Virus record (IMG/VR): IMGVR_UViG_3300010430_000078
Span: 1 to 47,537 of that record
From: a virus
Direction: 5' to 3' (one strand)
Length of the DNA: 47,537 nucleotides
A model generated the notes under the pieces. That model worked only from the letters and a program-made list of their open reading frames with translations. It did not search any database and had not been told where the DNA came from. Positions 1 to 47,537 of the stretch are shown piece by piece. Position numbers and translations under genes: made by a program. How positions within the stretch are numbered: position 1 is the stretch's first letter; every line of letters begins with the position of its first letter.

Positions 1-123
1 CTGGCCGACAACGCTGCTACGAGTCCGCTGACCGAATTGTATGTTGCTTTGCATACGGCGGACCCCGGCGAAAGTGGCGATCAGTCAACCAGTGAGGCGG
101 CTTACTCTGGCTATGCGCGAGTC
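1..123. repeat. Direct terminal overlap, left copy
   Basis: Bases 1-123 are identical to 47415-47537. The repeat lies inside one open reading frame that is intact only when the two ends are merged, so this is most simply an assembly overlap of a circularised contig giving a 47,414-bp unit genome. A physical direct terminal repeat, as in T7-like phages, is not excluded, but its position inside a virion gene argues against that. Confidence 0.9.
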
Positions 124-363
124 GCGGTTGCCCGCAATGGAACCGGCTGGGTAGTAAGTGGCAATGTAGTGAATCCTGCCGCTAACATCGACTTCCCAGA
201 ATGGGCTGGCGGCTCCACGAGTGACATCACCCACTTCTCCATCGGCGTTGCGTCTTCTGGGGCTACCGGGATTCTCTATAAAGGAGCCTTGGCTTCTGCT
301 ATCACGATGGGCGCGGGCGTGACTCCTGGCCTCTCAACCGGCACCTCAATCACCGAGGATTAA
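1..363 (+). CDS. Virion (tail-associated) protein, C-terminal part of the gene that starts at 47346
   Basis: This is the 3' part of a gene whose ATG lies at the right end of the window (47343 or 47346). Joined across the circle it encodes about 143 residues. Frame 1 is open from the first base, reading LADNAATSPLTELYVALHTADPG. The text resembles a widespread small phage virion protein family with a GYARVAVAR core, a GW..SG turn, and a THF.IG..SSG.. segment, often annotated as a tail fibre or tail protein; I recall the family pattern but not an exact function. It sits directly upstream of the long fibre gene (6-bp gap), consistent with a tail role. The protein made from 5644-6099 shows the same GY.R....R...GW..SG spacing and may be a distant paralogue. 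Confidence 0.75.
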   Translation: MADNAATSPLTELYVALHTADPGESGDQSTSEAAYSGYARVAVARNGTGWVVSGNVVNPAANIDFPEWAGGSTSDITHFSIGVASSGATGILYKGALASAITMGAGVTPGLSTGTSITED

Positions 364-369
364 TTTGTC

Positions 370-3300
370 ATGGCGATGCCGGTTTGGTTAGCTACCTCCG
401 CTAAACGCGACTCAATTTCTGCGATAACTTTCGACTTGTCGGTGCTTGGACACGCGGCAGGCGACCTATTGGTGATCGTAGCTGAGTGTCTGTCAGGGCA
501 GACAATGGCAGCGCCAACCGGCTGGACCGACACCTATACTTCGATTCAGCCCAGCATACGTACGCTTCGAGTCTTTACTAAAGTATCAGACGGAACCGAG
601 ACCTCCGCACAGATCCTTGACTCAGGTAATCACCAATCAGGCGTTGCGTTTGCTTTACGCGATCCGTCTGACTCAGGGCTGACGCTCAACTTCGTACAAG
701 AAGCCACGCAGCTGTCTGCGTCGACTCTTAGTTGGGCCTCCTACACCACGAATGTCGACAACGCCTTGATTGTGAGTCTCGCAGCCCTCTCCTTCGATGG
801 CGCGACTAACCCTACGATCACTGGACTCACAAACTCAAACCAAGCCGCCTTCACTCAACGGGAAGCATTCACCCACCAGCGTGGCTCCGGCGGCGGTATC
901 GTTGTCTTGAGCGGCGAACTCGCGTCTGCGGGTGCAACAGGACTCACTACCTGCAACTTAGCGGAAGTCCAAGATACAATCTCCCTGTTGATGATTGTGA
1001 CTGAGACGGCCACCGGGGGAACCAACGAGCGCCGAGTCGGTACAGCGGACGGGGTAGCCGCCGCCACCGGGGCTGGGGTCTCCGATGTGAGTCTTCCTGG
1101 CTCTTCGGCTGGGGTCGCGGCTGCAACTGGCGCAGGGCTGGTTCGAGTCACAGGCAGCGTCGCAGGCACAGCAAATGTCGTTGGAGATACACAGCTTCCC
1201 GTAAGTCGCAGAGTCGGTCTGGCATCCGGCGAGGCCGCGGCGTCTGGTATTGCCTACGCAAAGAATCGTCAGCTAGGCACCTCAACCGGTTTGGCGACTG
1301 TCCTGGGTTCTGTAGTAACGGGTTCCAGGGTCGCAGGACTCGCAGAAGGGTCAGCCACTTCACTTGGTGTGGGTTACGGCCTAGAGCGAATCCCAGGCAC
1401 CTCAACTGCCGGTGCGACCGTCACGGGTGTCGGCAAGTCCTATGTGCAGGCAACTGGACTCACAGAAGGCTCGGCTACGGTAGTCGGGGTCACCACTGAC
1501 TTTGGATTCTCTCGGCGAGTCGGCACCTCGGTCGGGCGCGCAGTCGTTGATGGTGTCGGCCTCGCAACAATCCGCGTTATCGATACTTTGCCCCCGGGTG
1601 AGTCATACGACCCCAACCGGTTCAGATTCGATTTGCCAAGTTCCATCCGCGACGTGTCGGATGACTTGTTCGGATTCCTGCGCGACCAGACGGAAGGACT
1701 ACGTGAGTTCAACAATGGAGCGCTATATGGGGCGCTCCGCATCCCGCAGAATCAGCTGACGAGTCGGTACGCTGAAGAGATTTACCCCCTAGGGAGTCGG
1801 GCAGCCGTACAACTTTCAACCGGGCATACTTCGTTCGTGGAGTTCGTCCGGTTTACTGACGTACAAGACACAGAGAATCCCGGCCGGTTGGTATATCGTA
1901 CGACTGAACTAACTGTCGAACCCACCGGGAGTGAGATTGATTTTGCTGGCATCGACTACACCTTTACAGGTGAGGGTGAGTTCGGCTGGGTCATTTACGG
2001 CGGGTATGCGCCAATTCATGTTGGACTGTACTCCGGTGAGTCGCCTGCTGTAGTTGGCGCGGCGGGAATTGTTTTCTCCACTTTGACCACCAACAAGTAT
2101 GGTGTCATCAACGACGGGATGATTCACCTCAGGAACCTGTTCCAGTTGGATGGCGCCGCCGCGGATGAAAGCATTGCGACTCAAATCGCAGAAATGCTGG
2201 CCAGGCTGAATCTCACCGAGAACCAGATCGCAACATTGCAAACGGATCTGGAGACGATTTCCGGCGCCTTCGGTCAGTTCAAGGCTCAGTCTCTGATTGC
2301 GCTCTCCCGACTCGAAGAAAAGCTTCCGACCGACGAGTTCTCGACTGTATACTCGGAGTTCTTGGAGCAGACAGCCGCAGTTGTCGCCCTCGGCCAGAGG
2401 ATTGAAGCGGACCGCGTTTACATTGACGCGCAGACTTCCTCGATTCTCGGCTACGCGAACGCCGCCTATAGTTCGACCTTGGTTGCGCAATCGCACTCGA
2501 AGGACTCCCTATTCTGGGCCACGGCGTCAGAGACTCGCTCACTGGTAGCATCGGCACATGCGCAAAATGCGGCTACCCAAGCGGGAATCGCCCAGACATT
2601 CTCGGTCGCAGCCGGCGAAAGTGCCGCGTCAGCCTCCGCCGCTCTCGCTGTATTTGCCAGCCTGGGAGTCCCGACGCTTGTAGAGAATAGCGGATTCGAC
2701 ACCTGGGAAGATCCCAATACGGTCCCCGACAAGTGGAACCGCAGCGACGGACTCTTTGCTGACATGTCAAGACAGGTTGGTTTCAGCAGCGCGTACGCTT
2801 TCAGGCTGTCAGTCACGGCCAGCAGGAAGACTCGACTCCAACAGCGTGTGTCAGACCAAACGAACGACTTGCTGGACAACCTCACAGCCGGTTGGTATGT
2901 ACTCGAATGCGACGTCAAGTTGGTCGAGGGTGCATTCAACGACATGGCGATTGGGCTGCTTAAATACGACTCATCGCTGACGCTACTTGGGACCGAAACT
3001 TTCCTGATCTCGGCCGAGGAGTCAGCTGGTGTCACAATTGGCAGCGGCACTGTGGGTAACATATACCGGATTCGCAAACTCGTTGAGTTGACAGATCCGA
3101 CGCTGGACCAACTAGGAATCTTCCTTGAGGGCGGCGACGACGCAGTAAACCCAGCTGCCAACTATCGAGTCGACTTTGACCGCCTAGACGTACGAGTAGC
3201 TACGCCCGCCGAAATCGCTACCGAGACGGTCCTTGAGTCAGTAGTTGCCCAGGTCGCCTCGATTCAAACTTCGGTAAACACCCTAGTTACAGACGTATCT

Positions 3301-4887
3301 GCGCAAGCCTCGTCTATCACGACTCTGACTTCCCAGTACACAGGGTTGGCCAGTGATGTTAGCAACGCCGAATCAGATATCACTACCCTACAGGGGAATT
3401 TCACTAGCATCAGTTTAGATGTAACCGCGTTGCAAAGCAGCCTCGCTACGGTTGAGAGCGACGTTATTGGACTCGAGTCTGACACAGCGACCCTGTTTAG
3501 CACCACGGCAACCCATACGAGTCAGATCAACACCCTCACCACAGGGCAGACCGCGCTTACCTCCAGCGTAACCTCCCTCGAGTCCAGGACTGACACCGTC
3601 GAGTCTGACTTGACTACCCAAGCCTCGACCATCGCAACCCATACCTCTGAGATTACGACTCTCACAACAGGGCAGGGCGCGCTAGCTACGAGTGTAACCC
3701 AGCTAGAGGCAATCGCGCATCCGACAGGGAACCTATTGGATAACTCACAGTTCGCCGGTCAACGTGCGGACGGGACGGTGCCGGGCTGGAACTACGTCAA
3801 TACCAGCGGAACCTTCGAATATGGACTCGACAGTTCTGCCGCCTACACGCCCTCGCCAGAACATGCGATGTATGCTAAACAGGGCGTGACGACAACCAAC
3901 AATGCGTTCTTCATGTCGGATTGGATTCCCGTGACTCCCGGACAGAAACTTGTAGCTTCCGCGCTTTGCTTAGGCATCGGCGCGATTTTCGCCATCGCTA
4001 TCAATTGGGGAGTCGACGAAGTGTTTGACAGTTCCTCGAGTTACTACGAAGGAGGCCCGACGGTAAACGATGGCAGCAAGATCGAGAATTACACTCCGAT
4101 AGCGACGCCGATCCTAGAAGTGCCCGCCGGAAAGACCCACGCACGATTCGTGATGCGCCGTCGCAGAGATGGGTTCTTTTCTGGTGAAAGTCACATCTGG
4201 ATGACTCGTCCTCAACTGGCTGTTGTGCCAGACGGACAAACGACCGCGCCCGCGTACATGCCTAGTGCGGCCCGCGCATTCATCGAAGAGAGTGCTACGG
4301 CTATCTCGACTCTCGAGGGTTACACTGAAGCGCGATTCTCGGTAGCTGCCGTAGCCGGTGGGCGGGCACAACTCGAGATTTATGCAGATGCGAACGGGGG
4401 CGCCGGTGTCGATATCATTGGCGACGTAGGAATCAGTGGCGACCTTGTGGTTGATGGCACGATTTCCGCCGACAAGATCGAAGCTAACGGAATCACCGAC
4501 ATTGATGTGACAAATATCTCGACAGGGGTGAAGACCGAGAACTCGGTGATTGGCAACTACGTAATCGCGAAACCCGCCGATACTACCTATGTACGAGTCA
4601 CAATCACCGGCACCCTGCGAGTAATAAACTCCAGTTCGGAAGTAAGGAAACTCCTGACCATGTACCTTCAGCACGAAGGAATCGCAATGCGCCGGTGGGA
4701 TTGGAATGTCGACACAAGCCAATTCAGCTACAACTATGCGAATTTCCACCTGATGTATGTGTTTGATGCAGGAGTCCTGGCCAACGGTGACGACATTGAC
4801 TTGTATTACGAAATGCTAGTTTCACCTACGGAAACAGAGTCCCATGTACAACTAGCGCAAATTATCGTTGAGTATATCAAACGCTGA
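370..4887 (+). CDS. Long tail fibre / central tail protein with tandem repeats and coiled coils (1505 aa)
   Basis: This very large protein is built like a host-recognition fibre. Roughly residues 1-215 form a beta-rich N-terminal domain. Residues about 218-400 hold eight or nine degenerate repeats of about 20-24 residues with the pattern G(T/L)(S/A).G.A...G.G. Later come a helical stretch near 600-680, a jelly-roll-like carbohydrate-binding-module segment starting about 770 (NSGFDTWEDP), a long trimeric coiled-coil-like Thr/Ser/Leu heptad region near 960-1115 (repeats of SDITTLQ and HTSQINTLTTGQ type), a second NSQF..G..PGW jelly-roll-like segment, and a beta-rich C terminus. The ATG at 370 has GAGGA about 10 bases upstream. 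It follows the small virion gene and precedes the lysis cassette. Role inferred from architecture and place; no chaperone or depolymerase motif was recognised. Confidence 0.75.
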   Translation: MAMPVWLATSAKRDSISAITFDLSVLGHAAGDLLVIVAECLSGQTMAAPTGWTDTYTSIQPSIRTLRVFTKVSDGTETSAQILDSGNHQSGVAFALRDPSDSGLTLNFVQEATQLSASTLSWASYTTNVDNALIVSLAALSFDGATNPTITGLTNSNQAAFTQREAFTHQRGSGGGIVVLSGELASAGATGLTTCNLAEVQDTISLLMIVTETATGGTNERRVGTADGVAAATGAGVSDVSLPGSSAGVAAATGAGLVRVTGSVAGTANVVGDTQLPVSRRVGLASGEAAASGIAYAKNRQLGTSTGLATVLGSVVTGSRVAGLAEGSATSLGVGYGLERIPGTSTAGATVTGVGKSYVQATGLTEGSATVVGVTTDFGFSRRVGTSVGRAVVDGVGLATIRVIDTLPPGESYDPNRFRFDLPSSIRDVSDDLFGFLRDQTEGLREFNNGALYGALRIPQNQLTSRYAEEIYPLGSRAAVQLSTGHTSFVEFVRFTDVQDTENPGRLVYRTTELTVEPTGSEIDFAGIDYTFTGEGEFGWVIYGGYAPIHVGLYSGESPAVVGAAGIVFSTLTTNKYGVINDGMIHLRNLFQLDGAAADESIATQIAEMLARLNLTENQIATLQTDLETISGAFGQFKAQSLIALSRLEEKLPTDEFSTVYSEFLEQTAAVVALGQRIEADRVYIDAQTSSILGYANAAYSSTLVAQSHSKDSLFWATASETRSLVASAHAQNAATQAGIAQTFSVAAGESAASASAALAVFASLGVPTLVENSGFDTWEDPNTVPDKWNRSDGLFADMSRQVGFSSAYAFRLSVTASRKTRLQQRVSDQTNDLLDNLTAGWYVLECDVKLVEGAFNDMAIGLLKYDSSLTLLGTETFLISAEESAGVTIGSGTVGNIYRIRKLVELTDPTLDQLGIFLEGGDDAVNPAANYRVDFDRLDVRVATPAEIATETVLESVVAQVASIQTSVNTLVTDVSAQASSITTLTSQYTGLASDVSNAESDITTLQGNFTSISLDVTALQSSLATVESDVIGLESDTATLFSTTATHTSQINTLTTGQTALTSSVTSLESRTDTVESDLTTQASTIATHTSEITTLTTGQGALATSVTQLEAIAHPTGNLLDNSQFAGQRADGTVPGWNYVNTSGTFEYGLDSSAAYTPSPEHAMYAKQGVTTTNNAFFMSDWIPVTPGQKLVASALCLGIGAIFAIAINWGVDEVFDSSSSYYEGGPTVNDGSKIENYTPIATPILEVPAGKTHARFVMRRRRDGFFSGESHIWMTRPQLAVVPDGQTTAPAYMPSAARAFIEESATAISTLEGYTEARFSVAAVAGGRAQLEIYADANGGAGVDIIGDVGISGDLVVDGTISADKIEANGITDIDVTNISTGVKTENSVIGNYVIAKPADTTYVRVTITGTLRVINSSSEVRKLLTMYLQHEGIAMRRWDWNVDTSQFSYNYANFHLMYVFDAGVLANGDDIDLYYEMLVSPTETESHVQLAQIIVEYIKR

Positions 4888-4970
4888 CTCAGCCACCCCA
4901 TCGAATAACCCTTTCTTGGTTAGCCTCCGTGGGGTAACTTATTCCAGAACCCACAACAAGGAGATAAGAA

Positions 4971-5231
4971 ATGGATTCACTTTTTGAGGCCCTGTCGGAG
5001 TTCCTGATTCAGACCTTCGACCTCGAACCCGCAGTCCTAATGGGCGTGCTAGCCCTGATCTCGATGATTGCCCGCCTGATCGGCAAGTCGATTCCCGACG
5101 AAACGACCGGCGTGCTCGGTGTGATTCGCAAGATCGCTAAGGTCATTGGGCTGTACGTGAGCAATCGCCTCACTCCCGGCACTACCACAAACTCAATCGC
5201 TCGCCAGTCTGCGGGCCTCCGTGGCAAGTGA
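4971..5231 (+). CDS. Holin-like small membrane protein (86 aa)
   Basis: A short protein with one clear hydrophobic segment at about residues 21-38 (LMGVLALISMIARLIG) and an amphipathic stretch around 48-62. The tail is Thr/Arg rich. It is the first gene of a cassette whose next two genes look like an i-spanin and an o-spanin, so a holin is the natural reading: it would form holes in the inner membrane and time lysis. AAGGAG lies about 8 bases before the ATG. The stop codon overlaps the GTG start of the next gene (GTGA). No holin family signature was identified, so the call rests on size, hydrophobicity and neighbours. The endolysin itself is elsewhere (29907-30509, opposite strand). Confidence 0.6.
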   Translation: MDSLFEALSEFLIQTFDLEPAVLMGVLALISMIARLIGKSIPDETTGVLGVIRKIAKVIGLYVSNRLTPGTTTNSIARQSAGLRGK

Positions 5232-5491
5232 GTTTCTTGCTTGAATCTATGCTTTCGGTCGTCCTCAAGTTTGTTTGGGGGCGACTCGAAGGCTGGATTG
5301 ACCGCCGAATTCGTTACGAGCAGAACAAACGAATCCTAATCAACGAGGTGAAAGATGTTGCTAAGAAAGCTGCGGAGCGGAATGAGCGCATTGCTGTTGA
5401 CCGTGAGTCTGTTGATGACAGCTTCGTGCGCCTCGAACGGTTCACTGTTCGGAAACAATCCGACGAGTCTGACGAACCAAGAGGTTGCTGA
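5228..5491 (+). CDS. Putative i-spanin (Rz-like, 87 aa)
   Basis: GTG start overlapping the stop of the holin-like gene. Residues 1-18 are hydrophobic (FLLESMLSVVLKFVWG) and could be an inner-membrane anchor; residues 25-75 are highly charged and helical, as expected of the periplasmic coiled coil of Rz. The gene for the partner lipoprotein starts inside it in the +1 frame at 5355, the classical nested Rz/Rz1 arrangement. The i-spanin would pair with that lipoprotein to fuse inner and outer membranes in the last lysis step, which implies a Gram-negative host. The anchor is shorter than in lambda Rz, so confidence is moderate. Confidence 0.6.
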   Translation: MSFLLESMLSVVLKFVWGRLEGWIDRRIRYEQNKRILINEVKDVAKKAAERNERIAVDRESVDDSFVRLERFTVRKQSDESDEPRGC

Positions 5492-5651
5492 AGTAGATCA
5501 AGCGATCGTAGATGCCTATCCGCGATTCCCTTATCCAACCTTGGAGGCTTTGACGGCCCTCCGAAACCTGAATGACCCAGCTGTGAATCAGTGGGTACAA
5601 GACCTAGCGATTCTGTGCCGCCAACTCGAAGAGGAATGCCGTGATGATTAG
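5355..5651 (+). CDS. Putative o-spanin lipoprotein (Rz1-like, 98 aa)
   Basis: The N terminus is a lipoprotein signal peptide: basic start (LLRKLRSG), hydrophobic core (ALLLTVSLLM) and a lipobox-like TASC with the lipidated cysteine at residue 25. The mature part is about 74 residues with Pro-containing FPYP and no other domain. It starts inside the i-spanin gene in another frame and continues 160 bases past it, so the pair is partly overlapped, not fully embedded. GAGG lies about 6 bases before the ATG. Function inferred: outer-membrane half of the spanin complex. The -3 residue of the lipobox is Thr, where Leu is usual. Its end overlaps the next gene start at 5644. Confidence 0.75.
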   Translation: MLLRKLRSGMSALLLTVSLLMTASCASNGSLFGNNPTSLTNQEVAEVDQAIVDAYPRFPYPTLEALTALRNLNDPAVNQWVQDLAILCRQLEEECRDD

Positions 5652-6099
5652 AGGCGAATTTATCCGCGGTGACGGGCTGGTGATTCCAAACAACATCACA
5701 GACCTTGGAGTCGCGATCATTCTTGAGGCGGCGCTGCGGAATGCTATTCCTGAATTTTGGCTGGGACTCTGTAAAGCTGTCCCGCAAACTGACTTGGAGA
5801 TCGTCGACGTAAAAGAACCGACGGTCGCTGATGGGTACGAACGCAAGGAAATTGAGCGCAGCGCAGTCGGCTGGGAGTCATCCGGTACACTCAACGGTGA
5901 GTACTACTTGGAAACCAAACAGGTAACGTGGACCCCGACCGCCGCGTTTGACCAAGTTGTGAGTCGCATCATGCTTGCCAGCGCGGCAACCGCGGGTACT
6001 TTGATTGCACTTTCTTCGCAGTTCCCCGCTGAATTGACAATGGACGCTGCGACTCCACTGGCCAACCGGCAGTACCGCTATCGACTTTACTTGAGGTAA
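5644..6099 (+). CDS. Putative tail/virion protein (151 aa)
   Basis: Start chosen at ATG 5644 because AGAGGA sits 8 bases upstream; a GTG at 5641 is also in frame. The protein is mixed alpha/beta with no recognised domain. Its central pattern GYERKEIERSAVGWESSG matches in spacing the GYARVAVARNGTGWVVSG segment of the small virion protein that spans the contig junction, followed in both by a beta-strand, a hydrophobic small-residue strand and a short C-terminal strand. That suggests a distant paralogue and a structural role. It lies between the lysis cassette and a larger virion gene, 2 bases before the latter. Confidence 0.55.
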   Translation: MIRGEFIRGDGLVIPNNITDLGVAIILEAALRNAIPEFWLGLCKAVPQTDLEIVDVKEPTVADGYERKEIERSAVGWESSGTLNGEYYLETKQVTWTPTAAFDQVVSRIMLASAATAGTLIALSSQFPAELTMDAATPLANRQYRYRLYLR

Positions 6100-6101
6100 T
6101 C

Positions 6102-7868
6102 ATGGAACGGAATATCAAGGCGGCAAACATCAAAGGACTCACACCTGCGGTAGACCCCGCAGAGTCCAATGAAGTCTTCTCCCTGAGTGGGCGAAACTAT
6201 GAGTTTGACTCCCGAGGCCCTCGTAGTGGGTTTGGGGACCGCTTGCTGCTGCCTCAGCCGTTTGTGAATCCCGGCCATGTATCTGGCGCCCGGATCAAGT
6301 TGCGCGATCGCGACCGGAGTTTCACGTTTACTTCAGACGGGATTCTTGAGTGGTCCGAGACACGTGGCGGCTGGCGCCCGGTATATCTGACTCCCGACTT
6401 GACCGAGTCCGCCCACCGCTGGACGTGGGGCTACCTGAACAATTATATCTATTTTTGCCATCCTCGAGTCGGCATTTTGTCCTACAACGTGGATACGGAA
6501 CGGTGCTTGCCTCACCCTGGTCCGGGACTCCCCGAGGAACCCCTTGCCGTAGCTATCAACAACGGCTTGCTCATGGTGCTCACGCCGACGGTGTTGGCTT
6601 GGAGTCAGCCTAGTAATGGGCAGGATTTCACGCCCAGCCTTGGTGGGGCAGGCGCCCAAGTCCTTGCAGAACGTGTCTCGGGATTCCCTGTGATGATCTC
6701 CAGCTACGCAGGCGGCTGTCTGACATGGACCACAGGCGGAGTCATGCGTTCGGAGTTCACAGCAGACGAGAAAGTATTCCGGCACAAGTCACTCCAGACT
6801 GAGTACCGCCCGGTTAATTCCTTCTGTGTGACTCAGCTTGACGACGATACCTCGGTGATTCTCGATGAACGTGGACTCTTCAAATGCTCCGGTGAGAAGC
6901 CAGTGCCGTTTACTCCGTTGTTCAACGAGTTCCTTGGCCAGTATATCCAAGACAATGACTTGAAGATCGGCACCAATGTCCGAATCGAGTGGGACGAGTT
7001 GCGCCGCTATTTGTATGTAAGTGTCAGCTACTCATTCGTGAATCCTATCTACGAAGAGTGTTTCGTGCTGTACCCGAACCTCGATCAATGGGGCCAGTTC
7101 AATGAGGAGCACTACGGGATTCTCCCATTGGTCGTCGAGACAGGGGACCGCGAAGGCGACTACTTTGGGTATGTTGACTCAGCCGGGCAGTTTCGCTACT
7201 GGAATCAGGGAAGTTCGAGAGAAGTAACCCCAGAGGCCCAGACTGAAACAGCCATGAGTTATGATCTGCACTATCCTTTGATTCAAAAGCCGACCGCTGC
7301 GATTGACGGGGACACTGGCTGGGTGGTTTCATCCTCGGGGCGAGTGAGTCACAAGAGCACGCCAGACCTGCCGCCGCGCGCCTCATTTTACGCAGGTGAC
7401 GGAACAACTCCCGCTCCGGCTATCTTGACAGGACTCGACTCGGTCATTCGGATCGGTCTTGTGCGGATGCAAGGGGATGAATCCAGCGAACAGATGAGCG
7501 AGATTACCGGGGTTTTGCTGCGGACAGGAATCACTGGACCAGAGGACACAGTCCAAGTCGACTACAACCTAGTACCCCCGGATACTTCGGATGAAGACTA
7601 CAACGAGTTGTCAGGCTCAGAGGATTTCGGACTCGATCCTACCAACTATGTAAATCACAGCCTTCGGTTGGTAGGCACGGTGGATGCTACGTCCGAGTTT
7701 GACTCCGTAATCCCTGAGGTAGTCGAAACAAAGAAAGGCGCCCGCTATTACACTTGCAGTTGCGTGGGAGTCTGGCATCTTGTTGAGGTGAGCGCCGAAG
7801 ATGTGGGAGAATTTTACCACATCCGAACTCTTGAGTTAACCGGAATCGATGCAGGGAGGCTAAATTGA
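6102..7868 (+). CDS. Large beta-rich virion protein, tail (588 aa)
   Basis: ATG at 6102 with GAGGTAATC before it. The sequence is almost wholly beta-type with regularly spaced Trp, Tyr and Gly (for example SETRGGWRPVYL, NGLLMVLTPTVLAWSQ, GGCLTWTTGGVMRSEF), compatible with a beta-propeller or repeated sandwich. No catalytic motif is visible. It lies between small tail proteins and the collar-domain fibre, and its stop codon overlaps the TTG start of that fibre (TTGA), so the two are translationally coupled. By position it could be a tail-tube or stabilisation component; family not recognised. Confidence 0.6.
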   Translation: MERNIKAANIKGLTPAVDPAESNEVFSLSGRNYEFDSRGPRSGFGDRLLLPQPFVNPGHVSGARIKLRDRDRSFTFTSDGILEWSETRGGWRPVYLTPDLTESAHRWTWGYLNNYIYFCHPRVGILSYNVDTERCLPHPGPGLPEEPLAVAINNGLLMVLTPTVLAWSQPSNGQDFTPSLGGAGAQVLAERVSGFPVMISSYAGGCLTWTTGGVMRSEFTADEKVFRHKSLQTEYRPVNSFCVTQLDDDTSVILDERGLFKCSGEKPVPFTPLFNEFLGQYIQDNDLKIGTNVRIEWDELRRYLYVSVSYSFVNPIYEECFVLYPNLDQWGQFNEEHYGILPLVVETGDREGDYFGYVDSAGQFRYWNQGSSREVTPEAQTETAMSYDLHYPLIQKPTAAIDGDTGWVVSSSGRVSHKSTPDLPPRASFYAGDGTTPAPAILTGLDSVIRIGLVRMQGDESSEQMSEITGVLLRTGITGPEDTVQVDYNLVPPDTSDEDYNELSGSEDFGLDPTNYVNHSLRLVGTVDATSEFDSVIPEVVETKKGARYYTCSCVGVWHLVEVSAEDVGEFYHIRTLELTGIDAGRLN

Positions 7869-8929
7869 GTAAGATCGTCCAACTAGCTGGCGCGATTCGT
7901 ACAATCGCCGATACCTACATCGGGCTGGCGCGCGAACTCACGGTCGATACATCTAACTGGAATCTCCGCCTGCATGACGGAGCCACAGAAGGTGGGCATA
8001 CGTTCCTGAACTTAACCAATGCCGACGCTCGGTATCAGGCCAAGAGTCCCGAACTCAGTGGCTTCATCGAGTTAGAGCCGCAGGAGCGCGGTGTGCTGGT
8101 TCGAGTCGGGCCTGCCGAGTACCGGCTGCGTCAGATCGATGTTGTCACTGCCGGACTCACAATCACCTACGCAGACGGTTTCGCGAACAACCCGTTGATC
8201 GGGCTTGCGCCTACCATCACGAGTGACCATGCGTGGACGGGCGCCCATTCCTTTGCGCAGGCTATACAAGCGAATCTCATTGGTGATGTTTTAGGTAACT
8301 TAACCGGCGATGTTCTCGGCGACGTAACCGGCAATCTGACTGGCAACGCAGCTGGGAATCACACAGGCACCTTTACCGGCAGCGTGAATGTCTCGGCTGG
8401 GACCATTACTTTCGCGGATGACCAAATCCCTTTAAGCGCGGTGAATGGCGCAGCCGAGGCAATCTCCGCCGTTGAGTTCCCGGCAGGTGGAATCATCATG
8501 TGGTCCGGTTCTGTTGAGTCAATTCCGACCGGCTGGCGGCTTTGCGATGGCACGAACGGAACCCCGAATCTTCAGGACAAGTTCATTGTAGGTGCGGGGC
8601 TTACTCACGCGGTTGCGGCGATAGGTGGTGCTTTGACTCACACTCACGGCGTCACAGTAGATTCGGACGGGGCGCACTTCCACCAAATCACAGGGGCGGC
8701 GACCGCAGCGAGTGTTACAGGTGTTGCGGCAAACGTAGCCACGGCTCAGGTAGAGAACGAGCAGAGCCAAGAAACTGTCGTCAGCACAGTAGGAATCACA
8801 GACCCAGGCCACTTGCATACTTTGTCTGGAAACACAGACTCAAACGGGACTCACAGTCACACAGCGGCCACTGGGGCCACGAATCATTTGCCACCATATT
8901 ATGCGCTGGCATTTATTATGAAAGAGTAG
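7865..8929 (+). CDS. Tail fibre with phage collar domain (354 aa)
   Basis: TTG start at 7865, supported by GGGAGG 5 bases upstream and overlap with the preceding stop. Residues about 135-180 carry short tandem G(D/N)(V/L).(G).LTG repeats typical of fibre shafts in marine podoviruses. The C-terminal part contains a tail-collar signature: GGIIMWSGS..SIPTGWRLCDGTNGTPNLQDKF, then His-rich THTHG, GAHFH and GTHSH segments and the closing LPPYYALAFIMK. Such domains occur at fibre tips or baseplates and bind metal through the histidines. Likely a receptor-binding or accessory fibre. Confidence 0.85.
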   Translation: MSKIVQLAGAIRTIADTYIGLARELTVDTSNWNLRLHDGATEGGHTFLNLTNADARYQAKSPELSGFIELEPQERGVLVRVGPAEYRLRQIDVVTAGLTITYADGFANNPLIGLAPTITSDHAWTGAHSFAQAIQANLIGDVLGNLTGDVLGDVTGNLTGNAAGNHTGTFTGSVNVSAGTITFADDQIPLSAVNGAAEAISAVEFPAGGIIMWSGSVESIPTGWRLCDGTNGTPNLQDKFIVGAGLTHAVAAIGGALTHTHGVTVDSDGAHFHQITGAATAASVTGVAANVATAQVENEQSQETVVSTVGITDPGHLHTLSGNTDSNGTHSHTAATGATNHLPPYYALAFIMKE

Positions 8930-8938
8930 GAACTGGTC

Positions 8939-9808
8939 ATGGCATTCGGACTTAGCTTCGGCGGCAAAAAGAACAAGATCGACAAAACAACCTCCGTTAA
9001 CTCAACGGAAAATACAGCGCAACAGCAGACCGGCACCAAAGCACAGTCGGGAAGTACGGCGACTAATACCGCGCGGAACGAGAATACCGCCACGAGTAAC
9101 GCTGGCACGACTCAGGGTCGGACCTCTAGCCAGACGGCGGGGACTTCCAGCGGCACCACTACGAACGCGCAGCAGCTTTTTTCTGGCGACGTGCTTTCGG
9201 GACTCGAAGGGCTGGCCACCCAGCTAATCGGGGGTACACCATCGGTGGCCGCTTCCCCGTTCCAGTTTGACGCTGACTCATACATCAAAGGCGGGGTCGC
9301 TCAGGCGGAAGCCGCGCAGAAGATGGATCTTGAGGCTAACCTAAGTGGACTCACCAACGCTATTGGGGGCACGGCGTCCGGCAACACGATGAATGCATTG
9401 CTTGCGAATCGCCTTCGTGGTGACGCAGCAGCCAACATCGCCGGGGTTCGGTCAAGCTATACTGAGTCGGCCAATGAGATCGAGAACCGGAATCTCCAAA
9501 CCGGCATCGCGCAAACCGGACAGCAACAGGGATACCTGGCAAACATCCTGTCGATCCTCAAGGGCGGCACGAGTACCTCTGTCGGGGAGCAACAGCAAGT
9601 CACTACAGAGCAGCAAGCCGGGACTCAGGCGCAAGCAACTCAAGGTACCCAGCAATCCGCTACTACGGGCCAAGAATCGAGTCAGCAAACCCAGCAACTT
9701 ATCGAGGCACTGGATCAGTTACTCAAGGGCAACACGACGAAGGTCGGCACCGAACGTGTTAAGGGCACCGAGAAGAAATCGGGTGGTGGATTCAGCCTAG
9801 GATTCTAA
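8939..9808 (+). CDS. Internal virion (ejection) protein, first of three (289 aa)
   Basis: A low-complexity Thr/Ser/Gln/Ala-rich N terminus (residues 15-80) is followed by a helical centre (about 95-190: EAAQKMDLEANLSGL, LLANRLRGDAAANIAG) and another Gln/Thr-rich part. Small size, position immediately upstream of a transglycosylase-containing protein and a giant protein, and Ala-rich helices match the smallest ejectosome protein of podoviruses (T7 gp14 position). In that role it would leave the capsid and form part of the trans-envelope channel. The start follows the fibre stop by 9 bases with GGAA upstream. Confidence 0.6.
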   Translation: MAFGLSFGGKKNKIDKTTSVNSTENTAQQQTGTKAQSGSTATNTARNENTATSNAGTTQGRTSSQTAGTSSGTTTNAQQLFSGDVLSGLEGLATQLIGGTPSVAASPFQFDADSYIKGGVAQAEAAQKMDLEANLSGLTNAIGGTASGNTMNALLANRLRGDAAANIAGVRSSYTESANEIENRNLQTGIAQTGQQQGYLANILSILKGGTSTSVGEQQQVTTEQQAGTQAQATQGTQQSATTGQESSQQTQQLIEALDQLLKGNTTKVGTERVKGTEKKSGGGFSLGF

Positions 9809-9817
9809 GGATAAGTC

Positions 9818-12769
9818 ATGCCAAATCGTACACCAGAAATCCTAGACCAAATCACTGCGGTAGCGGAGTCGAACAACCGCGACTACGATGAACAGGGGCG
9901 GCCCGTAACTTCCTCGGCAGGCGCGCGATTCGCAATGCAAGTGATGCCCGCGACTGCGCGTGACCCCGGCTTTGGGCTGCGTCCAGCTGACCCGAACAAC
10001 GCAGAGGATATGAATCGCCTAGGCCGAGAGTACCGGGCAACCATGGAACGTCGCTATGGCGGTGATTTGGCTAAGATGTGGGCGGCTTACAATGCAGGTC
10101 CAGGGCGAGTCGACAGTGCGATCCAACGCTACGGCAGTGATTGGCTTCGCGGAATGCCCTCGGAGACTCAGAACTATGTGCGCAACAATATGAGCGCAGC
10201 AGGAGGCAGACAAGTGAGTGGAAGTAACCGCGGCAACGATCCAAGCAGGTTCCTCGAAGGACTCGAATCCTCCCTTGGCCCCGAACAGGCGGCCAGCCAG
10301 AACGTGCGAGTCAACGGCAGCAAGACTTTTGGCTCGGACGAGGAACTCTCCCGCAGGCAGGCTAACGTCGAGGATGCCACTAACCGCCAGATGGAGGGAA
10401 TCCAAACCCTCGGTGACGTCATGGATGCCACGCAACTTGCTACGCGTGAGGCTCTGACTCGTCAGGTGGAATCCACACGTGCAGTTAACGACGAGATGTC
10501 TCGCGGGACTCAGGCTTTGAAAGAGAAGGTCGCGCCGGTCTTCCGTGCACGGCAGGAAATCGCCGATCAGCTTGACCGCATCAACGAGATGAATCCCCTT
10601 GAGCGCGGCATTCGGGGTATCTTTGACTTAAACTACAATCAGGATCACCTGACCGAACGACTCGACGCTTACGATCGGACGTTGGCCGCGCGCTCCCAGG
10701 ATTATGAGTACCTACAGGCGCTACAGACTGACGCTATCTCGCAGTTCAATACCCGGTACAGCACCGAGGTTGCGATTCCTTCCCTGTTGCAGCAGCAGGC
10801 TAGCGAAGACTTGACCCTCCTAGGGCAGGCGCTCTCTACTACTAGTACACAACTTGGGAATCTCCAAGGCGAAATCGCTATGGAATCGCAGATGGTACGC
10901 GCCAAAGCAGCCATGCGCGAAGACCTCATGACGGAGTTGGACCTGCCGACTCGAGTACGACTCGTGCAAGAAGCCGAAGCTAACGGCGGGATCGTGAACT
11001 ACGAGGGAGTCGAACTTACCTACGCGGGCCTACGGCGGTCTGTAGAGAACAGCGAGCAGCGGGCCGCGCAACTGGAGTCATACCGGAACGCAGCGGTGCT
11101 CGGCCGAATGGAATACGCAGATCGATTCGCGACTGAAGTAATCCGCGGGATGAGCCGCAAAGAAATCGAAGACGCAATCGCGAATGACGGCAAGGTGGGC
11201 GACACGCAACTCCCGATGGATCGGCTCACGAGTTACCTGCGCCAAGCTATTGAGCGCGACGCTACTATGGCGAATGTCGAGGTGGCTAGGAATCGTACGC
11301 TGAATATCCAACGTTCGGCGGGCGCAGTTGTGCAACAGCAAGTCACGGCACTCCGGCGTATGATCGATATGGGGAGTGGAGCCGGGCTACAAACCGCATC
11401 TGGGATTATGAATAACTCGACTGCCTCGCTGCGTAAGTTACAGAATGCAATCGAAACTGGCCAGCCCCCAGAAACGATTCAAGCGTATGCGATGGAGTTG
11501 CAGGAGTCAACTGCTGCCTTCGATCAGGAAATCCAGCGGAGGGCGGCTGCACTTTCAGGCGGCAACAAGGACTCAGAAGGGTTCATCTACAACTACCTCA
11601 AAGGTGAGCGGTTGACGCCGGGTGCCGCGATGGACGCTGTAATTCACTTCGGGATTCGTGGTTCACTGCCGGAAGGTTTGGCGGCCAACCCCACTGCACG
11701 AGGAGTCTTCTCGAGGGTTTCCCAATTGGCCGCGGAGATTCGTGAAGATGAACCCAAGATTTCTGCCGCGAGATTGAGAGAACGAATCTCCGCTACTCTT
11801 GCAGAGGAAATTCCTAACCTTGTGGCCGGAGATCGATTCAACACAATCTACCAGAACCTTCCTGAGGTTGCCTCAGAGATCGACCATCCGTTTAAGAATA
11901 TGCCGATGAGTCGCTGGGCTACAATCCGAGCGGCAGCTTCCGAGCACGCTATCAACGCAATGGCTGGGCAGTACCAAATCGACTATAACGAAATGAAGTC
12001 GATGATGGATAATCAAAGGCCATTTGACTCGTCGGAGAAAGCTAGGGAGGTCTTCGAAAAGTTCAGCACCACAGGCGGCCAGCAGTTCAACGCACTTGAG
12101 ATGACGAATCTCGTGATGCGGCTTGATCGTGAGCCAGCCGTTGCGCCCGGGACCAGTAACTCAGAGTTGCTTGAAGATTTGTTCAATGATCCCCGACTCG
12201 CGGTATCCGGCTCACGACAGTTTGAGCGTCATTTGGGCGCGAATTCCTTTGCGGATTATGTCATGAATCCCATTGCGCGTGGGGCACTCGGTGGGCGGGT
12301 CGGCGACCAAGCGGACTTCCTGCGGCAGGGGCAGCAGAGTCACTACGCGAGTCAACGTCAGATCACGAACAACCCCCAACTAAGTTTGGTAGGCAGGCCA
12401 GAAGTGCGGATTCCCTCGACCATGGCAGCTATCGAAGGGGTGGGACTCGACGGTGCACGCCGAATGCTGCCGTATGTGAATGAATTTGTGGAATCCGGCC
12501 AGGCTGGTGTGACTTTTTCGGTCGACTCAATCACCATGATGCAACGTCAGGACACGGCGTTCGTCGAATACCTAAGCCGCTTACAGATTGAAGATCCTGC
12601 GATTGACTCGTACAGGAAGAAGATCGTGGCCGGTATGCCAGAGGCCGCAACCCGCAGTTTGGGATTCATTGACTCGGTAGGCCGCGTCGCCGGTGAGTTG
12701 CTGAATCTCACTCCACCCGCGCTTCGCGATGACCGTCCTGCCAACTTGCCTGACTCCTTCGGAGATTAA
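9818..12769 (+). CDS. Internal virion protein with lytic transglycosylase domain (983 aa)
   Basis: Residues 1-125 form an SLT/lysozyme-like domain: AVAESNN with the expected catalytic Glu17, QVMPATARD at 41-49 and AAYNAGPGRVD at 89-99, the three hallmark SLT motifs. The remaining about 850 residues are long helices rich in Gln, Glu, Arg and Ala without another recognisable domain. In podoviruses such proteins are ejected and cut peptidoglycan locally during DNA entry. In T7 the SLT domain is at the N terminus of the largest ejection protein (gp16); here it is on the middle one, and the next, larger protein lacks it. The upstream stop is 9 bases away with AAGGAT before the ATG. Confidence 0.85.
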   Translation: MPNRTPEILDQITAVAESNNRDYDEQGRPVTSSAGARFAMQVMPATARDPGFGLRPADPNNAEDMNRLGREYRATMERRYGGDLAKMWAAYNAGPGRVDSAIQRYGSDWLRGMPSETQNYVRNNMSAAGGRQVSGSNRGNDPSRFLEGLESSLGPEQAASQNVRVNGSKTFGSDEELSRRQANVEDATNRQMEGIQTLGDVMDATQLATREALTRQVESTRAVNDEMSRGTQALKEKVAPVFRARQEIADQLDRINEMNPLERGIRGIFDLNYNQDHLTERLDAYDRTLAARSQDYEYLQALQTDAISQFNTRYSTEVAIPSLLQQQASEDLTLLGQALSTTSTQLGNLQGEIAMESQMVRAKAAMREDLMTELDLPTRVRLVQEAEANGGIVNYEGVELTYAGLRRSVENSEQRAAQLESYRNAAVLGRMEYADRFATEVIRGMSRKEIEDAIANDGKVGDTQLPMDRLTSYLRQAIERDATMANVEVARNRTLNIQRSAGAVVQQQVTALRRMIDMGSGAGLQTASGIMNNSTASLRKLQNAIETGQPPETIQAYAMELQESTAAFDQEIQRRAAALSGGNKDSEGFIYNYLKGERLTPGAAMDAVIHFGIRGSLPEGLAANPTARGVFSRVSQLAAEIREDEPKISAARLRERISATLAEEIPNLVAGDRFNTIYQNLPEVASEIDHPFKNMPMSRWATIRAAASEHAINAMAGQYQIDYNEMKSMMDNQRPFDSSEKAREVFEKFSTTGGQQFNALEMTNLVMRLDREPAVAPGTSNSELLEDLFNDPRLAVSGSRQFERHLGANSFADYVMNPIARGALGGRVGDQADFLRQGQQSHYASQRQITNNPQLSLVGRPEVRIPSTMAAIEGVGLDGARRMLPYVNEFVESGQAGVTFSVDSITMMQRQDTAFVEYLSRLQIEDPAIDSYRKKIVAGMPEAATRSLGFIDSVGRVAGELLNLTPPALRDDRPANLPDSFGD

Positions 12770-12772
12770 TAA

Positions 12773-15700
12773 ATGCCTTATACTCCATCCTCCACGCCAC
12801 GAGTTGACTACGAGAGGAAAGCCCAGAGTTCCGAGACCGAGGCCGACTTCGATTTCGCGGAAACCTATGCAGCTGGACTCAACCGAGGTGCTGCCTCCAC
12901 TGCAGTCATGGCTACTGCTGGCGGCATCAGTGACTTGGCTGACACGGCTCTGTCGTCGATTGGACTCACCGAGCGGCAGGGGGTCAACAACTTCTTCCTG
13001 TCGTCGATCGGCAGCCCCGAACTCACTGCTTGGTTCACCGAAAATCGGGGCGCGGCTGAAGCTGTCTCGGGAATCGGCGGCGTACTTGCTTCCAATTGGG
13101 CGGCCAACAAATTGCTCAAACCTGCCGGGCGTACGATGCAGGCGATTCGAGGGGTTCCCTACGTTGGATCCCTGGCTCGGCTTGATGCTGCACACCAGCG
13201 GGCGCTGAGGGTCGCACAGCTTACGACTCGTGAAGGTGCTCTCCGCGGTAAGATGGGCGCAGAATTGTTCAACCACAATGAGATGGCCCTGTCGGTCTTC
13301 GGAGTCCCGATGCGGGTATCCTCGGGTGGCGCCGCACAGGCTGTGTTTGGGACTCAGATCGCACGGGGCGCGGCACAGAACATCACGACAGAAGCCATCA
13401 TGGCGGCGACTCTCAACACTAATGACTTCCTGTACTCGGACGAAGTCGCCCATAACCTTGCGTGGGGAGCCGCTGGTTTGGCTCTAGGTGCCGGGATTGA
13501 CTCAGCCATCAGTGCATATTCGCTAAGAAAAATTGCCAACAGTGACCCCGTTCGGAGGCTTCGCGCCGGATCGCTCGATGTTACTGGGTATGAGTCACTG
13601 CGCCTAGAGGCTGGCAACCGGGTGGACGGACTTCTCATGGAGGCATTCGGTGGATCAACTGGAGCCTATACAGGCAGCAACGCCGTAACAGATTCGATCA
13701 CCAGCCGCGCGATTCAGGCCAGCGAGAACAAGGTAATTCGCGGCAGCAACGAACGGGCAAATGCCTTGTTCAGCAAGCGCGAACAAAGTGCGACTTCTCA
13801 CCTGGAAATCGTTTTTGAGGACATGGGGAAAGTCACGAGCCGCGGCATTCAGGGTGTTGGGGACTCAAGCTTCCAGATCCTCGGCAAGCAGGCCACGCCT
13901 GGGTTGGCAAACCCATTGAAGGAATCCCTCGAGCGCGAACCAACTTTCCTGTACGGAATCAGCGAACTCGGCAAGAAGCCCGCTGATTTGAGTATCCAAG
14001 GTGCGCATGATTTGCGTATGAGTAACCTAGCCGAACGTCGCAAGCAGGCTGAGTCACTGCTTGAAGATGGCCGGATCAAGGCAGGTACACGCAGGGGCAA
14101 GACTCTTTACCGAGATCTTACAGACGAGGAAATCAAATCCCTCCAGTTCGAGGTGCAGGAACTCCGGTTTGCCGAAAAAGCTGAGCCGCTTACTATGCTG
14201 AATCCCGGCGAGTGGGTGCCTTTGGAGTTCGGGAAATTTATGGACGAGTTGCCCGAAGTCAAGATCAAGGCCGAGGGCGGACTCGGAGACGATAACCTCA
14301 AGGTATGGCAGACCGACGGCAAGAGGACCAAGCTGGGAATCGACTCGGACGGTGGCTTGTTCCTGCCGAAGAATCGTAAGCTGAACACACTGACCTTCGG
14401 GCAGACTCATGAACTATACCAGCTTGGGCGGCAGGCTATTATGGATTTCCGCAACACTGGGATTCAGTTCAAGGTACCCGAAAACGCCGAGTGGTTTGTC
14501 TTGGACATGGCCAACGAGATTATCCGACAGACAGGTGACACTAACTCGGTTGCTTTCGCTGGCAAGCTAAACGCCGCGTCTGCACAGCTTGAGTCATTCG
14601 CCCAAAAAGTGGACAAATTGCGGGCCTCAAAATATAGCAAGCTAACCGAGACCGAGCAGTATAAACTAAAGTACCAGCTGAATCTCCCCCGCACCAGCCC
14701 ACAAGCAATGGTGTCGGACAAGCCTATCATTGACTCAGTCATCGATGCACTCCCGAGCGGCGCGGCTTTGCGGCAGATGAATCAACGCGAGGTAGTAAAG
14801 CTAATCAATGACTTGAGAAAGATCAAGGGATTCACTGACGAAACCTACGATTCGGTCGAGGATCTGTTTGGTGACTCATTTAGGTTGTTCCGTGATTACG
14901 ACAACAATCCTATCGAGCAAATCCTTGCCTACCGGCGGCAGCAGAACTATTTCGAGTGGACTCAGGATGACCTGTTTACCCGGCAGATGTTGCATCACAG
15001 CATCGTACAGGATACCTTGTCCGGCCAACAGGCTGACCCATACACCAAGGGAATCACCGACGCCATCCTGTCTGACCCTAACGCCGCTATCGCCAGAAGC
15101 CCGCACGAGATTGCCGACGATCAGACTCGGTCCGCGATTCCTGGGTTTCAGAATGCCGCGCCTCAGACTACCAGAGCAGCCGCCCTACGCGGGGTTGTGT
15201 CCAACGCACGAATCGCAGTCGACTCCCCGAACCTGTTGGCGGCCTCCCGCTTGCAAGAACTCGTGACCAAGGTATCTGCCGCACAAATGTCTGAGTTAGT
15301 CGCTCAACATCTAGGCGATACGGTGAGTCTTATTAACTCCCCGCGCAACATTACCAGCAAGTTCTTGCTTGACCAGTTTTACTCGTACCGGCCCGGCTGG
15401 GACTTGAAGGTTAAGCCCCGCAAGGTAGAACTCGGCGAAGGCAAAGTCGGCTATGAGTTACTTCTGGATCATACATCAAAGAAGAATCAGGCTAGGTTCG
15501 AGCAACTCCACGGAACAAAGCTCGTCAAAGACCAGCCACTGTTGACTCCGAAGGGCACCCCAGTAGTCCTTGACGAACTTTCGATGGACGCCCAAACCCG
15601 GATGCAGGGGCTTTATGAGTCCCGGCGGCAGATGAAGAACACCCTCTTGCGGTCGCAGGGATTGCCTGAAATCAAATCGACTCCTTGGTACGTCGAACCA

Positions 15701-18187
15701 GCCAACGACAAAGGCAAGTATATTGCATACCAGTTCGACTCAACCGGAACCATTATTCCGGGCAAGAAGATCGTTGCTTCAACTCCCGATGAACTGTCGA
15801 GGCTCGAAGAGATTGCCCGCAAAGATATTCCCGCTGGTCATACGATTCGCAGCCGGGACAAAGTCACCGCTTATATGGACCTGTGGGATAAGGCCCAGAT
15901 GGAGTTCATGTCGGCTACGACCACAGCGATTCAGCCGAACAAGCGCAACCTCGGTACATCGAGCAGCGAGCAGCTGAATCAAAACGCATTCGCCGAGGCC
16001 TTGATCTCGAGTCGCGACAACATCCTGCGGCATGGCCAGGATATCCTAGAGGTGCTTTACAAAGAGCCGATTCGCGCTGCCAAGATACGCGCTGACATGG
16101 CGACCGTAGAAACCAGCAAAGTCAAAGGCTCGAGCATTACCCATAACTCGAACTATGATAAGTACCTAGAGAATCTCCTAGGGCGCAGTGCACTCGACGC
16201 TAAGGACTCATTCTACGGAGAGTTCGCCCGGAAGGCCGAGGCCCGGATTAATGGGCTGCTCAAAGAAGCGAGTCCTGGGGCTACCTTCGAGGCAATGAAG
16301 ACTTTCTTTAGAACCTCGAGTCCACAAGACCCAGTAGCTGGCGAAACCTTCAAGCAACTCTCGAAAGAGTTGGGCCAGTATATGCCGTACAAGTCAGCCT
16401 TGGAGATGGTTGAGACTCGTACGGGAGACAAGTCGGTAACTGAACTCGCGGATATCTCGGAGAAGCTGTCTTGGTTTGAGGCGGGCAGCCGACTGCGTTG
16501 GGCAGAGTCGGCTCATGCGATGGTGAACGTAGGCTCGATTATCGCCAACATGCCATCTGTGATTCACGCCCTCCAACCCCGCACGGGGGAAACCTTGGCC
16601 GAGGCCGCGGCTCGCAACTCATCGATGGTCATGGCTCTTGGCGAAGCAGGTGAGGGAGTCGTGGTTCCCCACGCGAATAAACTCCTTTGGTCTGCCATGA
16701 AGAACATGCGTGACCCAAATGGGAAGTTCGCGTCTGCGCGCAAGTTGGCTTTTCGTCAAGGCCGTATGAATCAGGAAGTGGCTGAGTTCCACCGGCAGAT
16801 GAACACGATCAAAGATCGCAACGGCTGGAAAGGCTTTGTGTTCGGCAATGAGTCCGAAGAGATTACCAAGAAAGGTTTCGGGGGCTTCAAGCAGAAGGTA
16901 GCAAAGACCGGCGGGCTTGACAAATGGATGGGGATTCTTACCGACAAGTCCGAAGACCTAACTCGTCAGTGGGCGATGGAGACCGGCTTTATTGTTGCGG
17001 ATGCCTACGGACTCACAAAAGCAGGCGACCAAGCTGTAGTGGATTTTGCCCACGAAATCGCTAACAAAGTAATCGCTGACTACAACCCAAGGAATCGCCC
17101 GGAGATTTTCCAAGGGGCACTCGGCGCTCCGATCGGCCTGTTCCAGAGTTATGTCTATAACTTTTACGAACGTATGTTTAGGTATATTGAAACCAAAGAC
17201 ACAAAGGCGCTGGCAGTACAGGCCGCAACTCAGGCTGGAATGTTCGGCACTGACTCACTGCCCGGCTGGGATACCCTGAACTGGGCCTTCTTCAACAGCA
17301 AGCCAGACGGCGAAACCGACCCAATTGACTCCATGTACTCACGGTTCGGCACCCAGCTTGGTGACTTGTTGATGCATGGCTCAATGTCGAATCTCCCTAA
17401 GGTAGCCAACTTGCTGCCGGGCGAGCAGAACGTCGACGGAGTCAGCTTGTTTACCCGCGGCGATCTTGAATTTAGGATGCCGGTGAATCCCGTTGGCGCA
17501 CTGACTGATGCTTTCGGGCTGACGGAAGGCGGGAATGCCGCGCAGTTTCCTTTGATCGACACCATGAGCAGGGCCGTTAAGGGAATCCAGCAGGGGGTCC
17601 AAATGCTAGCCAACGAGCGAGGCATGAGCGGCCAGCAAATCGCGGAGATCCTGTCGAACATGACAACGAATCGCCCCCTGCAGGGCTTGCTCGAAATCGG
17701 GGCCGCCGGTGGGTATGATACTTCGTGGGATGGGCAGGTCGTGAGTCAGGCCCGCAACATGGGCGAGAAGTTTACTCGAATCCTGGGCCTCCGCACCATG
17801 CGGCAGCAGAAGGAAATTAACAACTTCTACAATGACAAGACCGCAGAGAATGACCAAAGTGTCAAGCAGGCGCGACTCAGAAATGAAGGTCGGGCACTTG
17901 TTCGGGCAGGCCGAGAGGAAGAAGTACCGGGACTCTTTCGCAAGTACGTAGAAAATGGCGGCAGCCCTGGATACTTCAATCGCTGGCTGCAATCGATGTT
18001 TGAGTCAGGGATCGACTCACGAGGGGAACGGCGGCTGCGCGAAGCCCTCAAGGCCAAGACCCCCGACAACGCAGCGATTGCTAGAATGCTGGATGCCCAG
18101 ACTCGCAACACTGAAGACGATCTTTCCGACGCCGATTATGGCCGTGAGGAAATGATGGACTCCCTGATCGAGCAGGGCTACGAATAG
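12773..18187 (+). CDS. Giant internal virion (ejection) protein (1804 aa)
   Basis: The longest gene in the genome and the last of the rightward unit, starting 3 bases after the transglycosylase protein. Sequence is mostly helical with Ala/Gly-rich hydrophobic stretches near residues 30-60 (AASTAVMATAGGISDLADTA), 95-125 and 190-260 (NLAWGAAGLALGAGIDSAIS), which could insert in the cell envelope. A more conserved-looking block near 1440-1500 (IGLFQSYVYNFYERMFRYIE) is typical of large podovirus internal core proteins. By order and size it corresponds to gp16-type ejection proteins, without the SLT domain. No polymerase motif is visible, so it is not an N4-like virion RNA polymerase. Confidence 0.75.
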   Translation: MPYTPSSTPRVDYERKAQSSETEADFDFAETYAAGLNRGAASTAVMATAGGISDLADTALSSIGLTERQGVNNFFLSSIGSPELTAWFTENRGAAEAVSGIGGVLASNWAANKLLKPAGRTMQAIRGVPYVGSLARLDAAHQRALRVAQLTTREGALRGKMGAELFNHNEMALSVFGVPMRVSSGGAAQAVFGTQIARGAAQNITTEAIMAATLNTNDFLYSDEVAHNLAWGAAGLALGAGIDSAISAYSLRKIANSDPVRRLRAGSLDVTGYESLRLEAGNRVDGLLMEAFGGSTGAYTGSNAVTDSITSRAIQASENKVIRGSNERANALFSKREQSATSHLEIVFEDMGKVTSRGIQGVGDSSFQILGKQATPGLANPLKESLEREPTFLYGISELGKKPADLSIQGAHDLRMSNLAERRKQAESLLEDGRIKAGTRRGKTLYRDLTDEEIKSLQFEVQELRFAEKAEPLTMLNPGEWVPLEFGKFMDELPEVKIKAEGGLGDDNLKVWQTDGKRTKLGIDSDGGLFLPKNRKLNTLTFGQTHELYQLGRQAIMDFRNTGIQFKVPENAEWFVLDMANEIIRQTGDTNSVAFAGKLNAASAQLESFAQKVDKLRASKYSKLTETEQYKLKYQLNLPRTSPQAMVSDKPIIDSVIDALPSGAALRQMNQREVVKLINDLRKIKGFTDETYDSVEDLFGDSFRLFRDYDNNPIEQILAYRRQQNYFEWTQDDLFTRQMLHHSIVQDTLSGQQADPYTKGITDAILSDPNAAIARSPHEIADDQTRSAIPGFQNAAPQTTRAAALRGVVSNARIAVDSPNLLAASRLQELVTKVSAAQMSELVAQHLGDTVSLINSPRNITSKFLLDQFYSYRPGWDLKVKPRKVELGEGKVGYELLLDHTSKKNQARFEQLHGTKLVKDQPLLTPKGTPVVLDELSMDAQTRMQGLYESRRQMKNTLLRSQGLPEIKSTPWYVEPANDKGKYIAYQFDSTGTIIPGKKIVASTPDELSRLEEIARKDIPAGHTIRSRDKVTAYMDLWDKAQMEFMSATTTAIQPNKRNLGTSSSEQLNQNAFAEALISSRDNILRHGQDILEVLYKEPIRAAKIRADMATVETSKVKGSSITHNSNYDKYLENLLGRSALDAKDSFYGEFARKAEARINGLLKEASPGATFEAMKTFFRTSSPQDPVAGETFKQLSKELGQYMPYKSALEMVETRTGDKSVTELADISEKLSWFEAGSRLRWAESAHAMVNVGSIIANMPSVIHALQPRTGETLAEAAARNSSMVMALGEAGEGVVVPHANKLLWSAMKNMRDPNGKFASARKLAFRQGRMNQEVAEFHRQMNTIKDRNGWKGFVFGNESEEITKKGFGGFKQKVAKTGGLDKWMGILTDKSEDLTRQWAMETGFIVADAYGLTKAGDQAVVDFAHEIANKVIADYNPRNRPEIFQGALGAPIGLFQSYVYNFYERMFRYIETKDTKALAVQAATQAGMFGTDSLPGWDTLNWAFFNSKPDGETDPIDSMYSRFGTQLGDLLMHGSMSNLPKVANLLPGEQNVDGVSLFTRGDLEFRMPVNPVGALTDAFGLTEGGNAAQFPLIDTMSRAVKGIQQGVQMLANERGMSGQQIAEILSNMTTNRPLQGLLEIGAAGGYDTSWDGQVVSQARNMGEKFTRILGLRTMRQQKEINNFYNDKTAENDQSVKQARLRNEGRALVRAGREEEVPGLFRKYVENGGSPGYFNRWLQSMFESGIDSRGERRLREALKAKTPDNAAIARMLDAQTRNTEDDLSDADYGREEMMDSLIEQGYE

Positions 18188-18196
18188 GCGCAAAAA

Positions 18197-18232
18197 GAAC
18201 CCCCGAGCCTCAATTAAGTGACTCGGGGGTTC
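18197..18232. terminator. Terminator hairpin between converging arms
   Basis: An 11-bp perfect stem, GAACCCCCGAG (18197-18207) with CTCGGGGGTTC (18222-18232) and a 14-nt loop. Leftward transcripts read TTTTTG directly after the stem (18192-18196), so it is a classical intrinsic terminator for the early/replication arm. Rightward transcripts meet the same stem but no U-tract, so it may only partly stop them. It separates the ends of the two convergent units (18187 and 18262). Confidence 0.9.
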
Positions 18233-18261
18233 CGCGACCCGTCGGGCTTCCCGCTCGGGAA

Positions 18262-18525
18262 CTAAACTACCTCATTCCAGTCTTCCGCCAGAAGGTCAGA
18301 TTGACTCGCAACCCAAGGCACCACGTCGCCCTGCGCAGTTTTCATATCTATGTGCGGGCGGTAGTCGATGCCGGTTCCTTCAGGGTAGATGCCTAGCAAG
18401 GGAGGCCGATTCACAGTGAAGTGGGAGCCGGGGACTAAGAATACAAACATATCCTTGCCGTTCCAGCCCTCGCGCCCGAATCGTTTGCCTTCCTTGAGGC
18501 CGCTAATTACTTGACCAAAATCCAT
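18262..18525 (-). CDS. tad2: DUF2829 protein, Tad2-type anti-Thoeris signal sponge (87 aa)
   Basis: Full-length match by eye to DUF2829: MDFGQVISGLKEGKRFGREG, then WNGKDMFVFLVPGS (21-34), NRPPLLGIYPEG (39-50), YRPHIDMKTAQGDVVPW (55-71) and SQSDLLAEDW (74-83). DUF2829 is the domain of Tad2, shown in other phages to bind and sequester the gcADPR signal made by ThsB TIR proteins of Thoeris defence; related members also bind CBASS cyclic dinucleotides. The 87-residue length fits a stand-alone Tad2. AAGGAG lies 8 bases before the ATG. It is the last gene of the leftward arm, just before the terminator. Family is clear; the exact ligand in this phage is inferred. Confidence 0.85.
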   Translation of the reverse strand: MDFGQVISGLKEGKRFGREGWNGKDMFVFLVPGSHFTVNRPPLLGIYPEGTGIDYRPHIDMKTAQGDVVPWVASQSDLLAEDWNEVV

Positions 18526-18560
18526 CGTGATTCTCCTTCTTAGTTGGATTAGACTGGGGT

Positions 18561-19283
18561 TTACCCCCTGATAGCGGCCTTATACTGGTCGATCTGCCAG
18601 CGGGCATCCCCGTAGGCCGTATGCGGCACACAGCCAACCGGCAGGGGCACGTTCTTTGGATTGATTCCAGCCCGCTTGAGCATGGTTCGAACGTCAACCA
18701 CGGTGTCATAGCGCCACGGTGAATCCAGCCCAACCTCCCGAAGCAGAGTTTCAACGGCGTTGATATCAAACTGCGGGCGGGCCACGACGAGTTCGTAATT
18801 GGCCTTGCCGTGATTCGTCAGCTGATTGAACACCGTAATAAAGTTCCTGCACAGCGACGCTAGGTCTTCGAACTCAGGGGCCGAGGACAGTTCCAACTCA
18901 CGAGCAAACCTCGGTGACTTGACGCGGTACATCAGAGTTTGAGTCTCGATCTTGCGGGGAGGAATCAGACTTTGCTGTGGTTCGATCGGGTAGTTGTGAA
19001 TATGGCGCTCATCCAACAGTGAGTCCTCATCGAGATCGTAGCCCAGCAGCCCGATTTCCGTGATCACCGGCCGGTTGCAAAGTGCAAGGGTTTCGATGTC
19101 GAGACTCAGGATGATATCCGGCGGAGTCGGGTCTGCGTAACGCACGGCTGCGGCGCGCGCCTCGGCTTCCTTTGCGGCTACTTCTTCCGCGCGGTTCAGG
19201 TGTGGGCGAATCGTGCCTGGGAGACTGCCCTGACCGGGTAGTTCTGCGGATCTAGTTTGGTTAAGTTCTTCCGTCATTTCCAT
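18561..19283 (-). CDS. DnaQ-like DEDDh 3'-5' exonuclease (240 aa)
   Basis: All five catalytic positions of the DEDDh family can be placed: Asp62 and Glu64 in LSLDIETLA (ExoI), Asp173 in RPQFD (ExoII), and His221 with Asp226 in HTAYGDA (ExoIII). The N-terminal 50 residues are a charged extension. The spacing and the AYGDARWQ end recall the small phage/bacterial exoribonuclease family (Rv2179c-like). It could trim DNA or RNA during replication; since the polymerase has its own exonuclease domain, an RNA-processing role is possible. Its ATG overlaps the stop of the upstream DUF3987-like gene (TAATG), so the two are coupled. Confidence 0.8.
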   Translation of the reverse strand: MEMTEELNQTRSAELPGQGSLPGTIRPHLNRAEEVAAKEAEARAAAVRYADPTPPDIILSLDIETLALCNRPVITEIGLLGYDLDEDSLLDERHIHNYPIEPQQSLIPPRKIETQTLMYRVKSPRFARELELSSAPEFEDLASLCRNFITVFNQLTNHGKANYELVVARPQFDINAVETLLREVGLDSPWRYDTVVDVRTMLKRAGINPKNVPLPVGCVPHTAYGDARWQIDQYKAAIRG

Positions 19284-20614
19284 TACTCCATGAGTGCCTT
19301 CGTCATTTCATCCTCACTGTTTGAGAGTCCTCCTTTGGCCATGAGGATAGCCGAGCCAGAAGAGGTTTGTGCCATGGCGACTTGATTCAGCTTAGCCAAA
19401 TCATTTACAGCCTCCATGAAATCTGAAGCACGTGAATCACGATGGAACACAGCGCGTAGGTCTTCTACTTTCACTGTACCTCGTGATCTTATGTACTCCA
19501 GCATGCTTTGTTTGAGGGCCGCTAGGGGATTCATACCGAACTCACCTAAGGCATCCGGCATCCCGCGTTCAGTAGCCCGCAAAATTTTGTGTGCAGCTTC
19601 GTAGTCTTCCTTCTCGATGATCTGCGAAGTGCGAGTCCCAGCCAGCGCCATCGCTAACTTAATCAAGTGGTCCTGCCGCCGCTCGTGATAGTAGCCAAAT
19701 CTTGGGTCATTGATTTCCAACTTAAAGTCGTACAGTGACTCACGATGCGCCATAGCCGCGGCGGTCTCCGTGAACTCCCCAGCCAACTCCAAGTAGGTAC
19801 GGTTAAACTGCCCTTTGATTTTGAGGACTAACTCTGAGTCAGGCTCTTCTGGTGTTGGGACGAGTTTGTATTTGCGAGTTCCGTATACCAAGATGAATCG
19901 GGACAAGAAACCCTGTCCGCCCGCAGCAGGTGGCATAGCGACGTTGAGACTCGAGGGGGTAGTGCAAGTGAGGAGATTAACGAGAGGGTCTCTGAGTACA
20001 GTGACTCCAGTTTTCGTTCGATAGTCGTAATCTTCTCCATCCCACATGGTGCCCAAAAAATCCAACATTTGGAAATTATTCTGTCCGATGAATTGGGAGA
20101 GTTCGGTCGCTGTAACCATAATGTGATGTTTGTCAGCACCGCTAACGAATCCCCGACCTTCCGAGAATTGATCTCCACTCTCCACGTCGGTGTCACGTAC
20201 ATTACTGATTCGAGCGACTTCATCGAGTGTAAGACCTGCCAAAGAATCTTCTGCTGCTGCGAGTTCGACATTATCTAAATACTCCTCTGACTCCTGCTTT
20301 CCTGACATTGCTTCAACCAGCCCTTGTCGCTGGCCCGCAGTATCTACCGGGGCAAACCTGACTCCAGTTGACTTACGCAATTGCCGTTTCATTATGTTCA
20401 TTGCGGTGGATTTGCGAGTCCCCGGGGTGCCTACAAGCGCGACATACTGGTTTGGATACACTGTGAGTGGGCCGAATGGAAACCAGCACCTACGGCCTAG
20501 GCACGCAGATACCCCACTCAAAGCAGACCACAAGTGAAACAGACGAGGACTCTCTGTATCCTCTACCATCGCCATGTAGTCGTTAAGAAACTCTGTATGA
20601 AAAGACAGACTCAC
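19283..20614 (-). CDS. DUF3987-like P-loop ATPase, putative helicase/primase-associated (443 aa)
   Basis: Walker A is GTPGTRKST at residues 62-70, preceded by FHLWSALSG..ACLGRR and FGP..VYPNQYVALV, the usual N-terminal signature of DUF3987 proteins. These are RecA/DnaB-like ATPases found in phage replication modules. The start is GTG at 20614 with no strong ribosome site; the next ATG would cut into the conserved TESPRLFHLWS helix region less safely, so GTG is kept. A C-terminal helical region (about 345-443) looks like a winged-helix or accessory domain. It probably serves as the replicative helicase or loader, since no DnaB- or T7 gp4-like protein is seen elsewhere. Confidence 0.75.
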   Translation of the reverse strand: MSLSFHTEFLNDYMAMVEDTESPRLFHLWSALSGVSACLGRRCWFPFGPLTVYPNQYVALVGTPGTRKSTAMNIMKRQLRKSTGVRFAPVDTAGQRQGLVEAMSGKQESEEYLDNVELAAAEDSLAGLTLDEVARISNVRDTDVESGDQFSEGRGFVSGADKHHIMVTATELSQFIGQNNFQMLDFLGTMWDGEDYDYRTKTGVTVLRDPLVNLLTCTTPSSLNVAMPPAAGGQGFLSRFILVYGTRKYKLVPTPEEPDSELVLKIKGQFNRTYLELAGEFTETAAAMAHRESLYDFKLEINDPRFGYYHERRQDHLIKLAMALAGTRTSQIIEKEDYEAAHKILRATERGMPDALGEFGMNPLAALKQSMLEYIRSRGTVKVEDLRAVFHRDSRASDFMEAVNDLAKLNQVAMAQTSSGSAILMAKGGLSNSEDEMTKALME

Positions 20615-20617
20615 GGA

Positions 20618-21199
20618 TCAAAGCACCCATCCCATCTGGTTGACGAGACGATCGTAGAGTCGACCTGCTTCAATCTCAAGGTCATCAAAACCTAGGTTGT
20701 TTTGGCAGCTCATTTGGTGCTCGTGAGAAACCCACTCTCGTGAATCATTCGAGAAGTCACACCCCAGCCGGTCTACTTGAGTCAAAAAGAAGTTGTCCCA
20801 GCCGACTGCTTCAGCGAGAGTCCTCGCTTCGATCTGGAAACCACAGTCGCGAATCAAGACCAGCCCAGGGAAATCTTTAAGGTCTTCGAGCAAAAGTTTC
20901 GCCATGATGTCCGGGCCGTAGACAGGCTTTAGGAATCGTTCGCTGATATCGATCATCAGCTGCCTGCCGGGCTTGTCGAACTGCGGGTAGTGAATCAACT
21001 TAAAGGCTTCATAATCAGGGCCATCAAGTCGGCGTCCCATTTCCTTCGTCATCGCGTAGGCTAGTAAGCGGAGAGGACTCGAAAGACTGACTTCCTTAAC
21101 CGGAATCGTGCAACCCTGTTTGTCAGCATGATCGGCCACCATCCCAGCTAGAGTGTCTTTGCCGGACCGCGGCGGCCCATTGAATCCTACTATATACAT
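20618..21199 (-). CDS. Deoxynucleoside monophosphate kinase-like protein (193 aa)
   Basis: P-loop GFNGPPRSGKDT at residues 5-16 opens the protein, as in phage dNMP kinases, and the rest has the size and Arg/Asp-rich C-terminal half of this fold. The start is placed at ATG 21199 because AGGAAA lies 7 bases upstream and the P-loop then begins at the normal distance; a longer frame reaches to 21262 without support. It would raise dNTP pools by phosphorylating dNMPs from host DNA breakdown. It ends 3 bases before the DUF3987-like gene start. Substrate range cannot be read from sequence. Confidence 0.75.
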   Translation of the reverse strand: MYIVGFNGPPRSGKDTLAGMVADHADKQGCTIPVKEVSLSSPLRLLAYAMTKEMGRRLDGPDYEAFKLIHYPQFDKPGRQLMIDISERFLKPVYGPDIMAKLLLEDLKDFPGLVLIRDCGFQIEARTLAEAVGWDNFFLTQVDRLGCDFSNDSREWVSHEHQMSCQNNLGFDDLEIEAGRLYDRLVNQMGWVL

Positions 21200-21228
21200 T
21201 ATTTTATTTCCTAGTCTGCAAAGAAATT

Positions 21229-21265
21229 GGGGTGCGAGCACTAAGGAGGGATCGACTCGCACCCC
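21229..21265 (-). terminator. Intrinsic terminator after the 71-aa gene
   Basis: A 10-bp perfect stem, GGGGTGCGAG (21229-21238) with CTCGCACCCC (21256-21265), 17-nt loop. Read leftward it is followed by AATTTCTTT. It lies between the 71-residue gene and the kinase and should reduce transcription of everything further left. Confidence 0.75.
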
Positions 21266-21287
21266 ACCAAGGGTGGACAGCCCTCGG

Positions 21288-21503
21288 TTACGTAACGGCA
21301 GCTTTCAGCGCAGCAAGTTCGACTCGCAATTGCGCAGCAGCGACCGCACTCATTTCGTCTAGCAGACCACCACCTGCCTGCGCCCCCGATGAAGAGGTCG
21401 TGTCAGGGTCCGCGATCAGGTCAAGTAATACCTGCACACGAGCGGGATCATTCGCAGCACCGGCGTAGTCACCGATAGTTGCGATTCCAGTAGTAGCGCC
21501 CAT
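21288..21503 (-). CDS. Unknown small Ala-rich protein (71 aa)
   Basis: A short, Ala/Gly/Asp-rich protein: helical start (IGDYAGAANDPARVQVLLDLIADPD), a small flexible Thr-Ser-Ser-Ser-Gly segment, then a long amphipathic helix (DEMSAVAAAQLRVELAALKAA). AAGGAG lies about 8 bases before the ATG, one of the better ribosome sites in the arm. It sits alone between the DNA polymerase (17 bases upstream) and a strong terminator (22 bases downstream), which would make it the last gene of a transcript. It has the look of a small multimeric, perhaps virion-associated, protein, but I do not recognise a family. Confidence 0.8.
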   Translation of the reverse strand: MGATTGIATIGDYAGAANDPARVQVLLDLIADPDTTSSSGAQAGGGLLDEMSAVAAAQLRVELAALKAAVT

Positions 21504-21520
21504 AATAAAATCTCCTTGAA

Positions 21521-24184
21521 TCAGGCAGCTTCGAGTTGCAACGCTTGAGATACAATATCCGACAACGAGTCTTTAGCCGGGTTCCATTCCACCATCTTCT
21601 TTCCCCACCGGAGGCCGAAGTTAGCTTCAGTCTTGACTCTCACCGTATGCCCATTGATTATGACAGGCCGTTCCATTACATACAATAGGTTATTCACGGC
21701 TTCTGCGAATCTCGGATGGTCTAGTCGCAGTTCTGCGGTGAAGGAATCATGCGTTTGCAAGAGAAACCTGAATCCATGACTGTCCAAGTCCATGACGCGC
21801 GGTTCATCCTTAGCATCTGGATTCGGTCCGTCCCTAAAATTCTTCGGTATATAACCGTGGTCAATTTCATACATGCTCCGATTCATGTTGCCTGCAGTGT
21901 CGGACTGTCCTATGAATCCCGTAGCCTCTCGCTGCGTCCCACTGTCGTTAGGGTCAGCCAAAAATTTACGGGTAATCCCGAACGCATTAGTCAAACTACC
22001 CTTGGTTCTTAGGGCATCCGCGATTTCCTTGTAGTATTCCTTGGGAGTCAAACGAGGGTAGCGTTTCCGGTAGGCGTTCATCAACACCTGACAGCCATGC
22101 ACGAGTTGTTCTTGATTCCACTTGGACGCGTCGGCGTGTCCCATGAGTTCCATCGCAGCAACAACTGCGTCTCGCCCCATCGTCATGAAGAGGGTGACAG
22201 CAGCCATCTGAAAGTTAGTTCCGTGTACGATTCGTTTTGAAAGTTGACGTATACCTCGCGTGGGGTCAACGATTGCAGGGTCATTAGCTCGCTTGCCAGC
22301 AACGATTTCATCGTACGGGACTTTGAAGAACAGTTCGCCGTGAACAGCATGTCCATCAACTCCAGACTCAATGACCTTAATTTTGTTGGGGTCATTGGAT
22401 TCATATCCCATAAACACATCGTCAGACTGGGAGTAATCAACGTCCATGAGGATGCACCCTTCGTCAGCGACAAGAAAATCCCGCATTGACGCTCGGATAT
22501 TTTGTGCATTGGTGCCATCCCAAAAGTTGGAACCTTTAGACGCAAACCGAGTCGAAGTGGTTCCAGCAGCAGAGTAGCATGTCCTAAAACGATCCGTGAA
22601 GAATTTGATTCCCCCTTTGACACTACCGTCCTCCTGCCACCTGCCGGTGATGTTGCCCATTTGTTTGTCAGGTTCCATGGCTGACTCAAGGGCGGTGATC
22701 ACATACTTAAAAACTGGATGCTCGGACTTAATCGCCTTAAGCGCGATAGCCCCGCTCGATGGTTTGACTCGCGAATCCTTGCCGATCACGCGGCCCTTGG
22801 CATTCCTTGGGCGGGCGCCGAGAACGTCGTAGAGAAGACTCACCTTCTGCGGCGGCGAGTTTACGTTGAACTCCGGGTCGTCGACTAGGTACCTGAGTCG
22901 CTTGACTTGCTTATCATACTCTGCCTTGAGTGCGTTGCGATGCTCTGCCATCCGAGTCATATCGGCCTTCACGCCGCGCAGCGAGATCCTCAACGCGCTA
23001 GCATTCCGCATGAATACATCCCGGTAGTTGGTTTGCATCGCGGGATTCACGTTCATCAGACGAAGAAGGTAAAGACAATTAAACAAAGTATAGTAAGTAT
23101 CCAGCGCATTGTACCGCCAGTACCTTTCCATGTTCCCTTGAATCTCATCCTTTTCCTCCTGTCCCTTGATGTCGTCTTTCCAATACTGGTACGAGTCCAA
23201 CAAGATGCTAGAGATAAAGTCCAGCGCCTTCGGCAGTTCCATGTACAGGGCATACCACATCAGCATGGTATCCAGCAGGTAGTTGTTGAGTCCCAACCAA
23301 TCCCGTACGAAATAACTCGCGTCGTAGTTGCCGTTCTGTAAGACCTTTAGTATTTCTGACTCATTGATATCCCGACAAGCGGAGTGAGCGATAGCATGGT
23401 CGACCTCGTCTTGCCAAAAACAGCCATCCGCCGAGTACTCGTCATAGAAAGGAATAACGAAAGACCGTACCGTGCCATCGGGGCGAATCCCGGTATAGCC
23501 GATACAAGTGATCTGAGCGGGCCAGCATCCGGTTTCAATATCCACAGATATAAGTTTACACTCCAAGAGCCAGTCGCGCGCTGCCTCACAATCTGAAGTC
23601 GTCCGGCAAACAGAATAGACAAAGTCTGGGAGTCGCCTTGGCTTGTTGTGGTAATAGCGAGCAGCTTTCTCCCAATCTCGCGTAAGAATCCATGATCCTT
23701 GGGGGATTCGATATGGCTCATAATTTACGTCCTCGTCTTCATCGTCTCGTACAAGTCGTTCGTCGATATTGCGGTGTATCGCAGTGATGGGTAGCGTGAC
23801 GACGACCGGGATTCCATGGTAATCATATACCCCGCCGCGGCACTTATCGAGGGTAGCGATTCGCTGATCCCATTCAACAAAGATTCCGAGCGAAACAGGA
23901 TCGCTGCATACGATAAGGCTGGGCTTTGTGCCATTAACTCGAATCCTTACTGCCTCTTCGATCTGCTCTTTGATGGCAGGGTTAAACCTAAGAGTCTTCT
24001 CGTTGCGATACTTGACCAGCGGTTTGTCGAGCAGCTTGTGAATGTTTGCAATGATGACACGCTCGCGGGGAATCCCTGCCTTGCGAACCATGCGGCTGAA
24101 CGCTGGGTCATAGCCGGGGCTGACTCCGTACTTGTCGGTTAAATAAAGAATGCGGCCGGTTGGTCGACGAGTCTGAAGTTTCAT
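21521..24184 (-). CDS. Family A DNA polymerase with 3'-5' exonuclease and UDG-like N-terminal domain (887 aa)
   Basis: Start chosen at ATG 24184; the longer frame has no support. Residues 10-145 resemble a uracil-DNA-glycosylase fold (RERVIIANIHK, PSLIVCSDPVSLG, CRGGVYDYHGIPVVVT). The exonuclease follows with Asp215/Glu217 (VDIET), Asp288 (NYDAS) and YNALD at 358-362. Polymerase motif A is VDYSQSDD (Asp583), motif B is R646...K650......NF658, and motif C is QTHDSF with Asp813. Motif C has Ser where Glu is usual (HDS, not HDE), and motif A has SDD where IEL is usual. The UDG-like part lacks the HPS-type catalytic histidine (TLPIT instead), so it may be a structural or uracil-reading domain. 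This is the replicative polymerase of the phage. Confidence 0.93.
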   Translation of the reverse strand: MKLQTRRPTGRILYLTDKYGVSPGYDPAFSRMVRKAGIPRERVIIANIHKLLDKPLVKYRNEKTLRFNPAIKEQIEEAVRIRVNGTKPSLIVCSDPVSLGIFVEWDQRIATLDKCRGGVYDYHGIPVVVTLPITAIHRNIDERLVRDDEDEDVNYEPYRIPQGSWILTRDWEKAARYYHNKPRRLPDFVYSVCRTTSDCEAARDWLLECKLISVDIETGCWPAQITCIGYTGIRPDGTVRSFVIPFYDEYSADGCFWQDEVDHAIAHSACRDINESEILKVLQNGNYDASYFVRDWLGLNNYLLDTMLMWYALYMELPKALDFISSILLDSYQYWKDDIKGQEEKDEIQGNMERYWRYNALDTYYTLFNCLYLLRLMNVNPAMQTNYRDVFMRNASALRISLRGVKADMTRMAEHRNALKAEYDKQVKRLRYLVDDPEFNVNSPPQKVSLLYDVLGARPRNAKGRVIGKDSRVKPSSGAIALKAIKSEHPVFKYVITALESAMEPDKQMGNITGRWQEDGSVKGGIKFFTDRFRTCYSAAGTTSTRFASKGSNFWDGTNAQNIRASMRDFLVADEGCILMDVDYSQSDDVFMGYESNDPNKIKVIESGVDGHAVHGELFFKVPYDEIVAGKRANDPAIVDPTRGIRQLSKRIVHGTNFQMAAVTLFMTMGRDAVVAAMELMGHADASKWNQEQLVHGCQVLMNAYRKRYPRLTPKEYYKEIADALRTKGSLTNAFGITRKFLADPNDSGTQREATGFIGQSDTAGNMNRSMYEIDHGYIPKNFRDGPNPDAKDEPRVMDLDSHGFRFLLQTHDSFTAELRLDHPRFAEAVNNLLYVMERPVIINGHTVRVKTEANFGLRWGKKMVEWNPAKDSLSDIVSQALQLEAA

Positions 24185-24282
24185 TTGATTTCCACTTGCT
24201 CCCTTACAAGAGCCATGCCAGGATTCGCGCTCTAGGTTTATGGCAGTACGCGAGTATCTTCCCGACATGACTCATGTAAAGG

Positions 24283-24313
24283 GTGGGGACGCCCTCGAAA
24301 GCAACGCCCCCAC
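24283..24313 (-). terminator. Hairpin between SSB-like and polymerase genes
   Basis: GTGGGGACG (24283-24291) pairs with CGCCCCCAC (24305-24313) with one internal mismatch and a 13-nt loop. Leftward it is followed by CCTTTAC, not a long U-tract. It lies directly after the SSB-like stop codon in the 141-bp gap before the polymerase. It could be an attenuator or an mRNA-stabilising 3' hairpin that lets the SSB-like protein be made in larger amounts than the polymerase. The rest of the gap (24185-24282) shows nothing else I can name. Confidence 0.5.
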
Positions 24314-24325
24314 ACCGTCAACGAG

Positions 24326-24832
24326 TTATTTCTTGCGCTTCTCTACGAGGAGATTCGCAGTCTTGTTCCCGTTGAAGTTGCCCGGCTTGATCTTACAAGT
24401 AAATTCATGGCCGGGGAAGTTGTCGATGATTCCAGGTTCAGTACCCTCAACGCCGCCGAACGGCCCTTCGTTGGGGAGTCCAATATCACCCAAGAATGCA
24501 CGAATCAGACCGAGTCCTTCGGCAGCCTTTTCGGGCACCACGTAGAACTTCTCGGTGTGCTTCTTGCCAAGCAGTTCGTCCTTCTGTTCCTGAGTCTTGT
24601 AGTCACGATCTGCGACTGACTTGACTTCAGTTACTTCCACCTTCGTGACCAGAACGATTCGCCGTTCGTCCTCCCGATTGGTAGTGTCCTCGAACTTGGC
24701 TTCAAGCCCTCGGAACGTATAGACGCCTGCCGGTAGTACCTCGAATCGTACCTCCTGAATATCTGATGCGTCGAGTTCTGCAATATCAGCTAGGCTAAAT
24801 TCTACTTCTTGACCTTCGAGTTCTTCGCTCAT
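24326..24832 (-). CDS. Putative single-stranded DNA-binding protein (168 aa)
   Basis: An acidic N terminus (EELEGQEVEFSLADIAELDASD), then a beta-rich body with alternating charged and hydrophobic residues (VRFEVLPAGVYTFRGLEAKFE, RRIVLVTKVEVTEVKS) and a basic end (GNFNGNKTANLLVEKRKK). This fits phage OB-fold SSB-like proteins that are encoded between a RecA/Sak4-like ATPase and the polymerase. Unlike bacterial SSB it has no acidic DDDIPF-type tail; the acidic part is N-terminal. No strong ribosome site is seen. The neighbouring gene order supports a recombination/replication role; the fold assignment is by eye. Confidence 0.55.
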   Translation of the reverse strand: MSEELEGQEVEFSLADIAELDASDIQEVRFEVLPAGVYTFRGLEAKFEDTTNREDERRIVLVTKVEVTEVKSVADRDYKTQEQKDELLGKKHTEKFYVVPEKAAEGLGLIRAFLGDIGLPNEGPFGGVEGTEPGIIDNFPGHEFTCKIKPGNFNGNKTANLLVEKRKK

Positions 24833-24871
24833 TTTAGTATCACTTTCTTTCTTTGGTTTGAACTACCCGGC

Positions 24872-25957
24872 TTACTTTTTAATAAGTCCACCGAGTCCTC
24901 CGACGCCTTTCACAGTGGACGGCTTAGCCGACGCTTGCGGAATGGAGTCAGAAGCTTTTGACTTGCCACCAATGCCGAGTGACTTACTCGACTTAGGGGT
25001 AGCAGGAATGAATGTACCGGCTTCGTGGATGATGAATCCCGCGCCCAGCCCTTGGTTGCCATCGGGGACAACGCCGCCGATCTTGCGAATCAAATCTTCA
25101 AAGCGATGGTCCTTCGCGGGGTCACCTTTGGAGTTCAAGTTGCCGCCACTCGTACGCTCGGAAGTTTTGGTGAAATCGATTTTGCGCTTGCCCCACTTGT
25201 CGGACTCAATCCATCCGATATCCGAGAAGAACTTGCCCAAGGTGTAGCCGTGCGGGCGACTCGAAGACTTCGGGATCATCTTAGTCCATTCGATGATCTT
25301 GTCCTTCATCTTGACGGAACCTGCGCGCTGGCCTTCGGGATTCGCCTGCTTCTCATATTGATCGGGGTGCCCAATGATGACGGTATTGCAGGGCGCTTTC
25401 TGTTGTGTGACAGCGATGTTCGTGAGTCGATTGCCGACCCCTTGATACATATTCTGCTCTGCCTTTTCGATCGATGCAATGTCGACTCCAAGATCCAAGG
25501 CTTTGTCGAGCATGGCCGAGTAGGCTAGCGTGGTCCAGCTGTCGATTCCCAAGACCCAATTGTGGTCGAGTTTCGCGGGCTGGATTTCCCAAACTTCATC
25601 AACACATGCGCCGGTTTCTTCGTCATGTTCATCGCGGCGTGAGTACTCTCGCTGCTTCGTGTCGTTCCACAGGAAGCGAGTCGCAGTCATGAAATTCGCG
25701 ACCACCGAAATCATCTTGGGGTCATGCTCGCCTACCAAGTCATCGCTTACGTCCATGTAAAAGACTCGTGCTTTAGCTTCGTCGCTTAGCTCGGCGATTC
25801 TTTGCCCGGCCACGTCGCCGTCTAGCAGGAGTACGTTGAACCCTGACTCCGCGGCTTGCAGCAGCCAAGTTGTCTTGCCCACTTTCTCGTCCCCGAGAAT
25901 CATCGCGTGTATCACAGGCTGCTTGCTGGCCTGACTCATCATGTTGCCGCGTGGCAT
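24872..25957 (-). CDS. RecA/Sak4-like P-loop ATPase (361 aa)
   Basis: Start placed at ATG 25957, with GGAAGGA 6 bases upstream. Walker A is GDEKVGKT (22-29) after a first strand VIHAMIL, then VLLLDGD; Walker B-like WVLGIDSW lies near residue 140, followed by NTVIIGHPDQ, a sensor-type strand. This architecture is that of phage AAA_24/Sak4-like single-strand annealing ATPases, which act with SSB in phage recombination. The C-terminal about 90 residues are low-complexity Gly/Ser/Lys (KSLGIGGKSK, GVGGLGGLIKK), a possible interaction tail. The SSB-like gene is 39 bases downstream. The 140-bp gap upstream (25958-26097) holds its ribosome site and nothing else I can assign. Confidence 0.8.
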   Translation of the reverse strand: MPRGNMMSQASKQPVIHAMILGDEKVGKTTWLLQAAESGFNVLLLDGDVAGQRIAELSDEAKARVFYMDVSDDLVGEHDPKMISVVANFMTATRFLWNDTKQREYSRRDEHDEETGACVDEVWEIQPAKLDHNWVLGIDSWTTLAYSAMLDKALDLGVDIASIEKAEQNMYQGVGNRLTNIAVTQQKAPCNTVIIGHPDQYEKQANPEGQRAGSVKMKDKIIEWTKMIPKSSSRPHGYTLGKFFSDIGWIESDKWGKRKIDFTKTSERTSGGNLNSKGDPAKDHRFEDLIRKIGGVVPDGNQGLGAGFIIHEAGTFIPATPKSSKSLGIGGKSKASDSIPQASAKPSTVKGVGGLGGLIKK

Positions 25958-26097
25958 AAGAAATCCTTCCGTAAAAACCAAGTACTGACCGGGAGTCTAT
26001 CACCCTAGCCATAATTAAAAACAACAGCCCGTGCTTTCTGGAGATGATCGTACGAGTCACAGGCTTATCGTGGAAACTGCGGGCGGCTAAGGTTCCT

Positions 26098-26451
26098 TTA
26101 GGCGACTTGTACCCCAGCCGTGATAAGTTTGACTTTGCCATTGAACGAGTACCCCAAAAAGGTTGTGTTACTTCTATTCGACTCAATCAGGTCACTCTCG
26201 CCATAGAATCGCAGGTGCTCTCGCAACCTATGCATTTGAACCGCGACGGTGTTTGATCTGCGAGTCCATTTGTGTCCAATCACTTCGCAACCTAACTCTT
26301 TCGTGGTAACAGGCTCGCCGTTCTTTAATGCTATATACGAAAGGAGTCGCAATTCCATCGGATGCACCGGAACTTGGCTGTCCCGATAGTACAGCAATTG
26401 TCTAACTAAGTCAAGGCGAAAATCACGGAAGTGTAGTTCAATTTTGATCAA
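26098..26451 (-). CDS. Single-domain OmpR/PhoB-type winged-helix regulator (117 aa)
   Basis: Residues 20-110 match the transcriptional regulatory C-terminal domain of OmpR/PhoB proteins: VHPMELRLLSYIALKNGEPVTTKEL (helix 1 and first turn), TNTVAVQMHRLREHL-like recognition helix (RRSNTVAVQMHRLREHL) and the final wing FLGYSF, equivalent to the family's GYRF. There is no receiver domain, so activity would not depend on phosphorylation. The start is TTG at 26451, with AAGGGG 8 bases upstream and overlap with the previous stop. A likely DNA-binding transcription regulator of the phage or host, possibly acting at the control region near 36.5 kb; that target is a guess. Confidence 0.85.
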   Translation of the reverse strand: MIKIELHFRDFRLDLVRQLLYYRDSQVPVHPMELRLLSYIALKNGEPVTTKELGCEVIGHKWTRRSNTVAVQMHRLREHLRFYGESDLIESNRSNTTFLGYSFNGKVKLITAGVQVA

Positions 26452-26843
26452 TGAATCAACCCCTTGCGGGAAGTAATCTCAAAGATCTTCGGGTCCACGG
26501 TGACTCCGATTTGCTGGCACTGAACCCAGGCTTCTTTCTTGTAGCGCAGAAAGGAATCCGGCGACGGCAGCTGATACAGAATCGCCACCGAAACAGCCAA
26601 CTCGTGATCGCGCGGTTCCCTCCACAAGGGGACTTCCTCGCCTACTTTGTATTGGATGGTTTGTGACTCAATATCACCAGCATTTTGGCGGGCCTTGGTT
26701 GCGAGCATCGCGTAATAGAAGCACGCATGGCAGGCACGGTCAATGACGAGTGCACCGTGTGGCTGAACGTACGACTCAAAATATGGGTACTCATAATTGA
26801 GGCGGCGTGTCAGCGATTCGTCTTGTTTGGTTGGCTTGGCCAT
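26448..26843 (-). CDS. Unknown protein (131 aa)
   Basis: Mixed alpha/beta protein with a basic start (AKPTKQDESLTRRLNYEYPYFESY), a CHACFYYAMLATKAR segment and a charged, aromatic C-terminal half (VPLWREPRDHELAVSVAILYQLPS). The paired Cys-x-x-Cys could bind a metal but there is no second pair. It starts at ATG 26843 with GGAG about 7 bases upstream, 1 base after the previous stop, and overlaps the winged-helix gene, so the two are likely co-expressed. Family not recognised. Confidence 0.75.
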   Translation of the reverse strand: MAKPTKQDESLTRRLNYEYPYFESYVQPHGALVIDRACHACFYYAMLATKARQNAGDIESQTIQYKVGEEVPLWREPRDHELAVSVAILYQLPSPDSFLRYKKEAWVQCQQIGVTVDPKIFEITSRKGLIH

Positions 26844-26844
26844 C

Positions 26845-27063
26845 TTACTTCTCCAACTCGGCAGCTAGTGTCTTGATGTGATTCAGCTGCTTGCGTGTGA
26901 TTGTCATGCTGTCACCGACAAAATTATACCCATCGCGCAACTTTATGAACAACTCAAGATCGTATTCGCTAAGTGAATCCTTGTTGTGATTCAGCACATC
27001 CATCGCGTACAGGAACCACTTGCGCATCAGGCGATCCTTGAGTTGGATTCGTTGCGGGTTCAT
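26845..27063 (-). CDS. Unknown small helical protein (72 aa)
   Basis: Start placed at ATG 27063 because AAGGA lies 7 bases upstream and the ATG overlaps the preceding stop (ATGA). The protein is helical and charged (QLKDRLMRKWFLYAMDVLNHN, QLNHIKTLAAELEK). Middle of a run of overlapping small genes in front of the nuclease; function unknown. Confidence 0.7.
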   Translation of the reverse strand: MNPQRIQLKDRLMRKWFLYAMDVLNHNKDSLSEYDLELFIKLRDGYNFVGDSMTITRKQLNHIKTLAAELEK

Positions 27064-27257
27064 CGCTTCATCCTTCTGCACTCTTTCTCGCACTTTTCGA
27101 TGACTGATTTCAACTTAAGCATGTCAGCAGTTTCGACAGTCAGGACAGTAGTATCGTGAGTCAAACCTCCTGCATCAACATATTCATAGCCAGCTTCCGT
27201 TAGCCGTTTACGAAACACAGGTAACTTCCAGTTGTCTAAAGCAATCCCAGCTTTCAT
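27060..27257 (-). CDS. Unknown small protein (65 aa)
   Basis: A compact alpha/beta protein (LPVFRKRLTEAGYEYVDAGGLTHD, TVLTVETADMLKLKSVIEKCEKECRR). The pattern of a helix, a strand ending in GY.Y, then TVLTVET and a helix with two cysteines is like small ferredoxin-fold or substrate-binding proteins, but no family is recognised. It starts at ATG 27257, overlapping the stop of the nuclease gene (ATGA), and ends by overlapping the next gene. Confidence 0.7.
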   Translation of the reverse strand: MKAGIALDNWKLPVFRKRLTEAGYEYVDAGGLTHDTTVLTVETADMLKLKSVIEKCEKECRRMKR

Positions 27258-28195
27258 GACTCATCTCCAAATATATCAATCTCTGCGATGATCCAAGGCT
27301 CTTCACGGTCATCTGACTTTGGCTCTTCACCCATAAGTAGCCACTCCAGAACAGCTTCCTTGTCGCGAGTCTCGCAGATATCGAGGAAGTAGCAAGGGCG
27401 ATTCCAATGCAGACAGCCACCATCAGTCCGGGGGAAGTAATCCATTTCCATTGCACGCTGAATCCCCTGCGTCCGCAGTACCGTGTTGACCAGCCACTCT
27501 TGCAGATCTTCTGAGTCCTTCTTGAAAGGGTACAGCTGAACGCGGGGAGTCACCAGATCGACATAGGTATCCAAGTACAGGACTTCAAATTCCTCGACGG
27601 GATTCCCCATCAAGTGTTCAAGCACGATTCCGTAAGGTACTTGCTGGCCATCGAACTTATACTTCGGCGTTGCATCGTTGAGCGCGCGTCGGTGAGTCTT
27701 AATGTCCAAGGTACGTACGAGTCCTGTGCTTAAGTTGCGCATCGCAGCGTCCATGTACCCGGTGTATTCGAGGCCCCGGCCATCCGGCAAGGTGATGCCT
27801 TTGAGTCGCAAAGCAAATGGCACCTCGATTGCGGGCACCTCCGTTTCGTCCGGCTTGCGAAGAGTCATCAACTCCCACTCGGTCATCGAGGCATTGGCAA
27901 TCATCTCTTCGAGTGTGGCTAGTGCAGCCTCGAAACTCCGATCGTCGTAACGCTGGTTGAACTCGTCCAAGTAAGGGAAGTCGCGCATCAAAGCCCAAAC
28001 CGCCCGGTCCTCGTCCTGATTCACAAGATAGTCCTGATAGCCATGGTGCAGCGCAGTGCCTACGTCGGCTGCGTATGAGTCACCATCCCTCGCTCGGCGG
28101 GGGTACAGCTTGTTGAACTCGAACTTCCGCATACAGGTAGCGGCGAGGTTCAAGGACGAGTAGCTGACTCGGAGAAATTCGGTTGGCTCAGTCAA
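27254..28195 (-). CDS. PD-(D/E)XK nuclease, Cas4/RecB-like with likely Fe-S cysteines (313 aa)
   Basis: N-terminal SYSSLNLAATCMRKFEF and GTALHHGYQDYL match the RecB/Cas4 nuclease opening. The active-site core is GLEYTGYMDAAM followed by RTLDIKTHR (Asp-x-Lys) and a Q..PYGIVLEH motif helix. Four cysteines occur in the right places for an iron-sulfur cluster: Cys21 near the start and a C-terminal trio in CLHWNRPCYFLDIC. The start is TTG at 28195 with GGAGG 8 bases upstream; later ATG starts would remove Cys21. Likely a 5'-3' or end-processing exonuclease that works with the RecD-like helicase and the Sak4-like ATPase in phage recombination. Confidence 0.85.
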   Translation of the reverse strand: MTEPTEFLRVSYSSLNLAATCMRKFEFNKLYPRRARDGDSYAADVGTALHHGYQDYLVNQDEDRAVWALMRDFPYLDEFNQRYDDRSFEAALATLEEMIANASMTEWELMTLRKPDETEVPAIEVPFALRLKGITLPDGRGLEYTGYMDAAMRNLSTGLVRTLDIKTHRRALNDATPKYKFDGQQVPYGIVLEHLMGNPVEEFEVLYLDTYVDLVTPRVQLYPFKKDSEDLQEWLVNTVLRTQGIQRAMEMDYFPRTDGGCLHWNRPCYFLDICETRDKEAVLEWLLMGEEPKSDDREEPWIIAEIDIFGDES

Positions 28196-28907
28196 GAGTC
28201 CCGCCTCCCATCAAACCATCCAGCAGCGCCATTGCATCGTCGCTGACTCCGGCTTTCTTGCGGGCGTTCTTCTTGGTTGCAGCACCGCGCTTCTTCGATT
28301 GCTTGTTGACCCTTGCGAGTCCCATCGTTCGGCGCATCCCACGAATCATTACGTGAATGTCCTCGTCGGCGAGCAGCTGATCGTACTCGCTGTTCTCCTG
28401 CAACTCAATCATAATCATCCGCACTGATTGCCCGAACATATCCGGGTCATGTAGTACTTGATAGACACCATCGAGTGAGTCAACGAATGCTTTCATCTCG
28501 TCAGTCAGGTCTTCCGGCAACGCACGGTCCGGCGCCGATGCTTCAATTTCGTCCTCGAAGGATTCACCCAGACTTTCCTCTTGGGTGCTTTCAGCCACCG
28601 AACTTGCCTCGAGTCCTGCGAGATCATCGAGACTAAAGTCGCCAGAGTCAACGGCATCCTTTGCGCTGGTGGATACTTGTTTTGCTGAATCAGCCGCTGG
28701 TTTCTTAGGTGCAGCAACTGGCTTAGTCGCCTTTCCCGCCAAGTTGAGTCCGAGAGCTTTGGGCTTCTCCGCTGGATTTGATTCAGCGTTATTGCCATCC
28801 GAAGTCGCTGGCTTGGATTCCGATTTTTCGACAGCTTGCTGAGTCTTAGGCTTGGCATTGACTGCATCCTTCTGTTTCTGCAACGCTAGAAGATTTTTCA
28901 GGGACAT
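28188..28907 (-). CDS. Unknown Lys/Ala-rich protein (239 aa)
   Basis: Residues 1-130 are low-complexity and disordered, alternating Lys/Ala/Pro-rich and acidic parts (GDFSLDDLAGLEASS). Residues 130-190 look folded (DEMKAFVDSLDGVYQVLHDPDMFGQ, QENSEYDQLLADEDIHVMIRGMRRTM), followed by a basic tail. The short motif GLNLAG at 53-58 recurs at residues 5-10 of the RecD-like helicase (31188-33581), in both cases followed by Lys, Pro and an AAP triplet. Its ATG overlaps the previous stop (TAATG). It may tether replication proteins; no family recognised. Confidence 0.75.
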   Translation of the reverse strand: MSLKNLLALQKQKDAVNAKPKTQQAVEKSESKPATSDGNNAESNPAEKPKALGLNLAGKATKPVAAPKKPAADSAKQVSTSAKDAVDSGDFSLDDLAGLEASSVAESTQEESLGESFEDEIEASAPDRALPEDLTDEMKAFVDSLDGVYQVLHDPDMFGQSVRMIMIELQENSEYDQLLADEDIHVMIRGMRRTMGLARVNKQSKKRGAATKKNARKKAGVSDDAMALLDGLMGGGTLD

Positions 28908-29242
28908 TAGGATTCTCTTTCCATCAGATCATCAAGTATTTCGCGGGATTTGTGGTGAATCTCTTGCTCGACCCATACCACAATACAGTCATGCCGCTTG
29001 CCTTCGCGAGTCGTGTAAGGGTAAATGGTGTGCCGCAAAGTGAATCGCTTTACCTTGACACCGCGCCCCTCGTTTCGTTTGCGTGATCGGGACAGCGCGA
29101 CTCGAAGTCTTTGCACTACCTTAAGTCCGTCTCCCGCCGCAACCAAGAACTGTACTCGCTCGCCGCACGCGCAATGATTCAAAAGGCGGGCAAGCAATTC
29201 AGTAGTTTTCCACTTAGGGTCAGGGTTGATTAGTAAAGTCAT
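28907..29242 (-). CDS. Unknown basic protein (111 aa)
   Basis: A helical N terminus (WKTTELLARLLNHCACGERVQFLV), a very basic centre (LRVALSRSRKRNEGRGVKVKRFTLRH) and an acidic, helical end (EQEIHHKSREILDDLMERES). AGGTG is 8 bases before the ATG at 29242, and a near-consensus promoter (29270-29298) lies just upstream, which makes this the first gene of a leftward sub-operon that runs into the nuclease. Possible nucleic-acid binding from charge alone. Confidence 0.7.
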   Translation of the reverse strand: MTLLINPDPKWKTTELLARLLNHCACGERVQFLVAAGDGLKVVQRLRVALSRSRKRNEGRGVKVKRFTLRHTIYPYTTREGKRHDCIVVWVEQEIHHKSREILDDLMERES

Positions 29243-29269
29243 GGTAATGCACCTGTAATTTTCAGCCTG

Positions 29270-29298
29270 ATTACAACATATCCGAATGTGAATGTCAA
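29270..29298 (-). promoter_or_regulatory. Near-consensus sigma-70-type promoter
   Basis: On the minus strand TTGACA (29293-29298), exactly 17 bp, then TGTAAT (29270-29275; five of six matches to TATAAT). The predicted start near 29263 gives a leader of about 21 nt that contains the AGGTG ribosome site of the gene at 29242. It is the best promoter match in the window and separates a second leftward unit from the genes at 29.3-36.4 kb. Confidence 0.75.
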
Positions 29299-29326
29299 GG
29301 TTAAAATCAAAATCGTGAATTTGGAT

Positions 29327-29596
29327 TCAGGGTTCTTCACTCACCCAACACTCACTGAATGAGTTATCCTGATTCTTAATCCAGAACCTATGCGAACCTT
29401 CGCGAGTCACATCATCAAGCCCGCGCACCAGTTCGAGTAAGATTGGGTTGCCATCCTTGACTCGTATCTTCTCGACAATAAATTGGGCGAGTTCCCGAGT
29501 GCATACATAGCATAGTTTTATCGAAGGCCAGCGAACGGATTCCCATCCAGCGCGGGAACCACAACAAACACAAGATGGGATAGGAATCCGTCGCAT
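29327..29596 (-). CDS. Small zinc-ribbon-like protein (89 aa)
   Basis: Cys-x-x-Cys near residues 9-12 (SCVCCGS) and a second pair in LCYVC about 17 residues later form a probable zinc knuckle. The C-terminal half is charged and helical, ending FWIKNQDNSFSECWVSEEP. It starts at ATG 29596, 3 bases after the stop of the tail-anchored protein gene. The fold would fit a small nucleic-acid- or protein-binding adaptor. The 84-bp gap downstream holds the promoter at 29270-29298. Confidence 0.7.
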   Translation of the reverse strand: MRRIPIPSCVCCGSRAGWESVRWPSIKLCYVCTRELAQFIVEKIRVKDGNPILLELVRGLDDVTREGSHRFWIKNQDNSFSECWVSEEP

Positions 29597-29599
29597 GAT

Positions 29600-29905
29600 T
29601 CAGATCGCCGCCAATCCGCCAGCAAGCAGCGCAACTAGCACGACAGCAATGATCGCGTACCAACCGGCGTTTGCGTTCTTGCGAGTCACAGGTGGGGGCG
29701 GGGGCGTTGGCCGGGGCGGTCGCTGGATCACGACTCTCTTTACCTGCCAGCCCTTGGCTTTGAGTTCATCGATCTTCAAGGGATTCCCCGCAGCATCACG
29801 ATTCTCGTCGCGCAGTCGAACCAGCTGCCAAGTCTGTGCTGGCATTACTGAGTCGTAAGCAGAATAACTACGCCCGTGGCGGTATGCCCGATAGATCTTC
29901 GCCAT
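29600..29905 (-). CDS. Tail-anchored membrane protein next to the endolysin (101 aa)
   Basis: Start at ATG 29905, directly after the endolysin stop, with AAAGGCGAG upstream; a longer frame overlaps the endolysin and is not credible. The protein has a Tyr/Arg-rich N terminus, a short soluble domain (QTWQLVRLRDENRDAAGNPLKI), a poly-proline linker (RPPRPTPPPPP) and a single C-terminal hydrophobic segment (WYAIIAVVLVALLAGGLAAI). No signal peptide. This is a C-tail-anchored layout with the body in the cytoplasm. Coupling to the endolysin suggests a lysis role, for example a holin, antiholin or regulator, but this is inference. Confidence 0.7.
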   Translation of the reverse strand: MAKIYRAYRHGRSYSAYDSVMPAQTWQLVRLRDENRDAAGNPLKIDELKAKGWQVKRVVIQRPPRPTPPPPPVTRKNANAGWYAIIAVVLVALLAGGLAAI

Positions 29906-29906
29906 G

Positions 29907-30509
29907 TCACTCGCCTTTCTTGATTTCAAAGTGCGGCCCATCAATGAAGTCAGGCCCCTCGTGCCGCTGTTTGTATTCTTCAACGGCCTTAAGGTAATCA
30001 GTTTTGCCGTAGTTGTAGTCTCCGAGAGTCCTGTCCCAAGCGCCGCCCCAAGTAATGAGGTCGGCATAGCCGAGGTGAGTCGCAGCTCGGTCCATCGCAT
30101 AGGCAATCTTCGCGCAGCCCTCCCAATCCCACTTGGGGACTCCCCCAATGATCGGCACCAAGTCAACGGCGTGCCCGGTCAGATGCTTCGAGTTCATCGT
30201 CTTGCTCACGCCCCGGCGAACATTGTCGAACTGCTCTTCCTGAGTCCTCAAGCCATCGAACACCATGAAATCGACCTCCGTAAAATTAAACAGCGCCATC
30301 TCGACGCACTCAACTAGCCGGGAATCAACACCCTGTAGTTCATTGCGCGACTTGTGGCTTAGCTGAAACCCCGTAGACGGGAGTGGCGCTGGTATGATCT
30401 GCGCTTGAGTCAGATCAAAGGGGGTTTGTATCAACTGATCGAGTTTGTCTAAGCCTTCACGAATCGCAACGATAAGATCGTGGGCTTGCTGGATTTCTTG
30501 TTCGTTCAT
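29907..30509 (-). CDS. Endolysin, M15-family (VanY-like) peptidase (200 aa)
   Basis: Start placed at ATG 30509 with AGGAG 7 bases upstream. The zinc motif of M15 peptidases is complete: SKHLTGHAVDL gives His109 and Asp116, and GPHFEI gives His193; the WGGAW segment at 154-158 precedes it as usual. No signal peptide or cell-wall binding domain is visible; residues 1-45 form a helical extension (EIQQAHDLIVAIREGLDKLDQ). It would cleave peptide cross-bridges of peptidoglycan, entering through a holin. Unusually it lies in the leftward arm with replication genes, far from the holin/spanin cassette at 5 kb. Confidence 0.9.
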   Translation of the reverse strand: MNEQEIQQAHDLIVAIREGLDKLDQLIQTPFDLTQAQIIPAPLPSTGFQLSHKSRNELQGVDSRLVECVEMALFNFTEVDFMVFDGLRTQEEQFDNVRRGVSKTMNSKHLTGHAVDLVPIIGGVPKWDWEGCAKIAYAMDRAATHLGYADLITWGGAWDRTLGDYNYGKTDYLKAVEEYKQRHEGPDFIDGPHFEIKKGE

Positions 30510-30510
30510 C

Positions 30511-31191
30511 TTAAATCTCCTGATTCTCATATGTCACAAGGACGTTGGGGATATTTGGTGGAATGTAGTTAGGCCCCTTGAGTCGCTTGCCGATCGGGGC
30601 GTCGGGTTTCGGCAAGTGTTCGCAAGGATCGCCGCGGAATGCAGCTTCGCAGCCGTCGGGTTGAGAGTCACTAACTGCCTGACACGTGTTGATGATTGGA
30701 TTGCCCTCGTTGTCGAGTTTCGAGAGGTTCGAGCAATAGACTTCATACGCAATGAAGTGCATGGGAATCCCGAACTCAACTCCCGACCCATTCACGACTA
30801 CATCAAGGTCTGCGAGTGCGTCAGCGGTTTCCACCACGTCGTAGCGACTCCCTTCGATGTGTTCGATTCCAACATCAGAAGGCACCCAATGCCCTCCGTG
30901 CGGACTCTTTTGGAAGTCCCCGACGGTAAGTCGGAATCCCATCGCTTCCAGTAGTTCGAGGAACTCTTCGAGAATCAGACTGGCGCGTAGATATCGCTGA
31001 CTCACTGACGGAATGATCGGCCTGCCGGGAGTCCCAAGGCCCATGACTTGGTGGAAATGCCCCGTCATCTGAAACGTAGTCGCCCCGAGTGGAAAGCCCA
31101 TCGGACGTTTGGGATTCTCCCACGCCTTAGGCTGGTGCATCGCCGCGATCTGGTCGGGCGTCATCATGCTCATTACACTTTTGTCAGTCAT
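30511..31191 (-). CDS. MazG-like all-alpha NTP pyrophosphohydrolase (226 aa)
   Basis: The metal-binding helices of the MazG/PRA-PH superfamily are present: SLILEEFLELLEAMG (Glu75, Glu76, Glu79) and DVVETADALADLDVVV (Glu121, Asp124, Asp128). A long N-terminal extension and a C-terminal part with Cys residues (STCQAV, GCEAAFRGDPCEHLP) are added. Family members hydrolyse (d)NTPs to monophosphates, and phage versions have been linked to dNTP pool control or starvation signalling. Substrate here is unknown. The ATG overlaps the helicase stop (ATGA), and the stop precedes the endolysin start. Confidence 0.8.
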   Translation of the reverse strand: MTDKSVMSMMTPDQIAAMHQPKAWENPKRPMGFPLGATTFQMTGHFHQVMGLGTPGRPIIPSVSQRYLRASLILEEFLELLEAMGFRLTVGDFQKSPHGGHWVPSDVGIEHIEGSRYDVVETADALADLDVVVNGSGVEFGIPMHFIAYEVYCSNLSKLDNEGNPIINTCQAVSDSQPDGCEAAFRGDPCEHLPKPDAPIGKRLKGPNYIPPNIPNVLVTYENQEI

Positions 31192-33581
31192 TTCGGATTC
31201 CTTTGCTTCTTGAGTAATGCCCCGATTGAAAGAGGCTTTGTGGATCTAGTTGGAGTCGGAGTTGGCTTCTGCGAAGGTTGGTGGGTTAGTAACAACTTAG
31301 CTGATTCGTCTTCCAACCTGCGCTGCATTTTGACCGCGCCCATTGTGCTAACGAATCGGGGTGCAGGCAACGCCTCCCGAATTATCTTGCGAGGTTCAGC
31401 CCTAAGAGTCCCGCCGTCGATGTCTTCTCGTGATTCACTACTGCTGCTACCCGTTTCGGCGGCTTGGTGGACGTGGATTTCAATTTTGTTGACTCTGATT
31501 GTAGCCGTTGGCGCGCCTTCCGCTGCCTTGTCATGTCGCGATTCTTGTTTCGTCTGCGGCTCATTTGTAATCTCCTTTGGTTCGTAGTGAGTCACTTCTG
31601 TCGACAGGCTTTGGCGCTTGGGCAGTTTCACCCGCACGCTTGGTCCTACGAGTCCTGATTTTGTCAGCGCCTGAAAGGTCTTTACCTTTTGTTCAAGAGT
31701 CGTGCCTTTAATGTCTTGCTTGCCCAACGCGAAGCCGGACCCTTGGCGAGTCGTGAATACCACACAACGTTCACTGGCGCGGGTTACCCCGGTGTAGTAC
31801 CATTCGCGCTTTAGCGGTCCGCGATTCCCTTGGTGGACGATGCAAAAAACAAGCGGGCACTCGCCGCCCTGCATCTTATGACAAGTCGCGGCATATGCCA
31901 ACATGAGGCTGGCGACCTTGGCCTTCGAGTCGAAGTTGATGGAGAAACCATGGTCGCCCTCGCCAAATTCGACCTCGACGATATGACTCGCAGGACCAGT
32001 ATCACGTTTGTCGCGCTTCTTTAGTTCTTCCAGCCCAGCTTGTGAGTCACTGACCATCTCTTCGAGACTAAACACAACATCGCTGTCGTCCTCTTCCTCG
32101 TCGAGTCCGTTGAGGTATTCCTGTACTTCTTCGATTAAGCCCCATCTGCGTGAGTCTTCCGTGTACGCGCCATTCGGTTCGATCGATTTGATGATCCCAG
32201 TCATACCGTTGGTGATACCTGACTCATAATCATTCACCGTGGCCATGACTTTGTCGCCTACTGCGAAGTTCTGCTTCTCGCGTCCGGCGTCAATAAAGTA
32301 CCGGGGACTCCCAGAGTTTAGCTTGACGACAAGATCTTGATTCAGAGGCGACTGCCCCAAGCTGTAACCGGGCGCAGTTTGCTCAAACCCATTGATGGGA
32401 GTTATCACCACATCGCGATTCGGCTCGTAGATCTTGCCTTGCAGGAGTTGTAAGACTTGGCGAATCCGCAGGCTGGCCGCCCGGTGATCTTCCGGTACGT
32501 CGACTGTAAGGAATCGCCAGTCTTTATTCGCGGTCATAAAGTTGAGGGTTTCTAGCATTCCCTCTTTTGTTTTTACTGACAGCGGGGTTGGCGAGTCCGA
32601 GACAGGACGCAAGCCCTTGAGAATCCGGTGAGCGTTGTCAACGATCGAGTTGTTCGCGCCCTGCTGGCGGTGTACGTGAGTCAGTTCCCATGTAGGCCAT
32701 GAAGCTAGCGCGAATCCCAAGACGCTTTTGCCATGGGTCGGCGGCAACTGGTTGATATCGCCGATCATGATGATTCGACAAGTCGACTTGGTGGCCGCCC
32801 AAAGTTGATGCCAAAGTTCGAGTCCCAGCATACCAGCTTCATCGATAATGATGATATCCCAAGGCATCAAGTTGTCGGCGGTGTAGCTAGGTACGAATCG
32901 CCGCTTGCCAACCAGTTCGCCGGTGGCCTCGTCGTAGTCTTGATAGTATTCAGGGTAGAAACCAAGCGCCCGGTGAATCGTCATGATGTTACCATGCCAA
33001 TCGCGGGGAAAGTTTTTCTTAATCATCTGCGTCGCGCGACCGGTGAAACTCACCATTGCGATCGAAGGCACGAATCGTTCGGGAGCCTCATAATCATCGT
33101 GCTGGTCGGCACTATCACGCTTCCAGTATTGACTCATGTCGATTTCATCGAGTCCGGTTCGCAGGATATCAACGAGTTTCTTAGTCGTGGTGGTTTTACC
33201 TGTACCGGCGGCCCCGATCATGCAGCCGTATTGCTCCTGCGCGAGTCCGTAAATCGCAGTAAGCTGGGTGTCGTCGAAGGGGAAGTCGTCGTCAACGAGT
33301 CGGGAAAGTTTCTCGTCTGAGTCATCGATGTTTTCTTCATAACCTTCGGCGTTTGGGCAACCCTCCCAGCGGGCACAGGGAGTCACAGGATCACAGTCGA
33401 TCGCGCAAGTCGTGTGCTTTGTAGGCAGTTCCGGCGGAGACTTATCCAAGATTGAGTTAGTTTCAGCGATATGCCGGTCAGTCTCTTGGACAGTCTCTTT
33501 GATGACTCGTGCCATCTGGGCGGAATTATTCGGGGCTGCGCGAGGTTTACTGCCGGCGAGGTTTAGTCCTTTGAGTCCCAT
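31188..33581 (-). CDS. RecD-like superfamily 1 DNA helicase (797 aa)
   Basis: Walker A GAAGTGKTT (123-131), motif II DEAG (247-250), motif III GDINQLPP (274-281), HRQ (304-306), and late motifs ATCHKMQGGE and YTGVTRA show a RecD/Dda-type SF1 helicase. Residues 59-75 carry a Cys cluster (Cys59, 63, 69, 75) that may bind zinc. Residues 5-10 are GLNLAG, a motif shared with the protein from 28188-28907. The C-terminal about 150 residues are disordered and basic. GGAG lies 8 bases before the ATG. It probably acts at forks or in recombination with the nuclease and ATPase of the same arm. Confidence 0.9.
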   Translation of the reverse strand: MGLKGLNLAGSKPRAAPNNSAQMARVIKETVQETDRHIAETNSILDKSPPELPTKHTTCAIDCDPVTPCARWEGCPNAEGYEENIDDSDEKLSRLVDDDFPFDDTQLTAIYGLAQEQYGCMIGAAGTGKTTTTKKLVDILRTGLDEIDMSQYWKRDSADQHDDYEAPERFVPSIAMVSFTGRATQMIKKNFPRDWHGNIMTIHRALGFYPEYYQDYDEATGELVGKRRFVPSYTADNLMPWDIIIIDEAGMLGLELWHQLWAATKSTCRIIMIGDINQLPPTHGKSVLGFALASWPTWELTHVHRQQGANNSIVDNAHRILKGLRPVSDSPTPLSVKTKEGMLETLNFMTANKDWRFLTVDVPEDHRAASLRIRQVLQLLQGKIYEPNRDVVITPINGFEQTAPGYSLGQSPLNQDLVVKLNSGSPRYFIDAGREKQNFAVGDKVMATVNDYESGITNGMTGIIKSIEPNGAYTEDSRRWGLIEEVQEYLNGLDEEEDDSDVVFSLEEMVSDSQAGLEELKKRDKRDTGPASHIVEVEFGEGDHGFSINFDSKAKVASLMLAYAATCHKMQGGECPLVFCIVHQGNRGPLKREWYYTGVTRASERCVVFTTRQGSGFALGKQDIKGTTLEQKVKTFQALTKSGLVGPSVRVKLPKRQSLSTEVTHYEPKEITNEPQTKQESRHDKAAEGAPTATIRVNKIEIHVHQAAETGSSSSESREDIDGGTLRAEPRKIIREALPAPRFVSTMGAVKMQRRLEDESAKLLLTHQPSQKPTPTPTRSTKPLSIGALLKKQRNPK

Positions 33582-33582
33582 T

Positions 33583-33783
33583 TTATATCTCCAGAATTTC
33601 TGGTTCGAGTTGCTCTTCGTGGTCTAGGAAGCGATTCCTTGCGCGAAGTTCAACCACAATTGCGTCAGCTTCTTTCTTGGGAAAGTCGGCTGCATCGTTT
33701 AGGCTGCGAGTCCAGCACCTTGCTTTGTTCAGATAGCGATAGGTTCCGTCTGGCTCGACAATGCGAATCAAGCGCACTATCAT
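33583..33783 (-). CDS. Unknown small protein (66 aa)
   Basis: A short beta-then-alpha protein (VRLIRIVEPDGTYRYLNKARCWTRSL, KKEADAIVVELRARNRFLDHEEQ) with an acidic end. AAGGAG lies about 9 bases before the ATG at 33783, and it starts right after the preceding stop (TGATATG). One base separates it from the helicase, so it belongs to the same unit. Possibly a small helicase partner by position only. Confidence 0.7.
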   Translation of the reverse strand: MIVRLIRIVEPDGTYRYLNKARCWTRSLNDAADFPKKEADAIVVELRARNRFLDHEEQLEPEILEI

Positions 33784-33784
33784 A

Positions 33785-34681
33785 TCAGGACTCCTTTTTC
33801 TTGAATAGGTCAGCGCCGGTCATTGCCTTGCGGATTGGCTTAGCTGGAGTCGGCTCAATCTCACCGTCTAAGACTTTATCAAGCAGGCCCAAGAATTTGC
33901 TTACTCGTGCGTCAACCTTTGCGGCTTTCGCTGACTTGGGTTTGGTTGATTTCTTGGCAGTCTTACGGCCAGCGATTTCGGGATTCTCAAGCCATGACCT
34001 AGAGTAGGCAGGCTGACTCAAAGAGTTTCCGCGCATCCAGCGGGCGGTTTGTTCTGCTACTTTGTCGCGGTCGTCATATTCTTTGAGTCGCGAGAACACC
34101 CACTTTTCAAATTCGGGGAGCCGCGCTGCAACGACTTTTGGATCGAGTGAGTCGAGAATATCCAAGTCTGGCGCTTTTATTTCATGTAGATTGCGCTTTG
34201 CGTCAAGTTCGAGCAACCAATGAATCCAAGGCTTGAGGTCCAAGCCTTTACCGAGCAATTCTTCCCATCGCTGGAACGACTCAATGCGCGAGAGATAAGG
34301 GGAGAGCGCCGAAATCCGGTGTACGGCTAAGTGTGAGTCAGAATAGAGCCTGTTCCACAAGTAGCAAAGTACGTCGAGGGGCCGCTTTTCGGCTAGGTTT
34401 AGCAAAGTGACTCGATCAGGACGATTGAGCATTGGAGTCGGGCGCATCGAAGCAACGGTACGAACAACCATAGCATCAGCTAGGGACTCAATGTCGTCTG
34501 CTGACTCTTCTTCGAGGGCGAAGGAAATGATTGACTCGTCAAAGGTGCCCACTTTGCGTCCGGTGTGGAGACAATAGACTCCGAGAATGTCGACGGAAAA
34601 TGACTCAAGGGCGGATTGACGGATTAGCTCAACGTCAGGTTCAGCCATGAAGTCTGCGAGTGCTTGTGAATAGTCGGTCAT
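33785..34681 (-). CDS. Unknown helical protein (298 aa)
   Basis: Almost entirely helical: acidic N-terminal third (SFALEEESADDIESLADAMVV), a Trp-rich centre (WNRLYSDSHLAVHRISALSPYLSR, WIHWLLELDAKRN) and a basic Lys/Ala-rich linker near 235-260 before a short C-terminal end (AMTGADLFKKKES). AGGAAG lies 6 bases before the ATG. No family recognised. Its place upstream of the helicase suggests a replication or host-takeover role, unproven. Confidence 0.75.
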   Translation of the reverse strand: MTDYSQALADFMAEPDVELIRQSALESFSVDILGVYCLHTGRKVGTFDESIISFALEEESADDIESLADAMVVRTVASMRPTPMLNRPDRVTLLNLAEKRPLDVLCYLWNRLYSDSHLAVHRISALSPYLSRIESFQRWEELLGKGLDLKPWIHWLLELDAKRNLHEIKAPDLDILDSLDPKVVAARLPEFEKWVFSRLKEYDDRDKVAEQTARWMRGNSLSQPAYSRSWLENPEIAGRKTAKKSTKPKSAKAAKVDARVSKFLGLLDKVLDGEIEPTPAKPIRKAMTGADLFKKKES

Positions 34682-34713
34682 GGGAATCTTCCTACAAATG
34701 GATACAATGGGAT

Positions 34714-34914
34714 TCAGTTAACTGGAGTGGTTGTCACCCGGCGCTGATTGCGGAAAGCCCAAAAACAGTGAGCGCCAAGCCACTTGCGATCTGACGAATC
34801 GTTGTGATCGATGATCTTTGCGGATTCAAGCACGTAAACAGGCTCAAACCCTTGCAGCTGCATTTCTGCTAGTTTGTGTGTCTTAACTTTTACTCGCAAG
34901 GGTTCTTTGGTCAT
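34714..34914 (-). CDS. Unknown small protein (66 aa)
   Basis: Basic N terminus (TKEPLRVKVKTHKLAEMQLQGFEPVYVLES) and a Trp/Cys-containing C-terminal half (KWLGAHCFWAFRNQRR). AAAGGT is 8 bases before the ATG. A promoter-like TTGACT with a 17-bp spacer lies upstream at 34979-35007. The 168-bp gap upstream (34915-35082) holds that element and an inverted repeat (TTGACT, four bases, AGTCAA). Confidence 0.7.
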   Translation of the reverse strand: MTKEPLRVKVKTHKLAEMQLQGFEPVYVLESAKIIDHNDSSDRKWLGAHCFWAFRNQRRVTTTPVN

Positions 34915-34978
34915 GACTCAATACCTTTCAATCAGGTTCAGTTTCAAAAATACGACTCGTTGCTGAATCGGTGCAAGT

Positions 34979-35007
34979 ACCCTAGCATACTTTGACTCAA
35001 AAGTCAA
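34979..35007 (-). promoter_or_regulatory. Weak promoter candidate with GANTC in the spacer
   Basis: Minus-strand TTGACT (35002-35007), 17 bp, TAGGGT (34979-34984, three of six to consensus). The -35 box is one arm of the inverted repeat TTGACT-N4-AGTCAA, and the spacer contains a GANTC site. The predicted leader to the gene at 34914 is about 58 nt. Confidence 0.4.
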
Positions 35008-35082
35008 CCCCTAAAATGAATCGGAGGTTATGACTCTTGAGCCAAAGCTGTTATGCGAGTGTTAATTACATATGATTACGAA

Positions 35083-35523
35083 TCAGTCAACCCAGAAGGG
35101 AAAGTGTGGCGCGCAATCTGGATATGCAGATTCATAGGAGTCACGGATTTGATCTATCTGGTATGAGTTGAAATTGATACGATTGTTTGGCTCGCAGATG
35201 TGGGCATAAGCTTCGTATTCGGGGGAGTCCATGCAATCTGCAACCCGCTGTAAGGTTAAGCCGGGGAATGGTGAGTCACCAGATAGGTCGGTTGTGGTTT
35301 GCTCAGCTACTTTGCGTTCCAAGATTGCGTGCTTGTCGAAAGTAGTTGCATCCGGCAATTTTGCAGGGGATAGTTCAATTTGAATCACAATATCATTTCG
35401 ATGCCGGACTTTGCGGATTTCTGTCATTGCGCGAATCAACATTTCAGACAGTGCAGCGCGGCCTAGTGAAGTGCGATTAGAGCCTACCGTGATTCGCCCA
35501 AAGAGTGGAGTTTCAGGATTCAT
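35083..35523 (-). CDS. Unknown protein (146 aa)
   Basis: Start set at ATG 35523 with GGAG 6 bases upstream; other ATG codons at 35529 and 35535 are too close to that site. It overlaps the end of the previous gene by 11 bases. Sequence is mixed: FGRITVGSNRTSLGRAALSEMLIRAM, then NDIVIQIELSPAKL, and an aromatic C-terminal end (SYQIDQIRDSYESAYPDCAPHFPFWVD). No family recognised. A small early protein by position. Confidence 0.7.
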   Translation of the reverse strand: MNPETPLFGRITVGSNRTSLGRAALSEMLIRAMTEIRKVRHRNDIVIQIELSPAKLPDATTFDKHAILERKVAEQTTTDLSGDSPFPGLTLQRVADCMDSPEYEAYAHICEPNNRINFNSYQIDQIRDSYESAYPDCAPHFPFWVD

Positions 35524-35848
35524 AGTCATCTCCATCGATCACAGGCTTGGCTGCGTCGGCGGCTTGTTTGTCTAGTAATTCATCCTCGCCAGCAAATACT
35601 GACTCAAGCATTGATTTCATGTCTTCATCTAAGGCTGACTGGCCAGCGCCTTTGACATCGATTCCCCTGCCTGCGTCTTCTTTGCTGCGCCCTATTCCTA
35701 TGACGATGCGAGTCGCCATTGAGGTCTTAGACATTTTTCCGGCCAACCAGAGCAGGCTTTCACTAAGAGTCCCGTTGAAGAATTGACCTACGTCTTGTGA
35801 GTCACCGATGTTGCGGCAGGCGATGTGGATTTGTGTGTTTGCTCTCAT
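35513..35848 (-). CDS. Unknown protein (111 aa)
   Basis: Start at ATG 35848 with AAGGA 8 bases upstream. N-terminal strands (NTQIHIACRNIG, ESLLWLAGKMSKTSMATRIVIGIGRSK) followed by an acidic C-terminal tail (DEDMKSMLESVFAGEDELLDKQAADAAKP, GDDYES). The acidic tail could mimic DNA or bind a basic partner; this is speculation. Family not recognised. Confidence 0.7.
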   Translation of the reverse strand: MRANTQIHIACRNIGDSQDVGQFFNGTLSESLLWLAGKMSKTSMATRIVIGIGRSKEDAGRGIDVKGAGQSALDEDMKSMLESVFAGEDELLDKQAADAAKPVIDGDDYES

Positions 35849-35864
35849 TTGTGATTCCTTTAAG

Positions 35865-36071
35865 TTAGGCCCAGCCAAGGGCTTGACGAGCGATGTGGTA
35901 ATCTAGTTGATCTTGCGGCTTCATGTAAGGTGGGTGACTCATAGAACGCTTTTGCGACCAAACTCGGTCCTCGCTGGCATTCGACAAGTTGAACTGTTGG
36001 ACCATAATACAATCAAGGTCTTTGTTTGGAGTAAAGCTATACGAGAAGTTTTGACTGGTTGAATGAGTCAT
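35865..36071 (-). CDS. Unknown small protein (68 aa)
   Basis: Polar protein with no hydrophobic core pattern that I recognise (NFSYSFTPNKDLDCIMVQQFN, YMKPQDQLDYHIARQALGWA). AAGGA lies 7 bases before the ATG at 36071, which overlaps the stop of the small membrane protein (TAATG). Fourth gene of the short chain that begins the leftward arm. Confidence 0.7.
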   Translation of the reverse strand: MTHSTSQNFSYSFTPNKDLDCIMVQQFNLSNASEDRVWSQKRSMSHPPYMKPQDQLDYHIARQALGWA

Positions 36072-36214
36072 TATCTATCCTTTCTAAAGAAACTCACCAA
36101 AGCGCCGATTGTTATGCTTGTGACTCCACCTAGGATCACCCAACATATAAGCAATTGGATCATTACGATAGGGTTTGGGAGTCGCAAGAACTCATTTGAA
36201 AGATTTTCGAGCAT
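36071..36214 (-). CDS. Small single-pass membrane protein (47 aa)
   Basis: Reads M-LENLSNEFLRLPNP, then one hydrophobic segment of about 25 residues (IVMIQLLICWVILGG and VTSITIGALV), then a basic SFFRKDR tail: a typical N-out or N-in single-pass membrane microprotein. AAGGA lies 10 bases before ATG 36214. Its start is inside the 33-residue gene upstream, and its stop overlaps the next ATG (TAATG), so coupling supports it as real. Being among the first genes expressed, it could act on the host membrane, for example in superinfection exclusion, but that is inference. Confidence 0.6.
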   Translation of the reverse strand: MLENLSNEFLRLPNPIVMIQLLICWVILGGVTSITIGALVSFFRKDR

Positions 36215-36293
36215 CTGTTTGGATTCCTTCTACTGGGCTTTGCGCTTGTTTTGCCCGGTGGTACTCTTCGTAGGTGCTGCGCACGGGACTCAT
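36192..36293 (-). CDS. Very small polar protein (33 aa)
   Basis: Begins at ATG 36293, overlapping the stop of the previous gene (ATGA), and encodes SPVRSTYEEYHRAKQAQSP and a short tail. It has no convincing ribosome site of its own, so translation would depend on coupling. It overlaps the membrane protein gene by 23 bases. Its coding status rests on the tight overlaps on both sides. Confidence 0.45.
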   Translation of the reverse strand: MSPVRSTYEEYHRAKQAQSPVEGIQTDARKSFK

Positions 36294-36418
36294 AACCTAA
36301 TAGACCAGCGTTTCCGGCCCAGCTTCAGGATAAACCGCCTATAGGCTGAGTCCCAATAAATTCGGTACTTTTTTCGGGGAGGCCCGGATTGGCTTCGCAT
36401 GATTCGTCTTATTCGCAT
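36290..36418 (-). CDS. Small highly basic protein, first gene of the leftward arm (42 aa)
   Basis: ATG 36418 follows AAAGGAG at 7 bases, one of the best ribosome sites in the genome. The product is very basic (MRIRRIMRSQSGPPRKKYRI, then AYRRFILKLGRKRWSIRL) with about 15 Arg/Lys in 42 residues, so RNA, DNA or polymerase binding is plausible. The mRNA leader from the promoter at 36526-36554 would be about 100 nt. It overlaps the next small gene by 4 bases. No family recognised. Confidence 0.6.
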   Translation of the reverse strand: MRIRRIMRSQSGPPRKKYRIYWDSAYRRFILKLGRKRWSIRL

Positions 36419-36525
36419 GGTTTGACTCCTTTACTGATTCGCTGCTTGTTTGCTTGCAGCTTCGCTGTTTGCGGATTTGTTTGGGTTTGATTCATACTCT
36501 TCGGATGCGCCTCCGGCGGCTACTT

Positions 36526-36554
36526 ATTGTCTCATGCTTGAATCAATATGTCAA
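36526..36554 (-). promoter_or_regulatory. Main leftward promoter candidate
   Basis: Minus-strand TTGACA (36549-36554), exactly 17 bp, GACAAT (36526-36531). The spacer contains a GANTC site (GATTC) and ends GCATGA, so that GCATGAGAC spans spacer and -10, the same word as in the promoter at 37355. An inverted repeat GGCTAG-N4-CTAGCC (36555-36570) touches the -35 box on its upstream side, the position expected for an activator or repressor. Confidence 0.65.
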
Positions 36555-36631
36555 GGCTAGATTTCTAGCCACTCTAGCGACTCTAGCCAATCTCCTAGTC
36601 TCCTAGCCCTAGCCTAGCCTGTTCAACCTAG
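36555..36631. repeat. CTAG-rich repeat cluster 1
   Basis: Nine CTAG tetramers start at 36557, 36565, 36574, 36583, 36595, 36603, 36609, 36614 and 36628, most within (C/T)CTAGCC or CTCTAGC. The first two form the inverted repeat GGCTAG-ATTT-CTAGCC. The plus strand is strongly C-rich here. Such iterated short words are typical of binding sites for an origin or operator protein. Confidence 0.8.
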
Positions 36632-36680
36632 ACTCTCACCTACTCCCTCACCCCTTGGCTACAAGTCCAGTCAGTACCAT

Positions 36681-36689
36681 TGTGCATAA
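36681..36689 (-). promoter_or_regulatory. DnaA-box match
   Basis: Minus strand reads TTATGCACA, nine of nine to the TTATNCACA consensus. A single perfect copy was seen in the control region; weaker boxes were not searched exhaustively. Confidence 0.6.
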
Positions 36690-36808
36690 CCCCCCGCTTG
36701 TAATTTTCTAAATATATATCCCAAGGACTCAGGACACATACAATACCCAAGACTCACCACAACACCTTAGCCGCCGGAGTCATAGGGCTTGAGTCACACA
36801 CATACCGC

Positions 36809-36907
36809 CTAGGGCTGGCCGGCTGGGGCAGGGAATGGCTCAAGGTCAAACACACTAGACTAGGACTAGGATGACTACTAACTCCACTAGCCTCACTAGC
36901 TTTCTAG
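36809..36907. repeat. CTAG-rich repeat cluster 2
   Basis: Seven more CTAG tetramers start at 36809, 36855, 36860, 36866, 36887, 36896 and 36904, including GACTAGGACTAGG and CACTAGC words. With cluster 1 this gives 16 copies in about 350 bp, against one or two expected. The stretch 36911-37120 that follows holds two weak overlapping reading frames on opposite strands and the -10-like TATACT at 37077-37082, but nothing I can call with confidence. Confidence 0.7.
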
Positions 36908-37120
36908 CCTCGTTACTTCTGACTCCGATCAACCTTCCGTCTGCTTTGCTTCTGGTCCCGATTACCCTGGCTTCCGGGTTTTTTCCGCTCGCCGGAGTTT
37001 TGTTGCCGTTTGACTCGCTTCATCGCATTTCTTGCACAACTCATCGCACGCGCCGCGCAATCGCCCGCGCATTCGCTATACTCGTACACGGCACACACGC
37101 CACGCATAGGAGAACTCACA

Positions 37121-37351
37121 ATGCTTAACAAATTTCAGGAACTCGACACTCGAATTGCTGCCGCGCAGGATCGCGCCGACTTGCTTTCACTCGCTGAACT
37201 CTTGGAATCCCTCACCCATGACGCACACGAAGCTGTCAAGCTAGGTGAATACGAAACCGCCCTCGGCCTTTTGGAAACTTTGCCGGGCGTGCGCTCTGGC
37301 ATTAGCAGCGCATTGCAAACCAAAATTCGCGGGAAGCGCATAGCAAAGTAG
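37121..37351 (+). CDS. Small helical protein, first gene of the rightward arm (76 aa)
   Basis: Start at ATG 37121 because AGGAG lies 8 bases upstream. The product is helical with leucines in heptad-like spacing (NKFQELDTRIAAAQDRADLLSLAELLESL, EYETALGLLETLPGVRSGI) and a basic end (TKIRGKRIAK). A TATACT element at 37077-37082 could be its -10 box; no matching -35 is seen. Family not recognised. It precedes a promoter and the 290-residue gene. Confidence 0.75.
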   Translation: MLNKFQELDTRIAAAQDRADLLSLAELLESLTHDAHEAVKLGEYETALGLLETLPGVRSGISSALQTKIRGKRIAK

Positions 37352-37354
37352 CCC

Positions 37355-37383
37355 TTGACCCTCTCTATCGTGCATGAGACTAT
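37355..37383 (+). promoter_or_regulatory. Rightward promoter candidate
   Basis: TTGACC (37355-37360), 17 bp, GACTAT (37378-37383). It starts 3 bases after the stop of the previous gene. The segment GCATGAGAC(A/T)AT(A/T)A across the -10 is shared with the main leftward promoter. The leader to the ATG at 37450 would be about 60 nt. Confidence 0.55.
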
Positions 37384-37449
37384 TACCTAGTCGCGGGGGC
37401 ACGAAACACATTCCGCGACTTACAACCAACCAAAGAAAGTGACTTACAC

Positions 37450-38322
37450 ATGACTGAGCAAACCACATCCGAAGACAAGGCGCAGACTGTCCTTGAGGAC
37501 ATGGACCAGCGCCGCTTGTTCGACTCCACCGACGAGGCAACCGCCTATATCCAAAAGTGCCAGACTGACTTCAGCGACTTCGGCAATTTCCCGGTCGCTG
37601 CCGTAGGACTCACTGACGCCGGCGACTTTGATCCCGAAATCTATCACGATGGGATGCAAGTCGCAGTTTCGGTAGTGACAAAGCGCGGCGATGGCCCGAA
37701 CTCCACGACCGTTCATTGCATCACGATCTGGCCAGCGCCTAGGCTGGAATCAATTCTTGAGGATGCGCAGGGACGCGAATGGCTCACTGGCATCATGGAG
37801 AAGGAACTCAACCACGTTGCAGTTCGCCAGATTCGCAAGGCCACTGACGCTGCCGAAATCGCGGAAGCCGTTGGCTCCATGCCTTCAAGCGTTGCCGACT
37901 TCACGACTTCGGGCCGTGAGAGCACCAGCGGAATCCTCGAAACCTACAATCAGCTTTGGCAGGTTATCAAGAAAGGCATGGGTGCCAAGTCCAAGCCGTG
38001 GGCATTGCGCAACTTCAGCAAGAAGGAAATGCGCAAGGCGATGGAATCCGCCAGCTACGCGAGCGCGGTATATCCCAACATCGAAGACCGCACTAACAGC
38101 AAGGGAGAGAAGGAATCGCTTTTCGTACTGGCCATTATGTTTGGCCAAATGCTCGCTAAGCAAGAATCCCTCGACCCTACCATCTTTGACCGGATGGCCG
38201 CGCACCGCGACGAACGCGACATTGCAGTTCAGGACGATGAGGAAGAATTCGACCTTGAAGCAATGGCCGCAAGTCTCGTGCAGCCTGCGGAAACAGAAGA
38301 CGCCGAAACTGTCGAGGCTTGA
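37450..38322 (+). CDS. Unknown acidic-tailed protein (290 aa)
   Basis: A folded-looking N-terminal two thirds (FSDFGNFPVAAVGLTDAGDF, QVAVSVVTKRGD, STTVHCITIWPAP) followed by helical parts and a very acidic end (RDIAVQDDEEEFDLEAMAASLV, ETEDAETVEA). It has its own promoter upstream and a strong terminator 17 bases after the stop, so it is expressed as a single-gene unit, suggesting an abundant protein. A DNA-binding or host-interacting protein is possible, and the acidic tail is reminiscent of SSB-type proteins, but no family is recognised. Confidence 0.8.
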   Translation: MTEQTTSEDKAQTVLEDMDQRRLFDSTDEATAYIQKCQTDFSDFGNFPVAAVGLTDAGDFDPEIYHDGMQVAVSVVTKRGDGPNSTTVHCITIWPAPRLESILEDAQGREWLTGIMEKELNHVAVRQIRKATDAAEIAEAVGSMPSSVADFTTSGRESTSGILETYNQLWQVIKKGMGAKSKPWALRNFSKKEMRKAMESASYASAVYPNIEDRTNSKGEKESLFVLAIMFGQMLAKQESLDPTIFDRMAAHRDERDIAVQDDEEEFDLEAMAASLVQPAETEDAETVEA

Positions 38323-38338
38323 TCTTCTAACTCACACG

Positions 38339-38373
38339 AAGGGGCGGGCTGGCAACTCGCCCCTTTTCTTTTA
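38339..38373 (+). terminator. Strong intrinsic terminator
   Basis: AAGGGGCG (38339-38346) pairs with CGCCCCTT (38358-38365), 11-nt loop, followed by TTCTTTTA (U-rich). It ends the rightward unit of the 290-residue protein and insulates the packaging genes. Confidence 0.9.
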
Positions 38374-38734
38374 TCCGTGAGTAGAACAAACGGAGAACGC
38401 CCAAAAATTTCGCCTCGCTTCGCTCGGATTTAATTGACTTCGCTTACGCTCAGACTCTTTATATATATTAGTTAGTCATACTCATAGATCTTACGCTTAG
38501 TATGACTCCTTAGTTCTTCTGGCTAGCTGGTTGCTGTCCCTTCGAATGACTCGCTACGCTCGACTCTGTTGTTTGTTTTGCGCAGGGCCTTGTCCACCAT
38601 GAGTCCTTGTGTGAGTCACAGTAATTACTAAGGGGGGCGGGGGTATCCCCCCATTTCGAAATTGGCCCCGCGCTCTTAATATGGACCCCACAATGTGTAA
38701 CAAAAAAATAATTTTCAACAAAAGGAAATGAGTC
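38374..38734. other. Non-coding structured interval between early and late rightward units
   Basis: No credible gene in about 360 bp. It contains a 9-bp inverted repeat AGTCATACT (38474-38482) with AGTATGACT (38499-38507), four related CGCT(T/A)CGCT-like words (near 38413, 38443, 38489, 38549), a GGGGGTATCCCCC hairpin starting at 38641, the palindrome ATTTCGAAAT at 38655-38664, and TTGACT at 38434 followed by a TATATATAT run that could be a weak promoter. It lies just upstream of the terminase genes, so an operator or packaging-site role is possible. Confidence 0.6.
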
Positions 38735-38890
38735 ATGCATGAATCTTACGCACAAGTCTACGCAGCCGCATATCAAAGTTCCGGGGAGCATTCCGGGATG
38801 GAGGCCCGCACGAATCCCGAAACCGCACGCGAGAACGCAGAAGCCGCCGTTTTCCACTTCCGGGATCTTATGACTCGCTTGAATAACTAG
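38735..38890 (+). CDS. Small unknown protein before the terminase (51 aa)
   Basis: ATG 38735 follows AAAAGGAAATG with good spacing. The product (MHESYAQVYAAAYQSSGEHS, then a charged helix EARTNPETARENAEAAVFHF, ending DLMTRLNN) is helical and polar. The next gene's promoter starts 8 bases after its stop. No family recognised, and its overlap with nothing makes the call rest on the ribosome site and reading frame alone. Confidence 0.6.
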   Translation: MHESYAQVYAAAYQSSGEHSGMEARTNPETARENAEAAVFHFRDLMTRLNN

Positions 38891-38898
38891 TTTACTGC

Positions 38899-38927
38899 TT
38901 GACACACAAAGACCAGTATAGGATACT
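38899..38927 (+). promoter_or_regulatory. Late/packaging promoter candidate
   Basis: TTGACA (38899-38904), 17 bp, GATACT (38922-38927); TACTAT at 38924-38929 is an alternative -10 with a 19-bp spacer. The expected transcription start, about 38934-38937, falls on or beside the A of the small-terminase ATG at 38935. Confidence 0.6.
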
Positions 38928-38934
38928 ATAAGTC

Positions 38935-39612
38935 ATGAGTGGCGCCCTAACTGTTGAGTCCCTGGAGACGATTCTTGGTCGGGAGGTGGAGGAGATTCAC
39001 CTGACCGTCGCGAAGAGTAATGTACTCGGACTCGACCCCGATACGATTGCCCATACGCTTGGAGTCTCGAAAGCCGAGATAGAAGAGCTGATGGAAACTC
39101 AGGACTACAAGGACATACGACTCCTTGTTGGTGCCGAAGAAGCGAAAGATCGCGTCGAACGTGACGGTGGATGGGACGGAATCGAAAGCACCGCAGTCCG
39201 CAAACTTATGAGAAGGACGGCCCTCGAAAATGACACGGATACCTTGTTACGAATCGCAGCAGTCGCCAACAAGGCACAGCGACGAACAGCTCCTCCAAAG
39301 GAGTCGGTCCTTGATCCAAGCCAAGCAGGAGCGCGAGTTCCTCTGTCTCTTACACGACGATTCACCGAGAAGCTCAACGGACAGGGCCAGGTTACCGAGC
39401 GGTCTGAGACTCAACAGATCAGCGTGCTAAACGGATCGGCGGTCAACCCAAGTTTCAAAGAAGTTAACTCGCTGTTGCAGGGTGATGTGACTCCTACACC
39501 GCAGGTGCCACGGACGAACCTAGCCATTCAGCAACAGCGGCAAGTCGAAGTCGAAGAAGATTTCAGCCTAGAGAGTCTCCGAGAAATGGCGAAAGGAATT
39601 AAAGATGGCTAG
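38935..39612 (+). CDS. terS: Terminase small subunit (225 aa)
   Basis: A helix-turn-helix segment lies at residues 32-54 (LGLDPDTIAHTLGVSKAEIEEL), as in small terminases that bind the packaging site. The centre is helical and basic (AVRKLMRRTAL, LLRIAAVANKAQRR), and the C-terminal part is disordered with a final acidic EDFSLESLREM. It sits two genes before the large terminase. No Shine-Dalgarno sequence is evident and the promoter lies so close that the mRNA may be leaderless. Assigned from HTH and position. Confidence 0.7.
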   Translation: MSGALTVESLETILGREVEEIHLTVAKSNVLGLDPDTIAHTLGVSKAEIEELMETQDYKDIRLLVGAEEAKDRVERDGGWDGIESTAVRKLMRRTALENDTDTLLRIAAVANKAQRRTAPPKESVLDPSQAGARVPLSLTRRFTEKLNGQGQVTERSETQQISVLNGSAVNPSFKEVNSLLQGDVTPTPQVPRTNLAIQQQRQVEVEEDFSLESLREMAKGIKDG

Positions 39613-39961
39613 TATTGGAATCGGGGGAGACCCCGAAAACTACATGCAGGCGCCGAGGATTCAGGCTGCGGACGGTGGCTTGGCAGGTAAGTTTATCGCC
39701 AGTCTGTTGGACAAGATAGGAGTCAACAAGCAGGTGGGTACCGGCGAACCGGCTTCGGGGGGCGGCAAGGAGTCAGAGATGGTTGAGCCTGAGATTCTCA
39801 CAGGTGGCCCCGCCGCAGCCTCCCCGAGTCCTGGAGGATTCCCAGCCTTAGACGCGGCCAGCCAGGTTTTTCCTGCGCAAGACACCGAGTCAGAGTGGGG
39901 TAAGCGTTGGCTGAACTCCTTGCGCCCAATTGGAAGTATTGATCCCAACGACACGTTCTAA
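39605..39961 (+). CDS. Unknown Gly/Pro-rich protein between the terminase genes (118 aa)
   Basis: Overlaps the small terminase by 8 bases and the large terminase by 1 base (TAATG). Gly-, Pro- and Ser-rich, largely disordered (SIGIGGDPENYMQAPRIQ, GTGEPASGGGKESEM, GPAAASPSPGGF), with a short ordered end (WGKRWLNSLRPIGSIDPNDTF). The overlaps show translational coupling. It may be a packaging or head-completion accessory, but no family is recognised. Confidence 0.7.
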   Translation: MASIGIGGDPENYMQAPRIQAADGGLAGKFIASLLDKIGVNKQVGTGEPASGGGKESEMVEPEILTGGPAAASPSPGGFPALDAASQVFPAQDTESEWGKRWLNSLRPIGSIDPNDTF

Positions 39962-41523
39962 TGGAAGCCTACGACGACCTTCACAAGCTCGACACTGAGT
40001 CAGAGCGGGATAATGATCCCAATACGCGCCCGGAAACGGTTGACGCGGTTGCGAGTCGTGGGGAAATCATAGATCGGTTGGAACGGGACGGTGAGTTCTT
40101 CATCGAGTTCTTCTTGGCCGAGGAGCTTACGAGTCCCGTTCCTTTCTTTCACCATGGGGAGATATGGCCGCTACTCACCGACACCGCGATGCAGCGAGTC
40201 CTACTTGCGATTCCTCGCGATCACGCGAAAACGACCTTGTCGAAACTCGCCGTAGTTTGGTATTTTCTATTTTCTAACTCACGGTTTTGCGTGTATCTGT
40301 CGAATACCAACACAATCGCTAAGAATGCCTGTAAGGATATCATGGGGTACTTTGACTCCCCGAACTTCAAGGCGACTTTCGGCGGGATCAAGAGGATCAA
40401 GGAGTCAGAGACAGATTCACTCTGGATTTTCGAGGTCACCATGCGTGACGGGAGAACTAAGAGGTGTATCTTACGCGCAGTTGGCGCAGGCCAGCAGATG
40501 CGAGGAATCAACATCGACAACCAACGTCCCGATATCGCAGTCGTGGATGACGTTGAAGATAACGAGAACACTGACTCAGAACTCCTACAGCGAAAGCTAG
40601 ATCGTTGGGTGTTCGGGCCTTTCATTAAGGCACTCGCAAGGCGCAAGAAAATCATCTGGCTCGGCAATATGTTGCAGAAGACTTCCTTGCTGGCACGACT
40701 TTCGACTCGCCCTAACTGGAACCCAATTAAGTTCGGTGCGTTGGTCAAGGATGCAGCTACCGGTGAGTTACGCCCCCTTTGGCCTGAACGCTGGAGTATG
40801 CATGAATTAGTCGAGGACTTCGAAGAGTACAAAGACATGGGACTCGTCGAAACCTGGATGTGTGAAATGATGAACATGCCGGGGCACGGGGTGGACGGAT
40901 TCACGCAAGAACAAATCAACTTCGCGCCGGTGCCAGGCAGTGACGAGATTCTCGCGGCTTGGCTTATCCTTGACCCGGCGTTCGGCGAGAAAGCGACCAA
41001 CGATGACTCATCAATCACTGTTCATGTCCTACCTAAGGATGGGCCTCCGATGGTGGTCGAGCACAGGACTGGCAAGTTCAAGGAGGACGAGTTATTCGAT
41101 TTGATGTACAACCTGGGACTCAAGTGGAACGCCTGGGTCTGGGGGATTGAAGCTGTCGCGGCTCAGCGAGTCCTGATACCATTCTTCCAGCTTTTGCTGG
41201 TCACGAAACTTATGAATCACTCAGTCGAGATAGTTCCACTGATGGCCGGCAAAGGCGACCCGAAGATATCACGAATCAAATCCTGGGTCGCCTTAATGGC
41301 CAAAGGTGAGTACGCTGTCTATGAGGGTGCGGTCGAGATTACGACTCAGCTTCTGGACTACAACATGAAAAAGACCTCGAACAGGGATGACTTGATTGAC
41401 TCCTGCGCGTATGGTCCGCAGATGCTACTTCAGTATGAGGGATTGCTGTTTGCCGCCTACCAGGGTGTAGATGAGTCACAGGTCCCCAAAACCATCTATG
41501 GAACGGAGATGTCACGTGTATGA
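39961..41523 (+). CDS. terL: Terminase large subunit (520 aa)
   Basis: ATPase half: Walker A-like AIPRDHAKTT (83-92, an RDHAKTT variant used by many podovirus terminases) and Walker B DIAVVDDVED (191-200). Nuclease half: LILDPAFGEKA (Asp338), WGIEAV (Glu397) and a late DDLIDSCAYG acidic motif. Length is normal for the family. It cuts the concatemer and drives DNA into the procapsid through the portal encoded next, whose GTG start lies inside the last codons of this gene. Confidence 0.95.
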   Translation: MEAYDDLHKLDTESERDNDPNTRPETVDAVASRGEIIDRLERDGEFFIEFFLAEELTSPVPFFHHGEIWPLLTDTAMQRVLLAIPRDHAKTTLSKLAVVWYFLFSNSRFCVYLSNTNTIAKNACKDIMGYFDSPNFKATFGGIKRIKESETDSLWIFEVTMRDGRTKRCILRAVGAGQQMRGINIDNQRPDIAVVDDVEDNENTDSELLQRKLDRWVFGPFIKALARRKKIIWLGNMLQKTSLLARLSTRPNWNPIKFGALVKDAATGELRPLWPERWSMHELVEDFEEYKDMGLVETWMCEMMNMPGHGVDGFTQEQINFAPVPGSDEILAAWLILDPAFGEKATNDDSSITVHVLPKDGPPMVVEHRTGKFKEDELFDLMYNLGLKWNAWVWGIEAVAAQRVLIPFFQLLLVTKLMNHSVEIVPLMAGKGDPKISRIKSWVALMAKGEYAVYEGAVEITTQLLDYNMKKTSNRDDLIDSCAYGPQMLLQYEGLLFAAYQGVDESQVPKTIYGTEMSRV

Positions 41524-43462
41524 CAAGAAAGTAAAGCACGCGAAGTTCAAGCTGCCCGAAGCGCGCGGTCAGGACTTTGGCGCAAGTCATCCATTGCGGA
41601 ATGACAAGACTCACAAGCTGCTTCTGGAATACATCGAGGAGCGCCTTACCCTTGGCAAGAGTGATCGTGATTCCCGCATCTCGCGTTACGGCCAAATCGA
41701 CCGCGACGTTGCGGCATTCCTTAAATTGAATGAGGAAGATCGTAAGCGGCAAATCGTGCACGAACTAACCGGCGACCCACAAGCCGTGACGGTATCGTTG
41801 CCACTCATGTTTATCCATTTGGACGACATGATGACTTACTACGCGCAGACGTTCGCCCCGAATCGCGGAATGTTCTACCACACGGCCGACCCGGAAGAGA
41901 CTCCCGAAGCGAGTCAGCTTGTCACTGTCATGAACAGCCATGCGATTTACAGCGGGTATTACCGCCAACTCCTTCGTGCGATCTTCGCGATTCTCAAGTA
42001 CAACACCGGCGGAGTCTGGAATTCCTGGGACAAAGAATATGGCCCTAAGTTGCAGATAGCTGAGTCAGGTCAGACAAGCCTTGGCAAGCAAGTGGTGTTC
42101 GCAGGCAACCGAATCCGCGCCATCGATATGTACAACTTTTTCTGTGACCCAGCGGTCGAGATGCAGGACTTGCACAAAGACGGCGAGTGGGTTGCCGAGG
42201 CTCGGATGGTGAGTCACTATTGGCTTAAGTCCCGTTGCTTGGACGAGATGTACTACAACTGCGCGGATATTTTGGACAAAGGTGAAGCCCGACTCAGCGC
42301 GACGTACTACCGTGACCCACCGACTGAGTCCCGCCTAGAAGCAGACGACACTCAGGCCCAATCATTCAGCTGGTTTAACTTCCTGTCTGGCGATGATTCA
42401 TATATGATGAACGGTGCCTTCGAGTTGGTTACGATGTACATCAAGCTGAATCCAAATGACTTTGGTTTGGTCGAAGGAACTGCCGCGGAGAAGGCCGCCC
42501 GGAATCGCTACGAAGTTTGGCGAATCAGCCTGCTCAACGGCGAGCGAATCATCGGCGCGGAGTACATGAAGAACATGCACGGGCATCTGCCTTGCTACAT
42601 GGGAGTCCTAAACGACGACATGATGCGGGAGGCCACGAAGTCTGTTGCGGACATTCTGAATCCCTTGCAGCAGTTCTCCAGCTTCCTGCTGAACACTCAC
42701 GTACTCGCGACTCGCAAGAACATCTACGGCACAACGTACTATGACCCAAGCTGCATCGACATGGAGAAGATTCCAGAAGGCGAGGTAGCAGCACGAGTCC
42801 CAATCAAGCCTCAAGGCTGGGGCCGGGATATCCGTACAATGGTGCAGCATGACAATAACAATCTGGACACCACGCAGACTCTTCAAGACCTGCAAGGTGT
42901 AATGGGCCTTGTTGACCAGTTTTTCCCGACTCAGTCAATGCCTAGCCAGATCGCGAGTATCGACCGGGCAGTAGACAGCCAAGTCGCAGCCGTACAGCAA
43001 GGCTCGAACCGCCGCCAGCACAAAGGAGCACGACTCATCGATGAGACAATGCTGCGTCCTATGCGATTCGGCATGTACTACAACATCATTCAGTTCCAGC
43101 AGGACGGAGATGAAGTAGCTGACTTCTATACCGGCAAACCGATGAAGATTGACTTGTCGAAGCTGCGTGACGTGAATCTCAGCCTGATCATTGGGCAGGG
43201 ACTCAAGGCGCTGGATCGTCAGATGCTTCAGTCGCAGCTGCGGGATATCATCTTCGCAATGATTCAGGCACCTACCATCGGCGAGCGAATCGACTTGCTT
43301 GGGCTGCTTGACTACTGGACTTCGATGATGGACCTTGAAATGAATCTCAAGCAGTTCGAGATTCAGCAGGAGCAGGTGCCAGCGCCGGGCGTAGAAGGTG
43401 GGAATCCCATCAACCCAGCAACCGCCCCTGAAGTAGTAGCCGGAGGCCCGATTTATGATTGA
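41516..43462 (+). CDS. Portal (head-tail connector) protein (648 aa)
   Basis: GTG start at 41516 chosen because GGAG lies 7-8 bases upstream; an ATG 18 bases earlier has no ribosome site. Long mixed alpha/beta protein with typical portal parts: helical start (LLEYIEERLTLGKSDRDSRISRY), a central beta-rich wing, a long helix near 400 (ADILNPLQQFSSFLLNTHVLATRKN) and a C-terminal Gln-rich end. Position directly after the large terminase and before the scaffold supports a dodecameric portal. It overlaps the terminase end by 8 bases and the following gene by 8 bases. Confidence 0.85.
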   Translation: MYDKKVKHAKFKLPEARGQDFGASHPLRNDKTHKLLLEYIEERLTLGKSDRDSRISRYGQIDRDVAAFLKLNEEDRKRQIVHELTGDPQAVTVSLPLMFIHLDDMMTYYAQTFAPNRGMFYHTADPEETPEASQLVTVMNSHAIYSGYYRQLLRAIFAILKYNTGGVWNSWDKEYGPKLQIAESGQTSLGKQVVFAGNRIRAIDMYNFFCDPAVEMQDLHKDGEWVAEARMVSHYWLKSRCLDEMYYNCADILDKGEARLSATYYRDPPTESRLEADDTQAQSFSWFNFLSGDDSYMMNGAFELVTMYIKLNPNDFGLVEGTAAEKAARNRYEVWRISLLNGERIIGAEYMKNMHGHLPCYMGVLNDDMMREATKSVADILNPLQQFSSFLLNTHVLATRKNIYGTTYYDPSCIDMEKIPEGEVAARVPIKPQGWGRDIRTMVQHDNNNLDTTQTLQDLQGVMGLVDQFFPTQSMPSQIASIDRAVDSQVAAVQQGSNRRQHKGARLIDETMLRPMRFGMYYNIIQFQQDGDEVADFYTGKPMKIDLSKLRDVNLSLIIGQGLKALDRQMLQSQLRDIIFAMIQAPTIGERIDLLGLLDYWTSMMDLEMNLKQFEIQQEQVPAPGVEGGNPINPATAPEVVAGGPIYD

Positions 43463-43709
43463 TCTAGCTTTTGTTATTAACCGAATGGACACAGGCAATC
43501 GAGTCGAAGTCCTATCGGCACTCAAGATTCTTGTTGAGCACAACGTCCTCGGGCAGGTTGCTCACACGAATATGAATCAACTTGTCGACAACCGCATGGA
43601 TTCTGAAGATGAAGTTGCGATCGTCAGGGAGGTTCGCGAAACACGGCAGACTAACCGCGTGCTTCTTGGCTTAGAAGAGTCAGCACGACAACTTACGAAA
43701 GGAATCTAA
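43455..43709 (+). CDS. Unknown small helical protein (84 aa)
   Basis: Starts inside the portal gene end (ATG 43455). Helical and charged throughout (EVLSALKILVEHNVLGQVAHTNMNQLVDNRM, EVAIVREVRETRQTNRVLLGLEESARQL). Between portal and scaffold; could be a head accessory. No family recognised. Confidence 0.7.
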   Translation: MIDLAFVINRMDTGNRVEVLSALKILVEHNVLGQVAHTNMNQLVDNRMDSEDEVAIVREVRETRQTNRVLLGLEESARQLTKGI

Positions 43710-43710
43710 A

Positions 43711-44553
43711 ATGAATAAGAACAGCTTGTATGGCACCACCACGATGACTCCGGCCGAGCGCGCCGCCGGACGATTCATGCGTGCACCCGATCACCCGGTT
43801 GGTGGCGGCCAAGCCCCTGCTGCTGGCGGGACTCCCCCGCAGGACACCAATAACGGCGGTGCGCCCTCGCAAGGTAATTCTGAGCCTACTACGAATACCA
43901 ACACCGACTCAAATAACGATGGACAATCGTTCGATGCAAATGCATTCTGGAATGGTCCGGCTCCCGCTGAAGGTGCCGCCTCATCTGGGGAGTCTGCCGG
44001 TAACCCCGGTGGTGAGTCGGGCAACGACGGCGGTGAGGGTGGCGATTTTGCGCAGCAGCTGACTCAGAGGCTCGAAGGATTGACATTCGGTGACCCGGTG
44101 TTTAACGATGAAATTGCGGGACAAATCAACGAAGGGAATTACGAGGGGGTTCAAGAACGACTCAACACCATGAGTAAGGCAGTTGTTCGCGAAGCCCTCG
44201 CAATGCAGGTCCAGATTCTTCGACCGTTCGCCGAGCAGTTGATGAATCAGGTTCGGGAAGAAACACAGCAGACCTTCCAGAGCCGTGACAACAATGAGTC
44301 ACTGGAGCGGCTATTCCCTGCAGCGAAGAATCCAGCGATGGCCAAAACGATCGGACCTATTTACGAGCAGGCGCTCAAGAATACGAATAACGATCGCGAA
44401 GCCGCAGTGAAGCAAACGAAAGAGATGTTACGATTCATGGCTGGACAAACAGCTGGCGATCTTGATCTGGAAGTTGCACCAAAAGGGGAAGGCAGCCGCG
44501 GCAGCCCGACTCAGAACTACAACTGGCTCGATGAACTCACGGGCCGCAAATAA
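43711..44553 (+). CDS. Capsid scaffold protein (280 aa)
   Basis: Directly before the major capsid gene. Residues 1-120 are Gly/Asn/Pro/Gln-rich and disordered; residues 120-280 are helical and acidic-to-basic (FAQQLTQRLEGL, VVREALAMQVQILRPFAEQLMNQVREETQQ, EAAVKQTKEMLRFM), ending NYNWLDELTGRK. Low complexity, helical content and position are those of podovirus scaffolds that are lost before maturation. AAAGGA lies 7 bases before the ATG. Confidence 0.75.
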   Translation: MNKNSLYGTTTMTPAERAAGRFMRAPDHPVGGGQAPAAGGTPPQDTNNGGAPSQGNSEPTTNTNTDSNNDGQSFDANAFWNGPAPAEGAASSGESAGNPGGESGNDGGEGGDFAQQLTQRLEGLTFGDPVFNDEIAGQINEGNYEGVQERLNTMSKAVVREALAMQVQILRPFAEQLMNQVREETQQTFQSRDNNESLERLFPAAKNPAMAKTIGPIYEQALKNTNNDREAAVKQTKEMLRFMAGQTAGDLDLEVAPKGEGSRGSPTQNYNWLDELTGRK

Positions 44554-44567
44554 AAGGAATTGAAACG

Positions 44568-45758
44568 ATGGCCGTTCAGGGCATTTTTGCGTCGAATCAA
44601 GGAATTGTCGGCGAGCGCGTGGGTGACTTCGCATCCGCGATCCTTATGACTAACCCCACTGGAGATACTCCGCTGCTGGGACTCACATCTGGTATGCCTA
44701 AAGAGGCTTGCAGTGATGTTGCGTTCACGTGGTTTGAGGACGTGCACCAGTCAGGGCGTCAGGCAACTGTGAGTGGCGGAACCGGGACCACTGTGGTAGT
44801 CGCAGATGGTTCATTCTATGTGCCAAACACTGTCTTGCTGGTGGAAGAAACTGGCGAACATATCTTCGTGACCGCCGTTAACGGTAACTCGATGACTGTG
44901 ATTCGCGGGCTGGCGGGCACTTCGGTAGTGTCTATCGATAACTCGATGAACGTCCAGAAGATCGGTAACGCTCACGAGGAATCGTCGAGCCGCCCGACCG
45001 CTCTGACTCAGCAAGGCGCACCACGCTCCAACTACGTGCAGATTTTCCGCAACGGTTGGGCGATTTCCGGCACTGCGAAAGCCATTAAGTACCTGACAGG
45101 TTCCAAGCTGGCTCACAACAAGGATATGTGTGCGACTTACCACGCGGAAGATATGGAGTTCTCGTTCATCTGGGGCAAGAAGGCCATCACGACTCTCAAC
45201 GGGCAGCAGTTCCGCATGACCGACGGCATCCTGACTCAGATCGAGCAGTATGGTGGCGACGTTCGGACTGCCAACAATGGCGCGACCGCAGGCAACATTA
45301 GTCGTGGCGATCTGGAAGACTGGATTCAGTCGATCTTCACCTACAACGTGAAGGGCCAGCCGAACGAGCGGGTCGCTTTCTGCGGTAACATGGCCCTCAA
45401 GGTTGTGAATCGTATGGCATGGCTTGACGGTGAGTACCAGTTCAGCCACAGCGAGACGAAACTCGGCGTCAAGATCACTGAGGTCATGACTCCGTTCGGC
45501 ACGCTCAAGCTGATGACACACGCGAAGATGAACGAGAATCCCGTCTGGTCCAAGGAAATCTACGCCTTGCATCCGGGCGCGATCAAGAAGCGTGTGCTGC
45601 GCGATACGTTCCCCGAGAACTATGACAAGCACGGCAACGGAGTCGCAGGTGTTGACGCTGACGAAGGCGCTATCACCTCCGAAGCTGGGATTCAGGTCGG
45701 CGCTGGTCGAGTCATGGGTATCTACCGCAATCTCAATAAGGCAGTTGCTACTACCTAA
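44568..45758 (+). CDS. Major capsid protein, SU10-like (396 aa)
   Basis: Resembles the SU10/DUF5309 coat family: N-terminal TNPTGDTPLLGL and AFTWFEDVHQ, then an inserted beta domain at about residues 65-115 (TTVVVADGSFYVPN, EHIFVTAVNGNSMTVIRGLAG), and the QIFRNGWAISGTAKA and EDMEFSFIWGKKA segments, a central MTDGILTQIEQY motif and a C-terminal ALHPGAIKKRVLRDT. Normal size, HK97-like fold expected. AAGGAA lies 8 bases before the ATG. A terminator at 45790-45815 follows. Confidence 0.9.
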   Translation: MAVQGIFASNQGIVGERVGDFASAILMTNPTGDTPLLGLTSGMPKEACSDVAFTWFEDVHQSGRQATVSGGTGTTVVVADGSFYVPNTVLLVEETGEHIFVTAVNGNSMTVIRGLAGTSVVSIDNSMNVQKIGNAHEESSSRPTALTQQGAPRSNYVQIFRNGWAISGTAKAIKYLTGSKLAHNKDMCATYHAEDMEFSFIWGKKAITTLNGQQFRMTDGILTQIEQYGGDVRTANNGATAGNISRGDLEDWIQSIFTYNVKGQPNERVAFCGNMALKVVNRMAWLDGEYQFSHSETKLGVKITEVMTPFGTLKLMTHAKMNENPVWSKEIYALHPGAIKKRVLRDTFPENYDKHGNGVAGVDADEGAITSEAGIQVGAGRVMGIYRNLNKAVATT

Positions 45759-45789
45759 TTGAGTCCTTCTAACCATTCTCCATGAACTA

Positions 45790-45815
45790 GGGAGTTGCAG
45801 ACCTCCCGATTTTTT
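45790..45815 (+). terminator. Terminator after the major capsid gene
   Basis: GGGAG (45790-45794) pairs with CTCCC (45803-45807), 8-nt loop, then GA and six T (45810-45815). A short stem with a U-tract, so likely partial: it would lower transcription of the downstream tail genes relative to capsid. Confidence 0.65.
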
Positions 45816-45837
45816 GCAGACAACGAACAGGTGACAT

Positions 45838-46230
45838 ATGGCAGGCTTGAATATTGGTGGTGGCGACAAGAATCCGACAACCACCCCGAACACAAAAACC
45901 CAGACCGCGGATGATAGTGGCACAGTGCGATTCAGCTCGCACCCGATCGCTCGCTACACCATCGGCGAGTTCAGTTTTGAAAACGGACTCCTGACTCTGA
46001 CCGATCCCGAAAAGATCGAACGGTTTCGCAAGGTACTCAAGGCGCTCCCGCGGAGTGAATCCAACCGCATCGTCGAACTCGACGTATCCGCGGCAGAGGC
46101 CCAGGTGCGACTCCTTCGGGACATGCAGGGCGGCGCAACCAAGGTTACTGACTCATCGGTCGGCGATCGGGCGCCCAACAATCAAGTAGGCAAGGGCAAG
46201 CTGGAAGACTCCGGCAAGCCCGCAGAATAA
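45838..46230 (+). CDS. Unknown head/neck protein (130 aa)
   Basis: Glycine- and Thr-rich start (AGLNIGGGDKNPTTTPNT), a compact centre (FSSHPIARYTIGEFSFENGLLTLTD, ERFRKVLKALP) and a polar end. It lies between the capsid and the adaptor, where head-completion or decoration proteins occur. AGGTG lies 7 bases before the ATG. No family recognised. Confidence 0.65.
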   Translation: MAGLNIGGGDKNPTTTPNTKTQTADDSGTVRFSSHPIARYTIGEFSFENGLLTLTDPEKIERFRKVLKALPRSESNRIVELDVSAAEAQVRLLRDMQGGATKVTDSSVGDRAPNNQVGKGKLEDSGKPAE

Positions 46231-46254
46231 TAACGAGTTTCGGGGTATTTGCTC

Positions 46255-46959
46255 ATGTTCACGCACTCACAGTTGGTTGACGACATTGTCTCGGAAACTA
46301 AGCGCCCCGACTTAGTTTCCGAGATTTCACGCTATGTGAATCAGACGGTTCGTGAGTGCCACTTTTCCACTGATCGGCAGGCCGCGACATTTTACCGCGA
46401 CAACTTCAAAGAAGTCCTGCTGACAGCTAACGTAGAATCAGGCTTTACCTGGTCTATTCCGAATCCCACGACTTTCCAAAAGATGGCCGGTGTCAAATAC
46501 CCTGCGCTGTATGACTCATGCGGGGATGTTGTTTGGGCCAAGGAGACTACTCCCGGCCGTCATCTCAATGACTTGGTGCACTATTTTTACCAAGTCGGCC
46601 AGACTTACGCTTTCTCAGGGTACGGCGGAGTCGGTGCGGCTATCGCAGTAGGCTACTTCGCGTTTCCCACTTCGTTGCTGTACAAGACAGCAGAGAATCG
46701 CGCCGCCGAGTATAACCCGGAGACCGGCTGGACCTATCACTCCAGTATTGTGACTGACGAAGACAAAGAAGCAGCGCGACTCATTTCTACCAACTGGCTC
46801 TTGCAGCGGTGGTCTGATGTTGTGAGTGAAGGTGTAAGAGCCAAAGTATATAAGCGAGTCAGCGATACCGAGAGAGCGCGAAATAGCTATAGTTTATACG
46901 GGCAACTACGACAGGGATTATTAACAAGCGAGGTCGCAAACGTAGGAGGCCCTATATAA
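46255..46959 (+). CDS. Putative head-tail adaptor / tail tube protein (234 aa)
   Basis: Start chosen at ATG 46255; a TTG at 46249 is poorly spaced. Helical N terminus (FTHSQLVDDIVSETKRPDLVSEISRYVNQTVRE), aromatic middle (YPALYDSCGDVVWAKETTPG) and a helical end (WLLQRWSDVVSEGVRAKVYKRV), a pattern seen in podovirus gp11-like or similar adaptors that join portal and nozzle. Follows the small head protein. Assignment by pattern and position. Confidence 0.65.
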   Translation: MFTHSQLVDDIVSETKRPDLVSEISRYVNQTVRECHFSTDRQAATFYRDNFKEVLLTANVESGFTWSIPNPTTFQKMAGVKYPALYDSCGDVVWAKETTPGRHLNDLVHYFYQVGQTYAFSGYGGVGAAIAVGYFAFPTSLLYKTAENRAAEYNPETGWTYHSSIVTDEDKEAARLISTNWLLQRWSDVVSEGVRAKVYKRVSDTERARNSYSLYGQLRQGLLTSEVANVGGPI

Positions 46960-47333
46960 TGGTGAATCTAATTGATGGGCTAAAGGAAGGAGACCACGAA
47001 TCAGTTGATAGAGCCATTGATACAAAAATTCTGGCCGCAGAAAAACGAATCATCCAGAACATCAAGCTGTGGTTTTTCACTGGGCTTTTGGGATTGGTCC
47101 TTTCAGGCGGTACGGGTTTTGGAATCGTGATCTTTCAGCTTGGTCGTATGTCAGAGCAATATTCTCGAACAGCGGAGGCCGTTAACGAGAGTACAATCGC
47201 CCTGGAGAATCGCGCAAGGTGGATGGAACGAAAAGACATCCTAGATGATGACATGATTCGTTACTTGAGGAAGACAGGCTACACACCTCCTTCTTGGTAT
47301 CTCGGACGTGACGCTGATATTACTGGTAAATAG
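46959..47333 (+). CDS. Membrane protein in the tail operon (124 aa)
   Basis: GGAGG lies 9 bases before the ATG, which overlaps the previous stop (TAATG). An amphipathic helix (residues 20-38) is followed by one hydrophobic segment (WFFTGLLGLVLSGGTGFGIVIF, about 38-60) and a charged C-terminal half with a coiled-coil-like helix (QYSRTAEAVNESTIALENRARWMERKD). The shape resembles phage proteins sometimes annotated as a second holin or tail-associated membrane protein. Its role is not clear. Confidence 0.65.
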   Translation: MVNLIDGLKEGDHESVDRAIDTKILAAEKRIIQNIKLWFFTGLLGLVLSGGTGFGIVIFQLGRMSEQYSRTAEAVNESTIALENRARWMERKDILDDDMIRYLRKTGYTPPSWYLGRDADITGK

Positions 47334-47342
47334 AAAGGACTC

Positions 47343-47537
47343 ATGATGAGCAAAAGTAATGTATTTGAGAATGATCTCCTGGACCTAATCTTTAACGGAA
47401 CGGCTATCCCGAATCTGGCCGACAACGCTGCTACGAGTCCGCTGACCGAATTGTATGTTGCTTTGCATACGGCGGACCCCGGCGAAAGTGGCGATCAGTC
47501 AACCAGTGAGGCGGCTTACTCTGGCTATGCGCGAGTC
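47343..47537 (+). CDS. Virion (tail-associated) protein, N-terminal part (continues at base 1)
   Basis: AAAGGA precedes ATG 47343 and ATG 47346, the latter being better spaced. The frame (SKSNVFENDLLDLIFNGTAI, then PNLADNAATSPLTELYVALH) runs out of the window and is continued without break from base 1 to the stop at 363. The opening LLDLIFNGTAIPNLADNA is characteristic of the small phage tail protein family noted for the other half of this gene. It is listed twice only because the contig ends inside it. Confidence 0.8.
   Translation, partial: MMSKSNVFENDLLDLIFNGTAIPNLADNAATSPLTELYVALHTADPGESGDQSTSEAAYSGYARV
47415..47537. repeat. Direct terminal overlap, right copy
   Basis: Identical to bases 1-123. 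Removing one copy gives a closed 47,414-bp molecule. Confidence 0.9.

Follow-up and report, generated by a model that had tools for sequence, protein, structure and literature searches.

A registered GANTC word in a clade of tailed phages: a possible register mark for a nucleoprotein array

SeqA binds paired hemimethylated GATC sites, and the pairs lie at roughly helical-turn distances. DNA uptake sequences and Chi-like words are over-used across whole genomes; to our knowledge, such words are longer and follow no fine spacing rule. Protein p6 of phage phi29 coats the phage DNA, each dimer covering 24 bp (12 bp per monomer) and each superhelical turn taking up ~63 bp, and it reads a pattern of bendability with no specific sequence (PMC10899789). 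Known Alba proteins show no sequence specificity in binding DNA and occupy ~3-10 bp per dimer (PMC3325275). A literature search found no description of an enriched, registered word of the kind presented here, and a registered word that switches between clades is without known or findable counterpart.

The window, meaning the whole stretch of DNA analysed, is the complete 47,537-bp virus record IMGVR_UViG_3300010430_000078. Its gene content identifies a tailed phage, with genes for terminase, portal, capsid, large internal virion proteins, DNA polymerase, primase/helicase, and a Dda-like helicase. Relatives were found, and clades ordered, by identity of the large terminase:

39961..41523, plus strand: large terminase

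Distant terminase relatives include podovirus-type PaP2, Tiera, and EBPR podovirus 3, and no terminase relative was found among the 84,980 species of genome_contigs. The core set comprises ten related genomes (G000-G009, G000 being the window genome), nine of 45-49 kb and one of 28 kb. Helicase identity of the nine relatives to the window phage is just 42-61%.

Abundance and spacing of GANTC

Genome-wide enrichment of GANTC had been proposed in the initial annotation from hand counts in three blocks, and the complete count bears this out. The window holds one site per 65 bp, which amounts to 2.92x the half-site expectation:

1..47537, no strand: GANTC sites (728), whole record; neighbour spacings peak at ~12, 26, 33, 50, 58, and 84 bp

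The blocks at 9361-10020 and 38941-39660 contain 11 and 15 sites, as counted before, and the block at 1-840 contains 13 rather than 14. All four versions of the middle base are indeed present (GACTC 209, GAGTC 198, GAATC 174, GATTC 147). Among palindromes of the same shape, GCNGC ranks next at 1.40x, the range for words other than GANTC is 0.68-1.40, and the control words GTNAC and CTNAG are not enriched (1.01 and 0.76).

The same annotation held that the word shapes codon choice and had set a codon-preserving shuffle beforehand as the refuting test. Across the ten genomes, the synonymous-codon shuffle did not reproduce the count, with 7040 sites observed against 2828 expected (z=121), and control words fell at 0.54-1.13. 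A compositional or codon artefact as the source of the excess is thereby ruled out. About 47% of the GANTC positions that the encoded proteins permit through synonymous codons are occupied. The excess reported for non-coding DNA also holds, at a density equal to that of the genome as a whole (1 per 51-70 bp). Flanks are weakly constrained, with a preceding A and a following T under-used. The enrichment is thus supported as genome-wide, selected, codon-shaping, and specific to exactly GANTC.

Several other words are strongly avoided in the window. CCAGG and CCTGG occur 19 and 27 times (54 and 47 expected), GAGCT 3 times (24 expected), GCCGGC 5 times (24 expected), and AGCGCT once (11 expected). 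In coding DNA of the ten genomes, CCNGG stands at 0.54x and GGNCC at 0.67x. Avoidance of words of these types looks like restriction avoidance.

Beyond what the initial annotation described, GANTC sites are spread far more evenly than random, with a Fano factor of 0.34-0.41 in bins of 250-2000 bp of the window and few gaps above 200 bp. Nearest-neighbour spacings in the window are multimodal, with dips near 16, 40, 55, and 65 bp. When all pairs in the ten genomes are pooled, spacing density peaks at 25.5, 33.5, 51, 59.5, 77, 85, and 109 bp. In the power spectrum of the pair spacings, GANTC reaches 18.1 at a period of 26.25 bp and 10.8 at one of 8.5 bp, whereas the 95th percentile over 232 words is 3.4 at ~25 bp; the 10.5-bp helical repeat carries no power. 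Words one mismatch away from GANTC all fall well short of its comb score, and such versions were rejected as additional sites.

The 8.5-bp harmonic may reflect sites placed ~4 bp either side of lattice nodes at 4.25+25.5k; we know of no explanation for such a third harmonic in known arrays. Orientation of the middle base was considered for the double peaks and showed no clear dependence. A long-range lattice phase was likewise discarded, as consecutive GANTC spacings are nearly independent.

The ratio of favoured to unfavoured spacings is 2.16, against 1.08+-0.02 for random synonymous-feasible positions; the lag classes were taken from the same genomes, so the corresponding z of 45 is an effect size rather than an independent test. 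The comb is also present among non-coding GANTC pairs (1.46 against 0.97 for a flat distribution). Together, the feasible-position null and the non-coding pairs rule out amino-acid constraint as the source of the comb. Independent support comes from the TGCA clade described below and from the GC-skew wave. A comb at 25-26 bp suggests that the DNA has a built-in ruler for the assembly of a regular protein coat.

With GANTC masked and skew read on the strand leaving the site, GC skew forms a wave with a period of ~26-27 bp. Its maxima lie near 30, 58, 85, and 109 bp and its minima near 20, 46, 73, and 101 bp, with an amplitude of 0.035+-0.004 at the first maximum. On one strand, C-rich sequence is followed by G-rich sequence, and the wave dies away over ~100 bp. 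CGGG starts 27 bp from a GANTC centre 151 times, against 65 expected, and an excess of G at ~27-33 bp recurs across most of the ten genomes. Of the palindromic words scanned in G000, G005, and G018, GANTC anchors the strongest wave.

The nine relatives show GANTC densities like that of the window and a similar set of preferred spacings, which makes the rule common to the ten genomes. Comparison of aligned positions finds GANTC conserved in 28% of cases, whereas control palindromes reach 8-20%; where a site is lost, a replacement tends to lie nearby. Sites of the window genome missing from both of its nearest relatives keep the comb, with a ratio of 2.87 against 3.19 for shared sites and 0.97 for a flat distribution, the lag classes again being drawn from the same genomes. 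The pattern is maintained by selection rather than history.

Change of word between clades

Phages with at least 50% terminase identity are GANTC-rich, at 1.9-3.7x. GANTC is strongly depleted or nearly erased in three contigs at 44-46% identity and in one at 39% (0.22, 0.44, 0.02, and 0.03x). Sister contigs with such a loss are L084, L086, L082, and L083; in the 31-kb contig G019, 2 sites stand against 131 expected. At 35-37% identity, GANTC is roughly normal and TGCA is enriched at 2.4-3.0x, or 1 per ~57-77 bp (G023, G025, L088, and L092). Pooled TGCA spacings peak at 24.5, 49.5, 73, and 122 bp, with periods of about 24.6-24.75 and 12.3 bp. On the basis of 1285 sites, TGCA takes third place among 206 words in power at ~25 bp and first place at 12.3 bp. 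GATC is strongly avoided in the two longer TGCA contigs (31 against 97 and 16 against 58 expected).

Even spacing of GANTC or TGCA is absent at terminase identities of 30% or less and in the cultured distant relatives, and a few of these records are mildly enriched for one of the two words. Tiera, EBPR podovirus 3, PaP2, Kuura, P5, and a Desulfofustis phage show no GANTC enrichment and random spacing. In Caulobacter phage Kuura (L049), a distant relative, GANTC stands at 0.25x with 45 sites over 43.8 kb, a trend opposite to that of the window. An enriched lattice word was also not found in clade members G019, G020, and G021, and a blind scan for lattice words in ~30 other contigs had too little power per contig.

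Two further contigs show features of their own. In the GANTC phage G018 (L146-L148), AGANTCT is 5.1x enriched, yet the preceding A is under-used in the core genomes; its GANTC spacing is extremely even (Fano 0.25). In G026 (L153), TGNCA stands at 1.7x with weak spacing peaks near 48, 60, 74, and 85 bp, from 188 sites only. TGNCA is possibly a third word.

Candidate builders of a protein array

Clade-specific proteins were sought among the 31 gene families that have five or more members in the core genomes, which were compared with 14 outgroup records; the wider clade was defined by terminase identity of at least 34%. Five families occur across the wider clade and in 0 of 14 outgroup records. 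One is a 171-aa family defined from G005, and the others are placed in the window as follows:

28907..29242, minus strand: 111-aa basic protein with a predicted Alba/SpoVS-like fold, present across the lattice clade
37450..38322, plus strand: 290-aa protein with an acidic tail, second candidate
26448..26843, minus strand: 131-aa protein, third clade-specific family
7865-8929: tail-fibre family

The 290-aa family is present in 10/10 core genomes and in 8/8 further clade records above 12 kb. It was the first family to be folded, giving a moderate model (pLDDT 76), and the protein matched no known family and no known fold. Its gene is poor in GANTC (1 per 109 bp) and is surrounded by the following stretch:

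37012..38453, no strand: GANTC-poor stretch holding the window's two largest gaps (317 and 289 bp) and one of 193 bp

In the relatives, orthologues of this gene carry a site every 58-75 bp, which is an ordinary density.

The 111-aa family was picked for folding by clade distribution and size, with its fold still unseen. The resulting model is confident (pLDDT 91, pTM 0.77). Its best PDB matches are Alba chromatin proteins, SpoVS, and Rpp20/25 at moderate TM values of 0.32-0.55, and the top Foldseek match is Alba protein 2h9u (E 7.8e-4, probability 0.99, TM 0.35-0.37). The best viral structural match is a phage SpoVS-like protein. The family has an invariant core, R-x3-SR-x-R, which falls within the long helix of the model. 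The Alba profile in Pfam matched none of the 15 family members. Because of these TM values and the missing profile matches, the likeness to Alba and SpoVS is moderate and stays at the level of predicted fold. A narrow alignment searched for the family in unrelated phages found same-clade members only, and a wide alignment gave no usable pattern.

The 239-aa protein encoded at 28188-28907 was set aside as a clade-specific reader: a look-alike was seen by eye in the outgroup phage Tiera, and the protein was undetected in the TGCA clade. It has a Lys/Ala/Pro-rich, H1-like N-terminus and a basic tail, and the similarly built Tiera protein is encoded near the same exonuclease gene.

Clade distribution and predicted fold make the 111-aa protein the leading candidate for the putative array builder. 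The candidate genes are insufficient for the lattice, since they are also present in G019, G020, and G021, in which no enriched lattice word was found.

The array reading, its rivals, and known systems

Our preferred reading, held at slightly less than even confidence, is that GANTC serves as the register mark of a regular nucleoprotein array used for compaction, protection, or self-marking. The existence of this array, its builder, and its purpose are what we infer from the patterns above. A DNA-coating protein, or a small set of them, would cover the phage genome with ~25.5 bp per unit. At some units, the coat would read GANTC strictly; at intervening units, it would accept weaker, strand-asymmetric preferences, C-rich before and G-rich after the unit centre. 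The array would thus be nucleated and phased at a palindromic word that is specific to the clade. Selection would retain GANTC about every 60 bp and in register, with turnover of individual sites, and sites in register would let arrays begun at neighbouring GANTC fit together. The array would likely serve to compact phage DNA in the cell (or in its packaged form), to protect it, and to mark it as self. The builder would most likely be phage-encoded because the sister clade has a similar 24.6-bp lattice with TGCA.

Such an array is the simplest account of the register, the fading asymmetric wave, the near-independent spacings, the even coverage, and the changeable palindrome. Against it, recognition strict to a single mismatch is seen more often in methylases and nucleases than in chromatin proteins. 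The weakest links of the array reading are the builder's identity and the lack of a lattice word in G019-G021 despite their candidate genes. In a broader and still more tentative form, these phages could be a family with a positional code in which a clade-changeable palindrome (GANTC, TGCA) with a ~25-bp register phases a chromatin array encoded by the phage, with an Alba-fold protein as its possible builder.

The initial annotation had pointed to CcrM, the GANTC methyltransferase of Alphaproteobacteria. The exact word, its genome-wide excess, and its selection stand, and CcrM as the reason is not established. As had been noted, no phage methyltransferase is recognised: the CcrM-type N6/N4 methylase domain PF01555 is absent from all 18 records scanned (the window and 17 related ones), which removes a phage-encoded methylase of this family. 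A host enzyme could act on GANTC all the same. Host CcrM would then methylate the sites and the phage would use dense m6A as a self-mark or as a shield from a defence nuclease, with the sister clades tracking the methylases of their own hosts through TGCA or GANTC avoidance. This is unlikely, though several features fit it. GANTC and TGCA are both palindromes of the type read by methylases and restriction enzymes, the word is recognised strictly, and coverage is even with few long gaps. The GANTC-avoiding sister clade points to a word with strong fitness effects. GANTC depletion is also reported in about half of pelagiphage genomes (PMC9516812). However, the methylation mark does not predict the 26/8.5-bp comb, the ~26-bp skew wave, or the G-run at 27-32 bp. 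CcrM as sole driver is argued against by the comb and the wave, which are unexpected from a simple methylation mark, and by the similar lattice of the TGCA sister clade. Given strict recognition and methylase-like palindromes, host methylation may be a required layer, and mark and array could be jointly true if the array reads m6A. Timing, a promoter switch, and an uptake word, all suggested earlier as purposes, do not predict a 25-26 bp register; a regular coat that protects or packages the DNA could.

Type III restriction enzymes cleave DNA 25-27 bp away from the sequence they recognise. It is improbable, though conceivable, that a fixed-distance enzyme of phage or host reads GANTC and acts ~25-30 bp away, with the comb and the G-run reflecting selection on the point of action. 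The strict word fits this, as does the G-rich tract that most of the ten genomes show 27-32 bp out along the strand that leaves the site; a single distance would not give at least four skew maxima out to ~109 bp or a repeated comb, and no such enzyme is recognised among the annotated genes. We also consider it quite improbable that the phage recruits or titrates a host-encoded GANTC reader, such as a nucleoid or cell-cycle protein. A precedent exists in Caulobacter, where GcrA is reported to bind methylated GANTC (PMC3667746), but titration requires no spacing rule, and a clade-wise change of word at a similar lattice period is more simply explained by a reader that the phage brings along. Stem-loops or cruciforms, at or between sites in single-stranded DNA or RNA, are hardly credible as the cause. 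A C-rich flank followed by a G-rich one could pair within the same strand, but complementarity around centres 8-70 bp from GANTC shows no excess beyond base composition, which leaves hairpins unsupported.

If the array reading is true, these phages carry a sequence-encoded chromatin positioning code that spans the entire viral genome and fills about half of its synonymous opportunities. It would offer a direct route to study how phage DNA is coated or discriminated from host DNA, and it would tie a code at base level to a repeating protein array in a testable way. A further lesson would be that enrichment of a methylation-type word in a phage does not have to imply methylation.

Among known systems, CcrM methylation shares its word with the window phage; these phages differ by the density of the word, the comb, the skew wave, the lack of a CcrM-type domain, and the other or avoided words of their sister clades. 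The likeness to SeqA lies in a protein sensitive to the spacing of short methylation palindromes, but the GANTC periods are ~26 and 8.5 bp, with none at 10.5 bp. Genome-wide over-use is shared with DNA uptake sequences and Chi-like words; compared with an uptake sequence, GANTC is short, with weak flank preference and a spacing register. Alba (Sac10b) and SpoVS provide the best predicted-fold match of the 111-aa candidate, but Alba covers ~3-10 bp per dimer against a register of ~25 bp here and gives no sequence-profile match to that protein. The closest working analogue is phi29 p6, with a ~24-bp repeat against sequence periods of 25.5-26 bp here (24.6/12.3 bp in the TGCA clade), and ~63 bp per turn against a site spacing of ~60 bp. 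No match to the p6 family was found among window proteins scanned against Pfam or PHROGs. Unlike the DNA read by p6, the genomes of these phages carry a strict GANTC palindrome written throughout.
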